Source of the DNA: a virus
Strand: one strand, 5' to 3'
IMG/VR virus record: IMGVR_UViG_3300045911_000181
Location: 1-56,720 of that record
Length of the DNA stretch: 56,720 nucleotides
In this document: positions 1 through 56,720 of the stretch, one piece after another
Position numbering within the stretch: position 1 is the first letter of the stretch
Layout of the letters: each line of letters starts with the position of its first letter
Translations under genes and position numbers: made by a program
Notes under the pieces: model-generated
Databases searched by the model: none
Told to the model about the DNA's origin: nothing
What the model saw: only the letters and a program-made list of their open reading frames with translations

Positions 1-79
1 GGAAACAGGCAAAGTGGGCGAACCCACGTTTGCTCAGTGTGCCGGGACCGCCCAATTCGTAAACCACATGGTAGCTCAT
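1..79 (-). CDS. Hypothetical protein, N-terminal fragment
   Basis: Reads leftward from an ATG at 79-77 and runs off the window edge; about 26 residues are visible, beginning MSYHVVYELGGPGTL. No family is recognisable. The start is supported by a strong promoter just upstream (-35 at 114-109, -10 at 91-86) whose -10 box lies six bases before the ATG, so the message is probably leaderless. A GGAG lies between the -10 and the ATG but is too close to the predicted transcription start to act as a normal ribosome binding site. Confidence 0.55.
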   Translation of the reverse strand, partial: MSYHVVYELGGPGTLSKRGFAHFACF

Positions 80-85
80 GACTCC

Positions 86-114
86 ATCATACCGGAGCAC
101 GACCTATATGTCAA
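86..114 (-). promoter_or_regulatory. Sigma70-like promoter, TTGACATATAGGTC family
   Basis: On the minus strand TTGACA (114-109) and TATGAT (91-86) are separated by 17 bases. The bases after the -35, TATAGGTC, recur at other promoters in this window. The next ATG (79) begins six bases past the -10 box. The -35 overlaps the stop codon of the gene at 111-344. Confidence 0.8.
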
Positions 115-344
115 CCCCCATTTTGGCTGTTGGTGTCGAACTTGATGCCGATGAGAACTTCGATGCTTTCAATCTTGTGCTTGATGGTTTGAAGCTGTGT
201 CGCCAAGGACTCAGCATCCATCTTCGTCCACATTCGACGTAACAGCCGAAACTGTTTGTCAATGTCGGTGAATAGTTGATCTGCGACTACTCGATTTTCT
301 TCAACGATGTTCAGAAACTTGTTGTGGTCAAGCGGCATTAGCAT
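111..344 (-). CDS. Small helical hypothetical protein
   Basis: About 77 residues, starting MLMPLDHNKFLNIVEENR. The ATG at 344 has GAGG four bases upstream; an ATG two codons later is also possible. The sequence is charged and predicted helical with heptad-like hydrophobics (KMDAESLATQLQTIKHKIES), suggesting a coiled coil. Its start overlaps the 3' end of the nucleotidyltransferase gene, so the two are probably co-transcribed and translationally coupled. No function can be assigned. Confidence 0.6.
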   Translation of the reverse strand: MLMPLDHNKFLNIVEENRVVADQLFTDIDKQFRLLRRMWTKMDAESLATQLQTIKHKIESIEVLIGIKFDTNSQNGG

Positions 345-1104
345 CAATCCTCAAATGCTTCCTCAGAATGTAGCGGGCCAGATCCCGGATCGCTTGCTTG
401 TCAGGTTCGTCCGGGAGAGAACTAGCCGCCGCTGCCTCTTTAGATGCTTCCAAGAGCCGCAAGATTTCGGCGCGGCCTTGTTCATATGTCCACGCGCCTT
501 CGCGAATGGCCTTCAGTTCCTCAGCATCAATGCCGCGCCGGTCAACCAACAGCGCCGCCCCGTTGCATGAGAAGAACTCCCCGATCATACGCGCAAGGCG
601 GACGGCATGATACATGTACTTCGTATCGAACCCGAACTTGTCGCGGATGGCTTTGCGCTTGGCACCCATCCGGCCCGTCGCCGGGTTGTCAACTCCCATC
701 TTCTCAAGCTGACGGAAAGCATATCCAGCGAAGCTGTCAATGGCCCTCTTCGAGTTGAAAAGATGACGGTTGTCAATGAGTACCTGACCCAACGGGTCAA
801 CATACTCATAGTTGCTCACCCACAAAAGCGGGATCACATTCGGATTGAAATTCTGGCAAAGCCGCATGAATTTGGTGAGTTCATACGACGTTTCTTCGGA
901 CAGCAAATTGCCATCCTCATCCTTCTCTTTTTTCTCCATCGTGCCTTGCGATCCGAACCAGTCGAGTGACAGGTACACTTGATCGGACGCGGCGACGACT
1001 TCCATGAAATCTGTGTCAGATTCCGGCGTCGATGTGCCATAGGCATGGCTTCCGACTTGCGCTCTGAGTAGGGTCTTTTCTGGAATTAGCGGTGGAACTT
1101 GCAT
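328..1104 (-). CDS. RlaP-like predicted nucleotidyltransferase
   Basis: A 258-residue protein of the polymerase-beta-fold nucleotidyltransferase superfamily (PF10127/RlaP type). The N-terminus carries the GS motif and metal-binding acidic pair: GSHAYGT then ESDTDF about nine residues on (near residues 19-33). The rest is helical, with KRKAIRDKFGFDTKYMYHAVR typical of the family. RlaP-type enzymes are linked to RNA repair, and a Ro60 protein is encoded 4.5 kb away. A TTG start 30 bases upstream is possible, but the ATG at 1104 is favoured because the divergent dut gene starts at 1142. Family assignment is good; the substrate is unknown. Confidence 0.8.
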   Translation of the reverse strand: MQVPPLIPEKTLLRAQVGSHAYGTSTPESDTDFMEVVAASDQVYLSLDWFGSQGTMEKKEKDEDGNLLSEETSYELTKFMRLCQNFNPNVIPLLWVSNYEYVDPLGQVLIDNRHLFNSKRAIDSFAGYAFRQLEKMGVDNPATGRMGAKRKAIRDKFGFDTKYMYHAVRLARMIGEFFSCNGAALLVDRRGIDAEELKAIREGAWTYEQGRAEILRLLEASKEAAAASSLPDEPDKQAIRDLARYILRKHLRIDANAA

Positions 1105-1141
1105 GGGAATATCGGAACAGGTCCGTATAAACAATCATCAC

Positions 1142-1651
1142 ATGGCAAAGAAAACGCAACTTTCCTTTTTCAAGGTCAATCCCAACGCCGAACCGCCCGC
1201 CTACGGCACGCAGGATTCCGCATGCTTCGATTTCAAGGCTTGCCTCATCGGGGAACGAGTTCGAGGATTCGACCGCAACAACAAAGAGTTCGTCACGCCG
1301 CTGAGCGACAAGATCGTCATCAATCCCGGTGAACGTGTTCTTGTTCCCACCGGCCTGATTCTTGACATCCCCGAAGGATATTCCGTCCGGCTCCATGCCC
1401 GCTCCGGTTTGAGCCTGAAGCAAGGTCTGGTGTTAGCGAATGCTGAAGGTGTCATCGACAGCGACTATGTTGATCCCACCTACATCATGATGTCCAATAT
1501 CTCCACTGTCATGGCAACCATCAAACACGGCGACCGCATCGCCCAAGGTGAACTGGTCCCTGTGTACCCGGCTGACTTCAAAGAACTCAAGCAAGCACCC
1601 GGCAAGAAAACGGATCGTCAAGGCGGTCTTGGATCAACAGGAGTGAAGTAG
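1142..1651 (+). CDS. dut: dUTP diphosphatase (dUTPase)
   Basis: Hydrolyses dUTP to dUMP and pyrophosphate, keeping uracil out of phage DNA and feeding thymidylate synthesis (a ThyX is encoded at 50.7 kb). All five trimeric dUTPase motifs are visible in order: QDSACFD, HARSGLSLKQG, ANAEGVIDSDY, GDRIAQGEL and the C-terminal arm RQGGLGSTG. At 169 residues it is a little longer than the usual 150, owing to an insertion after motif 1. The start MAKKTQLSFF at 1142 is chosen over an in-frame ATG at 1103, because family homology begins at the former and the latter would overlap the divergent gene. Confidence 0.95.
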   Translation: MAKKTQLSFFKVNPNAEPPAYGTQDSACFDFKACLIGERVRGFDRNNKEFVTPLSDKIVINPGERVLVPTGLILDIPEGYSVRLHARSGLSLKQGLVLANAEGVIDSDYVDPTYIMMSNISTVMATIKHGDRIAQGELVPVYPADFKELKQAPGKKTDRQGGLGSTGVK

Positions 1652-1924
1652 ATGAAGACCTTGAAGCGCGGCGCGACAAGACAAGAAGTCTTTGCAGCCA
1701 TCGATTCCGAACGCGAATATCAAACGAAGCTGAAACGGAACAAAGTCAAACGGCAAACACAGATGGAACACCTTGCCATCATTCGCCGGATTTGTCGCGA
1801 TTTGGAAGATGCATGGTATGACACTGCCGGTCAACCGCCATTAGACTACATGCGGAAAATCGCAGGAGTGGCTGTGCGCTGTATGGAAGAACATGGCGCT
1901 CCACACCGGCAACTTGACATATAA
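1652..1924 (+). CDS. Small phage protein of the 'RKIAGVAVRCMEEHGAP' type
   Basis: Ninety residues, directly following the dut stop codon. The pattern ER-YQ near residue 21 and the C-terminal YMRKIAGVAVRCMEEHGAP match, from memory, a widespread family of short phage proteins often found near nucleotide-metabolism genes; its biochemical role is not established. The N-terminal half is basic and helical. It is very likely co-transcribed with dut. The promoter for the next gene lies inside its last codons. Confidence 0.7.
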   Translation: MKTLKRGATRQEVFAAIDSEREYQTKLKRNKVKRQTQMEHLAIIRRICRDLEDAWYDTAGQPPLDYMRKIAGVAVRCMEEHGAPHRQLDI

Positions 1925-1942
1925 GTCATTTCGTGCTATAAT
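1914..1942 (+). promoter_or_regulatory. Sigma70-like promoter, TTGACATATAAGTC family
   Basis: TTGACA (1914-1919), 17-base spacer, TATAAT (1937-1942): the best consensus match in the window. The ATG of the next gene begins at 1948, only five bases past the -10, so transcription should start at or next to the start codon. Confidence 0.88.
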
Positions 1943-1947
1943 GAGAA

Positions 1948-2265
1948 ATGCGCCATCTCATACAGCCCAATTCTAGGACGTGCGGGCAAACATGCGTTGC
2001 GATGGCGGCTGGTATTGACATAGAAGCCGCCATCAAGCTGTTTGGACACAAGCACGGCACCAGCACACGAAGCATGGTTCGTGTGTTGCGTCACCTTGGC
2101 TTCAAACCGGCACCATGTCTTCAGCGAATCACTCCCGACCGGCCCGCGCCGAAACGATGCATCTGCAAAATGCGTTTCCGTCGCCGGGATGGTCGCGGGT
2201 GGCGATCCGGCTGGCATTGGGTCCTGATATGGGACGGCAAGCTATACGACCCGCTTTGGTCCTGA
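1948..2265 (+). CDS. Putative papain-like (C39-like) cysteine peptidase
   Basis: A 105-residue protein. Near the N-terminus RTCGQTCVAMAAG resembles the Gln...Cys motif opening a papain-fold peptidase, here in a CGQTC context as in bacteriocin-processing C39 domains. Near the C-terminus SGWHWVLIWDGKLYDP supplies the expected catalytic His and a following Asp. The core is very small, so it could be a minimal peptidase or an inactive relative. The middle is basic (RRRDGRGWR). It is preceded by its own promoter with no room for a leader, consistent with early expression, possibly acting on a host protein. Function is inferred from motifs only. Confidence 0.55.
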   Translation: MRHLIQPNSRTCGQTCVAMAAGIDIEAAIKLFGHKHGTSTRSMVRVLRHLGFKPAPCLQRITPDRPAPKRCICKMRFRRRDGRGWRSGWHWVLIWDGKLYDPLWS

Positions 2266-2319
2266 CTTCCAGCACAAAGTACAGTTCCAACTATCCTCAT
2301 TCTTGGATTTGACCTGTCG

Positions 2320-2325
2320 TACAAT
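2320..2325 (+). promoter_or_regulatory. Possible -10 box before small membrane gene
   Basis: TACAAT lies six bases before the ATG at 2332, the same geometry as the other leaderless promoters. No good -35 is seen at 17 bases; a TTGACC sits only five bases upstream, so the assignment is tentative. Confidence 0.35.
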
Positions 2326-2331
2326 AGAACC

Positions 2332-2538
2332 ATGAAACGCAATTGGGTCCGGGGCGTACAAATCATCTTCCGGGAAAAGACCCTAGCTCAACAGCTTCTT
2401 CTTTTCCTCTTCGGGTACTTCATGTATTGTGTTGCCGAACACATCAGCCAACCTTTCGCAATCATCATGACCATCGGCCTTTTCGGGTTCATCTTCCCGT
2501 GGTTCTTCGGGATTGTAGACGATCTGGAAAGGTCATAA
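2332..2538 (+). CDS. Small membrane protein (two predicted TM helices)
   Basis: Sixty-eight residues. A basic N-terminus (MKRNWVRG) is followed by two hydrophobic stretches, roughly residues 20-38 (LLLFLFGYFMY) and 43-62 (IIMTIGLFGFIFPWFFGIV), and a short acidic tail. Both ends are probably cytoplasmic. The next gene starts five bases after its stop and also encodes a two-helix membrane protein, so they may work together. No family recognised. Confidence 0.6.
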   Translation: MKRNWVRGVQIIFREKTLAQQLLLFLFGYFMYCVAEHISQPFAIIMTIGLFGFIFPWFFGIVDDLERS

Positions 2539-2542
2539 CCCA

Positions 2543-2731
2543 ATGAACTGGAACACCACAAACCTGTGGAAAGCCACCTTCGCGACCATCGGCATTGGTA
2601 TCTTCCTGAACGCAATGCATTGGCCGAAAATCGGTGAGTTCATCGGCATCGTCGGTGGGATCGCGTTCATCATCATGTGTTGCGCCCGGTTCGAAGACGT
2701 GCAAAAATTTTTGGACAAAAACGGCAGATAG
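2543..2731 (+). CDS. Small membrane protein (two predicted TM helices)
   Basis: Sixty-two residues with hydrophobic segments near 11-25 (ATFATIGIGIFL) and 32-48 (FIGIVGGIAFIIM), ending in a charged tail (FEDVQKFLDKNGR). It follows the preceding membrane-protein gene almost directly, suggesting a joint role at the host inner membrane, for example in lysis control or superinfection exclusion; this is conjecture from topology. No homologue recognised. Confidence 0.55.
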   Translation: MNWNTTNLWKATFATIGIGIFLNAMHWPKIGEFIGIVGGIAFIIMCCARFEDVQKFLDKNGR

Positions 2732-2781
2732 CGTCTATATACCTTTTGGATGCCGCATGGCGGGTCCATAGGAGATAGATC

Positions 2782-3213
2782 ATGTTCAATAGCTTAGTGA
2801 CGTTCCCTGCCTCTTCTTCTCAGTGGGGCACCTTCCAGAAAGAAATCTTCGACGCCTTCCGGGACTTCGGTTTCGAGATCATCGGCGGCGATCAGAAGTT
2901 CCCGATCTACAACTGTCGGTACAACGAAGCCAAGGAACTCATCCTTGACTTGGCCGTCGCCGGGTACAGCAAAGAACGCTTGTCCGTCGAACTGGTAGAT
3001 CGCGACACGTTGGTGGTCAAGGGAGAAGGTGACGCCAAAATCTCTTCCGACTTCTTCACCATTCGCAACATCAGCAACAAGAGCTTCACCAAGAGCTTCC
3101 GTCTCTCCCGCGAAGTGGACATCAAGTCCGTCACGCTGGAAAACGGCATTCTCAGTGTGACGATGAGTGTGCTTGGTGAAAAATATAATCGGAAGGTGTT
3201 CAAGCCCGAATAA
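2782..3213 (+). CDS. Hsp20/alpha-crystallin small heat-shock protein
   Basis: A 143-residue ATP-independent holdase. The alpha-crystallin domain spans roughly residues 45-140: it starts PIYNCRYNEAKELILDLAVAG, continues with a beta-rich centre (LVVKGEG) and closes with VTLENGILSVTMSV, the GxLx hallmark. T4-like environmental phages commonly carry such a gene, thought to assist virion assembly. AGGAG precedes the ATG at 2782. It is followed by a strong hairpin and a late promoter for the next unit. Confidence 0.9.
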   Translation: MFNSLVTFPASSSQWGTFQKEIFDAFRDFGFEIIGGDQKFPIYNCRYNEAKELILDLAVAGYSKERLSVELVDRDTLVVKGEGDAKISSDFFTIRNISNKSFTKSFRLSREVDIKSVTLENGILSVTMSVLGEKYNRKVFKPE

Positions 3214-3217
3214 CCCC

Positions 3218-3249
3218 GCGCGGGCGTGCTCACGCGGGTGCGCCCGCGC
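3218..3249 (+). terminator. GC-rich hairpin after hsp20
   Basis: GCGCGGGCG (3218-3226) pairs perfectly with CGCCCGCGC (3241-3249), with possible extra wobble pairs inside the loop. No U-run follows, so it is not a canonical intrinsic terminator; it may stabilise the hsp20 message 3' end or reduce readthrough into the late promoter at 3254. Confidence 0.6.
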
Positions 3250-3253
3250 AACC

Positions 3254-3261
3254 CATAAATA
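3254..3261 (+). promoter_or_regulatory. T4-type late promoter
   Basis: CATAAATA, close to the T4 late consensus TATAAATA recognised by gp55-RNA polymerase. The ATG of the next gene begins at 3268, six bases past the TAAATA element, so the late transcript would be leaderless. Confidence 0.72.
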
Positions 3262-3267
3262 CGTTCG

Positions 3268-3420
3268 ATGCTCAGCTTTCAATCTTTTCTAGCCGAAGTG
3301 TCGAACGCGGAAGCGACCGTCATCAATCTTCTTCGTCTGGCAGATCGCCCCGGAACCCCACACGAAGGGGAAATCGCCTTGGCGCAAGCCAAGAAGCTGG
3401 CCGCTTGCGCGCCAAGATGA
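3268..3420 (+). CDS. Short DUF2786-like protein with capsid-targeting-like N-terminus
   Basis: Fifty residues. It begins MLSFQSFLAEVSNAEA, which resembles the capsid-targeting sequence of T4 internal proteins (MKTYQEFIAE), and continues with RPGTPHEGEIALAQAKKLA, the helical DUF2786 signature also present in the large protein at 3888-5387. It ends abruptly in that helix; the stop overlaps the ATG of the next gene (ATGA). Together they may be one protein split by a frameshift, or two coupled genes. A late promoter directly precedes it. Confidence 0.6.
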   Translation: MLSFQSFLAEVSNAEATVINLLRLADRPGTPHEGEIALAQAKKLAACAPR

Positions 3421-3869
3421 ACGACCAACCGGCACGCCCGTCGTCTTCCAGTGGCGGCTACGATCCGCGCAAGAGTGAAGGCGAAGAAGCTGTCTTCGCT
3501 ATGTGGGAAGCATCCATCCGCGATGCCGACGACCATCACCACGGCTTCCAGTTCGTCAAAGAAGCCCGTCAAGGTTCGGACAAATACCGGATCTACAAGA
3601 GTTCCAAGTACCCCGAATTCGAACTTCGCATCTTCCTCTATCACTTCGAACTGTGGAAGAAAGACGTGGAGATCGCCGCCGGAACCGGCAGTGGCCGTTT
3701 CGGTCCTTTCCGATTGGTCCTCATCATGATGGACTACATCAAACGGATCACGGCATGGGTCGAACAAGTCCGGGACATCGCAGAGAAGGCCGGGTACGTC
3801 GTCTTCAAGGAACCCGCCGGGCACAACGGACTTCCTTCCGGCCTTTGGGTTTCTCTTCAGCTTCGTTGA
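3417..3869 (+). CDS. Hypothetical protein coupled to DUF2786-like fragment
   Basis: About 150 residues, starting MNDQPARPSSSSGGYD at an ATG overlapping the previous stop. The Pro/Ser-rich start looks like a linker rather than a natural N-terminus. The body has aromatic-rich strands (KYRIYKSSKYPEFELRIFLYHFELWKK), a helix and a C-terminal AEKAGYVVFKEPAGHNGLPSGLW segment resembling AEKHGYVLKP in the protein encoded at 3888-5387. The pair at 3268-3869 may thus be a short relative of that protein. Function unknown. Confidence 0.6.
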   Translation: MNDQPARPSSSSGGYDPRKSEGEEAVFAMWEASIRDADDHHHGFQFVKEARQGSDKYRIYKSSKYPEFELRIFLYHFELWKKDVEIAAGTGSGRFGPFRLVLIMMDYIKRITAWVEQVRDIAEKAGYVVFKEPAGHNGLPSGLWVSLQLR

Positions 3870-3887
3870 AGTCTTGAAACGATTTCA

Positions 3888-5387
3888 TCACTCATCCTTC
3901 GGTTCGTTGAATTTGGCCTTGAACTGGTTCAACGCTTTGAGAAGTTCTTCGGCGGTGTGGCCGTCCTTCAGCGTCAATGTGCTGGCACTTCCCATGCCCA
4001 TGTTCCAATGCTTCTGAAGCGACCAGCGGCCCGTTTTCGGGTCCACCACGGCGAAGTACTTGCCTCCCTTACTGCTGAAGTATTCCTTCGTCGGGTCGGG
4101 ACGATCCACCACTTTATCATTCGGACGGAATTCAAACTGGCTCAGCATATTGACGATCTTGTCGAAGCCCATCTCAGCCTTTTTCATCAAGACCGACAAA
4201 GACCGCTCAAGCGATTCCGAATCCTTACCGTGGGATTTGTCACCCAACAACGCCTTGATGTCGTGAGCGGGCCGCATACCGCCGCCAGCGCTATCTTTAC
4301 GGACAAACTCAGCCGTAATCATCCACCAGACTTCATCATCCTTTTTCATTGCGCCGCGCATCTTGTTCGGGCCGAATGTAACGCGGAGCATTTCCACGGT
4401 GTTCGACCAGATGTGCTGATTGCCTTGCTTGTCGAAAGGACGGAATCCGAAACTGGTCAGAACCTTGACCATCTTGTTGATTTCGTCGTGAACCGAGAAC
4501 GCGGCTTCACCACTCTTACGCTTGGTGGTCACCCACTTCTCAAAGGCTTGGGGTCCCTTGTTCTTCTGGTCGAAGCGCTTGGTGTCCAGTTTCCACTTGT
4601 TCGAAACGCTGCCACCCTGACGGGTTTCGTGCCACCATGCGCCATCCGGCCCGACGATCAGCCGGTAGGGGTCACTGACCATTTCCCGGTACGACTCACC
4701 GGTGCTGGCGGGCTTGAGGACGTATCCGTGCTTCTCAGCTACCCGGACAACCGCTTCAGCTTCAGGTGTCAGCTTTTGAGCGTTGTTGTATGCTTTCTGT
4801 TCCTTCTCCCGTTGTTCGGCGTCCCGCTTGACCTTCAAGCCCTTCCAATCCACGGAACGAAGCGCACCGATCAGGTCTTGAGCGTTTGTGCTCTTCGCCA
4901 GCACGTCATCCTTCGAATAGCCGCCGGGACGACCGGTCGGGTCCGCATGAACCAGATACCACATGATCGGGCGTTCCTTCTCACCTTGGATCGGGAGCAC
5001 CACCAAAACAAACGTACCGTCATGTGAGACACCCCACACAACGACTTCCGACCCGAACTGAGCATAGGTGGTGCCGGAACGCATCCGGTCACCCTTCCCG
5101 TTATGCCGCGCGCCGGGCACGTGGCTCATGATGGTATTGATTTCGACGAACAGCCGGTCAGCGGGATGAGTGGATGATGAATTCGACGGTGCCCGGCGAA
5201 CACTCTGTTGTTTCATCATCGAACGGGCAACTTCAAGATCGATGTTGCTCTTCTTCGCAAGGGCGGTGGCTTGTGCCAAAGCAACTTCGCCTTCGTGGCA
5301 CCCGAAACTTGCGCCGAACGAAATTTCCGTATCCCCGGTCAAACTTTCCAAGGTAGACAGTCGCGTAGGGATCGGTCGGTAGTGCAA
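3888..5387 (-). CDS. DUF2786-domain protein with about four related C-terminal modules
   Basis: About 499 residues. Near residues 30-50 lies the DUF2786 signature CHEGEVALAQATALAKK. The remainder seems to hold four modules of about 100 residues, each a helix ending in a GF/GY turn (KHGYVLKP, SFGFRPFDKQ, QFEFRPNDK), a tryptophan-containing beta part and a closing helix (QDLIGALRSVDWK, EELLKALNQFK). The start is uncertain: the frame opens with a TTG at 5387 without a ribosome site, while an overlapping frame from an ATG at 5437 encodes a signal-peptide-like stretch (MTRRQMFALPIVAAIPAFA). A frameshift near 5350 may hide the true N-terminus. Function unknown; possibly virion-associated. Confidence 0.7.
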   Translation of the reverse strand: MHYRPIPTRLSTLESLTGDTEISFGASFGCHEGEVALAQATALAKKSNIDLEVARSMMKQQSVRRAPSNSSSTHPADRLFVEINTIMSHVPGARHNGKGDRMRSGTTYAQFGSEVVVWGVSHDGTFVLVVLPIQGEKERPIMWYLVHADPTGRPGGYSKDDVLAKSTNAQDLIGALRSVDWKGLKVKRDAEQREKEQKAYNNAQKLTPEAEAVVRVAEKHGYVLKPASTGESYREMVSDPYRLIVGPDGAWWHETRQGGSVSNKWKLDTKRFDQKNKGPQAFEKWVTTKRKSGEAAFSVHDEINKMVKVLTSFGFRPFDKQGNQHIWSNTVEMLRVTFGPNKMRGAMKKDDEVWWMITAEFVRKDSAGGGMRPAHDIKALLGDKSHGKDSESLERSLSVLMKKAEMGFDKIVNMLSQFEFRPNDKVVDRPDPTKEYFSSKGGKYFAVVDPKTGRWSLQKHWNMGMGSASTLTLKDGHTAEELLKALNQFKAKFNEPKDE

Positions 5388-5613
5388 AGGCCGGGATCGC
5401 CGCGACGATTGGCAGAGCGAACATTTGCCGTCGTGTCATATTTCTACTTAGGTAAACGTTTCCACCCGGCTTAACGTACCGGGTGATGAGGACTGCCACC
5501 GCGCGTTAGGCAATCCAACGTCGGACTGTTAATGGAATGTCCGCGCACCGATTGATCGATCACTCAATCAACCATCTGAAATCAGTCTATCATGCAAAGG
5601 GAAGACTGAAAAA
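5388..5613 (-). other. Intergenic region between DUF2786 and Ro60 genes
   Basis: Contains the overlapping signal-peptide-like reading frame (ATG at 5437, leftward) and inverted repeats: CACCCGG (5464 region) with CCGGGTG about nine bases on, and CGGAC with GTCCG around 5523-5544. No RNA family is recognised, but because a Ro60 gene lies next to it, this is one place to look for a Y RNA. Confidence 0.35.
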
Positions 5614-5641
5614 CAAAAAGGCCGGACCCGAAGGCCCGGCC
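5614..5641 (-). terminator. Intrinsic terminator after Ro60 gene (UUCG loop)
   Basis: On the minus strand GGCCGGGCC-TTCG-GGTCCGGCC followed by a T-rich tract. The same hairpin occurs at 45075 and 55375 on the plus strand. It ends the leftward unit that contains the Ro60 gene. Confidence 0.93.
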
Positions 5642-5660
5642 AGTTTGGTTCCCCGCCTGA

Positions 5661-7322
5661 TTAGGCGGTAGTGGCTTCCGTTTCGTCTTCCGATCCCGCC
5701 CGGCGGCTGGTGCCACCGCGCATGAAATCGGCCAACAGAACCGGCACGTTGGCGTCGAAACCAACGAAGTCCATCATACCCATATCCTTCGGATCGGCGA
5801 TGGAGAACGGCGTCGCAGCCGTGGCGATGACCGCCAGCTTCGCGTTCGGCTTGTTCCGTTCCTTGCGGTACTTCACAAGCGCTTGCGACGGCTGGATGTT
5901 TCCGGCCCAAGTTTCGCTGTCCGTGATTACCGTGAAACAATCGACGTTCAACTTGTTCTGGATGCCATAGATCATCGGCAAGGAGCAATTCGTACCGCCG
6001 CCAAGATTACGATTCGCCTTCTTCGTTGCCGTTTCCAGCGTATCCTTGGCAGTGATCTTGAGATCGACGAATTGCGTGTCGAACCCACGGATGTCGTAGT
6101 TCTTCTCCGTGCGGATGAAGACCATCGCTTGTGCGGCGGCAATCATCGCATGGGTCAGAGCCGTTCCGTTCCAACTCATCGTCATCGAACCGGACAGATC
6201 GATACCGACCAAGAGGTTCTGACCGGTCGGCTCCACGTTGGCGAAGGTTCCGTAGAACGCATCCATCAACGCATCGACAACCGCCGGAACCACCGGCCAC
6301 GAACCGTTACCGCGCTGACCGTGCCCGGCACCGTAGGCACCGTAGGCCAACAACACCTGAAGCGGGTGTACCCGCGACCGGCGCAAGTATTCGGCATCGC
6401 GCAAACGGCTGGTGACCAGCTTCGACGCATCCGACAGCGGGACCAACAGGCCAGACTTCGACATGTTGCCCAAGTTGCGGATCATGGCCGTCAGCGGCAT
6501 CTTTTGCAAGAGCGCTTCCTGAACCGTCGCGTCGTTGAGGAACTGAGTCGGAATCATCTCCCGCGTCAAACCGTAGTCCGACACGATCTTGATGACTTCC
6601 TTGGCCGAAGTCGCCTTCTTAGCCAACTCAACGCCGTCGATCACACGGGACACATCCGGCTTGTACTCACCCTTGGCCGCGTAACGATAGATCGCGGAGC
6701 GAACTTCGTCTTCCGGCTTCGGGTGAGCCAAACGGAGAATGTCGCGCTGTGCCCATCCCTCACGCTGCTGGTACTTCGCCAACTGGTAGGCCAGATCGCG
6801 CGGCGACTTGACCGCGTACCAGTCCTTCACGGCGCGGGCCAGAACAGCGCCCCAACCGCGAAGCGAAGTCGCGTAGGAAATGAACGAGAACAGATGCGTG
6901 CCCGTGCGCGCGACCACCGGCAACTTCGACGCCGCGTACTGGCGCGTCTCAATGACCGGGGAGTCGGTCGGGGACATGGCAAGTGCCAGCGCAAACAACG
7001 CCGGATCATTCTTCGGTGCCCGGCCCGCGTCGCTGATGCCAGCGATCACATCGACCGTGCGCTTGCCGTCTTCCTTCAAGCACGCAATCACGTTCTTGGC
7101 GTGCTCACGGGTCAGCTTTTCCGCCGATCCACCACTGGCGTAGTAGGCCGGGTTCTCAGACCCAAGGATCAGGAAGCGCTCCAAGAGCGTCCACTTGTCA
7201 ACGGTGAAGACATATCCACCGTGGGCGTTTTGCGCCATTTCATTCTCACGACCCGGAATCGGCTGATTCTGCGGGGTCGTCTTCCGGCTTGCGCCGTGCA
7301 AGCTATAGATGTTCTTTGCCAT
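5661..7322 (-). CDS. Ro60/TROVE-domain RNA-binding protein (Rsr-like)
   Basis: A 553-residue orthologue of Ro60. The HEAT-repeat ring (TROVE) covers about residues 30-360: it opens with a conserved Asn-rich segment (GYVFTVDKWTLLERFLILGSE) and contains helical repeats. A von Willebrand A domain follows with an intact MIDAS, DLSGSM near residue 376, and its partner GGGTNCSLP. Ro60 binds misfolded or damaged RNAs and Y RNAs, and in bacteria couples them to exonucleases. The ATG at 7322 has AAGAGG upstream. It is last in a leftward operon after a macro-domain gene and an unknown gene. No Y RNA was confidently identified. Confidence 0.93.
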   Translation of the reverse strand: MAKNIYSLHGASRKTTPQNQPIPGRENEMAQNAHGGYVFTVDKWTLLERFLILGSENPAYYASGGSAEKLTREHAKNVIACLKEDGKRTVDVIAGISDAGRAPKNDPALFALALAMSPTDSPVIETRQYAASKLPVVARTGTHLFSFISYATSLRGWGAVLARAVKDWYAVKSPRDLAYQLAKYQQREGWAQRDILRLAHPKPEDEVRSAIYRYAAKGEYKPDVSRVIDGVELAKKATSAKEVIKIVSDYGLTREMIPTQFLNDATVQEALLQKMPLTAMIRNLGNMSKSGLLVPLSDASKLVTSRLRDAEYLRRSRVHPLQVLLAYGAYGAGHGQRGNGSWPVVPAVVDALMDAFYGTFANVEPTGQNLLVGIDLSGSMTMSWNGTALTHAMIAAAQAMVFIRTEKNYDIRGFDTQFVDLKITAKDTLETATKKANRNLGGGTNCSLPMIYGIQNKLNVDCFTVITDSETWAGNIQPSQALVKYRKERNKPNAKLAVIATAATPFSIADPKDMGMMDFVGFDANVPVLLADFMRGGTSRRAGSEDETEATTA

Positions 7323-7361
7323 GTTATTGACCTCTTTTCCGCACGAACTACATCGTGTTTA

Positions 7362-8033
7362 CTACTCCTGTTCTTCTTCCAAACTACGCATCACATCTTC
7401 GAAAGGAACCAATTCGGCCCGCCCTTCTTCGACTTCTTTGATGCGCTCTTTCATTTCTGCCAGAAATTCTTCGTTCTGTTCGGGACCGCCGTGAAAGCTG
7501 ATGTCCCAATAGATCGCGTCAAGAAACTCCAACAGACTGAAAACTCTTTTTCCCGTCAGCACTTCTTCGGTCCAGTTCCGGCGGATCGTAAACTTCTCAT
7601 CGATCACCACCGGGATATGCGCCAACTGGTACATGGGTGAATACGAAACGGCCCATCTTTCCCCATTGGCATCCACTCCGATGAAGTCCGTACACAGGTT
7701 GAAATCTTTCTCTTCCTTGTGATCGAACACTTCACCGTAGGAACTCACGACCAGCTTCACTAACGGTTCATCCAGATCCTTACGCGGCTCACGGGCCTGT
7801 GCATGGAATTCATCGATTGCCCCACACCATGCATAATGTGCAACAACTTCCTTCAGAGTCGGATGTTGATCCACAATCGCAAAAATCTGGCCCAACGTCA
7901 CGCCGTCGTCGATTTGCACGCGACACCGAAGGTCGGTCAATCGAAACGGCTTTTCAACATAATCCTTCTTCTCCTTCCCGTCCCACTCATACGCCGCCAA
8001 GCGGTCGTGGTGGAACACAACGTAATCGCTCAT
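7362..8033 (-). CDS. Hypothetical protein between macro-domain and Ro60 genes
   Basis: A 223-residue acidic soluble protein with no signal peptide or membrane segment. It contains aromatic-rich strands (YVVFHHDRLAAYEWDG), a central WCGAIDEFHAQAR helix and a Glu-rich C-terminal helix. Its ATG overlaps the macro-domain stop codon (ATGA), and the Ro60 ATG lies 40 bases beyond its stop, so the three are co-transcribed and may act together. No family recognised. Confidence 0.75.
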   Translation of the reverse strand: MSDYVVFHHDRLAAYEWDGKEKKDYVEKPFRLTDLRCRVQIDDGVTLGQIFAIVDQHPTLKEVVAHYAWCGAIDEFHAQAREPRKDLDEPLVKLVVSSYGEVFDHKEEKDFNLCTDFIGVDANGERWAVSYSPMYQLAHIPVVIDEKFTIRRNWTEEVLTGKRVFSLLEFLDAIYWDISFHGGPEQNEEFLAEMKERIKEVEEGRAELVPFEDVMRSLEEEQE

Positions 8034-8470
8034 GTTGGTTCGTATATCTCCAACCCCGGCATGAAGCCAAGGGAATCCACAATCATGGGTCTAACGACAG
8101 ACCATTGAAGTCCGCCTAAGCCACAACCGATTGCCGGAATTGCAAGACTGGAAATCTCATGATCCTTGCACCAATCAGCAAGGGCCACCAGACCAGTTTC
8201 AATCCACTCTATCTGAGAGGGGTTTCGCCAGTGATCCTTGGTCGCAAAGCATGCGACCCATTTTGGCGGTGGGGTGGTGTCATGCTGAGGCAACACAAGG
8301 ATGTTGCCCGGAAAAAGCGTTTTTGGTTCAGCACAAGCATGACGATATGAATTTAGCACACCCGGAAACCGATTTGCAAACTTTTTTGCTAATCCGGCTC
8401 CCATTACACCAAAACAGTTCACCGGATTCACCCAAACTTGAGCTTGGGACCGGAACATGTCTCCCGGCAT
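8030..8470 (-). CDS. Macro-domain (ADP-ribose-binding) protein
   Basis: About 146 residues, essentially one macro domain. The substrate loop VNPVNCFGVMGAGLAKKFA carries the Asn and Gly-rich stretch, and IPAIGCGLGGLQW is the second phosphate-binding loop. Such proteins bind or hydrolyse ADP-ribose, ADP-ribose-1''-phosphate or ADP-ribosylated protein/DNA; the short form with MGAGLAKKF most resembles the phosphatase/DarG-like group. The start MPGDMFRSQ at 8470 overlaps the lipoprotein stop by one base. In a phage it might reverse host ADP-ribosylation defence or recycle RNA-repair by-products; both are inference. Confidence 0.88.
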   Translation of the reverse strand: MPGDMFRSQAQVWVNPVNCFGVMGAGLAKKFANRFPGVLNSYRHACAEPKTLFPGNILVLPQHDTTPPPKWVACFATKDHWRNPSQIEWIETGLVALADWCKDHEISSLAIPAIGCGLGGLQWSVVRPMIVDSLGFMPGLEIYEPT

Positions 8471-8889
8471 CACTCTAACGCCTTCAACTGTTTCAACAAC
8501 TCTTGCCGCTTCCGTTCCTTGTCGTCCGCCGGGCGCACCGGCACCGTGAGCACGCGGAAGTCCGTGACCCACACACCGGCGTCGCCACTACACAAGCCAC
8601 TGAAGTTCGACTTGGTGTAGGTGACTTCAATTTCCTGCTGGCCTTCCATCACTTCCAGCAACCGCTTATACAACGCTTCATCTTTCACGCTGAAGTGAAA
8701 TGCCGTTCCGTTGACACCACTGCCGCCATTGAAGCCGCCCCGGACCAGTTCACCTTCGTAGGTGTCACAGATCATTCCGTACTGGCCCATCTTGACGACT
8801 TGACCGATCTTCTTTCCATCACCGCTCTTGATGCCGTATCCACAGCCGACCAAGAACAATCCCATCACCGCAACAATGAAGTATCGCAT
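8470..8889 (-). CDS. Predicted lipoprotein
   Basis: A 139-residue protein with a type II signal peptide: MRYFIVAVMGLFLVGCG, lipobox LVGC, predicted lipidated Cys at position 16. The mature part is beta-rich (GQYGMICDTYEGELVRGG, HFSVKDEALYKRLLEVMEG) and ends in a charged helix. It probably resides in the host envelope during infection, for example for exclusion or lysis control. First gene of the leftward lipoprotein/macro/unknown/Ro60 unit; GAGG lies immediately before the ATG. Confidence 0.75.
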   Translation of the reverse strand: MRYFIVAVMGLFLVGCGYGIKSGDGKKIGQVVKMGQYGMICDTYEGELVRGGFNGGSGVNGTAFHFSVKDEALYKRLLEVMEGQQEIEVTYTKSNFSGLCSGDAGVWVTDFRVLTVPVRPADDKERKRQELLKQLKALE

Positions 8890-8919
8890 ACCTCATTGTC
8901 CATCCACTACCATACACGC

Positions 8920-8957
8920 AAAAACAGAAACGCCCCGGCGGAACTCACCGGGGCGTT
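8920..8957 (-). terminator. Intrinsic terminator
   Basis: On the minus strand AACGCCCCGG pairs with CCGGGGCGTT (ten base pairs) around a nine-base loop, followed by a T-rich run. It ends the unit carrying the vWA and proline-rich genes. Confidence 0.88.
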
Positions 8958-8985
8958 CGTTTGCCGGGAACCAGTCCCGACCGCT

Positions 8986-9348
8986 TCACTTCGTTGTCGT
9001 CGTTGTGATGAAACCCGAAGTGGCTGGAGTATTTGTGCCAGTCGTCGTACCAATGATTTGGTTCGGCTCACACAAAGTCCAACGCTCCCATTTGTTCCAA
9101 GGGAAATATGGCTTCCACGGAATCGGCTGAACCGGCACCGGCACAGCGACCGGCGGCACCGGCACAGCGACCGGCGGCACCGGCACAAACTGTACTTTGT
9201 TTTTCCCCTTGACTTCCACGATCTTGATCTTCTCAACAACCTTCTGTTTGACTTGCACCTTGACGGTGTTCGTCTCTTGGTCGAAGAAAACCTGTGCGTC
9301 GCTTGCGCCTTCGATCTGAATCTTCAATCCGTTGATGGTGACTTCCAT
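8986..9348 (-). CDS. Proline/valine-rich hypothetical protein
   Basis: A 120-residue protein with a beta-type N-terminus (MEVTINGLKIQIEGASDAQV), a Lys/Val-rich stretch, a PV-rich repeat (VPVPPVAVPVPPVA) and a Thr-rich tail. The repeat reflects a tandem 21-base DNA repeat. Its ATG follows the stop of the vWA gene without a gap, so the two are co-translated and may form one complex or structure. No family recognised. Confidence 0.65.
   Translation of the reverse strand: MEVTINGLKIQIEGASDAQVFFDQETNTVKVQVKQKVVEKIKIVEVKGKNKVQFVPVPPVAVPVPPVAVPVPVQPIPWKPYFPWNKWERWTLCEPNQIIGTTTGTNTPATSGFITTTTTK
9126..9187. repeat. Short tandem repeat inside proline-rich gene
   Basis: Two adjacent copies of the 21-base unit CGGCGGCACCGGCACAGCGAC plus flanking partial copies, encoding the alternating V-P repeat on the minus strand. 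Prone to slippage, so the copy number may vary. Confidence 0.8.
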
Positions 9349-10026
9349 TTACTTCCTCCGACCATTGACACCGCCGCCGGTAGTCGTCGTGAACGACACG
9401 TTATTCAATGCAGCTTCGTCCACGTCCGCCGTCAGATTCACCGAACGCTCGAACCCGGACAGGCCCTTTGACACATTCGACGTATAGGTCCCACGGATCG
9501 CACTGGTCGCATACATCGCGCCCGCCGTGTTCGCCGATGCATAGTTCACCGAATTCGCGATGTTGATGCTGGATGCAGCCGCCGCCGCGTCCATATCCGC
9601 GCCGAAATAGGTGAAGCCCCATCCTTGCTTCTGCCGGATGTCAATCAATGCCTTGATCGCTTCATGGCTGAAATTCTTCGAAGAGTTCTCCGCGCCGTCC
9701 GTGAAAATGTACACAAGGACATTCTGTTCGCCCTCTTCCGCCGTGTCAATCCGCATGCCGACCGCATCGTACAGCGCGGTCATGCCATTCGGCTTATAGT
9801 CGGCTGTCCCGATTTCCTTGACTTCACTTAGCGGCTTGTTGGCGAACACCACCGTTGCTTCGGAAGAAAACTTGGTGAGACTGACCGTGTACTCAACGTC
9901 CTTGGTCTTCTCTTCCTTCCGCATTTCCTGAATCTGTTCGTTGAATCCATTGATGACAGTCTTCTGTTGACCTTCCATCGAACCGGACTCATCCAAGATA
10001 AACTCAACTCTGATCTTGTTCTTCAT
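9349..10026 (-). CDS. von Willebrand factor A domain protein
   Basis: About 225 residues and essentially one vWA domain: FILDESGSMEG gives the MIDAS DxSxS, NGMTALYDAV the conserved Thr, and IFTDGAEN the conserved Asp. The C-terminal part is Ala/Ser/Asn-rich. vWA domains bind protein partners through a metal. AGGAG lies upstream of the ATG at 10026. It is followed directly by the proline-rich gene and is one of three vWA proteins in the window. Role unknown. Confidence 0.88.
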   Translation of the reverse strand: MKNKIRVEFILDESGSMEGQQKTVINGFNEQIQEMRKEEKTKDVEYTVSLTKFSSEATVVFANKPLSEVKEIGTADYKPNGMTALYDAVGMRIDTAEEGEQNVLVYIFTDGAENSSKNFSHEAIKALIDIRQKQGWGFTYFGADMDAAAAASSINIANSVNYASANTAGAMYATSAIRGTYTSNVSKGLSGFERSVNLTADVDEAALNNVSFTTTTGGGVNGRRK

Positions 10027-10058
10027 TCTCCTTCCTTGGGTGCCCATGCCACCCTATG

Positions 10059-10238
10059 TTATGTAGACTGTCCACCGGCGGTCTTCGTGCGCAAAGTGGG
10101 ATTATTTTCCAACTTTTCACGCAGCCGCCGGGCGGCGTCCAACTTGAGGAAGGCAATTTCATAGTTGCCGTTCTTCTTGGCGGACTCCGCTTCGAGTTCA
10201 CACCGGTCAATTTCAGCTTGAATCAAATCACGATCCAT
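10059..10238 (-). CDS. Small coiled-coil hypothetical protein
   Basis: About 59 residues (MDRDLIQAEIDRCELEAES), nearly all helical and charged, with heptad hydrophobics. GGGAG lies upstream; an ATG two codons earlier (10244) is an alternative start. It sits between unknown genes in the leftward unit. No function recognised. Confidence 0.55.
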   Translation of the reverse strand: MDRDLIQAEIDRCELEAESAKKNGNYEIAFLKLDAARRLREKLENNPTLRTKTAGGQST

Positions 10239-10267
10239 GACCATCTCCCAAACCCCTGAAATGAACT

Positions 10268-10672
10268 TTAACTACTGGTGGTGCTGACTTCGGAAAACGA
10301 GTTCGGCGGTGTGTGATCGAAGTCGTAGTCCGTAACCTCATCATGCGCAAACATCGCCATCCGGTAGTGGTGACGATCCTTGTGCATGATGATGCGAATG
10401 ATGATATTGTCGTCGCTGAAATTCGGCAAACAGTCTACAAGGAACCCGTCCACAATTTCCTTTTGCTTCGCCAGATTCAATACCGACGTGAGCGGTGTCT
10501 TGAGATCAGAGCATGAAAAGGAATTGGTGAACCAACCAAGTTGAGCCGCCCGTTGAACCACTCCGAAGAGAGTGTCCCGCAATCCGTTTAAGTCATTGAA
10601 CTCTGACGGAATTGACCACAACTCTTCGGGATCAGCACCCACAACAACATCATTTGATAATCGAAAAGCCAT
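10268..10672 (-). CDS. Hypothetical protein
   Basis: A 134-residue soluble protein (MAFRLSNDVVVGADPEELW). The centre contains NIIIRIIMHKDRHHYRMAMFAHDE, a His-rich beta region. No recognised motif, signal peptide or membrane segment. Base composition and spacing fit the neighbouring leftward genes, so it is probably real. Confidence 0.55.
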   Translation of the reverse strand: MAFRLSNDVVVGADPEELWSIPSEFNDLNGLRDTLFGVVQRAAQLGWFTNSFSCSDLKTPLTSVLNLAKQKEIVDGFLVDCLPNFSDDNIIIRIIMHKDRHHYRMAMFAHDEVTDYDFDHTPPNSFSEVSTTSS

Positions 10673-10696
10673 TGACTCCCTTCATCGTAGCGTGGC

Positions 10697-10903
10697 CTAT
10701 CCCACGCGAAAACTGATAACCTTTCCCTCTTGTACCGTGAAGGTCACACGGTTTTGTTTCACATCATTGGTTAGCGGGACCGGCATACCGGGTTGCACCA
10801 CGCGCACTTCCATTCCTAGTTGTGTCGCTTTTGCGGTGGCTTCCGTGATCGGCTGGCCCATGAAATTCTGTTTGACGGCAATCGCCAAGGCTTCATTCAG
10901 CAT
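10697..10903 (-). CDS. Putative peptidase inhibitor I78-family protein
   Basis: A 68-residue protein. The C-terminal half reads EVRVVQPGMPV, then QNRVTFTVQEGKVISFRVG, matching the I78/potato-inhibitor-I pattern of a reactive-loop strand, R.N/R.T strand and a closing glycine. Such inhibitors block serine proteases. No signal peptide is present, so the target would be intracellular, or the protein is released on lysis. Its start overlaps the end of the membrane-protein gene by 11 bases. The match is by pattern only. Confidence 0.5.
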   Translation of the reverse strand: MLNEALAIAVKQNFMGQPITEATAKATQLGMEVRVVQPGMPVPLTNDVKQNRVTFTVQEGKVISFRVG

Positions 10904-11141
10904 TTTCTTCCTCTTCGTTTTCTTCTTCTGGTTCCCGGCTGAGCCAAAGAACTACCACCACACTGATGAATACGAATGATCCTGACCATGCTGCAATCAC
11001 CACAACAGGATTCAATGCGAACGTGTGGAACGACCAGCGGACAGCAACAAAGAGTCCGGTGAGTAGCAGGATCAGTAGATTGATGCCACCAAAGACGGCA
11101 ACGTATTCAGCAATGCGTGAACGGATTTTTTCGGCTTGCAC
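10893..11141 (-). CDS. Small membrane protein (two predicted TM helices)
   Basis: Eighty-two residues from a GTG start. Hydrophobic segments lie near 15-33 (VFGGINLLILLLTGLFVAV) and 45-65 (VVVIAAWSGSFVFISVVVVLW), followed by a very acidic tail (EPEEENEEEENAE), probably cytoplasmic. First gene of the leftward unit, with the structured non-coding region immediately upstream. No family recognised. Confidence 0.55.
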   Translation of the reverse strand: MQAEKIRSRIAEYVAVFGGINLLILLLTGLFVAVRWSFHTFALNPVVVIAAWSGSFVFISVVVVLWLSREPEEENEEEENAE

Positions 11142-11625
11142 GTGATGAATTTAGACACGCCAGAAGACGGCATCCCAATCATATTCAGTCTGTTGTGCAA
11201 TGCTCGGTTCGGTGGATATGGAATCTACCTAGCGCGGGCTACTCCGCTAAGTCGATTCCCTATCGCGTCTGTCGTGCTTCGGACAGGCGGTCGCCCTTGA
11301 TCTTGGTGGTCGCTACCAGTGGTTCTCTATCGGTGGCTCCGGGGTCATACCGCATTTTTCCAAGCATCCCCATTGAAGGGGTCAGGTATGGGTCCGGTGA
11401 CTGACGACACTCCACACGCCGCTCTACATGGTCTGTCACGGGTATTCCCGTCGTTTGCCAAAAGCCATGCAGCCGGGTCAATTCCCGACGAACTGCGGTC
11501 CTACGTGCCGGGCACCTTTCGGTGCCGATATCCTGATTAGGCTTGGGGTGACTGAGAACGTCTTGATCGCCTGATACCTATATAGCATAGAGGTTCGATG
11601 TTCAGAACCTAAAACGGCGAAGTCC
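11142..11625. other. 484-base hairpin-rich region without a convincing gene
   Basis: No frame here has the codon use of its neighbours. Two short plus-strand frames are open (11145-11300, MNLDTPEDGIPI; 11319-11540) but lack ribosome sites and resemble nothing recognised. There are many perfect or near-perfect hairpins: GGTGGAT/ATCTACC (about 11212), CGTCTGTC/GACAGGCG (about 11267), CCCC/GGGG, ACGGG/CCCGT, CGGG/CCCG inside GCAG/CTGC, and GGCACC-TTTC-GGTGCC (about 11511). It may be a structured RNA, a replication or packaging site, or a decayed gene. It lies between divergent gene blocks. Near the right end is CTATATAG, possibly part of a promoter. Confidence 0.45.
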
Positions 11626-11958
11626 ATGAAAACATTCCAAAGATTCCTTCGAGAGTCCTACGAACTCTTGCCCGGCACCCTCTTGCTGATCGTTCAAGGT
11701 GGCGGGTTCAACCGTCGTATCCAGTATGGCGTAACGACGGGGCGGGTGGTTTCGTCAAGCCCGGCGACATCATCCAAAACCATTTGCAATTGGATGGTCT
11801 GCCCGGCGGCTCAGTGATTGAATCCACGTTGTCGGGTGCGGACGGCCAGTACAAAAAGACGGATTCGTTCAAATGGACCAAGGTCGGATCACCGACCGGC
11901 ACGAAATTTGACTCGTTTCACTTTGACACATCGCTTAAATACAAGTGGGTCAAATAAT
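11626..11958 (+). pseudogene. Capsid-targeting-like N-terminus gene, split by a frameshift
   Basis: Frame 1 starts MKTFQRFLRESYELLPGTLL, like the capsid-targeting peptide of T4 internal proteins, but drifts into unnatural sequence and stops at 11817. From about 11730 the -1 frame carries well-formed protein (NDGAGGFVKPGDIIQNHLQ through DTSLKYKWVK) ending at 11958, three bases before the next gene. A single-base indel near 11725-11735, or recoding there, would join them into about 110 residues. No classic slippery heptamer is seen. The combined protein has no recognised family and may be packaged in the capsid. Confidence 0.65.
11934..11941 (+). promoter_or_regulatory. Possible late promoter before tail-tube-like gene
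   Basis: CTTAAATA, matching the TAAATA core, 19 bases upstream of the ATG at 11961. It lies inside the end of the preceding gene. This one would leave a short leader. Confidence 0.4.
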
Positions 11959-11960
11959 CT

Positions 11961-12515
11961 ATGCCAATGGACAGCACCGCCGAACAACTGATCGGCATCA
12001 TCAAGCGTCAGCCGTCGAATCCGAATTTCCTGAACGCGCACCGGTTCCGCATGGTGCTTCATCGCACGCCGTCGATGATCTATTTCATGCAAGAAGTCAA
12101 TCTGCCGGGGATCAGCACTGGCGCGCCGATTCAGCCTACACCGTTCGTTGATATCCCTCATCATGGCGATAAGTTGGTGTTCGAAGATTTGACGGTCAGT
12201 TTCGCGGTGGATGAGGACATGAAGAACTACCGGGAAATCCAACAGTGGTTGTACGGATTGACTTTCCCGCAAAGTTTCGAACAGCACGCCAATTTGGTGC
12301 AAGGCATGCATAACCGGTATTCCGACATTTTGCTGGTGATTCTCAACAGCAACTATAATCCGCAACACTATGTCATGTTTCGGCAAGCGTGGCCGTCTTC
12401 GCTTGGATCAATCCAGTTCAACAGCAAGGATCAGGATGTGGTGGTCCAGCCGGTGTCGGTGACGTTCAAGTATGCGTTTTATGAATTTTTGGATATCGGT
12501 GACGTGTCATCATAG
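11961..12515 (+). CDS. Tail-tube-fold protein (T4 gp19/gp54-like)
   Basis: A 184-residue protein. NPNFLNAHRFRMVLHRTPS followed by FMQEVNLPGI and a central LVFEDLTVSFAVDEDMKNYRE fits the phage tail-tube/initiator fold: an N-terminal strand, an 'LPG' turn, then a conserved strand-helix (DLTVSF...Y..IQ.WL). T4 has two members, gp19 (tube) and gp54 (tube initiator). The length is nearer gp19, but which one this is cannot be decided. A second similar protein is encoded at 16766. It starts three bases after the split gene upstream. Confidence 0.6.
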   Translation: MPMDSTAEQLIGIIKRQPSNPNFLNAHRFRMVLHRTPSMIYFMQEVNLPGISTGAPIQPTPFVDIPHHGDKLVFEDLTVSFAVDEDMKNYREIQQWLYGLTFPQSFEQHANLVQGMHNRYSDILLVILNSNYNPQHYVMFRQAWPSSLGSIQFNSKDQDVVVQPVSVTFKYAFYEFLDIGDVSS

Positions 12516-12548
12516 CTCCTAAGTGATTCACTCACGAAAGGACAACTC

Positions 12549-13127
12549 ATGCTCGAAACAATGCTGGCTCTAACGGGCCTTGCGTTCTGGACGGTTGCGA
12601 TTGGCACCGTCATCTTCTGTCTCATCATCATGGCCTTGGTGGAATTCAATCGGCCATTTTGGGCGACATTTCTGGTGATTTTGACGACTACCGTATTCGT
12701 CTATGCGACGAAATATCCGTTGTGGGATGAAGTGCGGAACAACCCGCTCCTACTGTTCTACTGGACAGCCGGGTTCTTGTTAGCCGGGGCCGGGTGGTCA
12801 CTGTTCAAGTGGTGGCGTCATGTGGATCGCGTTGTGAAAAGTTGGGCGAAGCGCGGCTACACAGATGACCTCCGCAAGCTCGAAAAGATCAAGGCCGCTT
12901 CTTCGGATTCGTCTGTTGATCTGCCATATGAGATTGATCCGGGACATAACAAGGATCGGTTCTTCGGCTGGATTGTCTACTGGCCCTTTTCTCTGGTCTG
13001 GACTCTGTTAGATGATCCGCTTCGGGCGGCGTTCGAGTTCATGTACGACCAGTTTGGTCAGTTCTACACGAAGATCGCGCAGCGGGTGGCCCGCCGGATC
13101 GCTTCGACCGTGAAGATCCCATCCTAA
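12549..13127 (+). CDS. Multi-pass membrane protein
   Basis: A 192-residue protein. Three hydrophobic segments lie in the first 90 residues (about 5-33, 38-55 and 66-86), then a charged loop with KWWRHVDRVVKSWAKRG and a fourth amphipathic, Trp-rich segment (FFGWIVYWPFSLVWTLL) near 145. The tail is basic. GAAAGG precedes the ATG. It sits between a tail gene and uvsY. No family recognised; an inner-membrane location is likely. Confidence 0.65.
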   Translation: MLETMLALTGLAFWTVAIGTVIFCLIIMALVEFNRPFWATFLVILTTTVFVYATKYPLWDEVRNNPLLLFYWTAGFLLAGAGWSLFKWWRHVDRVVKSWAKRGYTDDLRKLEKIKAASSDSSVDLPYEIDPGHNKDRFFGWIVYWPFSLVWTLLDDPLRAAFEFMYDQFGQFYTKIAQRVARRIASTVKIPS

Positions 13128-13135
13128 ACAGCATC

Positions 13136-13606
13136 ATGGTACTGGAAGACTACGCGGCTCTGGCAGACAAAGAGCTTCGGATCGATGTGACGCGGCTGGT
13201 CGAAGAGGCCGCGTCCATCGCTTATCTCCACGGTCGGTGGATGAAGTTCTACGAAGAAGAGAGGAGGCAGTTCCGCCGCATGAAGCGCGAAGTCGCCAAG
13301 ATGTACACGAAGCGCTTCAACTTCTATCGCGGCACCGGCGACCCGGATGACTTCCCGAATGAACGTCCGCCCGATCTGATCCTTGACACTTCGATGAAAA
13401 CCGGTACGAAGAAACGTAGTCACACGCCGGTCAATGTCGTCGAAATGTACATGGAATCCGACGATTTGTATCAGGACATGAAAGACAAACTGGACGATCA
13501 GGAAATCCTTCTGGACTATCTCGAACAATGTCTGAAGGGCATCGCTTTCCGCCGGAACCAGATCGACACCATCAACGAAACCCGCAAGTTCGAGTTTGGA
13601 AGGTGA
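13136..13606 (+). CDS. uvsY: UvsY recombination mediator
   Basis: A 156-residue protein (T4 UvsY is 137). Shared features are DVTRLVEEAASIAYLHGRW near residues 17-35, RFNFYRGTGDPDDFP near 60-75 (T4: DYYSGRGDGDEF), and a C-terminal oligomerisation helix ending in RKFEFGR. UvsY displaces single-strand-binding protein and loads UvsX recombinase onto DNA. UvsX and UvsW are also encoded in this window. Overlap-free spacing to the next gene (one base) indicates co-transcription. Confidence 0.9.
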   Translation: MVLEDYAALADKELRIDVTRLVEEAASIAYLHGRWMKFYEEERRQFRRMKREVAKMYTKRFNFYRGTGDPDDFPNERPPDLILDTSMKTGTKKRSHTPVNVVEMYMESDDLYQDMKDKLDDQEILLDYLEQCLKGIAFRRNQIDTINETRKFEFGR

Positions 13607-13607
13607 C

Positions 13608-13862
13608 ATGGACAAGATCGTGTTGAAAATGCATGATGGCACCGAATATACAGCCGAACAAGCCATCGCATTTCTGGACCCGGAAAAGGTCTATCGGATG
13701 GGTATTTTCGGCAATCAGCAAGTCGTGATCGAAATGAAAGACGGCACACGTTACTTCCCGATCAGCGGCCTGATGCATGAAATTTTGCTCGAAGAGATCA
13801 TGGCCGAAATCGAAACGGAAGCGCTCAATTCCGCGCCGCCAATTACTCCGGTGATCCAATGA
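13608..13862 (+). CDS. Hypothetical protein
   Basis: Eighty-four residues from the ATG at 13608, preceded by GGAAGG. Two beta-type repeats are visible (IVLKMHDGTEYTAEQA and VVIEMKDGTRYFPISG), suggesting a duplicated beta unit, followed by an acidic helix. It lies between uvsY and a small gene and overlaps the latter by ATGA. Function unknown. Confidence 0.6.
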   Translation: MDKIVLKMHDGTEYTAEQAIAFLDPEKVYRMGIFGNQQVVIEMKDGTRYFPISGLMHEILLEEIMAEIETEALNSAPPITPVIQ

Positions 13863-14032
13863 GTGCGTTCTACTTCCATTACAACAAACCGGCGTCGCAG
13901 AAAGCTGGCAAGGTTCAAGTGAGCCTTCACTACAAAGACACTTGCCATGTGATCGATAACATTGATGCCCGCGCACGGGCACACGACAGAGGAACGCCCA
14001 CATGTCCCGGCGGGTCATCTTATCGAAATTGA
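13859..14032 (+). pseudogene. Small 'HYNKPAS'-type phage protein, probably frameshifted
   Basis: Opens MSAFYFHYNKPASQKAGK and HYKDTCHVIDNI, which match, from memory, a common short phage protein with the HYNKPAS motif. After DNID the frame becomes unnatural (ARARAHDRG) and stops at 14032. Family-like sequence appears in other frames just downstream (CPRTGTRQRN; then PHVPAGHLIEIEP). At least one base seems lost or gained near 13957. It could be a sequencing error or a recent mutation. Confidence 0.5.
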
Positions 14033-14058
14033 ACCGGTAGACCGGATCTTGGTAGCTT

Positions 14059-14325
14059 ATGAAGAAACTCTTGATCGTTCCTTTTCTGTTGTTGGCTGGA
14101 TGTTCGCAAACTGAGCCGGAAAAAACACTGGCTACGTCCAATCCACAGTTCGAAGTGGATGTCATCGGTAAGGTGGATGGATGCACAATCTACCGGTTCC
14201 GCGATTCGGGTAGACCGCATTACTTTGTGAAGTGCGCTGACGGGGCGGCACAGACGATGACGAATCAGAATTGTGGGAAGAACTGTCAGTATCAGGATCA
14301 CATTCCGACCGTAACCACGCGCTAG
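14059..14325 (+). CDS. Small predicted lipoprotein
   Basis: Eighty-eight residues with a type II signal peptide, MKKLLIVPFLLLAGCS; the lipobox LAGC predicts lipidation at Cys15. The mature part has the pattern VDGCTIYRFRDSGRPHYFVKC, like the short DUF4884-type lipoproteins seen in phages and bacteria. It presumably sits in the host envelope. It is followed by 44 bases to uvsW. Confidence 0.7.
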   Translation: MKKLLIVPFLLLAGCSQTEPEKTLATSNPQFEVDVIGKVDGCTIYRFRDSGRPHYFVKCADGAAQTMTNQNCGKNCQYQDHIPTVTTR

Positions 14326-14356
14326 ATCCGCGCATCTAGTGCTCAAAATGGCCGCG

Positions 14357-14364
14357 TATAAACA
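14357..14364 (+). promoter_or_regulatory. Possible late promoter before uvsW
   Basis: TATAAACA differs from the T4 late consensus by one base and lies five bases before the GTG start of uvsW, the same geometry as the other late promoters here. T4 uvsW is itself expressed late. Confidence 0.5.
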
Positions 14365-14369
14365 CATGC

Positions 14370-15902
14370 GTGGTCGTAATCCGCAAAGTCAACGAATCCT
14401 ATCTTCAGGTTGACGCCGATCCCGGAATCGTTCGAGAGATCAGCGAAGTTCTAACCTTCGAAGTCCCGAACGCACATCACATGCGCCGCATGATGGAGAA
14501 GCGCGGACGCAAGATGTACAACAATTGGGATGGTCGCATCAAGCTGTTGGACTATCGCAATGGCGCGGCCTACCTTGGTCTTCACAGATTCATCCGGCAA
14601 TACTGCGAAGAGAACAATTACGAAGTTCAGTACGAAGACAACTTCGATTCTGAAAATCCGTTTTCCTTGTGGGAAGCGCGAAAGTTCTTCGAGTCTCTGA
14701 AGCTGTCTGTACAGGGAAAGCCGCTGGATGTGCGCGACTATCAAGAGCGCGCGTTTGTGCATGGCGTTCAGCGCCGCCGGGCTATCCTCGTTTCCCCAAC
14801 AGCGTCCGGCAAGTCCCTCATCATCTATTTGCTCTTGCGGTATCTCCAAACGTACAAGATGGGAGATCCCGCGCGCGGGGACGCGGGGAAGATTCTTGTC
14901 ATTGTTCCGACTACATCGCTGGTCGAACAGATGTACTCCGACTTCGCCGATTACAGCGCGGCTGACCCGGATTGGAACGTCGAAGAGAATGTCCACCGGG
15001 TTCACTCCGGGGCCGAACGAAACACGGATCTTCCGATCACGGTGACGACGTGGCAGTCCATCTATCGCATGGATGAAGAGTGGTTCTTACAGTTTCACGG
15101 AGTCGTCGGTGATGAAGCCCATCAGTTCGATTCCAAGTCGCTCAGCAAGATCATGTCTTCGCTGACGAACGCGGCCTATCGTTTCGCCACGACCGGCACA
15201 CTGAAGGGTTCGATGGTCAATGAAATGGTGCTGGAAGGTCTGTTTGGTCAGGTATACAACGTCACCACGACGCGCGAACTCATGGACGCCGGGACGGTCG
15301 CGGATCTGACGATCAAAGCACTGGTGCTTCGGTACTCCGATGAGGATTGCCAGATCATCAAGGGTGCCGACTTCCATGCGGAGCGGGACTACATTTCCGC
15401 CCACACGACCCGCCGCAACTTCGTCCGCAATTTGGTTCTCAGCCTGAAAGGAAACACGCTGGTCCTTTTTGCGCTGGTGGACAAACAGGGAAAACCGCTG
15501 TATGAGTCGATCATGGAGCGGGTGGAACCGGGCCGGAAGGTCTTCTACGTTTCCGGGGAAACCGAAGCTGACGACCGGGAACAGGTGCGCCAGATCACCG
15601 AACAGGAAGAGAATGCCATCATCATCGCCAGCTATGGCGTCTTTTCGACCGGCGTCAATATCCGCAATCTGGACAATCTGGTATTCGCCGCCGGGACCAA
15701 ATCCAAGATTCGGACCCTTCAGTCCATCGGGCGCGGTCTTCGCAAGAGCGACCGGAAATCGACTGTTACGGTGTTCGACATCGTGGACGATTTGAGCGTT
15801 AAGTCCAAGAAAAACTTCGCTTTACTGCATTTCGCCGAACGTCTGGCGTTCTACGCGGCGGAACAGTTCCGGTACAAGATTTACCGGATTGACCTGTCGT
15901 GA
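14370..15902 (+). CDS. uvsW: UvsW-type DNA/RNA helicase
   Basis: A 510-residue superfamily 2 helicase, the same size class as T4 UvsW (about 500). N-terminal substrate-recognition domain about residues 1-110; motif I PTASGKS near 143; motif II DEAH near 248; motif III TGT near 278; motif VI QSIGRGLRK near 450. UvsW unwinds R-loops and branched recombination intermediates and drives the switch from origin- to recombination-dependent replication. It starts at GTG; the ATG four bases earlier is out of frame and soon stops. Next to gp55 and close to uvsY. Confidence 0.94.
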   Translation: MVVIRKVNESYLQVDADPGIVREISEVLTFEVPNAHHMRRMMEKRGRKMYNNWDGRIKLLDYRNGAAYLGLHRFIRQYCEENNYEVQYEDNFDSENPFSLWEARKFFESLKLSVQGKPLDVRDYQERAFVHGVQRRRAILVSPTASGKSLIIYLLLRYLQTYKMGDPARGDAGKILVIVPTTSLVEQMYSDFADYSAADPDWNVEENVHRVHSGAERNTDLPITVTTWQSIYRMDEEWFLQFHGVVGDEAHQFDSKSLSKIMSSLTNAAYRFATTGTLKGSMVNEMVLEGLFGQVYNVTTTRELMDAGTVADLTIKALVLRYSDEDCQIIKGADFHAERDYISAHTTRRNFVRNLVLSLKGNTLVLFALVDKQGKPLYESIMERVEPGRKVFYVSGETEADDREQVRQITEQEENAIIIASYGVFSTGVNIRNLDNLVFAAGTKSKIRTLQSIGRGLRKSDRKSTVTVFDIVDDLSVKSKKNFALLHFAERLAFYAAEQFRYKIYRIDLS

Positions 15903-15903
15903 G

Positions 15904-15911
15904 TATAAATA
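15904..15911 (+). promoter_or_regulatory. Late promoter downstream of uvsW
   Basis: TATAAATA, a perfect T4 late consensus, starting just after the uvsW stop. No convincing gene begins within 60 bases; a TTG at 15918 would open a 24-residue frame. It may drive a small RNA, or gp55 through a 270-base leader. Confidence 0.7.
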
Positions 15912-16011
15912 CGGGGATTGTCGTCACATTTGAAAAGTGTGGCGATTTCTCTTGGTGAAACGAGTTTTTGGTGTGCCGGTGCGCACCGATAATGGAAGGG
16001 TAGTCGGTGTG
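15912..16011 (+). ncRNA. Candidate small structured RNA from late promoter
   Basis: Directly downstream of TATAAATA lies CGTCACA paired with TGTGGCG (one wobble), then the perfect palindrome CGGTGCGCACCG near 15987-15998. No U-rich terminator is seen, so the 3' end is unknown, and the transcript would run antisense to the small gene at 16012-16143. Weak evidence, but nothing else explains the promoter. Confidence 0.3.
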
Positions 16012-16143
16012 TCAGTATCCGAAGTGAGACTTGATGAGATTCATCACCAAGATGAACCACGCAATTCCTACGACGGATAGAAAGATCCATCCGACGAACA
16101 ATGCCATCGCGATCTTCACAACGAATCGCAGAAAGGACAACAT
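16012..16143 (-). CDS. Small single-pass membrane protein
   Basis: Forty-three residues: MLSFLRFVVKIAMALFVG, continuing hydrophobic (FLSVVGIAWFILVM) and ending NLIKSHFGY. One long or two short membrane helices with a basic N-terminus. Support comes from a well-formed promoter just upstream on the same strand (TTGACT...TATGCT) whose -10 lies eight bases before the ATG. No family recognised; probably an early inner-membrane protein. Confidence 0.6.
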   Translation of the reverse strand: MLSFLRFVVKIAMALFVGWIFLSVVGIAWFILVMNLIKSHFGY

Positions 16144-16151
16144 ATGCCTTG

Positions 16152-16180
16152 AGCATAACAGGGATGGACATATAAGTCAA
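16152..16180 (-). promoter_or_regulatory. Early-type promoter overlapping the gp55 start codon
   Basis: On the minus strand TTGACT (16180-16175), 17-base spacer, TATGCT (16157-16152). The flank TTGACTTATATGTC matches the TTGACATATAGGTC family. The -35 covers the A of the gp55 ATG on the opposite strand, so polymerase bound here could hinder gp55 expression. Confidence 0.72.
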
Positions 16181-16764
16181 TGGAGCGCAAGAAAAATCAG
16201 TACGTGGACAACAAAAAGCTATACGACGCCCTTGTCGAATGGCTGAAGGACCGAAAGACGGCACAGAAGAACAAGGCGGCGCAAATGCCACCGCTTCCCG
16301 ATTACATCGGTGAGTGTATCTTGTTGATGGCTAACCGGTTAGCTCAAAAGGCCAACTTCGTCAACTACACTTTCAAGGACGATATGATCGGCGACGCGAT
16401 GGAAAACTGTCTCCGGTATCTTCACAATTTCAATCCGACCCGGAGCACGAACGCCTTTGCGTATGTGACACAGATCCTTCGCAACGCTTTCGTTCGCCGG
16501 ATTACGCGGGAACGTCGGAACTCCTACACTAAGGCCGTGCTCATCAGCCACGGCATGCCGGGCTACACCGTTCAGGATGGCGATGAGAACGACTACACGA
16601 ACACCTACGTGGACTTCCTTCAGGAGAATGTCACGGATGTGATTGAGAAGTTCGAGTCCGCCAAACAGCGGAAGAAAGCCCGCCAACAGAAGAAGGTCGG
16701 TCTGGAAAACTTCTTCGTGGAAGAAGCGGCGGCTACCGAAGTCGTCGGGGCCGGGACGCGATAA
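16180..16764 (+). CDS. 55: Late-transcription sigma factor gp55
   Basis: A 194-residue sigma factor (T4 gp55 is 185). The alignment with T4 is recognisable along its length: YVDNKKLYDALVEWL (T4 YVNNKELLQAIIDW), ILLMANRLAQKANFVNYTF, MIGDAMENCLRYLHNFNP and AFAYVTQILRNAFVRRITRER (T4 AYITQACFNAFVQRIKKER). It directs host RNA polymerase to TATAAATA promoters, activated by the clamp gp45, and both are present here. The C-terminus ends in an acidic/hydrophobic region that may bind the clamp. The ATG overlaps a promoter on the opposite strand. Confidence 0.94.
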   Translation: MERKKNQYVDNKKLYDALVEWLKDRKTAQKNKAAQMPPLPDYIGECILLMANRLAQKANFVNYTFKDDMIGDAMENCLRYLHNFNPTRSTNAFAYVTQILRNAFVRRITRERRNSYTKAVLISHGMPGYTVQDGDENDYTNTYVDFLQENVTDVIEKFESAKQRKKARQQKKVGLENFFVEEAAATEVVGAGTR

Positions 16765-16765
16765 A

Positions 16766-17194
16766 ATGTCGGCGGGGTGTGCGCTCCATCCCGCCTACAG
16801 TTCGCTCTTCGTCCAGACCACCAGCATCCCCGGTCTTCAGGATGCGTCGAAGATCGGCCCGTTGGTCAAGCAAACAGTCATCCCCGGCGGCGGTCGTGGG
16901 AAGTCCAACACCATCGCCTATGAAGACCTGTTCGTAAAGATCCAAGAGACGGCGGATCTGACCATCGTCAAGTTCCTTAGCTGGCTTCAGAAGTCTTCCG
17001 GTGACCTTGCCACGGCGACTATCATCGTGCAAGACGCGAACAATAAGGATGTGTTGAAGGTCGAATTGGAAGGGCTGGAAATCACGAATGTGAGTAGCCT
17101 TTCTCTTTCGATGAGCGACTACATCGGAAGTGACGGCGCGTTGGATTATGACGTGACGTTTCGCGTCGGTCGCGTGAAGTACGTCGTCCTCTAA
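16766..17194 (+). CDS. Probable tail-tube/baseplate-fold protein
   Basis: About 142 residues, starting MSAGCALHPAYSSLF, two bases after the gp55 stop. TSIPGLQ, then the Gly-rich PGGGRGKSN, then YEDLFVKIQETADLTIVKFLSWLQ, and a final strand pair (YDVTFRVGRVKYVVL) recall the tail-tube superfamily (strand, PG turn, DLxVxF strand, helix with W). This is a fold-level guess. A terminator follows. Confidence 0.5.
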   Translation: MSAGCALHPAYSSLFVQTTSIPGLQDASKIGPLVKQTVIPGGGRGKSNTIAYEDLFVKIQETADLTIVKFLSWLQKSSGDLATATIIVQDANNKDVLKVELEGLEITNVSSLSLSMSDYIGSDGALDYDVTFRVGRVKYVVL

Positions 17195-17210
17195 CCATCC
17201 ACTCCCCTCA

Positions 17211-17242
17211 ATGGCCGCGTTTCCGCGCGGCCATTTTTGTTT
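17211..17242 (+). terminator. Intrinsic terminator
   Basis: ATGGCCGCG (17211-17219) pairs with CGCGGCCAT (17226-17234), six-base loop, followed by TTTTTGTTTT. Ends the gp55 unit. Confidence 0.92.
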
Positions 17243-17276
17243 TCACTTTATCCCCGGAATACGACAATAGAAAAGG

Positions 17277-17417
17277 ATGTCGGACCCACACTCGATCCAT
17301 TTTGCCTTTGTTTTTGGCCTGATCGTACTCGTTTCGCATGGTCCGGCGGTGATGGAGTTCACTTCCAAACTTTGCCGCAAGGTGAAGGGAAAGGCCCGAC
17401 TATCGAGGTTTGAATGA
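17277..17417 (+). CDS. Small single-pass membrane protein
   Basis: Forty-six residues, starting MSDPHSIHFAFVFGLIVLVS and ending in a strongly basic tail (KLCRKVKGKARLSRFE). One membrane helix at residues 8-22 with the tail in the cytoplasm. AAAAGG lies just before the ATG, and GACAAT eight bases upstream could be a -10 box. Its stop overlaps the gp47 ATG (ATGA), so it is translationally coupled to that gene. Confidence 0.55.
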   Translation: MSDPHSIHFAFVFGLIVLVSHGPAVMEFTSKLCRKVKGKARLSRFE

Positions 17418-18583
17418 AGATTGCTTTGCTTGCGGATACCCATTTCGGTGTCCGAAACGACACAGCGGCGTTCTACGACACGTTCGACAATTTCTACACC
17501 AACACATTCTTCCCGACGTTAGACAAACGCCGCATCAAGCACATCTTGCATGTCGGCGACGTGTTCGACCGGCGGAAGTACATCAACTTTCAGACCCTAG
17601 AGTGGACCCGTAAGATGTTCTTCGAACCCATGCGCGCGCGGGGTATCGACATGAAGGTCATCTTGGGCAATCACGATGTCTACTACAAGTCCACCAACCG
17701 GCTCAATGCTGTGTCTTTACTGTTAGGCGAATACCTGTCCGGCGGACGGGCCAGACTTGGTTCCGGGGACCGGGTGGAAGCGGATAGTGCGATGGCGCTA
17801 TCGAACGTGGAAAACGTTTCGATCTATGACCAGCCGTGCGAAACCAACATCTTCGGTATGGACTGTGTGGTGATGCCGTGGATCAATGCTGAGAACTATG
17901 ACGCCGCGATGACCATTGCGAAGAGCGCACGCGGTTCGAAGCCGGTGTTTGGTCATCTGGAACTGACCGGGTTCAACATGTACCGGAACAGTGTATGCGA
18001 TCACGGGCTGGACCCGAAGATTTTCACACGCTTCGACATGGTACTCACCGGGCATTTCCATCATCAGTCACAGAAGGGCGGCATCAAGTATCTTGGCGCT
18101 CCCTACGAAATGATCTGGTCGGATTATGACGATGCGCGCGGTTTCCACATCCTAGACACCGAAACATTGGAACTGGAGTTCATCAAGAACCCCGACCAGA
18201 TGTTCTACAAGGTTCGTTACGACGATTCCAACGACGTACCGGGCCGCTCCGCGCCGGGGCCGGATATTGAGCCGTCGCCGAACTGGAAAGGCAAATACAT
18301 CAAGATCATCGTCATGCGGAAGAAAGATCCGTATGCCTTCGATCAGTTCATGGATGCGGTGTGGGCGACACAGCCGCATGATGTGACCCTTGTCGAAGAC
18401 GAAACCCTTGACATCGACAAGGTGCTTGAAGGCAAGGATGAAACGCTCATCATTGATGACACGCCGACCGTATTGAATGCCTATGTGGACGCTATCAATT
18501 CACAGGACGTGAATAAGCCCGCATTGAAGAAACTGATGTTGGAACTGTACACAGAAGCCGTGGCCGCTAGCGGGCGCGACTAG
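17414..18583 (+). CDS. 47: gp47, Mre11/SbcD-like recombination nuclease subunit
   Basis: A 389-residue metallophosphoesterase (T4 gp47 is 339). The five nuclease motifs are in order: ADTHFG (residues 7-12), HVGDVFDRR (about 46), GNHDVYY (about 85), GHLELTG (about 180) and GHFHHQSQ (about 212). With gp46 it forms the Mre11-Rad50-type complex that resects DNA ends for recombination-dependent replication. The gp46 gene starts nine bases downstream. The C-terminal region probably binds gp46. Confidence 0.95.
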   Translation: MKIALLADTHFGVRNDTAAFYDTFDNFYTNTFFPTLDKRRIKHILHVGDVFDRRKYINFQTLEWTRKMFFEPMRARGIDMKVILGNHDVYYKSTNRLNAVSLLLGEYLSGGRARLGSGDRVEADSAMALSNVENVSIYDQPCETNIFGMDCVVMPWINAENYDAAMTIAKSARGSKPVFGHLELTGFNMYRNSVCDHGLDPKIFTRFDMVLTGHFHHQSQKGGIKYLGAPYEMIWSDYDDARGFHILDTETLELEFIKNPDQMFYKVRYDDSNDVPGRSAPGPDIEPSPNWKGKYIKIIVMRKKDPYAFDQFMDAVWATQPHDVTLVEDETLDIDKVLEGKDETLIIDDTPTVLNAYVDAINSQDVNKPALKKLMLELYTEAVAASGRD

Positions 18584-18592
18584 GAAGGAAGG

Positions 18593-20305
18593 ATGCTAGA
18601 GTTTGAATCCCTTCGATACAAAAATTTTCTGAGCACCGGCAACAATGAGACGGTCATTCAGATCAACACATCCCCGACGACGCTCATCTTAGGCGACAAC
18701 GGAAGCGGTAAGTCCACGATGCTGGACGCGCTGTGCTTTGTTCTCTTCGGCAAGCCGTACCGGAAGATCAAGAAAGAACAGCTTATCAATTCCATCAATC
18801 AACGTGATTGTTTGGTGGAGATTGAATTCAGGACGCGCGGCGATCACTACAAGATCCGGCGCGGCATCAAGCCGAACTTTCTCAACATCCTCAAGAACGG
18901 TCAGTTGCTCGAAGAGAACGCGGCGGTGAAGGATCAGCAAGAGTATCTTGAGAATCACATCCTCAAGCTGAGCATGAAGTCGTTTACTCAGTTGGTCATT
19001 CTCGGTTCTGCAAGTTTCGTTCCGTTCATGCAATTGAGTGCCGCTGACCGGCGGGCGCTGGTCGAAGACATCCTTGAGATTCAAGTCTTGTCTGAAATGA
19101 ACGAAGTTCTGAAGGGCCGGGTGTCGAAGATCAAGCAAGAAATCGCCTTGGTCGAACAGCAAGTTGTCAGCACGAACGAAGCGATCCGGCTGGTGGAAGA
19201 CTCCATCAGTTCAATGAAACAACAGGCCGATCAAGAGCGGCAACGGAAGTTGGACCGTATCGCGGAAATCGAAACGCAGATCCAATCCATCACGGATGAC
19301 ATACAGGTCAAAACGGAAGAAGTCGAAGCGGTGCTGGCCCGGATTGCGGATGAACCTACTGTCAATGAGAAGCTGATCGACTATAGCGAAAGAAAGACGA
19401 AGATCAAGTCGAAGGCACAGGAGTTGACGACGGAGATTCGATTCTTCCAAGACAACGAAACATGTCCGACCTGTACCCAACCGATCCAAACCGATTTTCG
19501 CGACAAAGCGGTTGCTGACAAAAAGACCTTTTTGGCGAAGCTGAAGGATGGTCATACCGCGCTGACAGAGAAGGAGAAGACATTTTTACAGCGTCGGGAA
19601 GAAATTTTGGAGTGCCGGGCACAGATCCAGACGATCCGTCAGGAGATCGCCGCGCGCCGGGCGGAATCAAACACGCTCAATATCGAATCCCGGCGGCTGA
19701 GTCTTGACATACAGAAGACGGACAGCACACTGATCGCCAAGGAAGAAGGGAAGCTGGAAGAGTTACATCGCCGGGAAGAAGAACTGGAGGTCATGCGGAA
19801 GCATCTGGCGGAAACCAAACAACTTCAAGACTTGGCCGCTATCATGTTGAAAGATGGAGGGATAAAGACTTCGATCATCCGTCAATATCTGCCCGTCATC
19901 AACAAAGTTGTGAATCGGTTCCTTTCCGCGCTGAATTTTCCGGTACAATTTAGCTTAGACGAAACATTCAACGAAACGATCAAGGCGCGACATAGGGATG
20001 AGTTCAGCTATCCATCCTTCTCCGAAGGGGAAAAGTTGCGCATCGATTTGGCAATCTTGTTCTGTTGGAGGGAAGTTTCCCGGCTGAAGAACAGTATGGC
20101 AACGAACTTGCTCATTCTCGATGAAGTTGTAGATTCCAGTCTGGATGTGACAGGTATCGATGCTTTCATGACGGTGTTGGCGGAACTGGCAGAGACAACC
20201 CACGTGTTCGTTATCTCACACAAGTCCGATGCGCTGGCCGAAAAGTTTGATCGAACGATCAAATTCGTGAAACGGGCGAACTTCTCACAGATCCAACTGG
20301 TGTAA
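18593..20305 (+). CDS. 46: gp46, Rad50/SbcC-like recombination ATPase
   Basis: A 570-residue SMC-type ATPase (T4 gp46 is 560). Walker A GDNGSGKS near residue 34; long coiled coils about 170-280 and 310-420; zinc hook CPTC near 290; ABC signature SFSEGEKLR near 475; Walker B LLILDEVVDSSLD near 506; a switch His in VISHK. Partner of gp47, preceded by GAAGGAAGG. Promoter and two small hairpins follow before the next gene. Confidence 0.95.
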   Translation: MLEFESLRYKNFLSTGNNETVIQINTSPTTLILGDNGSGKSTMLDALCFVLFGKPYRKIKKEQLINSINQRDCLVEIEFRTRGDHYKIRRGIKPNFLNILKNGQLLEENAAVKDQQEYLENHILKLSMKSFTQLVILGSASFVPFMQLSAADRRALVEDILEIQVLSEMNEVLKGRVSKIKQEIALVEQQVVSTNEAIRLVEDSISSMKQQADQERQRKLDRIAEIETQIQSITDDIQVKTEEVEAVLARIADEPTVNEKLIDYSERKTKIKSKAQELTTEIRFFQDNETCPTCTQPIQTDFRDKAVADKKTFLAKLKDGHTALTEKEKTFLQRREEILECRAQIQTIRQEIAARRAESNTLNIESRRLSLDIQKTDSTLIAKEEGKLEELHRREEELEVMRKHLAETKQLQDLAAIMLKDGGIKTSIIRQYLPVINKVVNRFLSALNFPVQFSLDETFNETIKARHRDEFSYPSFSEGEKLRIDLAILFCWREVSRLKNSMATNLLILDEVVDSSLDVTGIDAFMTVLAELAETTHVFVISHKSDALAEKFDRTIKFVKRANFSQIQLV

Positions 20306-20313
20306 GAATGGAT

Positions 20314-20342
20314 TTGACTTTTTCATCGTTATCTGGTAGGCT
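20314..20342 (+). promoter_or_regulatory. Sigma70-like promoter
   Basis: TTGACT (20314-20319), 17-base spacer, TAGGCT (20337-20342). It lacks the conserved TATAGGTC flank. It would give the gene at 20414 a leader of about 65 bases containing two inverted repeats. Confidence 0.45.
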
Positions 20343-20380
20343 CTGGTACGACGGAGAGTCGTGTGTTTACACTTGCGACA

Positions 20381-20398
20381 TTACGTTGTGAAACGTAA
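20381..20398 (+). promoter_or_regulatory. Inverted repeat, possible operator or leader hairpin
   Basis: TTACGTT and AACGTAA (seven base pairs) around GTGA, 16 bases before the ATG at 20414. A second hairpin, ACGAC-GGAGA-GTCGT, lies at about 20348. It could be a repressor-binding site or an RNA element controlling translation. Confidence 0.45.
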
Positions 20399-20413
20399 AG
20401 AAATGGAGTTTGT

Positions 20414-20632
20414 ATGGCCCGAAACAGTGTGGTTGAGGTTAGACCACCAAAGGATTCGAGCTTGGATTCGGTCTTGGTAGCGTTGCATGGCCTTCAAGAA
20501 CAACAGTCCGACTTGCGGGAAGGTATCACGAACCTTCGGATGCAACTGAATCGTTTGCGGCGACCGCCGCGCAAAACTGTCGGACGCATCCGCCCGATTG
20601 TTTCGTCCGGCATCCATGCGATTACCGGTTAA
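20414..20632 (+). CDS. Small hypothetical protein
   Basis: Seventy-two residues (MARNSVVEVRPPKDSS). The centre is a helix with heptad spacing (DSVLVALHGLQEQQSDLREGITNLRMQLNRL), likely a coiled coil, followed by a basic tail (RRPPRKTVGRIRP) that could touch nucleic acid. TGGAG lies before the ATG. The leader carries inverted repeats. No family recognised. Confidence 0.6.
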   Translation: MARNSVVEVRPPKDSSLDSVLVALHGLQEQQSDLREGITNLRMQLNRLRRPPRKTVGRIRPIVSSGIHAITG

Positions 20633-20641
20633 GCTCAGCAC

Positions 20642-20671
20642 TTGACATATAGGTCCGCATCATGCTACTCT
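20642..20671 (+). promoter_or_regulatory. Promoter of TTGACATATAGGTC family
   Basis: TTGACA (20642-20647) with the conserved TATAGGTC flank, 18-base spacer, TACTCT (20666-20671). The ATG at 20679 lies seven bases past the -10, predicting a leaderless message. Confidence 0.7.
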
Positions 20672-20678
20672 AGGTGTG

Positions 20679-22925
20679 ATGCGGATCGAAGTTAACGAAA
20701 CACTAGCCCGGATGCTGGCAACGGAAAACCTGCACATCCGTTACAGCCATACTGCGAAGACTGCCCACTTCGATGTCAAGACCCGCCTCTTGACCCTTCC
20801 GCTCTATTCCCGCCTCGAACAAATCATTCACTTGCTGTTGGCCGGGCACGAAGCATTTCATGCTTTGTGGACCAAGATGGATCGCGTACAGGCTTCGCGT
20901 CTGATTGATGCTGACCCGAAGAATGAGAAGCGCGCCGCCCGGTACGTCAACATTTGTGAAGACGTGCGCATCGAAAATTTGGGCAAAGAACTCTATCCCG
21001 GCATGCGCAAAGTATTCCGCGACGGATACAAGATTTTGGTCAAGGCCGGGTTCTTCGGCAATATGTCCAAGATCAGCAAGATGAGCTTGATCGACCGGGT
21101 GAACATCTATTTCAAGGCCGGTGCGACGATTGATGTCTCGTTTTCCGAACAGGAAACCCCGCTGGTCCAAGCGATCAATAAGGCCCGGTCGTTTGACGAA
21201 ATGATCGCGGCGTGCCGGGCGATCTACGAATTCGCCAAACAGCAACAGCAACCGGAAGATGAGCCGGATCAGGACCAAGATCAGGATCAGGACGATCAGC
21301 AGCAACAGAAGTCGAAGTCCAAATCGAAGTCGAAGAAGGATCGCGAAGAGTCCGAAGAGGACGAATCCGAAGACGGTGAAGAGTCGGAAGAAGACGAAGA
21401 TTCGGAATCTGAACAATCGGAAGACGGCGACGAATCCGAAGATGGCGATGAAGAGTCGGATGCCGGTGATGACGAAGGCGACGACGGGGACGATGAACAG
21501 GAATCCGAAGGCGAAGATGGCGACGGCGATGAAGATTCGGATGCCGGTGATGACGACGCTGATGGTGATACTGATGATGGCGACGACAGTGAAGGCGATG
21601 GTGACGAAGATTCTGACGCTGACGCTGATGACGACGACGGCGGCAAGGAAACCACTCAAACCAAGCCACAAGACAAGCTGGAAGAGGGAAGCACCCAAGA
21701 CGAATTCGACAAACATCTTGCCGATCACTGCGACCCGCAAGAGTCGTATATCTATGCGACCTTGCCGAAAGTCAAGACCGTGGCCGCTGTTGTGGATTAC
21801 AAGATCGTGTTGGACGAACTGACGAAGGCATGTGCGAAGGCGGCGGCGAAGGATTCCAGCACGCCGGGCATCAAGAAGTATGTGCCGAAGAAAAGCTGGT
21901 TCGATCAGATCATGCGATCACTTGACCCGGACGTGCTCTACATGGTTCAGCAGTTCATGATGATGCGCCGGGCCGATCAGCACGCGCGCACGCGCACGGC
22001 TTCGACTGGTGATATCGATATGACGAAGTTGTGGTCACACCGCGTCAATGACAACATTTTCGCGACTACGGAAATCGTACCGGACGACAAGAATCATGGA
22101 TTGATATTGGTGGTGGACTGGTCCGCTTCGATGAAAAGTCCGTTGTTCGATGTTATGGTTCAGCTTCTTGCTCTGATGCTGTTTTGCCGGAAGGCGGGCA
22201 TTCCGTTCGAAGTTTACGTGTTCATCACCCGCGATTCCACGAAGGGTAGTAGTTTCATCCCGGCGAAAGATTCAGTGAACGTGGAAGGTTCCACGCGGCT
22301 GTACAACATCTTCTCTAGCCGTATGCCGCAAGCGCATTTCTACCAGATGTGTTTGATGATGTTCAGTTCGTTCGACGGGCGGGAGTTCAAGTCGCCGCTG
22401 GACTATCTGAATCTTCGGTACGGCACGCCATTGGGCGAAGCGATGTTGATTGCCAGTGAGATTGTCCCGGTATTCCAAAAGAACAACCGGCTTCAGTTCG
22501 TCCACACTATCTTCCTGACAGACGGGGACGGAAATAGCTCCATGACGGTATGCGCGAATCAGCTTGAAGATCAGATCACGCGCCGGACGTATAGCCCGAA
22601 ACCGGAAGAACATCAGATTGAAGTTCTTCATCTGTTGCCCCGGATCGTCCGGGAGCGGACGCGGGCGAAAATGATCGGGTTCTATGTCGGTGGTCCTACA
22701 CAACGGATGCTTCAGGACTCGAAGATGACGTACAGGGAAGCGAATGATTTGCTGTCGAAAGAGGGATTCATGAAGGTCGGTGGGACCAACTATGATGCTT
22801 TCTTCGTGCTGAATCCGGCCATGAGTGTGCCACAAGCCGCCACGAATGGCGACCCGACAGCACAGATTCAGATGCGCCGGAAGTCGCGGGTGATGTTGCA
22901 ACAATTCATCAAGATGATTGCTTGA
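20679..22925 (+). CDS. Metallopeptidase-like plus von Willebrand A protein (CobT/CoxE-like)
   Basis: About 748 residues. The N-terminal domain has GHEAFH near residue 57, a zinc-metallopeptidase HExxH form, followed by NICEDVRIE, the usual third-ligand motif of this family. Residues about 190-325 are an extremely acidic linker of Asp/Glu/Ser/Gly repeats. The C-terminal vWA domain has the MIDAS DWSASM near 480 and a conserved FLTDGDG. It is the vWA partner of the MoxR/CobS-type ATPase encoded next. T4-like cyanophages carry a similar peptidase/CobS pair. A GTG one codon upstream is an alternative start. Confidence 0.85.
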   Translation: MRIEVNETLARMLATENLHIRYSHTAKTAHFDVKTRLLTLPLYSRLEQIIHLLLAGHEAFHALWTKMDRVQASRLIDADPKNEKRAARYVNICEDVRIENLGKELYPGMRKVFRDGYKILVKAGFFGNMSKISKMSLIDRVNIYFKAGATIDVSFSEQETPLVQAINKARSFDEMIAACRAIYEFAKQQQQPEDEPDQDQDQDQDDQQQQKSKSKSKSKKDREESEEDESEDGEESEEDEDSESEQSEDGDESEDGDEESDAGDDEGDDGDDEQESEGEDGDGDEDSDAGDDDADGDTDDGDDSEGDGDEDSDADADDDDGGKETTQTKPQDKLEEGSTQDEFDKHLADHCDPQESYIYATLPKVKTVAAVVDYKIVLDELTKACAKAAAKDSSTPGIKKYVPKKSWFDQIMRSLDPDVLYMVQQFMMMRRADQHARTRTASTGDIDMTKLWSHRVNDNIFATTEIVPDDKNHGLILVVDWSASMKSPLFDVMVQLLALMLFCRKAGIPFEVYVFITRDSTKGSSFIPAKDSVNVEGSTRLYNIFSSRMPQAHFYQMCLMMFSSFDGREFKSPLDYLNLRYGTPLGEAMLIASEIVPVFQKNNRLQFVHTIFLTDGDGNSSMTVCANQLEDQITRRTYSPKPEEHQIEVLHLLPRIVRERTRAKMIGFYVGGPTQRMLQDSKMTYREANDLLSKEGFMKVGGTNYDAFFVLNPAMSVPQAATNGDPTAQIQMRRKSRVMLQQFIKMIA
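21256..21655 (+). repeat. Low-complexity region encoding acidic linker
   Basis: Degenerate repeats of GAT/GAC/GAA/TCG codons encode the acidic linker. Because of this composition long spurious open frames appear on the other strand. Slippage and copy-number change are likely here. Confidence 0.85.
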
Positions 22926-22950
22926 CATGTATGTTATTTCAGGGTAGAAT
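22922..22950 (+). promoter_or_regulatory. Sigma70-like promoter, TTGACATGTATGTT
   Basis: TTGACA (22922-22927), 17-base spacer, TAGAAT (22945-22950), overlapping the previous stop codon. The ATG at 22958 lies seven bases past the -10: predicted leaderless. Confidence 0.82.
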
Positions 22951-22957
22951 GGAACTG

Positions 22958-24115
22958 ATGACAACTTCACGTACCGGCAAACTGACAAACGAACAGAAAA
23001 AGTTCTTGGCGGCGGTGGCGGCGGAATTCAGCACGAACGGCGAATTGCCTTCGTCGATCACGGTTTCTCAAATTTCCCTGTTAGTGGGTCGCGGATACAA
23101 GCGTCCGAATTGGCTCATGACGCGGGACAACCAAATGTCCAAGGACCGCTTCATGCTGGCCGAAGCGTTGTGGCAAGCGGCGGATTTACAAGCACCGGAC
23201 ACGATGTCTTCTCCGGGTAAACTGGATGAAGACACCGTGCAACCTCTTACCGAATTTGTTCCCGACCGCGACCCGCTTTATGTCCCGGAAGGGTCCTACT
23301 TCAAACTGGTGAAGCTGTTCAAGTCGAAGCGATGGGTGCCCATGTGGATCACCGGTCCCACTGGCGTCGCGAAGACTATGAGCATCGAACAGGCGTGCGC
23401 CGTCGCCGGGCGTGAATTTTTCCGCATCCAGATTACGAAAGAATCGGACGAAGCGGCGCTATTGGGAACGTTTCACCTTCGTAATGGGGAAACCGAGTTT
23501 GTTCAGTCGCGTGTTATCACGGCGATGGAACGCGGCGGCGTTCTTCTTCTGGACGAATGCGATTTGGCTTCGGATAAGGCCATGTGCCTTCAGCCGGTGC
23601 TCGAAGGCAAGTCGGTCTATCTGACCCGCGCCAATCGCACCGTGACGCCCGCGCCCGGCTTCCAGTGCGTCGCGACGGCAAACACGAAAGGGCGCGGCGA
23701 CGATACCGGGATGTACTTCGGGACCAACATGGTCAACGAAGCGTTTCTGGACCGCATTGCGGCCATGACAATCGATCACGGTTACCCGCTGCCAGCCAAT
23801 GAGCGCACGATTCTGAAACGGATCATGCAAGCGGCTGGCATCATGGACGAACAGTTCATCGTTCAGCTTGTCGCATGGGCCGGGAAGTGCCGTGAGAACT
23901 ATGACCAAGGGGTCATTTCGCACACGATTTCCCCGCGCCGGTTGTGCCGCATTGTCGAAGCCTATGCCGTATTTGAGGACAAAGAGGATGTGGTGGATAT
24001 GGCTCTGGCCCGCTTCAATTCGGTGGATCGCGCCGCGATGAAGGGCTACTACACGATGTTCAACGGCACGACGGTACCGCCGGATCGCTCATCGAATCAG
24101 TCTCCGACTTGGTAA
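22958..24115 (+). CDS. MoxR/CobS-type AAA+ ATPase
   Basis: About 385 residues, starting MTTSRTGKLTNEQKKFLAAV. N-terminal helical region about 1-60; AAA+ core with Walker A GPTGVAKT near 133, Walker B VLLLDECD near 197, sensor 1 VATANTKG near 250 and an arginine finger LDRIAAMTID. It closely resembles phage 'CobS' proteins. CobS works with CobT in cobaltochelatase, but many relatives are MoxR chaperones paired with vWA proteins; the gene just upstream supplies that partner. An earlier in-frame ATG overlaps the -10 box, so 22958 is preferred. Confidence 0.88.
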   Translation: MTTSRTGKLTNEQKKFLAAVAAEFSTNGELPSSITVSQISLLVGRGYKRPNWLMTRDNQMSKDRFMLAEALWQAADLQAPDTMSSPGKLDEDTVQPLTEFVPDRDPLYVPEGSYFKLVKLFKSKRWVPMWITGPTGVAKTMSIEQACAVAGREFFRIQITKESDEAALLGTFHLRNGETEFVQSRVITAMERGGVLLLDECDLASDKAMCLQPVLEGKSVYLTRANRTVTPAPGFQCVATANTKGRGDDTGMYFGTNMVNEAFLDRIAAMTIDHGYPLPANERTILKRIMQAAGIMDEQFIVQLVAWAGKCRENYDQGVISHTISPRRLCRIVEAYAVFEDKEDVVDMALARFNSVDRAAMKGYYTMFNGTTVPPDRSSNQSPTW

Positions 24116-24140
24116 GTCGGATTTCAAATTTCACTCTCCA

Positions 24141-24192
24141 AACCCCGTGATAGCTTGGTCTAAGAGCCACCGATCACGGGGTTCTACTTTTT
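24141..24192 (+). terminator. Terminator/attenuator directly before gp45
   Basis: AACCCCGTGAT (24141-24151) pairs with ATCACGGGGTT (24173-24183), an 11-base-pair stem, followed by CTACTTTTT. The gp45 ribosome site lies within the next ten bases and no promoter separates the two, so gp45 may depend on readthrough, or the hairpin protects its processed 5' end. Confidence 0.75.
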
Positions 24193-24200
24193 GGAGAGCA

Positions 24201-24926
24201 ATGTCAATCAAACTCACACCAGACACCATCGCGATTCTCGAAAACTATGCTGCCATTGCGAAGGGCGTCATCCTCAAGCCGGGCCGGGAACTCAAGACAC
24301 TGAGCAAGTCCGGGGCATCGGCGGCGGTGGCAACGATCACGGAAGAGTTTCCCCATCAGGTTCCGATCCACGACATTCTGAACTTCCTGAATGTCTTGGG
24401 TCTGTTCAACGAACCGCTCATCGACTTCAATCAAGAGAAGAACTACATGACCATCACCGACGCGACCGACCCGTCGCGGAGCACCCGGTTCATGTACAGT
24501 GCGCCGGAACTCATGCGTTCTCCGTCCGGGCGCATCAAGCCGTCCGGCCCGGAAGTTCGTTTCAAGCTGACCGAATCACAGTTGGCGGTTTTGGTCAAGG
24601 CGACGGCGGTGCTGAAGAAGCCCGAATGGGCGGTCATCAGCAACGGCAAGACCATCAAGCTGGTCACCTACAACAGCAAGGAACCGAACAGCAACGACTT
24701 CTCATTGGTCGTCGAAGGCGAACCGAACGGCGTGGAATGCACTTCGGTGTTCAGCTTCGAAAACATCCGGTTGCTCAAGGGCAACTACGAAGTGATCGTG
24801 ACTGAGCAACTGGCGCAATTCACCAACACGGATCGCGCTTCGAACGGCGGCGAACTGGTTTACTGGATCGGCGTCGAAGCCAGCACGAAGTTCAATCAGA
24901 AGCGCGGCGAAGCCGCCGGGAACTAA
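24201..24926 (+). CDS. 45: gp45 sliding clamp
   Basis: A 241-residue clamp subunit (T4 gp45 is 228), forming the trimeric ring that holds DNA polymerase and, loaded on DNA, activates gp55-dependent late transcription. It starts MSIKLTPDTIAILENYAAI after GGAGAG; TRFMYSAPELM and FKLTESQLAVLVKATAVLKK match the clamp second domain. Followed after nine bases by gp44, then gp62, the T4 clamp operon order. Identity rests on sequence pattern plus this order. Confidence 0.93.
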   Translation: MSIKLTPDTIAILENYAAIAKGVILKPGRELKTLSKSGASAAVATITEEFPHQVPIHDILNFLNVLGLFNEPLIDFNQEKNYMTITDATDPSRSTRFMYSAPELMRSPSGRIKPSGPEVRFKLTESQLAVLVKATAVLKKPEWAVISNGKTIKLVTYNSKEPNSNDFSLVVEGEPNGVECTSVFSFENIRLLKGNYEVIVTEQLAQFTNTDRASNGGELVYWIGVEASTKFNQKRGEAAGN

Positions 24927-24935
24927 ACAACCACA

Positions 24936-25877
24936 ATGGAAACGAACGACCGCCAATTCTTGTGGGTGGAAAAATACCGCCCCACTAAGATCGCGGAATG
25001 CATTTTGCCGGAAGCAATGAAGAAGACCTTCACGGATATCGTTGCTTCCGGCTCAATGCCGAACATGATCTTCTCTGGTCGTCCGGGCATCGGAAAGACT
25101 ACCGTCGCCCGTGCGATGTGTGAAGAGATGGACCGCGATTATCTTTTCGTCCCGGCCAGCGAACAAGGCAACATCGAAACGCTCCGCTACACGGTGCGCC
25201 AATATGCCGGTACGATGGCTTTCAACGGCAAACCGAAGGCGGTGATCTTCGACGAAGGCGACGGCATGACCAAGGCCGCACAAGACGCTTTGCGGTCGTT
25301 CATCGAAGAGTTCTCCGTCAACTGCAACTTCATCTTCACGGCCAACAACAAGGGCAAGATTGCAGAAGCCATTCGAGAATCCCGATTGGTTCCGGTTGAC
25401 TTCACTATCCCGAAGGTGGAAAAGGCAACGCTGGCCCGGCAATTCTTCGAACGGGCGAAAGAGATTCTGGATCTGGAGAAGATTGTGTATGATCCGAAAA
25501 CGGTCACACAAATTGTTCTTCGGAACTTCCCGGATTTCCGCAAGATCCTGAACCAGCTTCAGTACCATAGCAAGTCTGGTACTTTGGTCTTCGAAGAAGG
25601 TGTTGGTACCGCACAGATCAAAGAGGTCATTGACAAGCTGGCAGAAAAGGACATGTCGTTCGTCCGTCAGTGGGTCGCACAGAACGCTGAGAACGACACT
25701 CAGCATATCTACCGGCGGATCTATGACGTTCTCTATGAAAGGCTGGTACCTTCGACCATTCCCGATGCGATTGTCGCTCTGGCAAAATATCAGCATTGGG
25801 CAATCACGGCGGCAAATCAAGAAATCAACCTCATGGCTTGTCTAGTTGAGATTGCGGTGGTGTGTCAATTCAAGTAA
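24936..25877 (+). CDS. 44: gp44 clamp-loader large subunit
   Basis: A 313-residue AAA+ ATPase (T4 gp44 is 319). WVEKYRPTKIAECILP is the standard clamp-loader start; Walker A GRPGIGKTT near 48; Walker B VIFDEGD near 104; sensor 1 FTANNKG. The usual SRC motif reads ESRLV. Four copies with one gp62 open gp45 and place it on primer-template DNA. The start METNDRQ lies nine bases after the gp45 stop. Confidence 0.95.
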   Translation: METNDRQFLWVEKYRPTKIAECILPEAMKKTFTDIVASGSMPNMIFSGRPGIGKTTVARAMCEEMDRDYLFVPASEQGNIETLRYTVRQYAGTMAFNGKPKAVIFDEGDGMTKAAQDALRSFIEEFSVNCNFIFTANNKGKIAEAIRESRLVPVDFTIPKVEKATLARQFFERAKEILDLEKIVYDPKTVTQIVLRNFPDFRKILNQLQYHSKSGTLVFEEGVGTAQIKEVIDKLAEKDMSFVRQWVAQNAENDTQHIYRRIYDVLYERLVPSTIPDAIVALAKYQHWAITAANQEINLMACLVEIAVVCQFK

Positions 25878-25887
25878 AGGAACAGTC

Positions 25888-26004
25888 ATGCAAGAGAACC
25901 AACAACCCGATTCAGACGATGTGCTGGCGGACGTGATCCGCGCGTTCGCCCCGCACTTCATTCGCTACATGGAAGAACATGGAACTGAAGGAAGTACTGA
26001 ATAG
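25888..26004 (+). CDS. Very small acidic protein between 44 and 62
   Basis: Thirty-eight residues, MQENQQPDSDDVLADVIRAF ending MEEHGTEGSTE, with AAAGGAACAG before the ATG. It overlaps the start of gp62 by 26 bases. Acidic with one predicted helix. It could be a real micro-protein or simply a leader frame that couples gp62 translation to gp44, which in T4 is also controlled translationally. Confidence 0.5.
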   Translation: MQENQQPDSDDVLADVIRAFAPHFIRYMEEHGTEGSTE

Positions 26005-26398
26005 CCTCTTCAAAACCAAAGAGGATCTGGCGACAGAGATTGACGGCCAGCGGGAGTTGGTGGAAGCACCCGGCCCGTGGGTCATCAATCGCATGATTTC
26101 ATTGTTCCCGGATTGCGTTGGCGATGTCAACGAAATCAATACGGTCCAAGGGATCGATGCGCTCATGCAATATGATTTCCTTCGGTTCCGGCTGAAGCCG
26201 CGCACTAAGACGTTTACGCCTTGGCTCAAAGCTGAGAAGCCGTCCGAAGATGTGAAGTTGGTCATGGAGTATTACAAGTACTCCGAAGAGAAGGCGCGGG
26301 AAGCGCTAGAACTTCTGACCGACGATCAGTTGGAGTTGATCCGGGATTCGTTTTTTGAAGGTGGTGTGGTGAAGAAACGGGGCAAGAGCAAAGACTAG
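25979..26398 (+). CDS. 62: gp62 clamp-loader small subunit
   Basis: A 139-residue protein. WVINRMISLFPDCVGDVNEIN, YDFLRFRLKPRTKTFTPWLK and VMEYYKYSEEKAREALELL follow the gp62 pattern of environmental T4-like phages (shorter than T4's 187). It completes the clamp loader with gp44. The C-terminus is basic (KKRGKSKD). It converges with the leftward gene at 26395, overlapping it by four bases. Confidence 0.82.
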   Translation: MELKEVLNSLFKTKEDLATEIDGQRELVEAPGPWVINRMISLFPDCVGDVNEINTVQGIDALMQYDFLRFRLKPRTKTFTPWLKAEKPSEDVKLVMEYYKYSEEKAREALELLTDDQLELIRDSFFEGGVVKKRGKSKD

Positions 26399-26622
26399 CT
26401 CTTCGGCGGCGACGGCGGAATCAATTTCGCAATACGCGGCTTGAAGATTTTCTGATCGCCTTTGTTCGTATGCGCGACGGGCTGACCGTGTTCGTCGCGC
26501 GAAAACCCTTTGATCGTGGCGCGGCGGTTCTTGAATTTTCCCACCAACAATTCGTCACCGACTTCCAGCTTCGGAAGTTCCAGTTCGGCGATGAATTCAG
26601 CGAAAGATTTCACGGGCACCAT
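26395..26622 (-). CDS. Small virion-type protein with capsid-targeting-like N-terminus
   Basis: Seventy-five residues. VKSFAEFIAELELP closely resembles the capsid-targeting sequence of T4 internal proteins (MKTYQEFIAE) including a downstream LxLPKLE that could be a prohead protease site. The rest is a small beta domain: VGDELLVGKFKNRRATIKGF and KGDQKIFKPRIAKL, a pattern recalled from other T4-like phages. Transcribed from its own leaderless late promoter, facing away from neighbours. Likely packaged in the head. Confidence 0.72.
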   Translation of the reverse strand: MVPVKSFAEFIAELELPKLEVGDELLVGKFKNRRATIKGFSRDEHGQPVAHTNKGDQKIFKPRIAKLIPPSPPKS

Positions 26623-26626
26623 GATA

Positions 26627-26634
26627 GTATTTAG
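26627..26634 (-). promoter_or_regulatory. T4-type late promoter
   Basis: On the minus strand CTAAATAC; the ATG at 26622 begins four to five bases beyond, so the late transcript would be leaderless. Confidence 0.72.
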
Positions 26635-26636
26635 CT

Positions 26637-27128
26637 ATGGCCTTCTACATCGAACTTCCGCCCCGTGGTCCGCTGAAAACCCATGAGTTCAAAACGCCGG
26701 AACAGGCGGATCGAATTCTGTCTCAGATTTTCAAGGAGCGTCGGTGGGAAGAAGGTGAGCACTTCGGCGGGGTGTGGATCTGTGCCGACAGCAATTGCTA
26801 CTCTGAAACGGAATGGCCGATGAACCAGTACATTGCCGGGGTGCCCGGCACGGTTGTCCTGACCAATCGGGGACCCGGTTTCACTTCCGGGGAAATCTCC
26901 CGCGCGTGCGCGAATGTGTCCCGGAATTGGATGACCATTGACGAAGCGGAGAAGCATCGCCCGCCGGTCATTCAGATGGAGATTCAATCCAAACATTGCC
27001 GGGTGACAATCATTGGTGACTCCACGCCGGAAGGCATGTTCTCTATTGATCCGTTCATCGACCACGTTCGTTCGATGGCAATGCGGAACAATGCCACTGT
27101 GGAAGTGGAACGGGTAGCTGTTGACTGA
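26637..27128 (+). CDS. Hypothetical protein
   Basis: A 163-residue soluble protein (MAFYIELPPRGPLKTHEFKT). The centre has GGVWICADSNCYSETEWP and a Gly-rich stretch (PGTVVLTNRGPGFTSGE); the end is beta-rich (CRVTIIGDSTPEG). No recognised domain. The start is divergent from the late promoter at 26627, with TAGTAT six bases before the ATG as a possible -10. The stop overlaps the DUF4326 start (TGATG). Confidence 0.65.
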   Translation: MAFYIELPPRGPLKTHEFKTPEQADRILSQIFKERRWEEGEHFGGVWICADSNCYSETEWPMNQYIAGVPGTVVLTNRGPGFTSGEISRACANVSRNWMTIDEAEKHRPPVIQMEIQSKHCRVTIIGDSTPEGMFSIDPFIDHVRSMAMRNNATVEVERVAVD

Positions 27129-27454
27129 TGCCGGGGCGGGTCGTCCATTGCCGGAAGGAACCCTACGACATTTACATCGGGCGCGGGAAATGTCCCACGA
27201 CCGGCCAATCATCAATTTGGGGCAACCCGTATTCCCATAAACCCGATACAACCGCCCGCTTTCGCGTAGAAACCCGTGCTGACGCCATCGCTGCCTATGA
27301 AGGGTACATCCGATCCCGCCCGGATTTGATCGCTGCCTTGGCTGATCTACGCGGCAAGACGCTAGGGTGCTGGTGTCATCCGAAGCCCTGCCACGGTTGG
27401 GTGCTCATCCGGTTGGCCGAAGAATATCACGGGCTGGCTTCTCTTTTCTCTTGA
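27128..27454 (+). CDS. DUF4326-domain protein
   Basis: A 108-residue protein consisting of one DUF4326 domain: RVVHCRKEPYDIYIGRG at the N-terminus, SSIWGNPYSHK, a central YEGYIRSRPDLI helix and the C-terminal LGCWCHPKPCHGWVL with two Cys pairs that may bind metal. The family is common in phages and near nucleotide-processing genes; its reaction is not established. Here it lies next to an OB-fold protein and NAD-related genes. Confidence 0.85.
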   Translation: MPGRVVHCRKEPYDIYIGRGKCPTTGQSSIWGNPYSHKPDTTARFRVETRADAIAAYEGYIRSRPDLIAALADLRGKTLGCWCHPKPCHGWVLIRLAEEYHGLASLFS

Positions 27455-27479
27455 CATATAGGTCGCTTCTTGCTATTCT
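27451..27479 (+). promoter_or_regulatory. Promoter of TTGACATATAGGTC family
   Basis: TTGACA (27451-27456) with the conserved flank, 17-base spacer, TATTCT (27474-27479). The gene starts at 27500 with GGAGAG in between, so this member leaves a short leader of about 14 bases. Confidence 0.8.
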
Positions 27480-27499
27480 GTCAATGGAGAGAACGACCA

Positions 27500-28744
27500 A
27501 TGACGAATTCCCCCGCTGTCAAAGAAACGATGCCCGCGATTGCGCTGGCTTACTACCAGATTCCCGATGTGAACTTCACTTCGCTCGAAGAGAAGATCGC
27601 CAAGCTGTCGCGCCGTTCCAAGCGCTTCGGTATGGGTGAGATCACCCTGAACGTCACCGGCGTGACGCCCCACGAATCCGGCAAGTACAATATGCTGACC
27701 GTCGAACTCAAGGGTGCTGAGCCGGTCGTCACCGGTTGGTACTTCGTCGCCAGCATCAGCCACGATCACGAAACCGGCAACATTATCCGCTACACGCCGC
27801 CCTTCACCGCTGCCAGCGTCGATGAGAAATACCGCACGACCGCCGCGATCTGCGAACACTGCAAGCTGAACCGTCAGCGCAAAGACACCTACGTCGTCCG
27901 CAATCAGAACACGAACGAAGAGCGTCAGGTGGGCCGCACGTGCCTTGGGGAATTCTTCAACGGTGCGAATCCCCACCACATCGCGGAGTACAGCGAAATG
28001 TTGGGCAACATCGGCATCCTGATGGACGAAGCGACCAACCCGCCCGTCGCCACTGGTTCGCTGATGCGCAAGCCGCTCTTCTACAGCCTGAAGAACCTCT
28101 TGACGATCGCCGCCGCTGTGATCCGCGTCACAGGCCGCTTCGTGTCGGGTGGTCAGGCTTACAATGACCGGAGTCTGACTTCGACCGCCAGCATCGTCAA
28201 GGACATCCTGTGGTACGGTGACGGCGAAATGAAGTATGCTCCGACCCCGGCGGACGAAGCGATGGCCGAAGCCGCGATTGAGTGGGGCGCGAATGTCGCC
28301 GCCGATGCCAGCAATGATTACCTCTGGAACGTCCGGGTGCTCTGCACTTCGGAAATGCTGACGACACAGCAGATCGGTCTGGCGGTGAGCATCGTGGGTG
28401 TCTACCTCCGGGAAAGCGCTCCGAAGCCCGCTGGCAACGCCTACGTCGGCACCAAGGGTGAACGGCTGACCTTCACCGGGACGCTGTTGGAAGTCCGCCC
28501 GACTCAGTTCTCCACGCTCTACAAGTTCGTGGATGACGCCGGGAACATCCTGAAGTGCTTCTCCAACTCCCTCGAAGTCGAAGTCGGTGCCAAGGGAATG
28601 TTCACCGGCACGGTGGTCGAACACAAGGAATGGAAGGGTGCCAAGGAAACGGTCCTGACCCGCATGATGGTGGGCGCGCCGAAGTCCAAGGCCGCGAAGC
28701 CGGTCAACACCAAGGAATTCGAGAATGTGGAAGTGCCCTTCTAA
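27500..28744 (+). CDS. Zinc-finger/OB-fold DNA-binding protein, possible SSB substitute
   Basis: A 414-residue protein starting MTNSPAVKETMPA. A zinc-binding region near residue 115 reads ICEHCKLNRQRKDTYVV and continues VGRTCLGEF. Residues about 310-395 look like an OB fold (ERLTFTGTLLEVRPTQFST, MFTGTVVEHKEWKGAK). The last residues, ENVEVPF, resemble the acidic C-terminal tip of single-strand-binding proteins (DDDIPF). No gp32 is seen in this window, so a ssDNA-binding role is a reasonable inference. Start chosen at the ATG after GGAGAG. Confidence 0.6.
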   Translation: MTNSPAVKETMPAIALAYYQIPDVNFTSLEEKIAKLSRRSKRFGMGEITLNVTGVTPHESGKYNMLTVELKGAEPVVTGWYFVASISHDHETGNIIRYTPPFTAASVDEKYRTTAAICEHCKLNRQRKDTYVVRNQNTNEERQVGRTCLGEFFNGANPHHIAEYSEMLGNIGILMDEATNPPVATGSLMRKPLFYSLKNLLTIAAAVIRVTGRFVSGGQAYNDRSLTSTASIVKDILWYGDGEMKYAPTPADEAMAEAAIEWGANVAADASNDYLWNVRVLCTSEMLTTQQIGLAVSIVGVYLRESAPKPAGNAYVGTKGERLTFTGTLLEVRPTQFSTLYKFVDDAGNILKCFSNSLEVEVGAKGMFTGTVVEHKEWKGAKETVLTRMMVGAPKSKAAKPVNTKEFENVEVPF

Positions 28745-28752
28745 GGGGCACT

Positions 28753-28778
28753 TCGACATATGAATCGGATGGTATACT
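28753..28778 (+). promoter_or_regulatory. Variant GACATAT promoter before NMNAT-Nudix gene
   Basis: TATACT (28773-28778) lies six bases before the GTG at 28785. Upstream is TTCGACATATGAATC, which keeps the GACATAT core but at a spacer only 14-15 bases long. The fixed core despite spacer change suggests a bound factor other than sigma alone. Confidence 0.5.
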
Positions 28779-28784
28779 GATTTC

Positions 28785-29768
28785 GTGAGCACAGAATCGG
28801 TCGCGGTAATCATCGGGAGATTCCAAATCCCGTCAATGGATGATGAGTTCAAGAGCATGGTGCGCCGGGTGAAAGACAATCACCAGTTCACCATTCTTTT
28901 GCTGTCTACCAACCCGGTGCCCGGAAACCGAGAAGAGCCGCTGAGCTACGTCATGCGCCGCCTGATGATTCATGAAGCCTTCCCGGAACTGTTCATCGCA
29001 CCGCTCATGGACATGGCAAGCACGAAGAAATGGGTTTCCATGCTGGAAGGTAAGATCCGGGAATCCTTTCCGCTGATGTCCGCGCGGATCTATGCTGCCC
29101 CGGAAATCGTCGCCATGTACAAAGATGCCGGTGGCGTATTGCAGACGACGGAATTGGCCGGGCCAAACGTCACCCGCCTCTTGCCGGAAGTTCGGTTGAA
29201 AGTCATCAACACAACCGATTTTCGCAAAGGCGTGATTTACGCCGCGAACCACACCTACAAGAAAGTCATTTCGACTGTGGATGGTGCGATCATCCGGGGC
29301 AATGAAACTTTGCTAGGACGTAAACACAATGAAACCGCATGGCGGTTCATGGGCGGTTTCACCGAAGTCACCAGCGAATCTGATGAAGAGGATCTGAGCC
29401 GCGAAGCGATGGAAGAAATGCACCTGAAGATCCGGCCTGACGATTGGTACTATCTTGGCCGGGTCCGGGTGCTTGACTGGCGGTACCACAACAGTGGGGA
29501 TGTGATCCGTACCGGGTTTTATGTCACATTCGAGTTCGAAGGCACACCGGAAGCCGGTGATGATCTGGCGGATGTGCGGTGGGTGAGTTTGGATGCCACC
29601 CCGGATGAGATTCCGCTTGTCCCGGAACATCGCCATTTGTGGGACAGGCTTCAGGCGGCAAGGAATATGGTGTACGAACAGTACACGACGGCGAAACGTG
29701 CGGCGGAAGCCCGGCGGAAGCTGGCATCTGTCGTCACGGCAATACCAGACGAAGACGTACCATTCTGA
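28785..29768 (+). CDS. nadM-like: NMN adenylyltransferase-like plus Nudix bifunctional protein
   Basis: A 327-residue two-domain protein. The N-terminal nucleotidyltransferase domain begins AVIIGRFQIPSMDDEF: GRFQ is kept, but the catalytic HxGH is replaced by MDDEF. The second signature reads INTTDFRKG. The C-terminal Nudix box GGFTEVTSESDEEDLSREA continues MEEM, with one extra residue in its first gap. NadM-Nudix proteins make NAD from NMN and cleave ADP-ribose. Followed by a NAMPT-like gene, as in phage NAD-reconstitution (NARP2-type) pairs. The C-terminal DEDVPF resembles an SSB tip. GTG start with a leaderless promoter. Confidence 0.75.
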   Translation: MSTESVAVIIGRFQIPSMDDEFKSMVRRVKDNHQFTILLLSTNPVPGNREEPLSYVMRRLMIHEAFPELFIAPLMDMASTKKWVSMLEGKIRESFPLMSARIYAAPEIVAMYKDAGGVLQTTELAGPNVTRLLPEVRLKVINTTDFRKGVIYAANHTYKKVISTVDGAIIRGNETLLGRKHNETAWRFMGGFTEVTSESDEEDLSREAMEEMHLKIRPDDWYYLGRVRVLDWRYHNSGDVIRTGFYVTFEFEGTPEAGDDLADVRWVSLDATPDEIPLVPEHRHLWDRLQAARNMVYEQYTTAKRAAEARRKLASVVTAIPDEDVPF

Positions 29769-29790
29769 AAGGACGGAAAGAAACACGCAT

Positions 29791-30914
29791 GATTTTACGA
29801 CGGACGGATTCCTACAAGGTAGGACACTTCGGTCAGTATCCACCGGGAACGAAGATGATTCATTCCTAACGGGTACCATTCCCGCATGAGCATCGTTTCG
29901 ACGTAGTTGGTCAACCACGGAACAGCCTCATCCGTGTTTTCGATGGTCATGGTGGCGTCGCTCAGCCGCTACTGTCGCGACATCATTCTCAAGTACCTGA
30001 TCGAAACCGGAACCCCGGAAGAGATTTGGTTCAAGCTGCACGACTTCGGCGCGCGCGGCGCATCGTCCACCGAAACCGCTGAGATCGGCGGGGCCGCACA
30101 CTTGGTCAATTTCAAAGGCACCGACACGCTCGAAGCCATTGACTTCCTGTTCCAGTGGTACGACGCGAACTTCGAAGACTACCCGGCATTCAGTGTGGCC
30201 GCGTCGGAACACAGCACGATGACCACGTGGGGACAGAAAGGCGAACGCGATGCCTACGCCAATATGCTGGAGAAGTATCCCACCGGCATCGTCAGCGTCG
30301 TCAGCGATTCGTGGGACATCTTCAACGCCGTGGACAAGATTTGGGGACAGGAACTCAAGGACAAGGTGCTGAACCGTAACGGACGTGTTGTGATCCGGCC
30401 CGACTCCGGGGAAGTCATCCCGACCCTGATTGCCATTTTCCGGTCGCTGGAAGCCCGCTACGGCATGGAAACGAACGCGAAGGGGTACAAGGTCCTCCCG
30501 CCGCAAATCCGCGTCCTGCAAGGCGACGGCATCACTTCACTGACCATCGAACCGATCCTTCAGGCACTCAAGGCCGAAGGCTGGTCCGCTGACAACATCG
30601 TGTTCGGCATGGGCGGCGGTCTTCTTCAGAAGGTGGATCGCGATACGATGTCGATGGCTCTGAAATGCTCCCGTGCTTTGATCGGCGATGAAGAGATCGA
30701 TGTCTTCAAGGCCGCACGCGGCAAGGGATCGAAGCGCGGACGGCTGGCGCTGATCGCCAACGGCGACAGTTTCAGCACGGTGCGCATCGGCGAAGCGGAA
30801 ATCCCCGGCAACGTCATCAAGCCCATCTTCCTTGACGGCGACAGTCTGAACAAGCCGTCGATCTATGACATCCGCAAGCGTTCCACCCCGGCGCTACTTC
30901 GGGAAGCCGCGTGA
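29791..30914 (+). pseudogene. nadV-like: Nicotinamide phosphoribosyltransferase (NAMPT) gene, internally rearranged
   Basis: Frame 1 from 29791 gives TDSYKVGHFGQYPPGTKMIHS, the NAMPT N-terminus, then stops. From about 29950 the rest of the enzyme follows: VASLSRYCRDIILKYL, HDFGARGASSTETAEIG, SEHSTMTTWG, IRPDSGE, GMGGGLLQK and a normal C-terminus. Between them about 85 bases are inverted: read on the minus strand they encode IENTDEAVPWLTNYVETM and REWYP, the NAMPT piece that belongs just before VASLSR. About 100 residues are also missing. The gene cannot make a full enzyme as given; real rearrangement and misassembly are both possible. Confidence 0.85.
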
Positions 30915-30965
30915 ACAAGCGGGTCGTCGTCGGAGAGATTGCGGGTCTGTCGTGGGTCTGTGCGG

Positions 30966-31094
30966 ATGCGGCATGGGCCATCGGTGGATCATCTGAAGAT
31001 CGACAACACCGTTCTCATGACAGGGTTGTTTCTGACCGCGATTGTCTTCGGGGCCATCTTCGTCTACATGCAACTGAAGGACAAATCAAGTTGA
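30966..31094 (+). CDS. Small single-pass membrane protein
   Basis: Forty-two residues: MRHGPSVDHLKIDNTVLM, then a helix TGLFLTAIVFGAIFVYM and a short basic tail. Start uncertain (ATG 30966 or ATG 31017). The stop overlaps the TTG start of the next gene. It lies between NAMPT and an unknown gene and has no recognised family. Confidence 0.45.
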   Translation: MRHGPSVDHLKIDNTVLMTGLFLTAIVFGAIFVYMQLKDKSS

Positions 31095-31570
31095 GAAACA
31101 AACTCATCGATGTCGTTCGATTCGTGCGGCACTGCTTACCAAAGCGGTGCCGTCCGTTTTTTCAATGGATCGTATACCGGCTCCGTCGTCTTCATGAGAT
31201 TCGGTGCTACGGACTGGAACCCGGCTACCATGACGCCCGCGAACGTATATTGTACGGGTCGTTCGCGGCGCTGGTCGATTTCGTCGAACACGATTGCGCA
31301 TGGGAACATCAGCGGTCGGAAAATATGCCCGGTCGCCGGTCGGCAAAAGACGGATTGATCTATCTGGATTGGTGTGCCGGTCTGATGAATGATGGACCGC
31401 CGCATCAAGTTGAATGTGGCCGTATTGCCAAAGAACTGTACCTATGGTGGACCGTCACCCGCCCGGCCCGGCCTGATATCGAAACGGCGGAACAGGAAGT
31501 CGCTTACGACATGGAAGACGAAGCGATGTTGAATCGACTGATGAGTATCCGCATGGATCTATGGACTTGA
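31091..31570 (+). CDS. Hypothetical phage protein
   Basis: About 159 residues from a TTG that overlaps the preceding stop (TTGA). RPFFQWIVYRLRRLHEIRCYGLEPGYHDARERILYGSFAALVDFVE follows a pattern recalled from other phage proteins (RYH...GYxDxxxxML...F..LVDFVE). The second half is helical and acidic. No membrane segment. An in-frame extension upstream to 30911 is open but looks non-coding. Confidence 0.6.
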   Translation: MRNKLIDVVRFVRHCLPKRCRPFFQWIVYRLRRLHEIRCYGLEPGYHDARERILYGSFAALVDFVEHDCAWEHQRSENMPGRRSAKDGLIYLDWCAGLMNDGPPHQVECGRIAKELYLWWTVTRPARPDIETAEQEVAYDMEDEAMLNRLMSIRMDLWT

Positions 31571-31591
31571 GTGGTGTCTAACTAGTTTGTG

Positions 31592-31828
31592 ATGTCGCAC
31601 AACCTAGAGCAAGAAATCGATTCCACACTCAAGAATTTCAAATTCCACATCGGTACGGTGGACTTCCAAGACGGGGCCGGTTATCAAGTAGTTGTATACT
31701 TGGCCGAAAAGAATCTGGCATTGTGTTTGTCGCCGGAAGGTGCGCGCGACATGGCCTATGCGCTGACGCGCTGTGCGGATGAATTGCAGCCGCCGATGAT
31801 TGAACTGGATGATACGGACGTGGACTGA
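31592..31828 (+). CDS. Hypothetical protein
   Basis: Seventy-eight residues (MSHNLEQEIDSTLKNFKF). A beta-strand-rich centre (GYQVVVYLAEKNLALCLSPEG) is followed by a helix (ARDMAYALTRCADEL) and an acidic end. Its stop overlaps the Nudix start (TGATG), so the two are co-translated. No recognised family. Confidence 0.6.
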   Translation: MSHNLEQEIDSTLKNFKFHIGTVDFQDGAGYQVVVYLAEKNLALCLSPEGARDMAYALTRCADELQPPMIELDDTDVD

Positions 31829-32301
31829 TGCCGTCTTTCAGCACCATTACGAAACAGCCGAATGAAGCCGCTGGCGTTCTTCCCATTTGCGTGAAGACAC
31901 AGCGGATGTGTTTTCTTTGGCGCGCGCCGGGATCTGACTTTGGAAACGTTTGGGGACTGCCCGGCGGCGGTATGGATGAGGGTGAGACACCGGAGCAATC
32001 AGCGCGCCGGGAGTTGGTCGAAGAGACGGGCTACGAAGGGCCGGTCAAACTGATCCCTTCTTACGTCTACGAATCCGAAAAACTCATCTTTCACAACTTC
32101 ATTGGATTGGTGCCAGAAGAATTCTCGTTTCATCCAAAGGACTTCGAGTTCGCGCAAGAACACACGCGAATGGAGTGGATGTCATGGATTCAGTTCTGTG
32201 CCCGGCTGGACGCGAACATCAAGAACTTCCATCCCGGCATCGTTGAGTTCTTCTTCCATCATCAGGACGACATCAAGAAGCACATCCGTTATCAAGGTTG
32301 A
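31828..32301 (+). CDS. Nudix hydrolase
   Basis: A 157-residue Nudix protein with a canonical box, GGGMDEGETPEQSARRELVE followed by ETGY, near residues 50-72. It cleaves nucleoside diphosphates linked to another moiety; candidates include ADP-ribose, NAD(H), oxidised dNTPs and capped RNA. The neighbouring NAD-related genes make ADP-ribose or NAD plausible, but nothing fixes the substrate. A promoter follows within its last bases. Confidence 0.9.
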   Translation: MPSFSTITKQPNEAAGVLPICVKTQRMCFLWRAPGSDFGNVWGLPGGGMDEGETPEQSARRELVEETGYEGPVKLIPSYVYESEKLIFHNFIGLVPEEFSFHPKDFEFAQEHTRMEWMSWIQFCARLDANIKNFHPGIVEFFFHHQDDIKKHIRYQG

Positions 32302-32326
32302 CATATAGGTGACGGGTGTGTCATCA
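32298..32326 (+). promoter_or_regulatory. TTGACATATAGGT element, weak -10
   Basis: TTGACA with conserved TATAGGT flank at 32298, directly at the end of the Nudix gene. At 17 bases the -10 would be TCATCA, a poor match. The next ATG is at 32337. The conserved -35 flank makes a regulated promoter likely. Confidence 0.5.
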
Positions 32327-32336
32327 TGGTAGTTCT

Positions 32337-32585
32337 ATGAAGGAATTCTGGCTCAATGGGCGCAAAGTCGCCTTTACCACGTCGTATACACCCGGCTTCG
32401 GATTCGCCAAGGTCGGAGACGTACAAGTCATGGAAGAGCATTCCATTGGCGTTGGTGATGATGATCCGCCCACTGCGATCCGATATAAACACACGGCGTC
32501 GTTCATCATCATGGGCGATGCTGTTTCGTATTTGCGCGGGAAGTATCCGGCGGCGGATGAACGGCTGGCGGGAAAGGCCGCGTAA
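32337..32585 (+). CDS. Hypothetical protein
   Basis: Eighty-two residues (MKEFWLNGRKVAFTTSYTPG). The first part is beta-type, with VGDVQVMEEHSIGVGDDDPP; the end is a helix with YLRGKYPAADERLAGKAA. Start at the ATG after a promoter element. The stop overlaps the next start (TAATG). No family recognised. Confidence 0.6.
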   Translation: MKEFWLNGRKVAFTTSYTPGFGFAKVGDVQVMEEHSIGVGDDDPPTAIRYKHTASFIIMGDAVSYLRGKYPAADERLAGKAA

Positions 32586-32761
32586 TGGCGAAACGGCTGG
32601 AAGAGCAGTTAGCTATTTGTGAGCGGGACATGTCCCGGCTCTTGTCAATGGAAGATCGCCGGTGGGTGCGGACCACGTTCGCGCTCATTGACGGAAAGAT
32701 CACGTCGCTGAAGAAAAGAATCGCGGCGCGGGAGAGAAGGAAACATGGCAAAGTCGCGTAG
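32585..32761 (+). CDS. Small basic helical protein
   Basis: Fifty-eight residues: MAKRLEEQLAICERDMSRLL, then WVRTTFALIDGKITSLKKRI and a basic end. Almost wholly helical with coiled-coil spacing; could bind nucleic acid. Overlaps both neighbours by a few bases. Too short to classify. Confidence 0.5.
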   Translation: MAKRLEEQLAICERDMSRLLSMEDRRWVRTTFALIDGKITSLKKRIAARERRKHGKVA

Positions 32762-33410
32762 CCAGTCGAACGGCAAGCTGATCGATACATGGTGGTACGA
32801 ATACAGCGGCATCCCGGCACATCAAAGCGACGACCCGGAAGCGGAACCTGAAGTCAAGCCGATCAAGGTTCCGATCAAGGTCTACATCCTCAAGAAGTTC
32901 AAAGGGGACACGCCGCCGCTGGCGACGAAGGAAGTCTGGTTCGAAGTGACGTGTGAGAACCCGGAGTTCTCTTTCACCGGCCCGGACATCGAATCGCTCC
33001 GGGCGACGATGTGGGGCGAACTGGACGATCACTATAAGGTCGGGTGGGAAGAGTACTACCTTGTCAGTATCGATCACCGCGCGCCCTATGAAGGCATGGG
33101 GACTGGACTGTCGTTCGGTTATGAGACGGTGTGGAAGGGCACCGCGTTCGACGGCACCCTGTTGCTGAAGCAATATCGCTACGGTCGTGGAGAAGTGATT
33201 GAACCGTGGCCGGGTGAGTTCAAAGACAAACGGGGAAATGTGACAGCATGCATTCCGGCGAACAAGGTCAACCGGGCGGCGCTCGAAGAGTTCACGAAGC
33301 GGATTGACATTCTCCGGGAGAAGCTGGTCGATCTGGTCCGCCCGGAGAAAATCGACCAGACGTTGCTAACGCTGTCCACCAACAAGCTGTTGCCGTCCGG
33401 CGACGACTAG
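32745..33410 (+). CDS. Hypothetical protein
   Basis: A 221-residue soluble protein (MAKSRSQSNGKLIDTWWYEY). An N-terminal beta region with PIKVPIKVYILKKFKG and VWFEVTCENPEFSFTG is followed by a middle containing EEYYLVSIDH and a C-terminal helix (RAALEEFTKRIDILREKL). AGAGAAGGAAAC precedes the ATG. It converges with the leftward phosphatase gene. No family recognised. Confidence 0.65.
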   Translation: MAKSRSQSNGKLIDTWWYEYSGIPAHQSDDPEAEPEVKPIKVPIKVYILKKFKGDTPPLATKEVWFEVTCENPEFSFTGPDIESLRATMWGELDDHYKVGWEEYYLVSIDHRAPYEGMGTGLSFGYETVWKGTAFDGTLLLKQYRYGRGEVIEPWPGEFKDKRGNVTACIPANKVNRAALEEFTKRIDILREKLVDLVRPEKIDQTLLTLSTNKLLPSGDD

Positions 33411-33955
33411 GCCGGAAGCGTTCCAATCTCACTCCAAACAGCGGCATATTCCATTGAGATTTTGCCTTCTTTGATGGAATTCATGATGTGAATGGTCGCT
33501 TCGGGGTTGTTTTTGTGATAGACAGCAACCCCGCCCGCGCGCGACCATTCACGCACGTTGTTTTGATTGTCGTCGATCAGGATGTTCCGCGTTCCGTCCA
33601 GATTGCGGGCGAAGTGGAATTTGTCTTCCCGCATACAGACTTTGACCTTCCAGTCAGGAATTTGCAATTCCCGCCGGACCCATTCGAGTTTGCCGATGAT
33701 AGTGGATTGCATGACCTCTTTGTTGTAGGCGCTTAAGATCCACGGATTCATCGAACTGATCGCGTCCCACAGTTCTTTCCCGCCGGGTTGCCATTCCATG
33801 TGCGCCCAAAAATCGGTGTCGTATTCGATCATCTTCCAGTGGTGGTCTTCAATGTCGTACCATCCCGAACCGTCCGGTTTGAACCCCCACTTGTCGCATG
33901 CTCGTTTATCGAAGTAGCAAAGCACTCCGTCCATGTCGCAGTAAATTCGTGTCAT
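33407..33955 (-). CDS. HAD-family phosphatase, 5'(3')-deoxyribonucleotidase-like
   Basis: A 182-residue HAD hydrolase. Motif I CDMDGVLCYFD lies at residues 6-16, motif II is probably WILSAYNK and motif IV is ILIDDNQNNV. The layout matches phage and bacterial 5'(3')-deoxyribonucleotidases, which remove phosphate from dNMPs. It faces gp43, with 45 bases between the two divergent starts. Confidence 0.82.
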   Translation of the reverse strand: MTRIYCDMDGVLCYFDKRACDKWGFKPDGSGWYDIEDHHWKMIEYDTDFWAHMEWQPGGKELWDAISSMNPWILSAYNKEVMQSTIIGKLEWVRRELQIPDWKVKVCMREDKFHFARNLDGTRNILIDDNQNNVREWSRAGGVAVYHKNNPEATIHIMNSIKEGKISMEYAAVWSEIGTLPA

Positions 33956-34000
33956 CTGTTTCTAGTTTATGAGTGGTCAGGCTCACGGTAAATTGGAAAC

Positions 34001-36589
34001 GTGCAACCTTTCTATACATGGGTCGGACGGCATCGCGACGAAATTTTGGTGCGGGAAGTGAGGGATGGAGAGCGAAAGAATTTTCGAGTCAACCACAAGC
34101 CAACGCTCTATACACCCGCCCCGCCCGGCGAACCTTACGAACTGACCACGCTGGAAGGTCGCGGCGTCGTCCCTCTTCATTTTGACTCCATGAGTGCCGC
34201 CCGGCGACACATTCAGGAGTCAACGGGCGTTGATGGATACACGTTGTACGGCAACGACATGTATCAGTATGTTCACATCGCCGAAAACTATCCCGGTCAT
34301 GTTGAATACGATCCAAAACAGATCGTCATCGCCAACGTCGATATCGAAGTCGGGGCAAAGAATGGATTCCTGTCGGCTCTGAACACCGTGGATACACCGG
34401 AAGAAGTGACGGCTATCGTGTTGAAGCTGTCCAATGAGAACAAGTTCCGGGTGTTTGGTGTGAAAGAATTCATGCCGACCGAAGAGATCAATTACATTCA
34501 ATGTGATGACGAAGGCGACTTGCTCGAACAGTTCTTGGCCGCGTGGATTGAAACCTACCCGGACGGCATGACCGGCTGGAACATCACCGGCTACGATATC
34601 CCTTATCTGGTAAACCGGATCACCAAGCGACTCGATAAGAAACGCGCCGCCAAGCTGTCGCCTTTCGGTCAGATCCGTCAGATCACGTTGCGCCGGTTTG
34701 ATTCGGAGTACATCAGCTATTCCATCGCCGGTGTGAACAACCTTGACTACCGGGAACTGTATCGGAAGAATGTGCTGGAACCGCTGGAATCCTACCGGCT
34801 GGACTACGTGGCGGAAATTGAGTTGGGCGAACGCAAACTCGACTACTCCGAATACCGCAACCTGTGGCAGATGTACCAGAAGAACCACCAGAAGTTCATC
34901 GAATACAACGTGCATGACGTTCGCTTGGTGGATCGGCTGGAAGCGAAGAAGCGCATCATCGATCTGCAAATGCTGGTCGCCTATCGCTCGAAGGTCAACA
35001 TGGAAGACGTGATGAGCCAAGTCCGTACATGGGATGCTGCCATCTACAACCACCTTCGCGACAGGAACATTGTGGTGCCCTTCCGGGAAGTGGACGACAA
35101 GGATACACAGTACGAAGGGGCCTTCGTCAAAGAGCCGGTGCCCAAGCTGTACAAGTGGGTGGTCAGCTTCGACGTGAACTCCCTGTACCCGTCGTTGATC
35201 GCGGCATTGAACATCGGTGTCGAAACCAAGATTGACCGGGACATGTGGGAACCCGCGCAACGGAAAATCGTGGACAGCATGAACGCGCATCGCATGTTGC
35301 AAGGCCCGCCGGATTGGTCATTGTTCGAAGGATTGAACATTTCGATGGGATCGAACGGGGCGACCTATGACAAGGGCAAGAACTCCATTTTCACCACGAT
35401 GATTATTGAGTTGCTTGCGGCCCGTAAGGAATTCCGCAAGATCGCCGAATCGTCGGAAAAGGAACTCGAAGAGATCAAGCGCAAGCTGAAAGAGACGCCG
35501 GACGACCCGGAGTTGAAGCGGCGCTACACCGAACTGGACTACACGAAGAGTGAGTTCGACTTGAAACAGAAGATGACGAAGGTCCTGAACAACAGTCTCT
35601 ATGGATGTGTGGGAAACGAGTTTTTCCGGTTCTATGACACGGAGAACGCGGAAGCCATCACGGTCACCGGTCAGTTCGTGATTCAGTACGTGGAGCAGTC
35701 GTTGAATCGCTTCCTGAACAAGAGTTTCGGGACGGTGGATTTCAACTATGTCATCGCGGCGGACACGGACTCGAATTACATCAACCTTGAACCGATGGTC
35801 CAAAAGTATCTTCCGAATGAGAAGGACCCGAAGAAGATCGTTGACTACATTGACAAGGTTTGCAAGAAGATCATCGAACCGGAGATTGACCGGATCTTCG
35901 CGGAGATCCGCGACGTGTTCATCCACGGAAACGGCAACTACCTTGCCATGAAGAGGGAAGTCATCGCGGAGAAGGGCATCTGGACGAAGAAGAAGCGCTA
36001 TGTGCTGTCCATTTGGGACAAGGAAGGCATTCGGTACGACAAGCCCAAGCTGAAGTACACCGGACTGGAAATGAAGCGGTCGGACACGCCGAAGACGTGC
36101 CGGATCGCGATGATGAAGTGCTGTGAGTACATCATGCATGGGACGCAAGAGGAACTGTATGAGTACGTTCAGAAGTACTATCAGGAGTTCATGTCATTGC
36201 CGATTGAGGATATTGCAAAGCCCAAAGGCGTGAAAGAATTCAAAGAGAAGTACATGGACCCGCGCTCAGTGACGGCCCACGGTTGTCCGCAACATGTCCG
36301 CGCGGCACTGTGGCACAACCACTTGATTCAGGAAAAGGGACTGGAATCCATCTACCCGCCGATCCTCGAAGGGGACAAGATCAAGTTGGCCTATCTCAAG
36401 ATGCCCAATCCCACGGATCAGAATGTGATTGGGTTCGTTGGTAATCTCCCGCCCGAATTCGGGCTGGACAAGTATGTGGATCGGGAAGCCTTGTATGAGA
36501 AGAATTTCCTTGAACCCATGTCCCGGATCGCGGACGCGGCGGAATGGAAATTGGTCAAAAAAGCCAATATAGCTGACCTTTTTTCGTAG
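34001..36589 (+). CDS. 43: gp43 DNA polymerase (family B)
   Basis: An 862-residue family B polymerase (T4 gp43 is 898) with proofreading. Exonuclease motifs: ANVDIEVG (Exo I), TGWNITGYDIPYL (Exo II), YNVHDVRLVDRL (Exo III). Polymerase motifs: VSFDVNSLYPS near 390, KVLNNSLYG near 526 and AADTDSNY near 588. It uses a GTG start; TAAATT lies six bases upstream, the distance seen at the late promoters, but that may be chance. The C-terminus (IADLFS) ends in a hydrophobic tip suited to binding clamp gp45. UvsX follows. Confidence 0.97.
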   Translation: MQPFYTWVGRHRDEILVREVRDGERKNFRVNHKPTLYTPAPPGEPYELTTLEGRGVVPLHFDSMSAARRHIQESTGVDGYTLYGNDMYQYVHIAENYPGHVEYDPKQIVIANVDIEVGAKNGFLSALNTVDTPEEVTAIVLKLSNENKFRVFGVKEFMPTEEINYIQCDDEGDLLEQFLAAWIETYPDGMTGWNITGYDIPYLVNRITKRLDKKRAAKLSPFGQIRQITLRRFDSEYISYSIAGVNNLDYRELYRKNVLEPLESYRLDYVAEIELGERKLDYSEYRNLWQMYQKNHQKFIEYNVHDVRLVDRLEAKKRIIDLQMLVAYRSKVNMEDVMSQVRTWDAAIYNHLRDRNIVVPFREVDDKDTQYEGAFVKEPVPKLYKWVVSFDVNSLYPSLIAALNIGVETKIDRDMWEPAQRKIVDSMNAHRMLQGPPDWSLFEGLNISMGSNGATYDKGKNSIFTTMIIELLAARKEFRKIAESSEKELEEIKRKLKETPDDPELKRRYTELDYTKSEFDLKQKMTKVLNNSLYGCVGNEFFRFYDTENAEAITVTGQFVIQYVEQSLNRFLNKSFGTVDFNYVIAADTDSNYINLEPMVQKYLPNEKDPKKIVDYIDKVCKKIIEPEIDRIFAEIRDVFIHGNGNYLAMKREVIAEKGIWTKKKRYVLSIWDKEGIRYDKPKLKYTGLEMKRSDTPKTCRIAMMKCCEYIMHGTQEELYEYVQKYYQEFMSLPIEDIAKPKGVKEFKEKYMDPRSVTAHGCPQHVRAALWHNHLIQEKGLESIYPPILEGDKIKLAYLKMPNPTDQNVIGFVGNLPPEFGLDKYVDREALYEKNFLEPMSRIADAAEWKLVKKANIADLFS

Positions 36590-36688
36590 GGCGGTTATAT
36601 AGCGACCCGCTGATTTTTGAGGGTTCGGATGCTAAATGATTCCGAATTCCGATCAGCCGATTCAAGGCTACACTAGGAGACAAATCAC
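36590..36688 (+). promoter_or_regulatory. Leader region upstream of uvsX
   Basis: Ninety-nine bases without a gene. They contain GTTATATAGCGACC and TGCTAAATGATT, each one or two bases from the late TATAAATA element, and a strong ribosome site AGGAG before the uvsX ATG. Which, if either, is a promoter cannot be decided. Confidence 0.35.
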
Positions 36689-37912
36689 ATGGCAAAGAAG
36701 AAAGGAACTGAAGAAAACGAGCAACGCAAAGCCGACAAGAAAGCCAAGGCGAAGAAAGCCGCCGGGCTGTTTTCCAAGCTAGGCGAAATCATGAAGAACC
36801 CGCTTGCTGCCCCGGCAAGTGCTGAACATCACTCCGGGTTGACCAATGGGTTCATTGATACCGGATGCTATCTCTTGAACGCACTCATCAGCGGTTCGAT
36901 GCGTGGTGGCTTCCCCGGCAACCACATCACCGCGCTGGCGGGCGCGCCGTCCACCGGCAAGACCTATTTCGCATTGACAGCAGTCAAGCGCTTCCTCGAC
37001 AAGAACCCGGACGGCTACGTCCTGTATGTCGAAACGGAAGGCGCGGTCTACAAGGAAATGCTCGAAGAGTGGGACATCGACACGGAACGCTGTATCATCG
37101 TTCCGCTGAACACTGTCGAAGAACTCAAGCATCAGCTTTCCAACTTCATCGCGGCCTATCGCAAGGAAGACAACGCTGTGCCCTGTTTCGTCGTGCTCGA
37201 CTCCGCTGGCATGCTTTCGACGACTAAGGAAGTCACGGACGCCTTGGAAGGCAAACAGGCCCGTGACATGACCCGCGCACAACTCTTGCGCGGCGCTATG
37301 CGCATCCTGACCTATCCCTTGCGTCAGGCTCAAGTGCCTTTCCTGTTCACGAACCACACCTACGACGTGCCGGGCGCATACGTGCCGACGAAGAACATGG
37401 CGGGCGGCGATGGTCTGGTCTACGCCGCTTCGGTGGTGATCGAACTGGACAACCGGCGGCTGAAAGAAGGTCACAAGGACGTAGCGACCAAGGAATTCAC
37501 TGCGAAGGATGCGGTGGGTGGAGCGGCTGAAAAGAAGGCTAAGGATGTGGTCGCCAACATCGTCAAGGTGAAACTGAAGAAGGGCCGGTTCACGCGCGAC
37601 GGCAAGGAGATCGAAGTCTATCTGGATCACCGGCGCGGACTGTTGCCGTATTTCGGTTTGGTGGAGTTTGGTCTGAAGCACGGCATTTTGAAGAAGGAAG
37701 GCAACTATGTGCATTTCCCGACTGGTGCCAAGGGTTTTGTCAGCGCCATCAACACAAATCCCGAACAGTATTTCACCGATGAAGTGATGGCTAAACTGGA
37801 AGAAGCCTGTATCGCGGAGTTCACTTTCAAGGGTCGGCTGGCAAGGCCGGACGAAGTGGAAATCGAAGCGGTTGTGGGTGAAGAAGAAGAGGAAGCACCT
37901 GAAAATGAGTAA
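36689..37912 (+). CDS. uvsX: UvsX recombinase (RecA/Rad51 family)
   Basis: A 407-residue strand-exchange protein (T4 UvsX is 391). Basic N-terminal linker (KADKKAKAKKAAG); Walker A GAPSTGKT near residue 86; VLYVETEGA; Walker B CFVVLDSAGML near 170; PFLFTNHTYDV near 225 in the DNA-binding region; acidic C-terminus. With UvsY it drives recombination-dependent replication and repair. Strong AGGAG site. The next gene overlaps its stop. Confidence 0.96.
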   Translation: MAKKKGTEENEQRKADKKAKAKKAAGLFSKLGEIMKNPLAAPASAEHHSGLTNGFIDTGCYLLNALISGSMRGGFPGNHITALAGAPSTGKTYFALTAVKRFLDKNPDGYVLYVETEGAVYKEMLEEWDIDTERCIIVPLNTVEELKHQLSNFIAAYRKEDNAVPCFVVLDSAGMLSTTKEVTDALEGKQARDMTRAQLLRGAMRILTYPLRQAQVPFLFTNHTYDVPGAYVPTKNMAGGDGLVYAASVVIELDNRRLKEGHKDVATKEFTAKDAVGGAAEKKAKDVVANIVKVKLKKGRFTRDGKEIEVYLDHRRGLLPYFGLVEFGLKHGILKKEGNYVHFPTGAKGFVSAINTNPEQYFTDEVMAKLEEACIAEFTFKGRLARPDEVEIEAVVGEEEEEAPENE

Positions 37913-38303
37913 CGACCGCGCCTTTGAGAATTACGACGACGCTTACGAAGTCGTCGAACATCCTTCAATGGCGGCGGGTAACTACTGCATCCGGTTCCGG
38001 CAAGCACCATTTGCCGGAACCGTGATTGCACCAAAGACCTTCCATTTGACGGGTGTTGAAGGGACCGAAGAGATGAAGATGGATTTCGAATACGACATCC
38101 TCGAATCACCTACCGGCCCATCGGATGAATTGGAGAAAGACCAGACCTTCCAGCTACATGTTGGCCGGATCATTCTCAACCTGTACGAACGCACGATGGC
38201 AAATGTGCTAGAGCCGGGCGAAACAATCACGCATGATGATGGAACCGTCGAAGTCCAGTACGAAATCGGGGACGCGCGTCCGCATGGAGAAGTAGTTGAA
38301 TGA
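37905..38303 (+). CDS. Hypothetical protein in recombination/nucleotide cluster
   Basis: A 132-residue protein, MSNDRAFENYDDAYEVVE, overlapping the uvsX stop by eight bases. GNYCIRFRQAPFAGTVIAPK and MKMDFEYDILESP suggest an all-beta fold. It resembles short phage proteins I recall without known function. Overlaps the next gene by four bases, so uvsX through the MazG-like gene form one operon. Confidence 0.65.
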   Translation: MSNDRAFENYDDAYEVVEHPSMAAGNYCIRFRQAPFAGTVIAPKTFHLTGVEGTEEMKMDFEYDILESPTGPSDELEKDQTFQLHVGRIILNLYERTMANVLEPGETITHDDGTVEVQYEIGDARPHGEVVE

Positions 38304-38602
38304 CCCTCGAAGAATATCTGGAACGGCAACAAGTCTGGTCTGAAGCAACATTTGGTCCCGGCCAGCGCACGGGCGGGATCACCAAGCACATCGAAAAAGA
38401 GATCAATGAAGTGCGGGAGAATCCGCGCGACTTGTCCGAATGGATCGATGTGATGATTCTTGCTATGGATGGCTACTGGCGACATGGTGGAACCCCGGAA
38501 ACCCTGATGCGGGACCTGATCGCCAAGCAAGCGAAAAATATGAGTCGCCGATATGCGCCGCCCACATCGGAAGACGAACCATCGGAGCACATTCGCACAT
38601 GA
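38300..38602 (+). CDS. DUF550 (dATP/dGTP diphosphohydrolase N-terminal type) protein
   Basis: A 100-residue protein. VWSEATFGPGQRTGGITKHI, KEINEVRENPRDLSEWIDVM and MRDLIAKQAKNMSRRY fit the DUF550 domain, an all-alpha MazG-like pyrophosphohydrolase fold in which the E..E and EW.D residues bind metal. It probably hydrolyses a (d)NTP. It sits directly before a second MazG-like gene, overlapping by four bases; the two may form one nucleotide-sanitising complex. Confidence 0.8.
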   Translation: MTLEEYLERQQVWSEATFGPGQRTGGITKHIEKEINEVRENPRDLSEWIDVMILAMDGYWRHGGTPETLMRDLIAKQAKNMSRRYAPPTSEDEPSEHIRT

Positions 38603-38970
38603 TTCGCCAAGAGACAATTGATCGGGCTATTGAAATTTCCAAGAAAAGTTTCCCCGACCGTACCTTCGACAAAGATTCGTTGGCCCGTTTGATGGGTCTT
38701 CTTTTGGAAGAGAGCGGTGAATTGTCCGGGGCCATTCGATCCTACTTCGGACGGAAATACCGTCCTGACGTGGCGACGGGCAATATCGAAAATGTGAAGG
38801 GTGAAGTAGGCGATATCCTGACAGTGATGAATGGCGTTTGCACGCTATTCGGAATCACGATGGACGAATGTCTTTCGATGGCAAACGATAAGCTACAGCG
38901 GCGATACGATCAGGAACAAATGCGTGTCGCCGCCGCCGGGCTTCCTCCGTTTGAGCGGATCGATCACTAA
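38599..38970 (+). CDS. MazG-like nucleotide pyrophosphohydrolase
   Basis: A 123-residue protein starting MIRQETIDRAIEISKKSF. The MazG metal-binding motifs are LLLEESGELSGAI (EExxE) near residues 30-42 and KGEVGDILTVMNGVC (ExxD) near 73-87. Cleaves NTPs to NMPs and may lower (p)ppGpp or remove non-canonical dNTPs. Same operon as uvsX and DUF550. Confidence 0.85.
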   Translation: MIRQETIDRAIEISKKSFPDRTFDKDSLARLMGLLLEESGELSGAIRSYFGRKYRPDVATGNIENVKGEVGDILTVMNGVCTLFGITMDECLSMANDKLQRRYDQEQMRVAAAGLPPFERIDH

Positions 38971-39006
38971 GAAGCCACCGGCAAAAACATCCCATAGAAG
39001 AGGCCA

Positions 39007-40482
39007 ATGAGCATTAGCCCTACACGTGTGGAACCACTCATTTTGCGTGAACTCTTTAGAAATGAAGAGTTTATGCGGAAAGTGACTCCGTTTCTTCGAC
39101 CCGACTACTTCGACGACAAGGCCGAACGGTTGGTATATGAAACCGCGTCGAAACACATTCAAGAGTACAACCATTCCCCTTCCACGGAAGTCATTCGCCT
39201 GAATTTCAGTCAGCGCGGGATGGATGGGAAAGAGTTCGCCGATTGCATGGAAGTCGTTGGCGAATTGGAAAACGAGATTCCGAAGGCGGAACCTGTCCAA
39301 CTGAAATGGATGCTGGACACCACTGAAAAATGGTGTAAGGATCAGGCCATCGCGAATGCTGTTCTCAAGGCGGTGGAGATTCTGGAAGACAAAGCCGGGC
39401 ATGATCGTGGCAAGATTCCCGGCATGCTATCCGAAGCGCTGGCTATCAGTTTCGACAATAAAATCGGTCACCGTTACTTCGATGAAGCGGCTGATCGGTA
39501 TGACAGCTACCACCTGAAAGAAGCTAAGCTGCCTTTCAATATCGGAAACTTCAATCGAGTGACGGATGGTGGTGTGCCGTCCAAGACACTCAACATCGTC
39601 ATGGCGGGCACCGGTGTCGGTAAGTCGCTGTTCCTCTGCCACCATGCCGCGCATTGCCTGAAGATGGGCAAAAACGTCTTGTACATCACGCTGGAACTTT
39701 CGGAGAAGGCAGTTGGTGAACGTATCGACGAAAACCTGTTGCGGATGACCCGTGAAGATTTGCGGGAGATGTCAAAAGACGATTACCTTGCTGAACTTGC
39801 CAAGATGCAAGAACAGTACAAGAGTCATCTGGTCATTCGGGAATTTCCGACATCATCGGCCCATGTGGGTCATTTCCGCGCGCTGTTGAATGAGTTGCTG
39901 TTGAAGCAAAAGTTCAAGCCGGATGTCATCATGGTTGACTATCTGAACATCTGTGCCAGTCAGCGCTATAAGAGCATTGAATCGTCGTATAGCTACGTCA
40001 AGGCTATTGCGGAAGAGGTTCGCGGACTGGCCGTGGAATTCGACGTGCCGATTTTCTCCGCGACTCAGGTGAACCGGGGTGGCTTCAACGATGTGGATGT
40101 GGATCTGACTGATACGTCCGAATCGTTCGGCCTTCCGTTCACGGCGGATTTCTTCTTCGCTCTGATCGAAACCGAAGAGTACAAGACGATGAAGAAACTG
40201 AAGGTCAAGGTTTTGAAGAATCGCTACGGTACCCTTGGCAATCCGTTCATCATCGGCGTGGACAAGGCCCGGATGATGCTCTTTGAAGCGGAAGACGAAG
40301 CGCAAGCCGACATCCATAACAGTGACGTATCCATCGCCAAGTATGAGCAAAAGAAGGCGACCTTGCGCATGAATCCCGAAGATGCCGAAACGGATTCTGA
40401 GCAAAAATTTCAAGCCCGGTTCACACGCGGAATGCAGATCATTTCCAAATTGACGGGCGGCAAGGATGATATGAAATGGTAG
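39007..40482 (+). CDS. 41: gp41 replicative DNA helicase (DnaB-like)
   Basis: A 491-residue hexameric helicase (T4 gp41 is 475). The helical N-terminal domain spans about 1-150; the RecA-like core has Walker A MAGTGVGKS near 200, VLYITLELSEKAVGERID (motif H1a), DVIMVDYLNICAS (Walker B) near 308 and FSATQVNRGG near 350. It unwinds the fork ahead of gp43 and works with primase gp61. The hydroxylase gene follows after ten bases. Confidence 0.95.
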   Translation: MSISPTRVEPLILRELFRNEEFMRKVTPFLRPDYFDDKAERLVYETASKHIQEYNHSPSTEVIRLNFSQRGMDGKEFADCMEVVGELENEIPKAEPVQLKWMLDTTEKWCKDQAIANAVLKAVEILEDKAGHDRGKIPGMLSEALAISFDNKIGHRYFDEAADRYDSYHLKEAKLPFNIGNFNRVTDGGVPSKTLNIVMAGTGVGKSLFLCHHAAHCLKMGKNVLYITLELSEKAVGERIDENLLRMTREDLREMSKDDYLAELAKMQEQYKSHLVIREFPTSSAHVGHFRALLNELLLKQKFKPDVIMVDYLNICASQRYKSIESSYSYVKAIAEEVRGLAVEFDVPIFSATQVNRGGFNDVDVDLTDTSESFGLPFTADFFFALIETEEYKTMKKLKVKVLKNRYGTLGNPFIIGVDKARMMLFEAEDEAQADIHNSDVSIAKYEQKKATLRMNPEDAETDSEQKFQARFTRGMQIISKLTGGKDDMKW

Positions 40483-40492
40483 AGGGCACACT

Positions 40493-41065
40493 ATGAGTTT
40501 CACCAGCGATTACATTCGCGTCTATCACAATGTCCTTCCCCTGAATCTCTGTCAGGATTTGATCGTCAAGTTTGACGACCATCCGGCAGTGATCGAAGGG
40601 GCACTCAACACAGAGCACGGAGAACACAAAGATGAGATCCGGCGCTGTACCGAACTGAACATCAGCCGTCAGGACGATCTGAAAAATCATCACGACGCAC
40701 TAACAAAGATCGGGCAAGTCGCTCTGGCGAAGTACCAGTCAGACATCAAGCATGCGATCTTTCCGGCGCAATACGGCTTTGAAGCCTTCCGCATGAAAAA
40801 GTATGCGCCGGAACGCGGCGACCATTTTGCGCTGCATGTGGATGTGGCGGACTATGCCAGTGCGCGGCGGTTCTTGGCATTTTTCTGGTATCTCAACGAC
40901 GTGGAGAAGGGTGGGGAGACGTATTTCCCGGATATGAACATTCAGGTGCGCCCGCGCGCGGGAAGTCTTTTGATGTTCCCGCCGCTGTGGTTATACCCGC
41001 ATGTGGGACAGAAACCGATCAGCAACAACAAGTACATCGTGGGTAGCTACGCTCACTATCTATAG
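40493..41065 (+). CDS. 2OG-Fe(II) dioxygenase, prolyl-4-hydroxylase-like
   Basis: A 190-residue double-stranded beta-helix oxygenase. Iron ligands appear in HFALHVDV (HxD) and in LYPHVGQKP (distal His), and the 2-oxoglutarate Arg/Lys region in SNNKYIVGSYAHY. FFWYLNDVEKGGETYFPD is the typical P4H core. Environmental T4-like phages often carry such genes next to replication genes; the substrate (protein or DNA base) is unknown. Confidence 0.88.
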   Translation: MSFTSDYIRVYHNVLPLNLCQDLIVKFDDHPAVIEGALNTEHGEHKDEIRRCTELNISRQDDLKNHHDALTKIGQVALAKYQSDIKHAIFPAQYGFEAFRMKKYAPERGDHFALHVDVADYASARRFLAFFWYLNDVEKGGETYFPDMNIQVRPRAGSLLMFPPLWLYPHVGQKPISNNKYIVGSYAHYL

Positions 41066-41080
41066 ACGAAAGGAACGGGA

Positions 41081-41389
41081 ATGATTACTCCCAAACTACT
41101 GTCCGACTTGCGGGCAATCATGGATCTGCTTAAGGAACAGGCGACCAAGTATGTCGGAGAGACGACCGGCAAGACGGCGTTTGGCCGGTTCATGTTGGCG
41201 CGGCTGGATACTCTGAATAGGATCGATGTGTACATCACCGCTGCGTCGCCGGGCGAATCTATCGGAGAGCTTCGTGATTCCATCGGTATGATCCGGGATG
41301 AGAAATTGGCGGAAATTGACGGCGATGAAACAGTCGAAACACTTGCCGTCTATATGACTGCCAAAGAGTTTTGGGACTACTTGGGTTAG
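41081..41389 (+). CDS. Hypothetical protein
   Basis: A 102-residue, mainly helical protein (MITPKLLSDLRAIMDLLKEQ). AAAGGAACGGGA precedes the ATG. No motifs are recognised. It is last in the gp41/hydroxylase unit and is followed by a terminator. Confidence 0.6.
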   Translation: MITPKLLSDLRAIMDLLKEQATKYVGETTGKTAFGRFMLARLDTLNRIDVYITAASPGESIGELRDSIGMIRDEKLAEIDGDETVETLAVYMTAKEFWDYLG

Positions 41390-41413
41390 GCAAAACATCA
41401 GGAGTTCCAAAGG

Positions 41414-41447
41414 GCGCTCGACAGAAATGTCGGGCGCTTTCTCTTTG
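41414..41447 (+). terminator. Intrinsic terminator (GAAA loop)
   Basis: GCGCTCGACA (41414-41423) pairs with TGTCGGGCGC (41428-41437), one wobble, around a GAAA tetraloop, then TTTCTCTTTG. Ends the gp41 unit. Confidence 0.85.
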
Positions 41448-41461
41448 TTAGGATATCTTTA

Positions 41462-41929
41462 GTGCAAGTTACAGCTTTCTATACACGCCGCTTGGTCGAT
41501 CCGAAATCGGCGGCACACCTTCAACAATGGTTTGATGAGAATGCGATTCCGAACACGATTCCGCCGGATCAATTGCATTGTTCCGTCATCACTGCGACGG
41601 AAGAGATTCCGTCCTACCGGCCAGACCCGGTTCCGGTGCTGATCCGCCCGAAGGAATACCGGTTGACTTTCTTGAAGGAAGCGCTGGTTATCGCGTTTGA
41701 TTCTCCGATGCTGAAGCGGGCGTGGGATCGGGCGGTACAGATGGGTGTGGGATTGAAGTATCCAAAATACGTGGGGCACGTGAGTGTGTCCTACTCCGTG
41801 CCCCTTGAGTTTGAATTGTCTGAAGTGAAACCACCGACGTTTCCGATTCGGTTGTTATCCGAAGAGTCCGCGCCGGTCACCCCGCTGTGGTTTAGTGCAA
41901 GCCCAACTTCTGAACCTGTAGCGGCGTGA
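41462..41929 (+). CDS. 2H phosphoesterase, candidate anti-CBASS protein (Acb1-like)
   Basis: A 155-residue protein of the 2H phosphoesterase superfamily. The paired catalytic motifs are LHCSVI (HxS, near residue 39) and GHVSVSY (HxS, near 103); between them LVIAFDSPMLKRAWDRA is the usual strand-helix. Architecture and the opening strand QVTAFYTRRLVD fit T4 Acb1 (gp57B), which cleaves cyclic nucleotides of CBASS immunity. Other 2H enzymes act on RNA 2',3'-ends, so the assignment is likely but not certain. GTG start; its end overlaps the convergent gene by 38 bases. Confidence 0.65.
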   Translation: MQVTAFYTRRLVDPKSAAHLQQWFDENAIPNTIPPDQLHCSVITATEEIPSYRPDPVPVLIRPKEYRLTFLKEALVIAFDSPMLKRAWDRAVQMGVGLKYPKYVGHVSVSYSVPLEFELSEVKPPTFPIRLLSEESAPVTPLWFSASPTSEPVAA

Positions 41930-42674
41930 GTGCCCATTTGGTATCCGTGTCTAGTTCGCCGTTGTTGCGGACCAGTTCGTGATACCACTTGCCCTTTTTG
42001 GTCTTGTAGGCATACATGCCTTTGTAGCCATGCGCCCGGTCTTTCTTGCCTAGTGCCGCTGCCCACTGTGATGTGGAGAAATACTTGTAGTCCGCGTATT
42101 CGTCGCCGTACTTCTTGAAGTGCTCATCGGCGTCGATGCCTTCAGACAAAGCATTTCCTTTCGGCTGGTAGGAGTTCGAGAAAGCCGAAATCGGCGACCG
42201 GCTACCGCGACCCTTGTTATAGTCGGACGGCCACGGCATGCGTTCATTCCACTTTGCGTCCTTTTCAGCCTTGCTCAGCGGCTTCTTTTCGACGGCCTTG
42301 AATCCTTTGTGGTCCGGGTTGGGTTGCGGTGTCACGATCCCGCCGATGCTTTTTGCATAGTGATTTGCGGCATTCTTGTCGGCAAATTCACGCGCTCCAA
42401 CCCACACATGCTGTGGAGCTTCTTTCAGCTTCGCGGCGTTGGTCCATTCATCGACTTTCTGTTGCTTGGCGGCTGAGAACAGATCGATGTCCGGGTTGAT
42501 AATGATGTCTTCCTTCTCACCGGAAGGTTCTGACAGTTCTTCTTCGTAGTCTTCGTTCACTTCCGCACAGCCACATGTGTCAGCGTCGCCGCCGCATACT
42601 TCACACACCGGCACGTTGTCGATCACTTCGCGGATTGACTTGAGAACGGCTTCGTCAACTTGCATGAGGTTCAT
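41892..42674 (-). CDS. Late-expressed hypothetical protein with Cys cluster
   Basis: A 260-residue protein (MNLMQVDEAVLKSIREVIDN). Near residue 24 PVCEVCGGDADTCGC gives a possible zinc site; an acidic stretch follows. The second half has VWVGAREFADKNAANHYAKS and a C-terminal domain rich in Tyr/Trp/Lys (YKGMYAYKTKKGKWYHELVR) that looks like a small beta domain. A late promoter six bases before the ATG implies a virion or morphogenesis role. No family recognised. Confidence 0.65.
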   Translation of the reverse strand: MNLMQVDEAVLKSIREVIDNVPVCEVCGGDADTCGCAEVNEDYEEELSEPSGEKEDIIINPDIDLFSAAKQQKVDEWTNAAKLKEAPQHVWVGAREFADKNAANHYAKSIGGIVTPQPNPDHKGFKAVEKKPLSKAEKDAKWNERMPWPSDYNKGRGSRSPISAFSNSYQPKGNALSEGIDADEHFKKYGDEYADYKYFSTSQWAAALGKKDRAHGYKGMYAYKTKKGKWYHELVRNNGELDTDTKWALTPLQVQKLGLH

Positions 42675-42680
42675 GTTCTT

Positions 42681-42688
42681 TATTTATC
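42681..42688 (-). promoter_or_regulatory. T4-type late promoter
   Basis: On the minus strand GATAAATA; TAAATA ends at 42681 and the ATG begins at 42674, six bases on. Predicted leaderless late transcript. Confidence 0.75.
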
Positions 42689-42758
42689 GCCAGACATTGA
42701 TATGCAAGAACATAGGCGACTCAACACCCCCACCCCTACCCCTCTAAAACCCGGTGCC

Positions 42759-42766
42759 TCTAAATA
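42759..42766 (+). promoter_or_regulatory. T4-type late promoter
   Basis: TCTAAATA, 25 bases before the ATG at 42792, with GGAGG and AAAGAGA in the leader. A late promoter with an ordinary ribosome site, in contrast to the leaderless ones. Confidence 0.65.
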
Positions 42767-42791
42767 GCATTGGAGGTTTCCTCAAAGAGAC

Positions 42792-45053
42792 ATGTCTTGG
42801 ACACTTACACAACCACCCAATTGGGTACCTGATGCAATCGCAACTGACCGTGGATGGGTTGATCCTGCCACTGGTGAGTTGATCGTTGCAATTCGCGGTC
42901 TGAACGTCAAGAACGCTGGCCCCGCTGTCGTAAAGGTTTCGCGCATCGGCAACATCACGAAGTATGGCCGGACGACGACGCTTTCGTTCCGTGTCAAGTT
43001 TAACGAAGTTGTCGTGGTCACGGGTACGCCGCGTATTCCGTTGACGATTGGTGCGAACAGCGGCCTGTTTGCGACTTACACGTCGGGCACCGGCACTTCG
43101 AGCTTGGTTTTCAGCTACGCCATCCAGAACGTTGATTCGGGTGCGATTTCGATTGCTAGCCCGATTGCCTTGAACGGCGGTACGATCAAAGATGCGACGG
43201 ATACCGCTGCGACGTTGACCTTCACCCCGCCGAATACGGCTGGTATGACGGTAGACACCACCTTGCCGACTGCTAACGATTCAGCCGACATCACTCCGCT
43301 CAATTTTGTGACTGGCGATAACCTTGATGTGGTCGTCAATTTCAGTGAGCCGGTAGAAGTGACCGGTACGCCGCGCGTTGAATTGGATCTGGACGGCGCA
43401 CAAGCATTTGCCAACTATGCTTCTGGTTCCGGCACCAGCGCATTGACTTTCCGTTACGTTGTCCAGTCGGCTGATTCGGTTGACGCCGGTACGTTCGACG
43501 TGGTGAACACGACGGGCAATGCGACCATCGATTTGAACGGCGGTACGATCAAGGACTTGGCTGGTAACTCGACCGGTACGCCGGACTTCACCATCCCGAC
43601 CAACTTGGCGAACGTGACGTTGAATTCGACCGCCGCTCCGACCATTTCGAGCGTGACTTTCAATTCCGGCAACGGCCCGCACAGTTTGGCGAAGACCAGT
43701 GTTCTCAGCTTCACTGTGAATTTCAACAAGGATGTGGTCGTGACTGGTTCGCCACGCATGACTCTTTCGGTCAATGGCAACGCAAAGAACGCCACCTATG
43801 TGAGCGGATCTGGCTCGAAGGCATTGGTCTTCCAGTATGCTGTCGTGTCCGGTGACAATGCGACGGCTGGTCAGTTCACAGTGTCTAGCCCGTTGACGTT
43901 GAATGGTGGAACGATCAAGGACATCTATGGCACCAACGCCACGTTGACCTTCACCCCGCCCACCGTTTCGAGCGTCGTTATCAACAATACGGCCCCCGCC
44001 GCCCCGACTGTTGCATTCGTTCAGGGTGCTGGCAACTACAATACCGGTGATGTGTTCGAGTTCACGGCAACCTACGTCGGCAACATCGCCGTGGTTGGTT
44101 CGCCGCGCATTCCGTTTACGATCAATGGAGTTCAGCGCTATGCGATGTTCTCCAGCGTCGCTTCCAACATCCTAACCTTCTCCTACACGGTTCAGGCATC
44201 GGATGCGGCTACCAGTGGTCAGATCGTCCTGACTTCTCCCATCGATTTGAACGGTGGAACGATTAAGGACTTGGCGGATAACGTTGCTGTTGTAACGTTC
44301 ACCCCGCCGTCGATGGCTGGCGTTGTGATTGACAACGTTGCTCCGACGATCAGCACGGTGACCGGCCCGTCCGGTGGTCCGAACTACAAGTTGGGCGATA
44401 CATTGACACTGACGGCGACCTTCAGCGAAGCCGTGACGGTTACGGGCACCCCGCGCATTGCTATGGATGTGAACTTCACGACCAAGTATGCGACCTACGT
44501 TTCGGGCACTGGCACCACGACTTTGACGTTCACCTACACGGTTGCGTCGAACGACAATGCCAACTTGCCGGGAACGTTCGCTCTGATTTCGCCGATGCAG
44601 TTGAACGGTGGAACCATTGTAGATGCGGCTGGTAACCCGATCACGAACCTCAACTTCAACTTGCCGGACAATTCGGCGAAGCGGGTTGACGGTGTGGCAC
44701 CGGCTTCCCCGGTTGTTACAATCAGCGGCGACACGTCCAATGCATTTGTCACTGGCAACGTGTTGACACTGACGGCGACCTTCAACGAAGCTGTTGTTGT
44801 GACCAACACGCCGCGCATCGCTGTGACCATCGGTGGCAACACCCGTCAGGCGAACTACGTTTCGGGTTCTGGAACCAATGCGTTGGTCTTCCAGTACACC
44901 ATCGTGGGTGGCGACAGCGCAACGGCGGGCAACGTGACGACGGGTGCGGTGATCGACCTGAACACGACTGGAACGGTCAAGGACGTGGTTGGCAACAACG
45001 CAACGTTGACCTTCTTGCAGCCGAACTTCATCGTGACAAAGACCGTCAACTAA
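42792..45053 (+). CDS. Large Ig-like repeat protein (surface adhesin or head/tail decoration)
   Basis: A 753-residue protein. After about 55 residues (MSWTLTQPPNWVPDA) come six tandem beta-sandwich repeats of about 110-120 residues. Each has a VTGTPRI-type strand, a YVSGSGT.AL.F.Y hairpin, LNGGTIKD and a closing LTFTPP...V..D segment. This matches bacterial cell-surface Ig-like repeats (SwmB/Big type). Phages use such domains on fibres, tails or capsids for weak attachment to carbohydrates. It ends without a special C-terminus. Own late promoter and strong terminator: a one-gene late unit. Confidence 0.8.
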   Translation: MSWTLTQPPNWVPDAIATDRGWVDPATGELIVAIRGLNVKNAGPAVVKVSRIGNITKYGRTTTLSFRVKFNEVVVVTGTPRIPLTIGANSGLFATYTSGTGTSSLVFSYAIQNVDSGAISIASPIALNGGTIKDATDTAATLTFTPPNTAGMTVDTTLPTANDSADITPLNFVTGDNLDVVVNFSEPVEVTGTPRVELDLDGAQAFANYASGSGTSALTFRYVVQSADSVDAGTFDVVNTTGNATIDLNGGTIKDLAGNSTGTPDFTIPTNLANVTLNSTAAPTISSVTFNSGNGPHSLAKTSVLSFTVNFNKDVVVTGSPRMTLSVNGNAKNATYVSGSGSKALVFQYAVVSGDNATAGQFTVSSPLTLNGGTIKDIYGTNATLTFTPPTVSSVVINNTAPAAPTVAFVQGAGNYNTGDVFEFTATYVGNIAVVGSPRIPFTINGVQRYAMFSSVASNILTFSYTVQASDAATSGQIVLTSPIDLNGGTIKDLADNVAVVTFTPPSMAGVVIDNVAPTISTVTGPSGGPNYKLGDTLTLTATFSEAVTVTGTPRIAMDVNFTTKYATYVSGTGTTTLTFTYTVASNDNANLPGTFALISPMQLNGGTIVDAAGNPITNLNFNLPDNSAKRVDGVAPASPVVTISGDTSNAFVTGNVLTLTATFNEAVVVTNTPRIAVTIGGNTRQANYVSGSGTNALVFQYTIVGGDSATAGNVTTGAVIDLNTTGTVKDVVGNNATLTFLQPNFIVTKTVN
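42950..45050 (+). repeat. Six tandem Ig-like coding repeats
   Basis: Repeat units begin near 42950, 43280, 43640, 44000, 44360 and 44715. Protein identity is clear, and short DNA stretches such as TTGAACGGCGGTACGATCAA recur with few changes, so some units look recently duplicated. Recombination could change the number. Confidence 0.8.
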
Positions 45054-45074
45054 GGGTAATTTTCTCCCTCTTCA

Positions 45075-45102
45075 GGCCGGGCCTTCGGGTCCGGCCTTTT
45101 TC
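45075..45102 (+). terminator. Intrinsic terminator (UUCG loop), copy 2
   Basis: GGCCGGGCC-TTCG-GGTCCGGCC followed by TTTTTCTTTT. Same sequence as at 5614 (minus strand) and 55375. Ends the Ig-like repeat gene. Confidence 0.95.
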
Positions 45103-45127
45103 TTTTCAACAGTCTCGTTTCACGAAG

Positions 45128-45135
45128 AGTAAATA
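45128..45135 (+). promoter_or_regulatory. T4-type late promoter
   Basis: AGTAAATA; the GTG start at 45141 begins five bases past it. Predicted leaderless late transcript. Confidence 0.7.
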
Positions 45136-45140
45136 TCGGT

Positions 45141-46361
45141 GTGAAACGGACAATCTACGAAGCCCCGACGTGTGACCCCAACCATGTCGTTACGCAATCT
45201 GATTTGAATGCTCTGGAACGGCATTTGGACCAAGTATGGAACAAGTTGGGGATAGATATTGCATTCACGCGGCATTTCTTGGACCGTGTGAACGATGCCC
45301 GGAACGGAAAACAGATCACGCTCTGTGAACTGGCCCGAATTTTTCTGGAGACATTCCGTCAACACGGCAAGAAATTGACCGGCATCAGCGCCCGCGAATG
45401 GGAAGCAGTGTTGTCGGACAAACTGACAAATGTGAACGTGCCGTTCGTTCTGAAGCATAACGGCAAAGAAGTGGAAATCGTGGCAAAGACAGTCATGCGG
45501 AAGCCGAACTTCCACACGCCTGATCCGAAGTTGGTGGTGGCACATTTCCGACAGGGAGAGAAGAAGATGTCAAAAACGTTGCGTGAGTGGACCGGTTTCG
45601 GTCTTCCTCAAAATGATCCTGTGGCCGGTGTCTACGCCGTCGATGATGTCGATGTCAACCCGTCCCAAATCGATGACCCGGAAGTGTTGACCATGCTGAA
45701 TGGTTTCCTTGCGTCTCTGACCAAGAAGACCTTCATCAATCCGTACTATCCTGTCCAACAGGCGTTTTCTAAGCTGAGTGCGGTTGGCCTGTCTTTCCCG
45801 CTACGTGGGTTGGATTTGGGTGGTGATACGGGTGTTGTCCTTGTGCCGGTGTCTCATTTTGGTGGCCGTTTGGGGCGAAACCTTGATGGATCGTGGGCAG
45901 ACAACGACGGTATTTCAGAGAAGATCCCCGGCGGCATCTTCCTCAAGATCACCTACACACAGTCCAATGGTGAGTTTGTAGTGAACATGCAATTGGTCCC
46001 GGCGGAAGATGGGATTCAGTTGGACCCGGACGCTGACGATGAAATGGAACTGGACACCACGGATATCGAAGAGGATGTGACGACCGGAACGTCAGATGCG
46101 ACGACCGATGAGTATCCGTTCGACTCTGACTTCCAACCGACTCAAGACGGTGAGACTATCTTTGACGCCGTGAGCTTCGAATCTTTCGTTGCCAAGGGCC
46201 GGAAGATCGCGGAAGCGGCGAACAGCATCACTGTGAAGCCTTCGACGCGGAAAAAGGGCATGTATGATGTCATCGTCGGAAGCATTCCCCGGATCACCAA
46301 GCCGACCTTGAGGGGTGCCAATGGTTATGCAAGTCGCATCGCCAAGGAAAACCGCACATGA
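45141..46361 (+). CDS. Two-domain late protein of T4-like phages
   Basis: A 406-residue protein from GTG. Domain 1 (about 1-135) contains FTRHFLDRVNDARNGKQIT and VPFVLKHNGKEVEIVAKTVM, then RKPNF; this pattern is recalled from short proteins of many T4-like phages. Domain 2 begins MSKTLREWTGFGLPQND and includes GGDTGVVLVPVSHFGG; it looks like an independent beta domain and could have been a separate gene. After an acidic linker the end is basic (KPSTRKKGMYDVIVG). Late promoter immediately upstream; probably a virion or assembly component. Confidence 0.65.
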   Translation: MKRTIYEAPTCDPNHVVTQSDLNALERHLDQVWNKLGIDIAFTRHFLDRVNDARNGKQITLCELARIFLETFRQHGKKLTGISAREWEAVLSDKLTNVNVPFVLKHNGKEVEIVAKTVMRKPNFHTPDPKLVVAHFRQGEKKMSKTLREWTGFGLPQNDPVAGVYAVDDVDVNPSQIDDPEVLTMLNGFLASLTKKTFINPYYPVQQAFSKLSAVGLSFPLRGLDLGGDTGVVLVPVSHFGGRLGRNLDGSWADNDGISEKIPGGIFLKITYTQSNGEFVVNMQLVPAEDGIQLDPDADDEMELDTTDIEEDVTTGTSDATTDEYPFDSDFQPTQDGETIFDAVSFESFVAKGRKIAEAANSITVKPSTRKKGMYDVIVGSIPRITKPTLRGANGYASRIAKENRT

Positions 46362-46657
46362 CTTTCACCCCGCTCAAGGAAGATCAGTTGCAAGAAGCGG
46401 ATGCGAAGGTAATCCTGAACATCCCCGGCGTTCCCTCGAACTATGCGACTTTGCCGCTTGGTCGGAAGATGGATCACCATGCAGCCATCAAGAAGTTCAA
46501 GGATGAAGCTAAGCGGACCCATTTCGGAGCGAAGGGCAAGCCAATCATGAAGGCGTTCGGTGAATTCAAGCGGCTAAACAATGTTAGCCAATGGTACTTC
46601 TTGGATCGCGGGCCGCAAGGGATGAAGGACGATTCCGTGGAGATTTGGTACAAGTAA
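46358..46657 (+). CDS. Hypothetical protein
   Basis: A 99-residue basic protein (MTFTPLKEDQLQEADAKVIL) overlapping the previous stop by four bases. YATLPLGRKMDHHAAIKKFK and a C-terminal SQWYFLDRGPQGMKDDSVE are its notable parts. No domain recognised; a late operon member. Confidence 0.6.
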   Translation: MTFTPLKEDQLQEADAKVILNIPGVPSNYATLPLGRKMDHHAAIKKFKDEAKRTHFGAKGKPIMKAFGEFKRLNNVSQWYFLDRGPQGMKDDSVEIWYK

Positions 46658-46664
46658 GTTTCGC

Positions 46665-47072
46665 ATGGACTTCGCTAACCTGACAAATGATAACGTGTTG
46701 CTCTACGCGATACGCGCCTATGACAACCCTTCGGCACACGGGTCGAAAGAGTTTGAAGAAGACTTCGAGCGCTTCAAGTATGTCAAACGACTCTTGAAGC
46801 GCTATGTCAAGAAAGGCGTTATCAAAGAGCGGCTGGTGCTGAATCACATCACGATTCTGTACAACGTTTTCGGGCTGGCATCTACGCGAATCTTGTTTCT
46901 GAAAATGGAGCCGGAACTGTATCCGGCTCTGAAGACTTTCTTGATCGCGATCAGTTTTATGCCGGATCTGGTGACGGGAATCAACGGGAAGACGATTCGG
47001 TCCAGCGACATTATGCCGGACCCGATTTTGGTGAATCTCATCCGAAACAGCACGCGGGCAATTGCAGCATGA
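46665..47072 (+). CDS. DUF7207-type conserved T4-like phage protein
   Basis: A 135-residue protein. YDNPSAHGSKEFEEDFERFK, YVKRLLKRYVKKGVIKERL and LNHITILYNVFG match a conserved family recalled from T4-like phages (RFKYIKRL..RY...L.ERL.LNHL..LYNVFG). Function unknown; the arrangement with the next two genes is also conserved in such phages and suggests structural or assembly roles. Overlaps the next gene by four bases. Confidence 0.75.
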   Translation: MDFANLTNDNVLLYAIRAYDNPSAHGSKEFEEDFERFKYVKRLLKRYVKKGVIKERLVLNHITILYNVFGLASTRILFLKMEPELYPALKTFLIAISFMPDLVTGINGKTIRSSDIMPDPILVNLIRNSTRAIAA

Positions 47073-47635
47073 GCATCATAGACACATGGATCGTATATCG
47101 CGTACTTCGAATCCTTTCAACGTCATGGGACGAAATGGATGCGTTCAAGTATGGGATCATCGACGCCAGTGGTCATGTGTTGCGAAAGCAAAAGGAACTT
47201 CGGAAGCCGGAAGAGAAAGCCGCTTACACGCTCTTGCATCGGCTGGTTTTCAATTTGAAGCGGATTCTGGAGAAGTTGCCATTCGGTAAAACCAAGCTGG
47301 CCCGGTACGCGACCGCGCTCTTCTTGTTGAAGGAACATGTGAATACTCGAAGGGGAAAATGGATGTTGGAAGAAGGATTCAAAACATTTCTGGCAAAGCA
47401 TGCCAATGAAGCGGTGGTCATCAAGGAATCCGCGCCCGTTGGCCTTCCGGCTGGCCGGTACAAGATCCTGAACCACATGCTTGATACGGACTCCCGGATT
47501 GTCAAGGCTGGATCGATCATCAATGTCCGCAAACCGGTCAAGGGTCAGTTTGTGATGGGTGTGGAAGTGTTTCCGGTCATGACGACGACCGGACAAGAGT
47601 TGGCCGTCAGCCACGACGATATTGAGGCAGTGTGA
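47069..47635 (+). CDS. Conserved T4-like phage protein
   Basis: A 188-residue protein. WIVYRVLRILSTSWDEMDAF, KYGIIDASGHVLRK and AAYTLLHRLVFNLKRILEKL follow a pattern recalled from environmental T4-like phages. The C-terminal part (AGRYKILNHMLDTDS, KAGSIINVRKPVKG) is a separate beta segment. Co-transcribed with its neighbours by overlapping stops and starts. Function unknown. Confidence 0.7.
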   Translation: MSIIDTWIVYRVLRILSTSWDEMDAFKYGIIDASGHVLRKQKELRKPEEKAAYTLLHRLVFNLKRILEKLPFGKTKLARYATALFLLKEHVNTRRGKWMLEEGFKTFLAKHANEAVVIKESAPVGLPAGRYKILNHMLDTDSRIVKAGSIINVRKPVKGQFVMGVEVFPVMTTTGQELAVSHDDIEAV

Positions 47636-48318
47636 TGAAGACCTATCGACAATTCAAAGAAGAAATTGGAAACACCGCCGGTAGTGGTGCTATCGCCGGT
47701 ATCGGTGTCGGGCCGCAAGGCGAACCCGGCGTGAACGTCAAAGACGATGAATTGCGGTCTAGTTCATTGGCGGCGAAGACTCCGGTCTGGCCGATGATGA
47801 AGCGCAAGAAACCGACCGGTCTGGATGAGGACGTGAAGCTGAATCCAGCCGAACTCAACATTCTGGATCTGTTTGTCACGGAAACCCTGTTCTTGAAAGG
47901 GGCAAACGTTGGGAAGGTGAAACGACGGATCAGCGGCGAACAGGTCAAATGGCGCGCACTCGAATCCTTGCTGGACAAAAAGATGATTGACCATCAGGTC
48001 AATACCAACCTTGGTGACGGTTACGCGGCAACCCCATTGGGGTTCGCGTATTGGAAGAAGAGCAAGCAACTCAAAGAGGATCTATTTGCCGGTGCTGAAG
48101 TGTTTGACGTGTCGCCGGAAGTGTTTTCGAACTGCCGTCTTGGAAAGCTACGCTACCACCGGTGGGCACGATACGTGGGCGACGACATGATCGGTCAAAA
48201 GATCCGCGCTTATGGCGTCGCCAATCCGAACAAGAGCATTGTGATCCGGGACAAACGTACCGGCGCAATGATGTTTCTACGTCACGCTACTCTTCCGTCG
48301 TTTGCGTCGTTCTGTTAG
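47635..48318 (+). CDS. Structural-type protein with capsid-targeting-like N-terminus
   Basis: A 227-residue protein starting MKTYRQFKEEIGNTAGSG, close to the T4 capsid-targeting peptide MKTYQEFIAE, then AIAGIGVGPQGEPGV, a Gly-rich motif recalled from head proteins of T4-like phages. The second part (LNPAELNILDLFVTETLFLK, KWRALESLLDKKMIDHQV) looks like a winged-helix-type domain, followed by a basic C-terminus. Probably packaged inside or part of the head. It converges with the dehydrogenase gene. Confidence 0.7.
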   Translation: MKTYRQFKEEIGNTAGSGAIAGIGVGPQGEPGVNVKDDELRSSSLAAKTPVWPMMKRKKPTGLDEDVKLNPAELNILDLFVTETLFLKGANVGKVKRRISGEQVKWRALESLLDKKMIDHQVNTNLGDGYAATPLGFAYWKKSKQLKEDLFAGAEVFDVSPEVFSNCRLGKLRYHRWARYVGDDMIGQKIRAYGVANPNKSIVIRDKRTGAMMFLRHATLPSFASFC

Positions 48319-49151
48319 ATCAGACCGCAATCTTTCAACAGATCAAGATCCTTGCCGGTGCTGGTTAGGAGCGCAATGTTCTTCTTTTCGATGGCGTCCA
48401 GCATCGCTAATCCAAGCTGGTCTTGGGGCACCATCTTCTGATAGATTTCCTCAAACGCTGCGAAGTCTTTGATGAAACAGTGACCGCCCGCGCCTCGACC
48501 GCTCTTGTGCATTGGGTCCAAGTGCGTCGCCCCCAAGCGGGGATCGGCGGCGATGGCTTCTTTGATCTGTTTCCAATCCAGCGTCAATGACTGAGAGAGA
48601 TCGTACAGCACATTCGTGAATATCACTTTCAGATAGAGCAGACAGTTGCCCGCGTACTTGACCAGTTCGGCGGCGGAACTGTCCATGATCGTGTTGAATG
48701 GTGCTTTTGGCAACACGCTGAGCACCGCTTCCGCACGCTCTCGGTAGGCTTCAGTGTCCACGGGAATCCCGACGATGTTCCGCATGGGGTTGGCCGCGTC
48801 ATATTTGGCCGTCGCTTCCACCAGAAATTCAGGCGAATGAAAGACGAAGAGATCCGGGAATCGGGCCTGAAGATCCTTGGTGGTGCCGGGGATCATCGTG
48901 GATTTGATGACAGCAGTGGTGCCGGGGCTAAGAAGTTTCAGGCATGCGGCGACGATGGAAGAGTCAAATCCTTCGGATGTCGTGGGTGTCGGCACTGCGA
49001 TAAACACGATGTCGCATTCCTTGATGGCTTCTCGATTTGCGTTGTAGGGTGGTTCGAGTGCGTAGCGGGTGACCGGGAAGCCTCTGCTTTCAAGGTCGTC
49101 TGAGTAGTTTTTTCCAATCCAGCCTTGGCCGATGAAACCGATTTTGTGCAT
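48315..49151 (-). CDS. UDP-glucose/GDP-mannose dehydrogenase-family protein
   Basis: A 278-residue protein. Rossmann start KIGFIGQGWIGKNYSDDL (GxGxxG), VFIAVPTPTT, the linker TIMDSSAAELVKYAGNCLLY (conserved Asn/Lys region) and the catalytic loop GRGAGGHCFIKD with the active-site Cys. The family is usually about 420 residues; the C-terminal UDP-sugar domain is missing, so this is a short form common in phages. It may act in sugar modification of DNA, virion or host surface. It is isolated on the minus strand. Confidence 0.82.
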   Translation of the reverse strand: MHKIGFIGQGWIGKNYSDDLESRGFPVTRYALEPPYNANREAIKECDIVFIAVPTPTTSEGFDSSIVAACLKLLSPGTTAVIKSTMIPGTTKDLQARFPDLFVFHSPEFLVEATAKYDAANPMRNIVGIPVDTEAYRERAEAVLSVLPKAPFNTIMDSSAAELVKYAGNCLLYLKVIFTNVLYDLSQSLTLDWKQIKEAIAADPRLGATHLDPMHKSGRGAGGHCFIKDFAAFEEIYQKMVPQDQLGLAMLDAIEKKNIALLTSTGKDLDLLKDCGLI

Positions 49152-49184
49152 AGCTGAAGGTATCTATCATAAAGAGAGTCTTCA

Positions 49185-50276
49185 ATGAGCCTTCTGACCG
49201 ATATCCAATTTGCGGGCCGGGTGTCAGTCTACGTCCGTAACTTCAAGCAAAAAGGGGACTTCATCTGGAATTTCTCTTGTCCGATCTGTGGGGATTCCAA
49301 GAAGAAGCGGGGCAAGGCGCGCGGATATCTTTACCGGGTTGAAGACCGGCTGTTGTTCAAATGTCACAATTGTGAGTTGCCGCCCATGTCATTGGGCCGC
49401 TTCTTCCAACAGCTTGACGAAACCCTTTACAAAGAGTACATCGTCGCATCGGCCATAGAACGCAATAAGGGCCGCGCCGGGCGTCCGAAGAAGGATTGGA
49501 AGGAAGAGATCCGGGACATGGACTTCAGTCGTCCTGTGGTCGTTGTAGACCCCTTTGCGGGCCTTCCTACACTGGCGTCGCTCCCGGACGATCACCCGGC
49601 GAAGGCATACATCGTCAACCGTAAGATACCAAACTCGTTTCTCGATGTGTTGCTGTACGCCGAAGACTTCGCAGCGGTGGTGGACAAATGGAAGCCGAAT
49701 GGCCCGGCGTTGGTTCACGAACCGCGCATCATCATTCCGTTTCGGAACCGAAAGCGGATCTTGGCGATTCAGGGTCGTAGTTTAGAGCCTGATGCCGCAT
49801 TGCGGTACATCACGATCAAAGCGGATGATGACACACCCAAGATTTTCGGCTTGGATCGAATTGATCTGAACGCGGATCGAATCTATGTTCTCGAAGGACC
49901 GTTCGACAGCATGTTCTTACCGAATGCTCTGGCGATGGCGGGTGCTGATCTGCCGAAGATTCTTCCCAAGCACAAAACGATTGTGGTATATGACGACGAA
50001 CCACACAATGCGGAAATCGTTGCCAAGATGGACGCGGCAATCCGATATGGATACCGGGTGTGCATCTGGCCGCGCCGCCAACAGAACACAAGACGTAAGG
50101 ACATCAATCAGATGGTCTTGGACGGGCAGACACCAGAAGAGATCCGCCAGATCATCGAAGAAAACAGCTATTCCGGCACGGCGGCTAAGATGTGGCTGAC
50201 TAAATGGAGAAGAGACGATTATGAACGACGAACTCAGCAAAATCGAAGCAAGCGAAACCGAATTGCCGGGAACTGA
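49185..50276 (+). CDS. 61: gp61 DNA primase
   Basis: A 363-residue primase (T4 gp61 is 342). Zinc site: SCPICGDSKKKR near residue 31 and FKCHNCELP near 58. Toprim region: VLEGPFDSMFLPNA near 236 and IVVYDDEPHN near 267 with the metal-binding acids. It synthesises RNA primers with helicase gp41. Its last 56 bases overlap the next gene in another frame. Confidence 0.94.
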   Translation: MSLLTDIQFAGRVSVYVRNFKQKGDFIWNFSCPICGDSKKKRGKARGYLYRVEDRLLFKCHNCELPPMSLGRFFQQLDETLYKEYIVASAIERNKGRAGRPKKDWKEEIRDMDFSRPVVVVDPFAGLPTLASLPDDHPAKAYIVNRKIPNSFLDVLLYAEDFAAVVDKWKPNGPALVHEPRIIIPFRNRKRILAIQGRSLEPDAALRYITIKADDDTPKIFGLDRIDLNADRIYVLEGPFDSMFLPNALAMAGADLPKILPKHKTIVVYDDEPHNAEIVAKMDAAIRYGYRVCIWPRRQQNTRRKDINQMVLDGQTPEEIRQIIEENSYSGTAAKMWLTKWRRDDYERRTQQNRSKRNRIAGN

Positions 50277-50529
50277 AGCGCTGGACGCGGATGGTCTGGA
50301 AGAATTTGAACTGACGCTGAACAATATGGACGGCGTGGAAGAATACGACACTCTTATGGAGAGTGAGTACGAAGAGCGGACCATTTACACGAAGGCCCGG
50401 AGTCTCGAAGAGGCGACAGAGAAATTCACGGAGTACTTCGACCGGCTGGTCGAAACGCACGGATACAATGGCGTGCGTCCGATGACGCTGTGGTTGTTCC
50501 ATCGCATTCAAGACGGAACCCGAATTTAA
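50221..50529 (+). CDS. Acidic hypothetical protein
   Basis: A 102-residue protein (MNDELSKIEASETELPGTEA). The first half is very acidic; the second contains ATEKFTEYFDRLVETHGYNG and PMTLWLFHRI. GGAGAAGAGACG precedes the ATG. It overlaps the gp61 3' end by 56 bases, an unusually long overlap for this genome. No family recognised. Confidence 0.6.
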   Translation: MNDELSKIEASETELPGTEALDADGLEEFELTLNNMDGVEEYDTLMESEYEERTIYTKARSLEEATEKFTEYFDRLVETHGYNGVRPMTLWLFHRIQDGTRI

Positions 50530-50547
50530 CCGCCCGGAGATCAGGGT

Positions 50548-50781
50548 ATGTTGGATCTAGTGCAAGTACCTGATGAGTTGATCGCACAGATGACTATTCG
50601 CCAACGCGAAGAGTATCTGACCATCCTCGAACAGCAAAAGACACTGGTCGGACAGGCTATTTCTTTGCTCGAACGGATCGCGAACAATCGGGTGATAACA
50701 CATACTCCCCGTCGTTGCCGACACAAATCCAAATATGAATCTACGCATTCTCAAGAAAGAGGCCACACTCGAAACAGGTGA
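50548..50781 (+). CDS. Small hypothetical protein
   Basis: Seventy-seven residues (MLDLVQVPDELIAQMTIRQR). The first 50 residues form a well-behaved helix pair; the last 27 (TPRRCRHKSKYES and on) look unnatural and overlap the ThyX start by 47 bases, so the true C-terminus may have been altered by an indel near 50700. Function unknown. Confidence 0.5.
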   Translation: MLDLVQVPDELIAQMTIRQREEYLTILEQQKTLVGQAISLLERIANNRVITHTPRRCRHKSKYESTHSQERGHTRNR

Positions 50782-52027
50782 TCTGAGCCGGGTCCTGTTT
50801 CTACTCCCATCAGAAAATGAACCGACCGCTGAAGACCTTGCAATGTTGCAAGCTCTTTACTCCCGCGATCCAAGGCCAATCGACGCGGCTGTGAAGTTGC
50901 TGAAGACATCCAAGTCCGGCGACTTCATGAACAAGTTCTATGTCGGCTACGGACACGAATCCATCGCCGAACTTGGCGATGTCGTGATCGCCGTGGAGAA
51001 CGTACCGATGCCGGTGGCAAAGCTGATTCAGCACTACCAGCTTTACAAGGGTCAGGAGTGCTCCACCCGGTACATCGACTTCAGCAATCAACCCTTCATC
51101 GCGCGCACGGGCGCGGGGAAGACATACCAAGAGAAGTTGCGGGCCTTCTATCTGAAGGCGTTAGAGCCGACGACCGAACACTTGATCGCCCGGTTTGGTA
51201 TTGATCGCAACGACGCCAACGAAATGCGTGGCGCGAAAGCGGCGGCATTTGATGTGCTCCGGGGATTCCTGCCCAATGGTGCTGTCACCAATCTGGCGTG
51301 GAAGACCGATCTTCGCTACCTCAACAACCGTTTGCACGCGCTGAGTGACCACATCGAAGAGTTCCCGGAACTCAAAGTGGTCATCGACAAGATCCGCGCG
51401 CTTGCGATGGAAGCCTTCCCCAATTCAATCCGTGAACAGCGGAACGTGAATACCGATCCACTCGAATGGCCGTTCGGTGCGGGAATGTCGGAGTTTTGGA
51501 TGTCTGATGTCAAGTACATCCCGTTGCGCCCTGTCAACGGAGAACAGCGCGGCATCATTGAATGGACTGATACCATTGACTTCGCTTCGTGGCGCGATTT
51601 GGCCCGGCACCGGAGCGTTTATCAGACTTTCCCGGTGATCGGCACCGACTATGGATTTGAATGGTGGTATCACGACCAGTTGCCGGAAAGTCTTCAAGAT
51701 GAAGCCTATGCGTTGGTCCAAGAAGCTCATACCGTCAAAGACGATGTGTACGCCATTCCGATGGGATTCAAAGTCCCGTTCGTTGTGTCCGGCCCATTGG
51801 AGAAGTTCCGCTACATCATCCGGCTTCGTTCTGGTCTGACGGTACATCCGACGCTTCGCCACGCGATTTACTTTTTGGCGGGGCGGTTGACGGCACAATT
51901 CGGATTGACGTTCTCCCGTCTCAATAGCTTGACGTGGGTCGTCGGTGGTAAGCGCGGAACGCAAGACATCGTTCAGAAGGAAGAGACTCCGCGCAATCCC
52001 GTGCTGCTACAGGAGAACGAAAAATGA
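50735..52027 (+). CDS. thyX: Flavin-dependent thymidylate synthase (ThyX), long form
   Basis: A 430-residue protein; classic ThyX is about 220-250, so this is the long type. QHYQLYKGQECSTRYIDFS near 100 and ARHRSVYQTFPVI near 290 (the RHR-containing ThyX motif) are visible, and RLRSGLTVHPTLRHAIYFL is the final flavin/substrate region. It methylates dUMP to dTMP using FAD and folate, complementing the dUTPase at 1.1 kb and the class II reductase at 53.5 kb. The next gene overlaps by four bases. Confidence 0.9.
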   Translation: MNLRILKKEATLETGDLSRVLFLLPSENEPTAEDLAMLQALYSRDPRPIDAAVKLLKTSKSGDFMNKFYVGYGHESIAELGDVVIAVENVPMPVAKLIQHYQLYKGQECSTRYIDFSNQPFIARTGAGKTYQEKLRAFYLKALEPTTEHLIARFGIDRNDANEMRGAKAAAFDVLRGFLPNGAVTNLAWKTDLRYLNNRLHALSDHIEEFPELKVVIDKIRALAMEAFPNSIREQRNVNTDPLEWPFGAGMSEFWMSDVKYIPLRPVNGEQRGIIEWTDTIDFASWRDLARHRSVYQTFPVIGTDYGFEWWYHDQLPESLQDEAYALVQEAHTVKDDVYAIPMGFKVPFVVSGPLEKFRYIIRLRSGLTVHPTLRHAIYFLAGRLTAQFGLTFSRLNSLTWVVGGKRGTQDIVQKEETPRNPVLLQENEK

Positions 52028-52845
52028 ACGGAACCGGAACCGCAAAGACACTTGAAGCGGCGGTGGAGAACATCACGCCGCCCAAGGCCCGCGAATATCT
52101 CAAGCTGAACAAGCCCAACAATCGGAACATGAGCAACACGATTGTTCGTGGCTACCGGGCAGACATGCTCAGCTATAATTTCAAACTGACCGGCGAACCG
52201 ATTCAGTTCGATGTGAATGGTGTTCTGGTCAATGGACAACACCGCATGGAAGCGCTGGCGGGAATCCCTGACGATACATTCTCGGTTCCCATGTTGGTCG
52301 TGCGGAATGTCCCGGAAGATGCTTTTCGCTACATGGACAATGGTCTACGCCGGTCCACGTCACAGGTCGCACAGATGGAAAACATTCCCTATGCGTCAAT
52401 CGTGGCGTCGGTTGGTCGCATTCTCTACATCATGGAGAACTACGGCCCGCAATACCTGAAGGGCGGAAAGAACCCGACACGGATTCAGATCCTCGATTAC
52501 GTGCGGAACAACTTCGAACTGATGCAACGTGCTTCGCAGATCGCGGACGGTTGCCGGGATCTGGTCATGCAGAGCGTCACCGGTGCGTGCTTCTGTCTCT
52601 TCTACAAACAGAGCGGACCTTCGGCGGAAACATTCTTCGAACGTTTGCGCACCGGCGTGAACCTGACGGAAACCGATCCCGTGTATCACCTTCGCCAGCG
52701 GTTGATTACCAATCGTGCCCGGCGCGGAAAGCTGGCACAGGTAGACCTCATGGCGCTGTTCATTCTGGCGTGGAAGGCTTTCTTGAATGGAAAGCCGATG
52801 CGTAAACTATACTGGAAAGAGGGAACAGAGTTCCCGATCCTCTAA
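52024..52845 (+). CDS. ParB-like-fold phage protein
   Basis: A 273-residue protein. VNGVLVNGQHRMEALAG near 65-80 is the DGQHR-type motif of the ParB/sulfiredoxin-like superfamily (here NGQHR). The remainder is helical with a conserved MDNGLRRSTSQVAQM segment. Such proteins are common in phages; some have nuclease or NTP-binding activity, but no catalytic proof can be read here. It is co-translated with ThyX. Confidence 0.7.
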   Translation: MNGTGTAKTLEAAVENITPPKAREYLKLNKPNNRNMSNTIVRGYRADMLSYNFKLTGEPIQFDVNGVLVNGQHRMEALAGIPDDTFSVPMLVVRNVPEDAFRYMDNGLRRSTSQVAQMENIPYASIVASVGRILYIMENYGPQYLKGGKNPTRIQILDYVRNNFELMQRASQIADGCRDLVMQSVTGACFCLFYKQSGPSAETFFERLRTGVNLTETDPVYHLRQRLITNRARRGKLAQVDLMALFILAWKAFLNGKPMRKLYWKEGTEFPIL

Positions 52846-52847
52846 CT

Positions 52848-53344
52848 ATGCGTTTACTCATCACATCACTACTTTTCGTCGCGTCGATGTTCGGCCAGAC
52901 GAAAAACGATTTGTTCGTCATGGCCGGGTCCAGCTTCTTCAGACCCGGCCTTGCGGCGAAATCCTCTTTCAACATCGGATACGGCTACTTGCCGGACAAG
53001 TTGAAGGGCAACAAATTCATCAACGAACTCACGGTCGGCTACACCTATGAGAACTGTGGTTCCGGTTTCTGGCCCACGGGTAACGGTGGATGTCACACCC
53101 CGGCGGTGGGCGTCATGCGGAACTTCGACGTGCATCCGAAACTCACCATCTATGGGTGCAAGCCGGTACGACGGGCATCACAGGCGGAAAAGATGTGGCG
53201 TGGCGATTCTATTCTGGCTACAGCGCCGGAACGATATATAAGCTACCACACAACTATTCCATCTGGACGCAAGTGACTCTAAACAAAGTAGTTACGGCCC
53301 CGGTGTATCCGAACGTAATGACGGGATTGACGAAGAGTTGGTAG
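52848..53344 (+). pseudogene. Secreted beta-strand-rich protein, split by a frameshift
   Basis: Begins MRLLITSLLFVASMFGQ, a signal peptide, then alternating-strand sequence (FNIGYGYLPDKL, FINELTVGYTYENC). At about 53155 (TATGGGTGCAAG) the frame loses sense and stops at 53276, while another frame continues naturally: VQAGTTGITGGKDVAWRFYS, NYSIWTQVTLNKVV, ending TKSW at 53344. One missing or extra base at the GGG run would give about 165 residues, perhaps an outer-membrane beta barrel. Likely a sequencing error or recent mutation. Confidence 0.7.
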
Positions 53345-53354
53345 TGGTCTGATC

Positions 53355-53362
53355 TTCTAAAT
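53355..53362 (+). promoter_or_regulatory. T4-type late promoter before non-coding stretch
   Basis: TCTAAATA. No start codon follows within a sensible distance; instead a terminator lies about 60-90 bases downstream, so the unit would be a short RNA. Confidence 0.6.
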
Positions 53363-53367
53363 ACCCG

Positions 53368-53453
53368 ACAGCTTTTAAGATTCACTAGCTGTTCCAAACC
53401 GACAGAATCTCATTGGCGGGCGCGTCAGCATCGCTGCCTGACGCGCCATTTTT
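53368..53453 (+). ncRNA. Candidate late small RNA (promoter to terminator, about 85 nt)
   Basis: Lies between a TCTAAATA late promoter and a strong terminator and has no open frame. ACAGCT pairs with AGCTGT around a 13-base loop, then CCAA with TTGG, then the terminator stem. The RNA would be 80-90 bases. No known family recognised; the promoter could instead be fortuitous. Confidence 0.4.
53419..53453 (+). terminator. Intrinsic terminator
   Basis: GGCGCGTCAG (53419-53428) pairs with CTGACGCGCC (53438-53447), then ATTTTTG. It separates the ThyX unit from the ribonucleotide reductase gene. Confidence 0.92.
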
Positions 53454-53485
53454 GTCGCCAAAAATACGTGGCGAAGGAAGGAGTA

Positions 53486-55351
53486 ATGAACAAAGACTGG
53501 TCTAATCTTGCGAAAATTGTTTATCGCAGAACGTATGCCCGGCGTGATAACGGCGTTTTAGAGGGATGGAAGGATACGGTTGATCGTGTGATTGCCGGGA
53601 ACACCCGACATGTCCCGGTGACAGAGCAAGAGAAGGAACGTTTGCGGTATTTCATGATGAACCGCAAAGCGATTCCGGCGGGACGTGGCCTATGGTTTTC
53701 CGGCGCACCGTCGCATGAACGAATTGGTGGTTGTGCTCTGAACAACTGCTACTACTTCAACACAGCCGATTGGAACAATTTCGTCATTGCCCAAGACATG
53801 TTGATGCTTGGCGGCGGTGTTGGGATGAGTGTGGAGAATCGATTCGTTTCGAAGTTGCCCAAGGTGAAGCGCGATGTGACCATCGTCCACAAGGGATCGA
53901 ACGACGCGGACTTCATCGTGCCGGACTCCCGTGAAGGTTGGTGTGAACTCACCCGTCGTGTGCTCGAATCGTTTTTCGTGACTGGAAGATCCTTTTCGTA
54001 TTCCACGGTCTGCATTCGTGGCTACGGTCAGCAGATCAAAGGTTTTGGTGGTGTGGCGTCTGGCCCGATTCCGTTGATTGCCTTTGTGGAAAAGCTGTGC
54101 AAGATCCTTCAGGAACGTGAAGGCAAGCACATCCGTCCTTTGGACGCGGCGGACATCATCTGTGTCACCGGCGAAATGGTCGTGGCTGGCAACGTCCGGC
54201 GCTCCGCGATCATCGTCCTTGGCGATCCCTATGACAAGGTGTATCTGGCCGCGAAGCGGTGGTCCCTTGGCAACATCCCGACGTACCGGGCATTCGCCAA
54301 TTTCAGCGTCGTTGTAGACGACGTGGAAGACCTTCACCCGGCCTTCTGGAAGACCTATGAAGACGGAGAGCCGTTCGGCATCGTCAATCGCAGCAACATC
54401 CAGAAGTATGGCCGCATGGGTGAATTGAAGCCCGACACCGCTGAAGGTGTGAATCCTTGTGCGGAAGCGACGCTGGAATCTGGTGAGAACTGCAACCTTC
54501 AGGAAATTCCGTTGATGAATCTGGAAGACGAAGGAGAATTCATCGAAGCGGCCCGGCTCATGCATCGCTACGGCAAGCGTGTTGCGATGGAAACGTACCA
54601 CCAGCCGACGATTCAATCCGTTGTTCATCGGAACATGCGCATCGGCACGGGCATCACTGGATGCTTGGCAAGCCCGCTGTTCAATCCGAAGACCTTGGAT
54701 AAGGTGTATGCCGCGATCCAAGAAGAGAACATGCGGTATTCGAAGGAACTCAAGGTGCCGGAATCCATCCGCACCACCGTGGTGAAGCCTTCCGGTACGG
54801 TTAGCAAGTTGCTTGACCAGCACGGTTACGAAGGCATTCACCCGGCGTTCTCCCGGTACATCATTCAGCGTGTTCGTTTCGCGACTGACGATCCGTTGAT
54901 CCCGATCCTCCGTGCTGCCAAGCACCAGATGGAACCGGTGATCCGGTTTGACGGCACCTACGACAACAACACAACGGTGGTGGATTTCTACGTGGAAGCA
55001 CCGGAAGGCATGCCGGTCGCGGACGAAGATTGGGACACGTGGAAGCAATTGGATGTCGTCAAGATGGCCCAACAGCATTGGGCGGATCAGTCGGTGTCCG
55101 TAACGGTCTACTACAAGAAGGAAGAGATTCCCGAACTGAAGGCGTGGTTGGCTGAGAATCTTCAGTACATCAAGACCATCAGCTTCTTGTGTCATTCGGA
55201 TCATGGTTTCAAGCAAGCCCCGAAAGAGAAGATCAGCAAGGAACAGTTCCAGCGCTTGTCTTCGCGGGTCAAACCTATCGATTTCGATCAGATCGCCGAA
55301 GGTGATCTGGAGTCACAAGAATGTGTGTCGGGTGCTTGCCCGATTCGCTAA
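53486..55351 (+). CDS. nrdJ: Class II (B12-dependent) ribonucleotide reductase
   Basis: About 621 residues. It opens YRRTYARR, typical of monomeric adenosylcobalamin-dependent triphosphate reductases. GGCALNNCYYF carries the first active-site Cys, NPCAEATLESGENCNLQE near 322 has the thiyl Cys and catalytic Glu, VVKPSGTVSKLL is conserved, and the C-terminal QECVSGACPIR is the redox Cys pair. No separate small subunit is needed. It supplies dNTPs without oxygen dependence but needs host B12. Start taken at the ATG after GGAAGGAG rather than the GTG at 53468. Confidence 0.92.
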   Translation: MNKDWSNLAKIVYRRTYARRDNGVLEGWKDTVDRVIAGNTRHVPVTEQEKERLRYFMMNRKAIPAGRGLWFSGAPSHERIGGCALNNCYYFNTADWNNFVIAQDMLMLGGGVGMSVENRFVSKLPKVKRDVTIVHKGSNDADFIVPDSREGWCELTRRVLESFFVTGRSFSYSTVCIRGYGQQIKGFGGVASGPIPLIAFVEKLCKILQEREGKHIRPLDAADIICVTGEMVVAGNVRRSAIIVLGDPYDKVYLAAKRWSLGNIPTYRAFANFSVVVDDVEDLHPAFWKTYEDGEPFGIVNRSNIQKYGRMGELKPDTAEGVNPCAEATLESGENCNLQEIPLMNLEDEGEFIEAARLMHRYGKRVAMETYHQPTIQSVVHRNMRIGTGITGCLASPLFNPKTLDKVYAAIQEENMRYSKELKVPESIRTTVVKPSGTVSKLLDQHGYEGIHPAFSRYIIQRVRFATDDPLIPILRAAKHQMEPVIRFDGTYDNNTTVVDFYVEAPEGMPVADEDWDTWKQLDVVKMAQQHWADQSVSVTVYYKKEEIPELKAWLAENLQYIKTISFLCHSDHGFKQAPKEKISKEQFQRLSSRVKPIDFDQIAEGDLESQECVSGACPIR

Positions 55352-55374
55352 ACTGAAGAGCAATTCGTCAATGT

Positions 55375-55402
55375 GGCCGGGCCTTCGGGTCCGGCCTTTT
55401 TC
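55375..55402 (+). terminator. Intrinsic terminator (UUCG loop), copy 3
   Basis: GGCCGGGCC-TTCG-GGTCCGGCC followed by TTTTTCTTG. Same hairpin as at 5614 and 45075. Ends the ribonucleotide reductase gene. Confidence 0.95.
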
Positions 55403-55419
55403 TTGAACAACGGGGTTCC

Positions 55420-55427
55420 TGTAAATA
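55420..55427 (+). promoter_or_regulatory. T4-type late promoter
   Basis: TGTAAATA; the ATG at 55435 begins seven bases past it, predicting a leaderless late transcript. Confidence 0.7.
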
Positions 55428-55434
55428 TCAACCG

Positions 55435-55716
55435 ATGGCAGAATCGATCAGCATTTCCGTGGAGTTTGCTTCGTACAGCCGCACCAAGGACAACGAATAT
55501 CTTGGCGAAGAAAAGTTCACGGGTACTCGTTTGACCCAACTGGCACACAGCATCGCGGCGCACATGCTCCCCCTCGAACGATTTCATTCCGGGGTCGAAT
55601 TTGAGATCGTGTCCTACCATCGGCAAGACGTGTCTTTTGACTCCCGGTGCAAGCGGCAATTGGAAGGCATGACTGAAATTTTCCGGGTCCTTGTAGATCA
55701 AGTACTTAAGCGATAA
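55435..55716 (+). CDS. Hypothetical late protein
   Basis: Ninety-three residues (MAESISISVEFASYSRTKDN). A beta strand, a helix (TRLTQLAHSIAAHML), another strand pair (VEFEIVSYHRQDVSFD) and a closing helix. No ribosome site is visible, in agreement with leaderless expression from the late promoter. No family recognised. Confidence 0.6.
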   Translation: MAESISISVEFASYSRTKDNEYLGEEKFTGTRLTQLAHSIAAHMLPLERFHSGVEFEIVSYHRQDVSFDSRCKRQLEGMTEIFRVLVDQVLKR

Positions 55717-55726
55717 CAGCACTTGT

Positions 55727-55939
55727 ATGTCAAAAAAATGCGGACGCCTAAACAGTGTCAGCATGAGTGACTTTCGGAAACTTAGCATCATTTGCCAATA
55801 CTGCGAATCGACGTTTGTTCTTCGATTTGATGAAGCCTTTGACGGGCCGCAATTTTGCCCTTTTTGCGGAGAGCCATTGGACCTAGAAGATGATGACGAT
55901 GAAGACCTAGAACCAGCGGATGAGGACGATGACGACTAA
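55727..55939 (+). CDS. Zinc-ribbon protein with acidic tail
   Basis: Seventy residues. ICQYCESTFVLRF and QFCPFCGEPLDLE form a CxxC...CxxC zinc ribbon, followed by an Asp/Glu tail (EDDDDEDLEPADEDDDD). Such small acidic zinc proteins may bind RNA polymerase or nucleic-acid proteins; a link to late transcription is speculation. A second in-frame ATG (MSDFRKLS, 55763) may be the real start. Confidence 0.6.
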   Translation: MSKKCGRLNSVSMSDFRKLSIICQYCESTFVLRFDEAFDGPQFCPFCGEPLDLEDDDDEDLEPADEDDDD

Positions 55940-56510
55940 ACCGCGTTACGTGGTCGGCATCGACTATTCGATGACTTGTCCGGCGGGTGTTTGCATCGAT
56001 ATGAGCGCGCCAGCCGATTTCGCGTCTACGAAGTTCATCTATGTGATGGACTCGAAGAAAAAGTCCCCGTTGAAAAATATCGAAGCGGTTCCGTACCCGG
56101 AGACGGATTCACAGGAAGCCCGGTTCGATTTCCTTGCACAAACTTTTGTTGGTTGGATTGACATGGAAACCGGCGGCGATGTTGAAGTGTGGTTGGAAGA
56201 CTACGCCTTCAATGCGCGCGGAAAGGTGTTCCACATTGGTGAGAATACCGGTCTGTTGAAGCACTATCTGTGGACGAAGGGCATGAAATTTCATGTCATC
56301 GCGCCCACGGTTGCGAAGAAGCACGGAACCGGCAAAGGGACAGCCGACAAGCCCGCGATGTATGAGTCGTTTTCCAAGAGCATAAACATGGATTTGAAGA
56401 GCGTGTATGGGTCGAAAATGAAAGGTACGGGTAGTCCTTTCGCTGACCTTGCGGACGCCTACTTCATCGCACAGTATGGTGCGACCCAAGTTTTATGCCC
56501 AAAACCTTAA
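55929..56510 (+). CDS. RuvC-like/RNase H-fold nuclease (putative Holliday junction resolvase)
   Basis: About 193 residues. YVVGIDYSMTCPAG gives the first catalytic Asp on strand 1; EVWLEDYAFNARGKVFHIGE the second acid; KFHVIAPTVAKKHGTGKGTA a conserved basic loop; SPFADLADAYFIAQYG the C-terminal acids. This is the RuvC-type layout seen in phage resolvases, which could replace T4 gp49 endonuclease VII. An ATG three codons upstream (55920) is possible. Overlaps both neighbours. Confidence 0.72.
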   Translation: MTTKPRYVVGIDYSMTCPAGVCIDMSAPADFASTKFIYVMDSKKKSPLKNIEAVPYPETDSQEARFDFLAQTFVGWIDMETGGDVEVWLEDYAFNARGKVFHIGENTGLLKHYLWTKGMKFHVIAPTVAKKHGTGKGTADKPAMYESFSKSINMDLKSVYGSKMKGTGSPFADLADAYFIAQYGATQVLCPKP

Positions 56511-56720
56511 TCGTTGCCGACATTCACGAAGACGCCATCTATCTTCAACAAGCCGAAGAGCGCGCCGCGCAAGCGGATGCGGTTGTGTGCCTTGGTGACT
56601 ATTGGGATTCTTGGAATGGAGTGACCGAAGTCACTCATACGATCACCGAATGGGTCAAAAAGAAGTTGTACGACCCGAAGTGGACGTTGTTGTGGGGCAA
56701 CCATGATCTGCACTATGCGT
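56495..56720 (+). CDS. Metallophosphoesterase, N-terminal part
   Basis: Starts MPKTLIVADIHEDAIYLQQA, overlapping the previous stop by 16 bases, and runs off the window. Visible calcineurin-type motifs: ADIHED, VVCLGDYWDSW and LLWGNHDLH. The 75 residues seen are consistent with a small phosphoesterase; the substrate is unknown. It is too different from gp47 to be a copy of it. Confidence 0.85.
   Translation, partial: MPKTLIVADIHEDAIYLQQAEERAAQADAVVCLGDYWDSWNGVTEVTHTITEWVKKKLYDPKWTLLWGNHDLHYA

Follow-up and report, generated by a model that had tools for sequence, protein, structure and literature searches.

Candidate early and late promoters abut start codons in a T4-like phage lineage and predict many leaderless messages

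The stretch of viral DNA analysed here (56,720 nt of the record IMGVR_UViG_3300045911_000181, hereafter the window) raises the question of whether many phage genes can have their promoter placed so close to the start codon that the message lacks a leader. The lineage is known from metagenomes only and comprises three known species. It belongs to the T4-like phages by its homologues of gp43, gp45, gp55, UvsX, gp41 and the gp17–gp23 set (gp17, gp18, gp19, gp20, gp21, gp22 and gp23); the window carries gp43, the clamp, gp55, UvsX and a DnaB-like helicase, and G3, a 224-kb relative of the same lineage, carries head and tail genes. The gp55 gene (16180..16764, plus strand) matches phrog_234 ("late sigma transcription factor", 2e-52) and Pfam Sigma70_r2, and its G3 orthologue is 36.8% identical to T4 gp55. 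The gp45-like sliding clamp (24201..24926, plus strand) matches phrog_223, DNA polymerase processivity factor, at 5.5e-50; in T4, gp45 is the coactivator of late transcription. Judging from sequence, we consider it likely that many genes of this lineage have their promoter joined directly to the start codon; their messages would begin at the AUG or GUG or no more than about 4 nt from it and be translated without a leader.

The late box TAAATA occurs nine times in the window, and five copies sit 5–7 nt before a start: at 3256–3261, 6 nt from ATG 3268 (3256..3270, plus strand); at 26633–26628, 5 nt from ATG 26622 (26620..26633, minus strand); at 42686–42681, 6 nt from ATG 42674 of a 260-aa product (42672..42686, minus strand); at 45130–45135, 5 nt from GTG 45141 (406 aa; 45130..45143, plus strand); and at 55422–55427, 7 nt from ATG 55435 (93 aa; 55422..55437, plus strand). 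The site at 3268 was counted by hand among the five, its short ORF having been missed by the gene caller. Two of the other four boxes lie 19 and 25 nt from a start, and two (15904 and 53356) have no start nearby. A variant box, TATAAACA, is found 5 nt before GTG 14370 of a UvsW-like helicase gene (14357..14372, plus strand) and is identical in G3. The ORF at 3268 begins MLSFQSFLAE, resembling a capsid targeting sequence (CTS), and its frame stops after 50 aa in the window's species; the product of 26622 on the minus strand, which begins MVPVKSFAEFIAE, also has a CTS-like N-terminus.

The early promoters have two boxes. TTGACA at 114–109 and TATGAT at 91–86 precede ATG 79 by 6 nt (80..114, minus strand), as at the orthologous G3 site, and TTGACA at 1914–1919 and TATAAT at 1937–1942 precede ATG 1948 of a 105-aa product by 5 nt (1914..1950, plus strand), with equal spacing in G3. 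TTGACT at 16180–16175 and TATGCT at 16157–16152 lie 8 nt from ATG 16143 (43 aa; 16141..16180, minus strand); this promoter directly adjoins the gp55 gene, which begins there and runs the other way. Before ATG 20679 (748 aa; 20642..20681, plus strand), TTGACA at 20642–20647 and TACTCT at 20666–20671 leave 7 nt, and in G3 the distance is still 7 although the box was moved by indels. The same 7 nt separate TTGACA at 22922–22927 and TAGAAT at 22945–22950 from ATG 22958 (22922..22960, plus strand), the start of a 385-aa AAA ATPase (phrog_249), and are kept in G3 despite a 15-nt gap that alters the coding start. An early-type promoter conserved in G3, TCGACA at 28753–28758 with TATACT at 28773–28778, stands 6 nt before GTG 28785 (28753..28787, plus strand); its -35 (TCGACA) is weak, the spacer to the -10 measures 14 nt, and the product is a NUDIX protein of 327 aa.

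Thirteen such starts had been listed in a preliminary description of this DNA. Eleven of them have the stated box at 5–8 nt and 14370 has the conserved variant, but 2332 was dropped: a -35 at usable distance is missing upstream of its TACAAT, which is 6 nt from the ATG. The alignment to G3 stops short of that ATG. Two sites were absent from the earlier list: an early promoter of a second kind, with TTGACA at 27451, TATTCT at 27474–27479 and 20 nt to ATG 27500, including the Shine-Dalgarno (SD) motif GGAGAG (27451..27502, plus strand), and a weak early-type site with a -10-like CATCAT 9 nt before ATG 32337 (32298..32339, plus strand).

For the spacing statistics, starts were chosen by a purpose-built coding-score gene caller, and boxes were counted if a called start lay 4–50 nt away. 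In G3, 26 of 39 late boxes lie at 4–9 nt, compared with a mean of 0.48 and a maximum of 3 in 400 shuffles, and 12 lie at 19–50 nt; the distances are two-moded, with one group at 5–9 nt, a single box at 11 and the remainder at 19–47. Eight two-box early promoters of G3 fall at 4–9 nt (shuffle mean 0.42). The window has four of five late boxes (shuffle mean 0.04) and two early promoters (0.09) in this range. The contig G7 is less extreme, with 8 late boxes at 4–9 nt versus 7 at 10–50 nt, and with early promoters at 4–9 nt (2), 10–15 nt (2) and 16–22 nt (6). In the window and G3 the peak is thus far above the shuffles, which bears out the short distances first described.

Chance alone, with the box excluded, would give 0.57 SD tetramers in the 31 leaderless late entries of G3, and none is seen; 7 of the 14 leadered late entries have one. 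Since only 0.57 were expected, this count shows an absence of SD rather than a depletion below chance, and because the box occupies much of the SD window, it is no independent test. The 14 early leaderless entries of G3 also lack SD, but where GGAGAG follows the box, early entries had been placed in the leadered class beforehand; the G3 entry lists take spacings from 1 nt, and one gene is in both the late and the early list. In G7, one of nine late and none of four early leaderless entries have an SD. A purine peak at nucleotide 7 of the leadered late promoters (11/13) is equalled by a peak at nucleotide 11. The architecture had been called systematic, and many late and early starts follow it, but usage is mixed: an SD leader precedes the bulk virion genes gp18, gp19, gp22 and gp23, and a short one of about 10–13 nt follows roughly half of the early promoters.

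We propose that late genes would be transcribed by the host RNA polymerase with phage gp55 on TAAATA, starting 6–7 nt downstream, on the start codon or immediately ahead of it, and early genes by a host sigma-70-type polymerase on TTGACATATAnGTC plus TAnnnT, starting about 7 nt past the -10. The ribosome would initiate at the 5'-terminal start codon, and this mode would coexist with SD leaders in front of bulk virion genes and many early genes. The late start points are extrapolated from T4, and the early ones from the general sigma-70 rule that places the first transcribed base about 7 nt downstream of the -10. In T4 the late box spans -13 to -6 and transcripts begin 6 nt past it (PMC1524935), so that leaders of about 0–4 nt are predicted for the late genes. 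Some transcripts may also read through from promoters further upstream.

The most probable cause of the arrangement is that the phages are adapted to a host proficient in leaderless translation, a property of the host that we infer. A search with gp43 against GTDB species contigs found no relative, and a methylase compared with plasmids gave no clear host taxon. An OmpA-domain gene of G3 has 17 relatives, of which the best five are 40–52% identical, in Thermoanaerobaculia, Armatimonadota, Chitinophagaceae and Filimonas. G3 and G4 carry a permuted tmRNA (Rfam RF04321, 98 bits); one of 14 control genomes also exceeded the cut-off of this model. Permuted tmRNAs occur in alphaproteobacteria, cyanobacteria and a number of betaproteobacteria; phage matches to the one found here, among the 20 of 61 matches listed, cover only 9–11% of the tmRNA.

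A more elaborate programme, which we regard as doubtful, would have two tiers: leaderless initiation for low-copy proteins, including those predicted to be packed into the head and injected, and SD-led initiation for bulk virion proteins. A phage-driven change in ribosomes or initiation factors, like that of phiYS40, would set the balance between the two in the course of infection. If true, such a switch would be the first observed in a T4-like phage. It is somewhat less probable that the phage itself switches its host to leaderless translation instead of exploiting a permissive one. Infection by phiYS40 raises IF2 and lowers IF3 (PMC3594737), and a switch would suit a genome in which the arrangement extends to early as well as late genes and many proteins are unknown. 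However, models for S21, IF3_C and S1 had no match in six lineage records at E 0.01, initiator features (a GGG:CCC anticodon stem) were not seen by eye in three tRNA-Met genes of G3/G4, and leaderless early genes would need translation before any switch. One of these tRNA-Met genes has a U1-U72 mismatch.

That the box-adjacent start codons are unused, with true starts downstream behind a leader, is very unlikely, even though the coding-score choice of starts is imprecise and 26622 on the minus strand has an in-frame GTG 9 nt downstream. Compared by eye, the N-termini of gp17, gp20 and gp4 homologues coincide with the promoter-adjacent codon or differ from it by 1–2 residues: gp20 reads MPLKLFGF in G3, MAELFGF in Mosig, Melnitz-3 and phiM12 and MELFGF in Cr30; gp17 reads VSITYNANANLK in G3 and MTDAYLGNPNLK in Mosig; and gp4 reads VPWQGQFRPKN against MAYSGKWVPKN in T4. 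This agreement supports the box-adjacent start codons of the three genes. The spacing is also preserved between species, as well as across the indels at 20679. Sixteen of 29 G3 boxes at 5–9 nt are fully alignable to species A; the box is intact in 15 of the 16, the spacer has equal length in 13, and all 16 keep 5–9 nt. Species A and B are 83–98% identical in these stretches, again with the spacing preserved. In the third species, whose gp17 is 81% identical, both the box-5-GTG arrangement before gp17 and the SD leader before gp18 are preserved, and the gp17 promoter stretch keeps its spacing at 76% identity. Six late leaderless starts at 5–6 nt are GTG, a codon that serves leaderless initiation poorly in E. 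coli and Caulobacter and better in some actinobacteria (PMC9031893).

Further evidence against downstream starts comes from the CTS-like N-termini, which start at, or within four codons of, the box-adjacent start codon. The capsid targeting sequence of T4 is a hydrophobic N-terminal motif with a glutamate at its end and follows an (I/L)xE rule, and a strict form of the pattern was found in 7 of 45 leaderless G3 entries versus 3 of 286 others (P=5e-5). The lineage N-termini MLSFQSFLAE, MKGFHQFLKES and MYTFGQFIRE resemble MKTYQEFIAEA of the T4 internal head proteins ipII/ipIII, and a homologue of the gp21-type protease is present. The T4 ipII and ipIII genes have SD motifs, whereas their CTS-like counterparts here are predicted to be leaderless; a true CTS would be cleaved by gp21 and its protein found in the head.

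Among all TAAATA of G3, 29 of 55 lie 4–9 nt before a start, a share that exceeds those of 19 other hexamers (the highest being ATAAAT 13/31 and AATAAA 6/26, both of which may overlap the box, then TATAAT 4/18, TATAAA 4/19 and TATACT 8/44). It is therefore highly improbable that TAAATA, being A/T-rich and near start codons, acts as an A/U-rich translation enhancer within longer messages that could originate further upstream, the more so as the identical box is found 19–47 nt before SD-led genes, equals the T4 late promoter in a lineage that has gp55, and is matched in spacing by a different two-part promoter at early genes. Three tRNA arrays of G3 are also preceded by TATAAATA, at a distance of about 190–350 nt, which fits a promoter role. 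The suggestion that messages begin at or near the start codon thus agrees with the spacing peak and the gap that follows it, with homologous N-termini, with conservation between species and with the box before tRNA arrays.

In eight other T4-like genomes (T4, S-PM2, Syn9, Mosig, Cr30, phiM12, Melnitz-3 and C48C1), 8 of 192 boxes lie at 4–9 nt (P=5e-18 versus G3), and 10 of 446 do so in 151 other T4-like loci. For T4, S-PM2, Syn9, Cr30 and phiM12, the box is 10–50 nt away in 115 of the 116 called starts within 4–50 nt, in contrast to mostly 5–9 nt here. Mosig has 4 of 27 boxes at 4–9 nt, one of them at the orthologue of a leadered G3 gene. In T4 the box stands 26 nt before gp4 and 28 nt before both gp20 and gp53, each time together with an SD, whereas it lies 6, 9 and 9 nt upstream without SD in their G3 counterparts, of which the gp53-like one was recognized by comparison with the T4 record. 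Of 22 gp17, gp20 and gp4 orthologues from other phages, seven show a box in the 60 nt before the start, always at 22–29 nt. None of 74 other gp20 and 71 other gp17 genes has it at 4–9 nt, most being without an exact TAAATA within 60 nt; in five of these gp20 genes TAAATA is 2 nt away. The pattern TAAATAN{4,9}RTG alone is uninformative in A/T-rich phages: T4 has 34 matches versus 51 to reversed-pattern controls, and DLP6 and KVP40, assessed by this pattern only, have 4 versus 2 and 13 versus 14. The early-promoter pattern, used as a finder of wider relatives, gave 19 stretches and beyond the lineage matched G8, G10 and G11; one G8 protein is 50% like G3 gp41, and G11, which contains G10, has nothing similar.

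The core box, gp55, a gp45-like clamp and many late genes are common to the lineage and to T4 and cyanophages, whose late promoters are the gp55/gp33/gp45-dependent TATAAATA, in S-PM2 of the form NATAAATA (PMC2984593). Most G3 late genes do not have the T4-type arrangement of TATAAATA about 20–30 nt before an SD-led start; gp18, gp19, gp22 and gp23 do, except that their leaders are longer (31–44 nt). No report of leaderless genes in T4-like phages was found among the matches listed from titles and abstract openings of the open-licence PMC literature, and the available parts of PMC9004378, PMC4287350 and PMC10770324 held nothing relevant. The proposed novelty of this scale among T4-like phages fits the eight genomes, the 151 loci and this literature, but is tempered by the sporadic cases elsewhere and by phiYS40.

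T4 is a textbook model of how transcription is timed and leadered messages are translated, and the whole family shares its late promoter. In this lineage the promoter lies about 20 nt nearer, and leader and ribosome site would be gone, orthologous genes included. The pairs of gp4, gp20 and gp53, leadered in T4 and predicted to be leaderless here, are matched for studying the cost and gain of leaderless initiation. The arrangement also offers a genomic marker of host translation mode, and gene callers that expect SD may misplace starts in such phages.

The Thermus phage phiYS40 is not T4-like. Most of its middle and late mRNAs are leaderless (PMC3594737), whereas the present lineage is predicted to add early genes and to mix SD-led with leaderless ones. 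Deinococcota have ORFs with the -10 only a few bp ahead of them (PMC12340547), and leader lengths in Lactococcus cremoris are two-moded, under 5 or about 40 nt, with a gap into which the early SD leaders described here would fall (PMC10986495). Both are cellular cases that use host sigma factors, whereas the lineage would also use a phage sigma-factor promoter. Phage transcripts have been remarked to be often leaderless (PMC5312081), and one mycobacteriophage gene was predicted to be so (PMC11373665). Leaderless phage messages as such are thus already known, and what appears new is their predicted scale in a T4-like lineage.

The gene content of the window, a 56,720-base linear fragment from an IMG/VR virus record with a G+C content of 52-57% along its length, is that of a T4-like phage. 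It encodes the late sigma factor gp55 (16180-16764; phrog_234, 2e-52), a gp43 polymerase approximately 40% identical to cyanophage gp43, sliding clamp, clamp loader, UvsX, UvsY, UvsW, a DnaB-like helicase, an SbcCD-type nuclease, primase and ribonucleotide reductase. This T4-like phage also carries a Ro60-like protein with TROVE and Ro60 vWA domains (5661-7322, minus strand). Two close species were found in IMG/VR. Species A comprises the window and contigs G1, G6 and G12, which overlap one another at 99.8-100%; species B comprises G3 (224 kb) and G4 (185 kb), which are 99.9% alike and share 85-86% DNA identity with these species A contigs. G7 and G9, overlapping at 100%, are 82-87% identical to species B and on this ground presumably belong to species A. 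Locus L150 represents a third species (gp17 81% identical), and the next relatives among the matches listed for gp17 and gp20 lay at about 50-57%. G3 has a gene cluster unusual for a T4-like phage (L015:2906-7546), encoding an OmpA-domain protein, a permease-like protein scoring slightly below the Pfam cut-off and an ABC ATPase.

When the 13 promoter-adjacent starts proposed in the preliminary description were read in the sequence, 11 were found as described and 14370 with a variant box; 2332 was abandoned. The distance from every TAAATA, the late box, to called starts was determined on both strands, the starts having been chosen by a coding-score gene caller blind to promoters. Boxes at 4-9 versus 10-50 nt numbered 4/1 in the window, 26/13 in G3, 20/11 in G4, 8/7 in G7, 4/0 in both G9 and G1, 3/3 in G6 and 1/2 in G12, counts that are not independent because the contigs overlap. 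Among eight control phages the values were 1/29 (T4), 0/31 (S-PM2), 0/26 (Syn9), 4/23 (Mosig), 0/7 (Cr30), 0/22 (phiM12), 2/31 (Melnitz-3) and 1/15 (C48C1), or 8/184 pooled (Fisher P = 5e-18 for G3 and 4e-5 for the window alone). All of these counts leave out boxes lacking a called start in the next 50 nt (4/9 in the window, 16/55 in G3, 879/1,082 in the controls) and boxes whose start is 0-3 nt away, of which the controls have 11 (4 in Mosig) and the window and G3 none. A set of 151 gene-called loci from other T4-like phages gave 10/436, with 11 further boxes at 0-3 nt. When the 60-nt upstream regions of all 330 G3 genes were dinucleotide-shuffled, the mean was 0.48 and the maximum 3 in 400 shuffles, versus 26 observed. 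The window boxes at 15904 and 53356 have no start codon nearby and are kept in the other species; they may be promoters of small RNAs or of genes that were not called.

Late spacing in G3 was two-moded (5-9 nt or 19-47 nt, with one case at 11), and leadered starts were also found behind early promoters, which consist of a -35/-10 pair. A relaxed scan of G3 gave 35 early sites: the start follows the -10 by 1-9 nt in 15 and by 17-20 nt in 12 (GGAGAG in 11 of those), and no start was called for 8. A stricter two-box test gave 8/1/12 in G3, 2/2/6 in G7 and 2/0/1 in the window for spacings of 4-9, 10-15 and 16-22 nt. Leaderless entries lack a Shine-Dalgarno (SD) sequence, and promoter-adjacent leadered genes often have one. 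An SD tetramer (AGGA, GGAG or GAGG at -18 to -4) was present in 0/31 late and 0/14 early leaderless entries of G3, lists that include spacings from 1 nt and share one gene, compared with 7/14 late leadered, 11/13 early leadered and 68/259 other genes. The respective values in G7 were 1/9, 0/4, 5/8, 5/10 and 29/97. This contrast is weaker than it appears, because the box fills much of the SD window and, with it excluded, chance would place an SD in only 0.57 of the 31 late entries, and because any early entry in which GGAGAG follows the box was counted as leadered from the outset. The early -35 runs into a conserved GTC, forming a near-palindrome, TGACATATAnGTCA, that is dispensable for sigma-70 and probably serves as the operator of a host or phage regulator; it occurs at 1914, 20642, 22922, 27451, 32298 and 114 (minus strand) of the window and at 24 G3 sites, across which positions 12-14 are conserved at 0.83-0.96. 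Allowing up to 2 mismatches, G3 holds 28 matches, versus 3 for a scrambled palindrome.

The short spacing is conserved between the species. G3 has 29 boxes at 5-9 nt, of which 16 aligned with species A over their full length and one in part, while the contigs lacked a counterpart for the other 12. Among the 16, the box was intact in 15, the spacer equal in length in 13 and the spacing 5-9 nt in all, and at 20679 compensating indels preserve a 7-nt spacing. The starts themselves resemble those of other phages when N-termini are compared by eye: gp20 of G3 begins MPLKLFGF (MAELFGF in Mosig, Melnitz-3 and phiM12, MELFGF in Cr30), gp17 VSITYNANANLK (Mosig MTDAYLGNPNLK, Cr30 MTVTSYNGNPNL) and gp4 VPWQGQFRPKN (T4 MAYSGKWVPKN, Syn9 MRYQGKYRPS); T4 gp17 and gp20 did not line up at the N-terminus. 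None of the 22 control orthologues of gp4, gp17 and gp20 had TAAATA at 4-9 nt; it lay at 22-29 nt in 7 and was missing within 60 nt in 15. In T4, the box precedes gp4, gp20 and gp53 by 26, 28 and 28 nt, and an SD is present. The opposite case also occurs, a G3 gene with 19-nt spacing having a Mosig orthologue at 5 nt. Other T4-like loci supplied 74 gp20 and 71 gp17 genes, those left of 80 each (78 and 74 of them usable) once close relatives had been removed. None of these genes has the box at 4-9 nt; it lay at least 10 nt away in only one gp20 and two gp17 genes and at 2 nt in five gp20 genes, and the others had no exact box within 60 nt.

The lineage box is identical to the T4 late promoter, which is described as spanning -13 to -6 (PMC1524935) and would therefore place the start at the sixth nucleotide after the box. 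Among the 13 late promoters with a leader in G3, 85% have a purine at nucleotide 7, but equally many have one at nucleotide 11, so this peak does not fix the start. TATAAATA boxes lie approximately 190, 350 and 240 nt before three G3 tRNA arrays (39387, minus strand; 129509 and 208819, plus strand), where translation is irrelevant, and appear to drive them. While the promoter-to-start anatomy was read directly, host polymerase would begin at the start codon with gp55 in late genes and with a host sigma in early ones, and ribosomes would bind the 5'-terminal AUG or GUG. The simplest cause would be that the host translates leaderless messages efficiently, as described for Deinococcota (PMC12340547); a weaker parallel exists in some alphaproteobacteria, Zymomonas being leaderless in 119 of 2,675 TSS-gene pairs (PMC7566282). 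Both species-B contigs carry a permuted tmRNA with the predicted tag ANSNVLAMAA (L008:4855-5219 and L021:11531-11895, both minus strand), a hint of an alphaproteobacterial host that does not settle its identity. A phage-made switch to leaderless translation is conceivable; a search of six records for S21, IF3_C and S1 domains and an inspection of three tRNA-Met genes found no candidate factor for it.

Late leaderless genes of G3 include gp4, gp17, gp20 and gp53, and those with an SD leader the bulk virion proteins gp18, gp19, gp22 and gp23. Grouped by T4 copy numbers, these few genes suggest a division into low-copy and high-copy proteins. The leaderless set also has proteins beginning M..F..F(I/L).E, resembling the capsid targeting sequence (CTS) of T4 ipII/ipIII (MKTYQEFIAEA). 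One CTS-like gene (window 3268; G3 68369-69163) encodes 264 aa in species B; its frame stops after 50 aa in the window, G6 and G12, and the window has a 22-nt gap relative to G3. A tRNA nucleotidyltransferase homologue (L014:12453-13874, minus strand; phrog_2244, 1.6e-62), with a -10-like TATACT 4 nt before its ATG, has the CTS-like N-terminus MMSFRQFLFESAKAED and may therefore be packaged into the head and delivered by injection.

In other T4-like phages, single late genes with TAAATA 5-9 nt before the start occur at ten loci (L162, L170, L172, L185, L186, L187, L216, L221, L225 and L305); four of the proteins have 1,064-1,150 aa and similar N-termini, and one is CTS-like (MKTFKQFQKEN). These cases and the sporadic ones in the control genomes suggest that the arrangement arises occasionally in T4-like phages and was generalised in this lineage. 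Among the matches listed in the literature searched, there was no report of leaderless genes in T4-like phages; leaderless messages as the rule for a phage were already known from phiYS40 (PMC3594737). The gap between two leader-length modes is similar to that in Lactococcus cremoris, whose leaders are reported to be shorter than 5 or about 40 nt, with none between 4 and 14 (PMC10986495), whereas the predicted early SD leaders of the phage, at approximately 10-13 nt, would fall into a class absent there.
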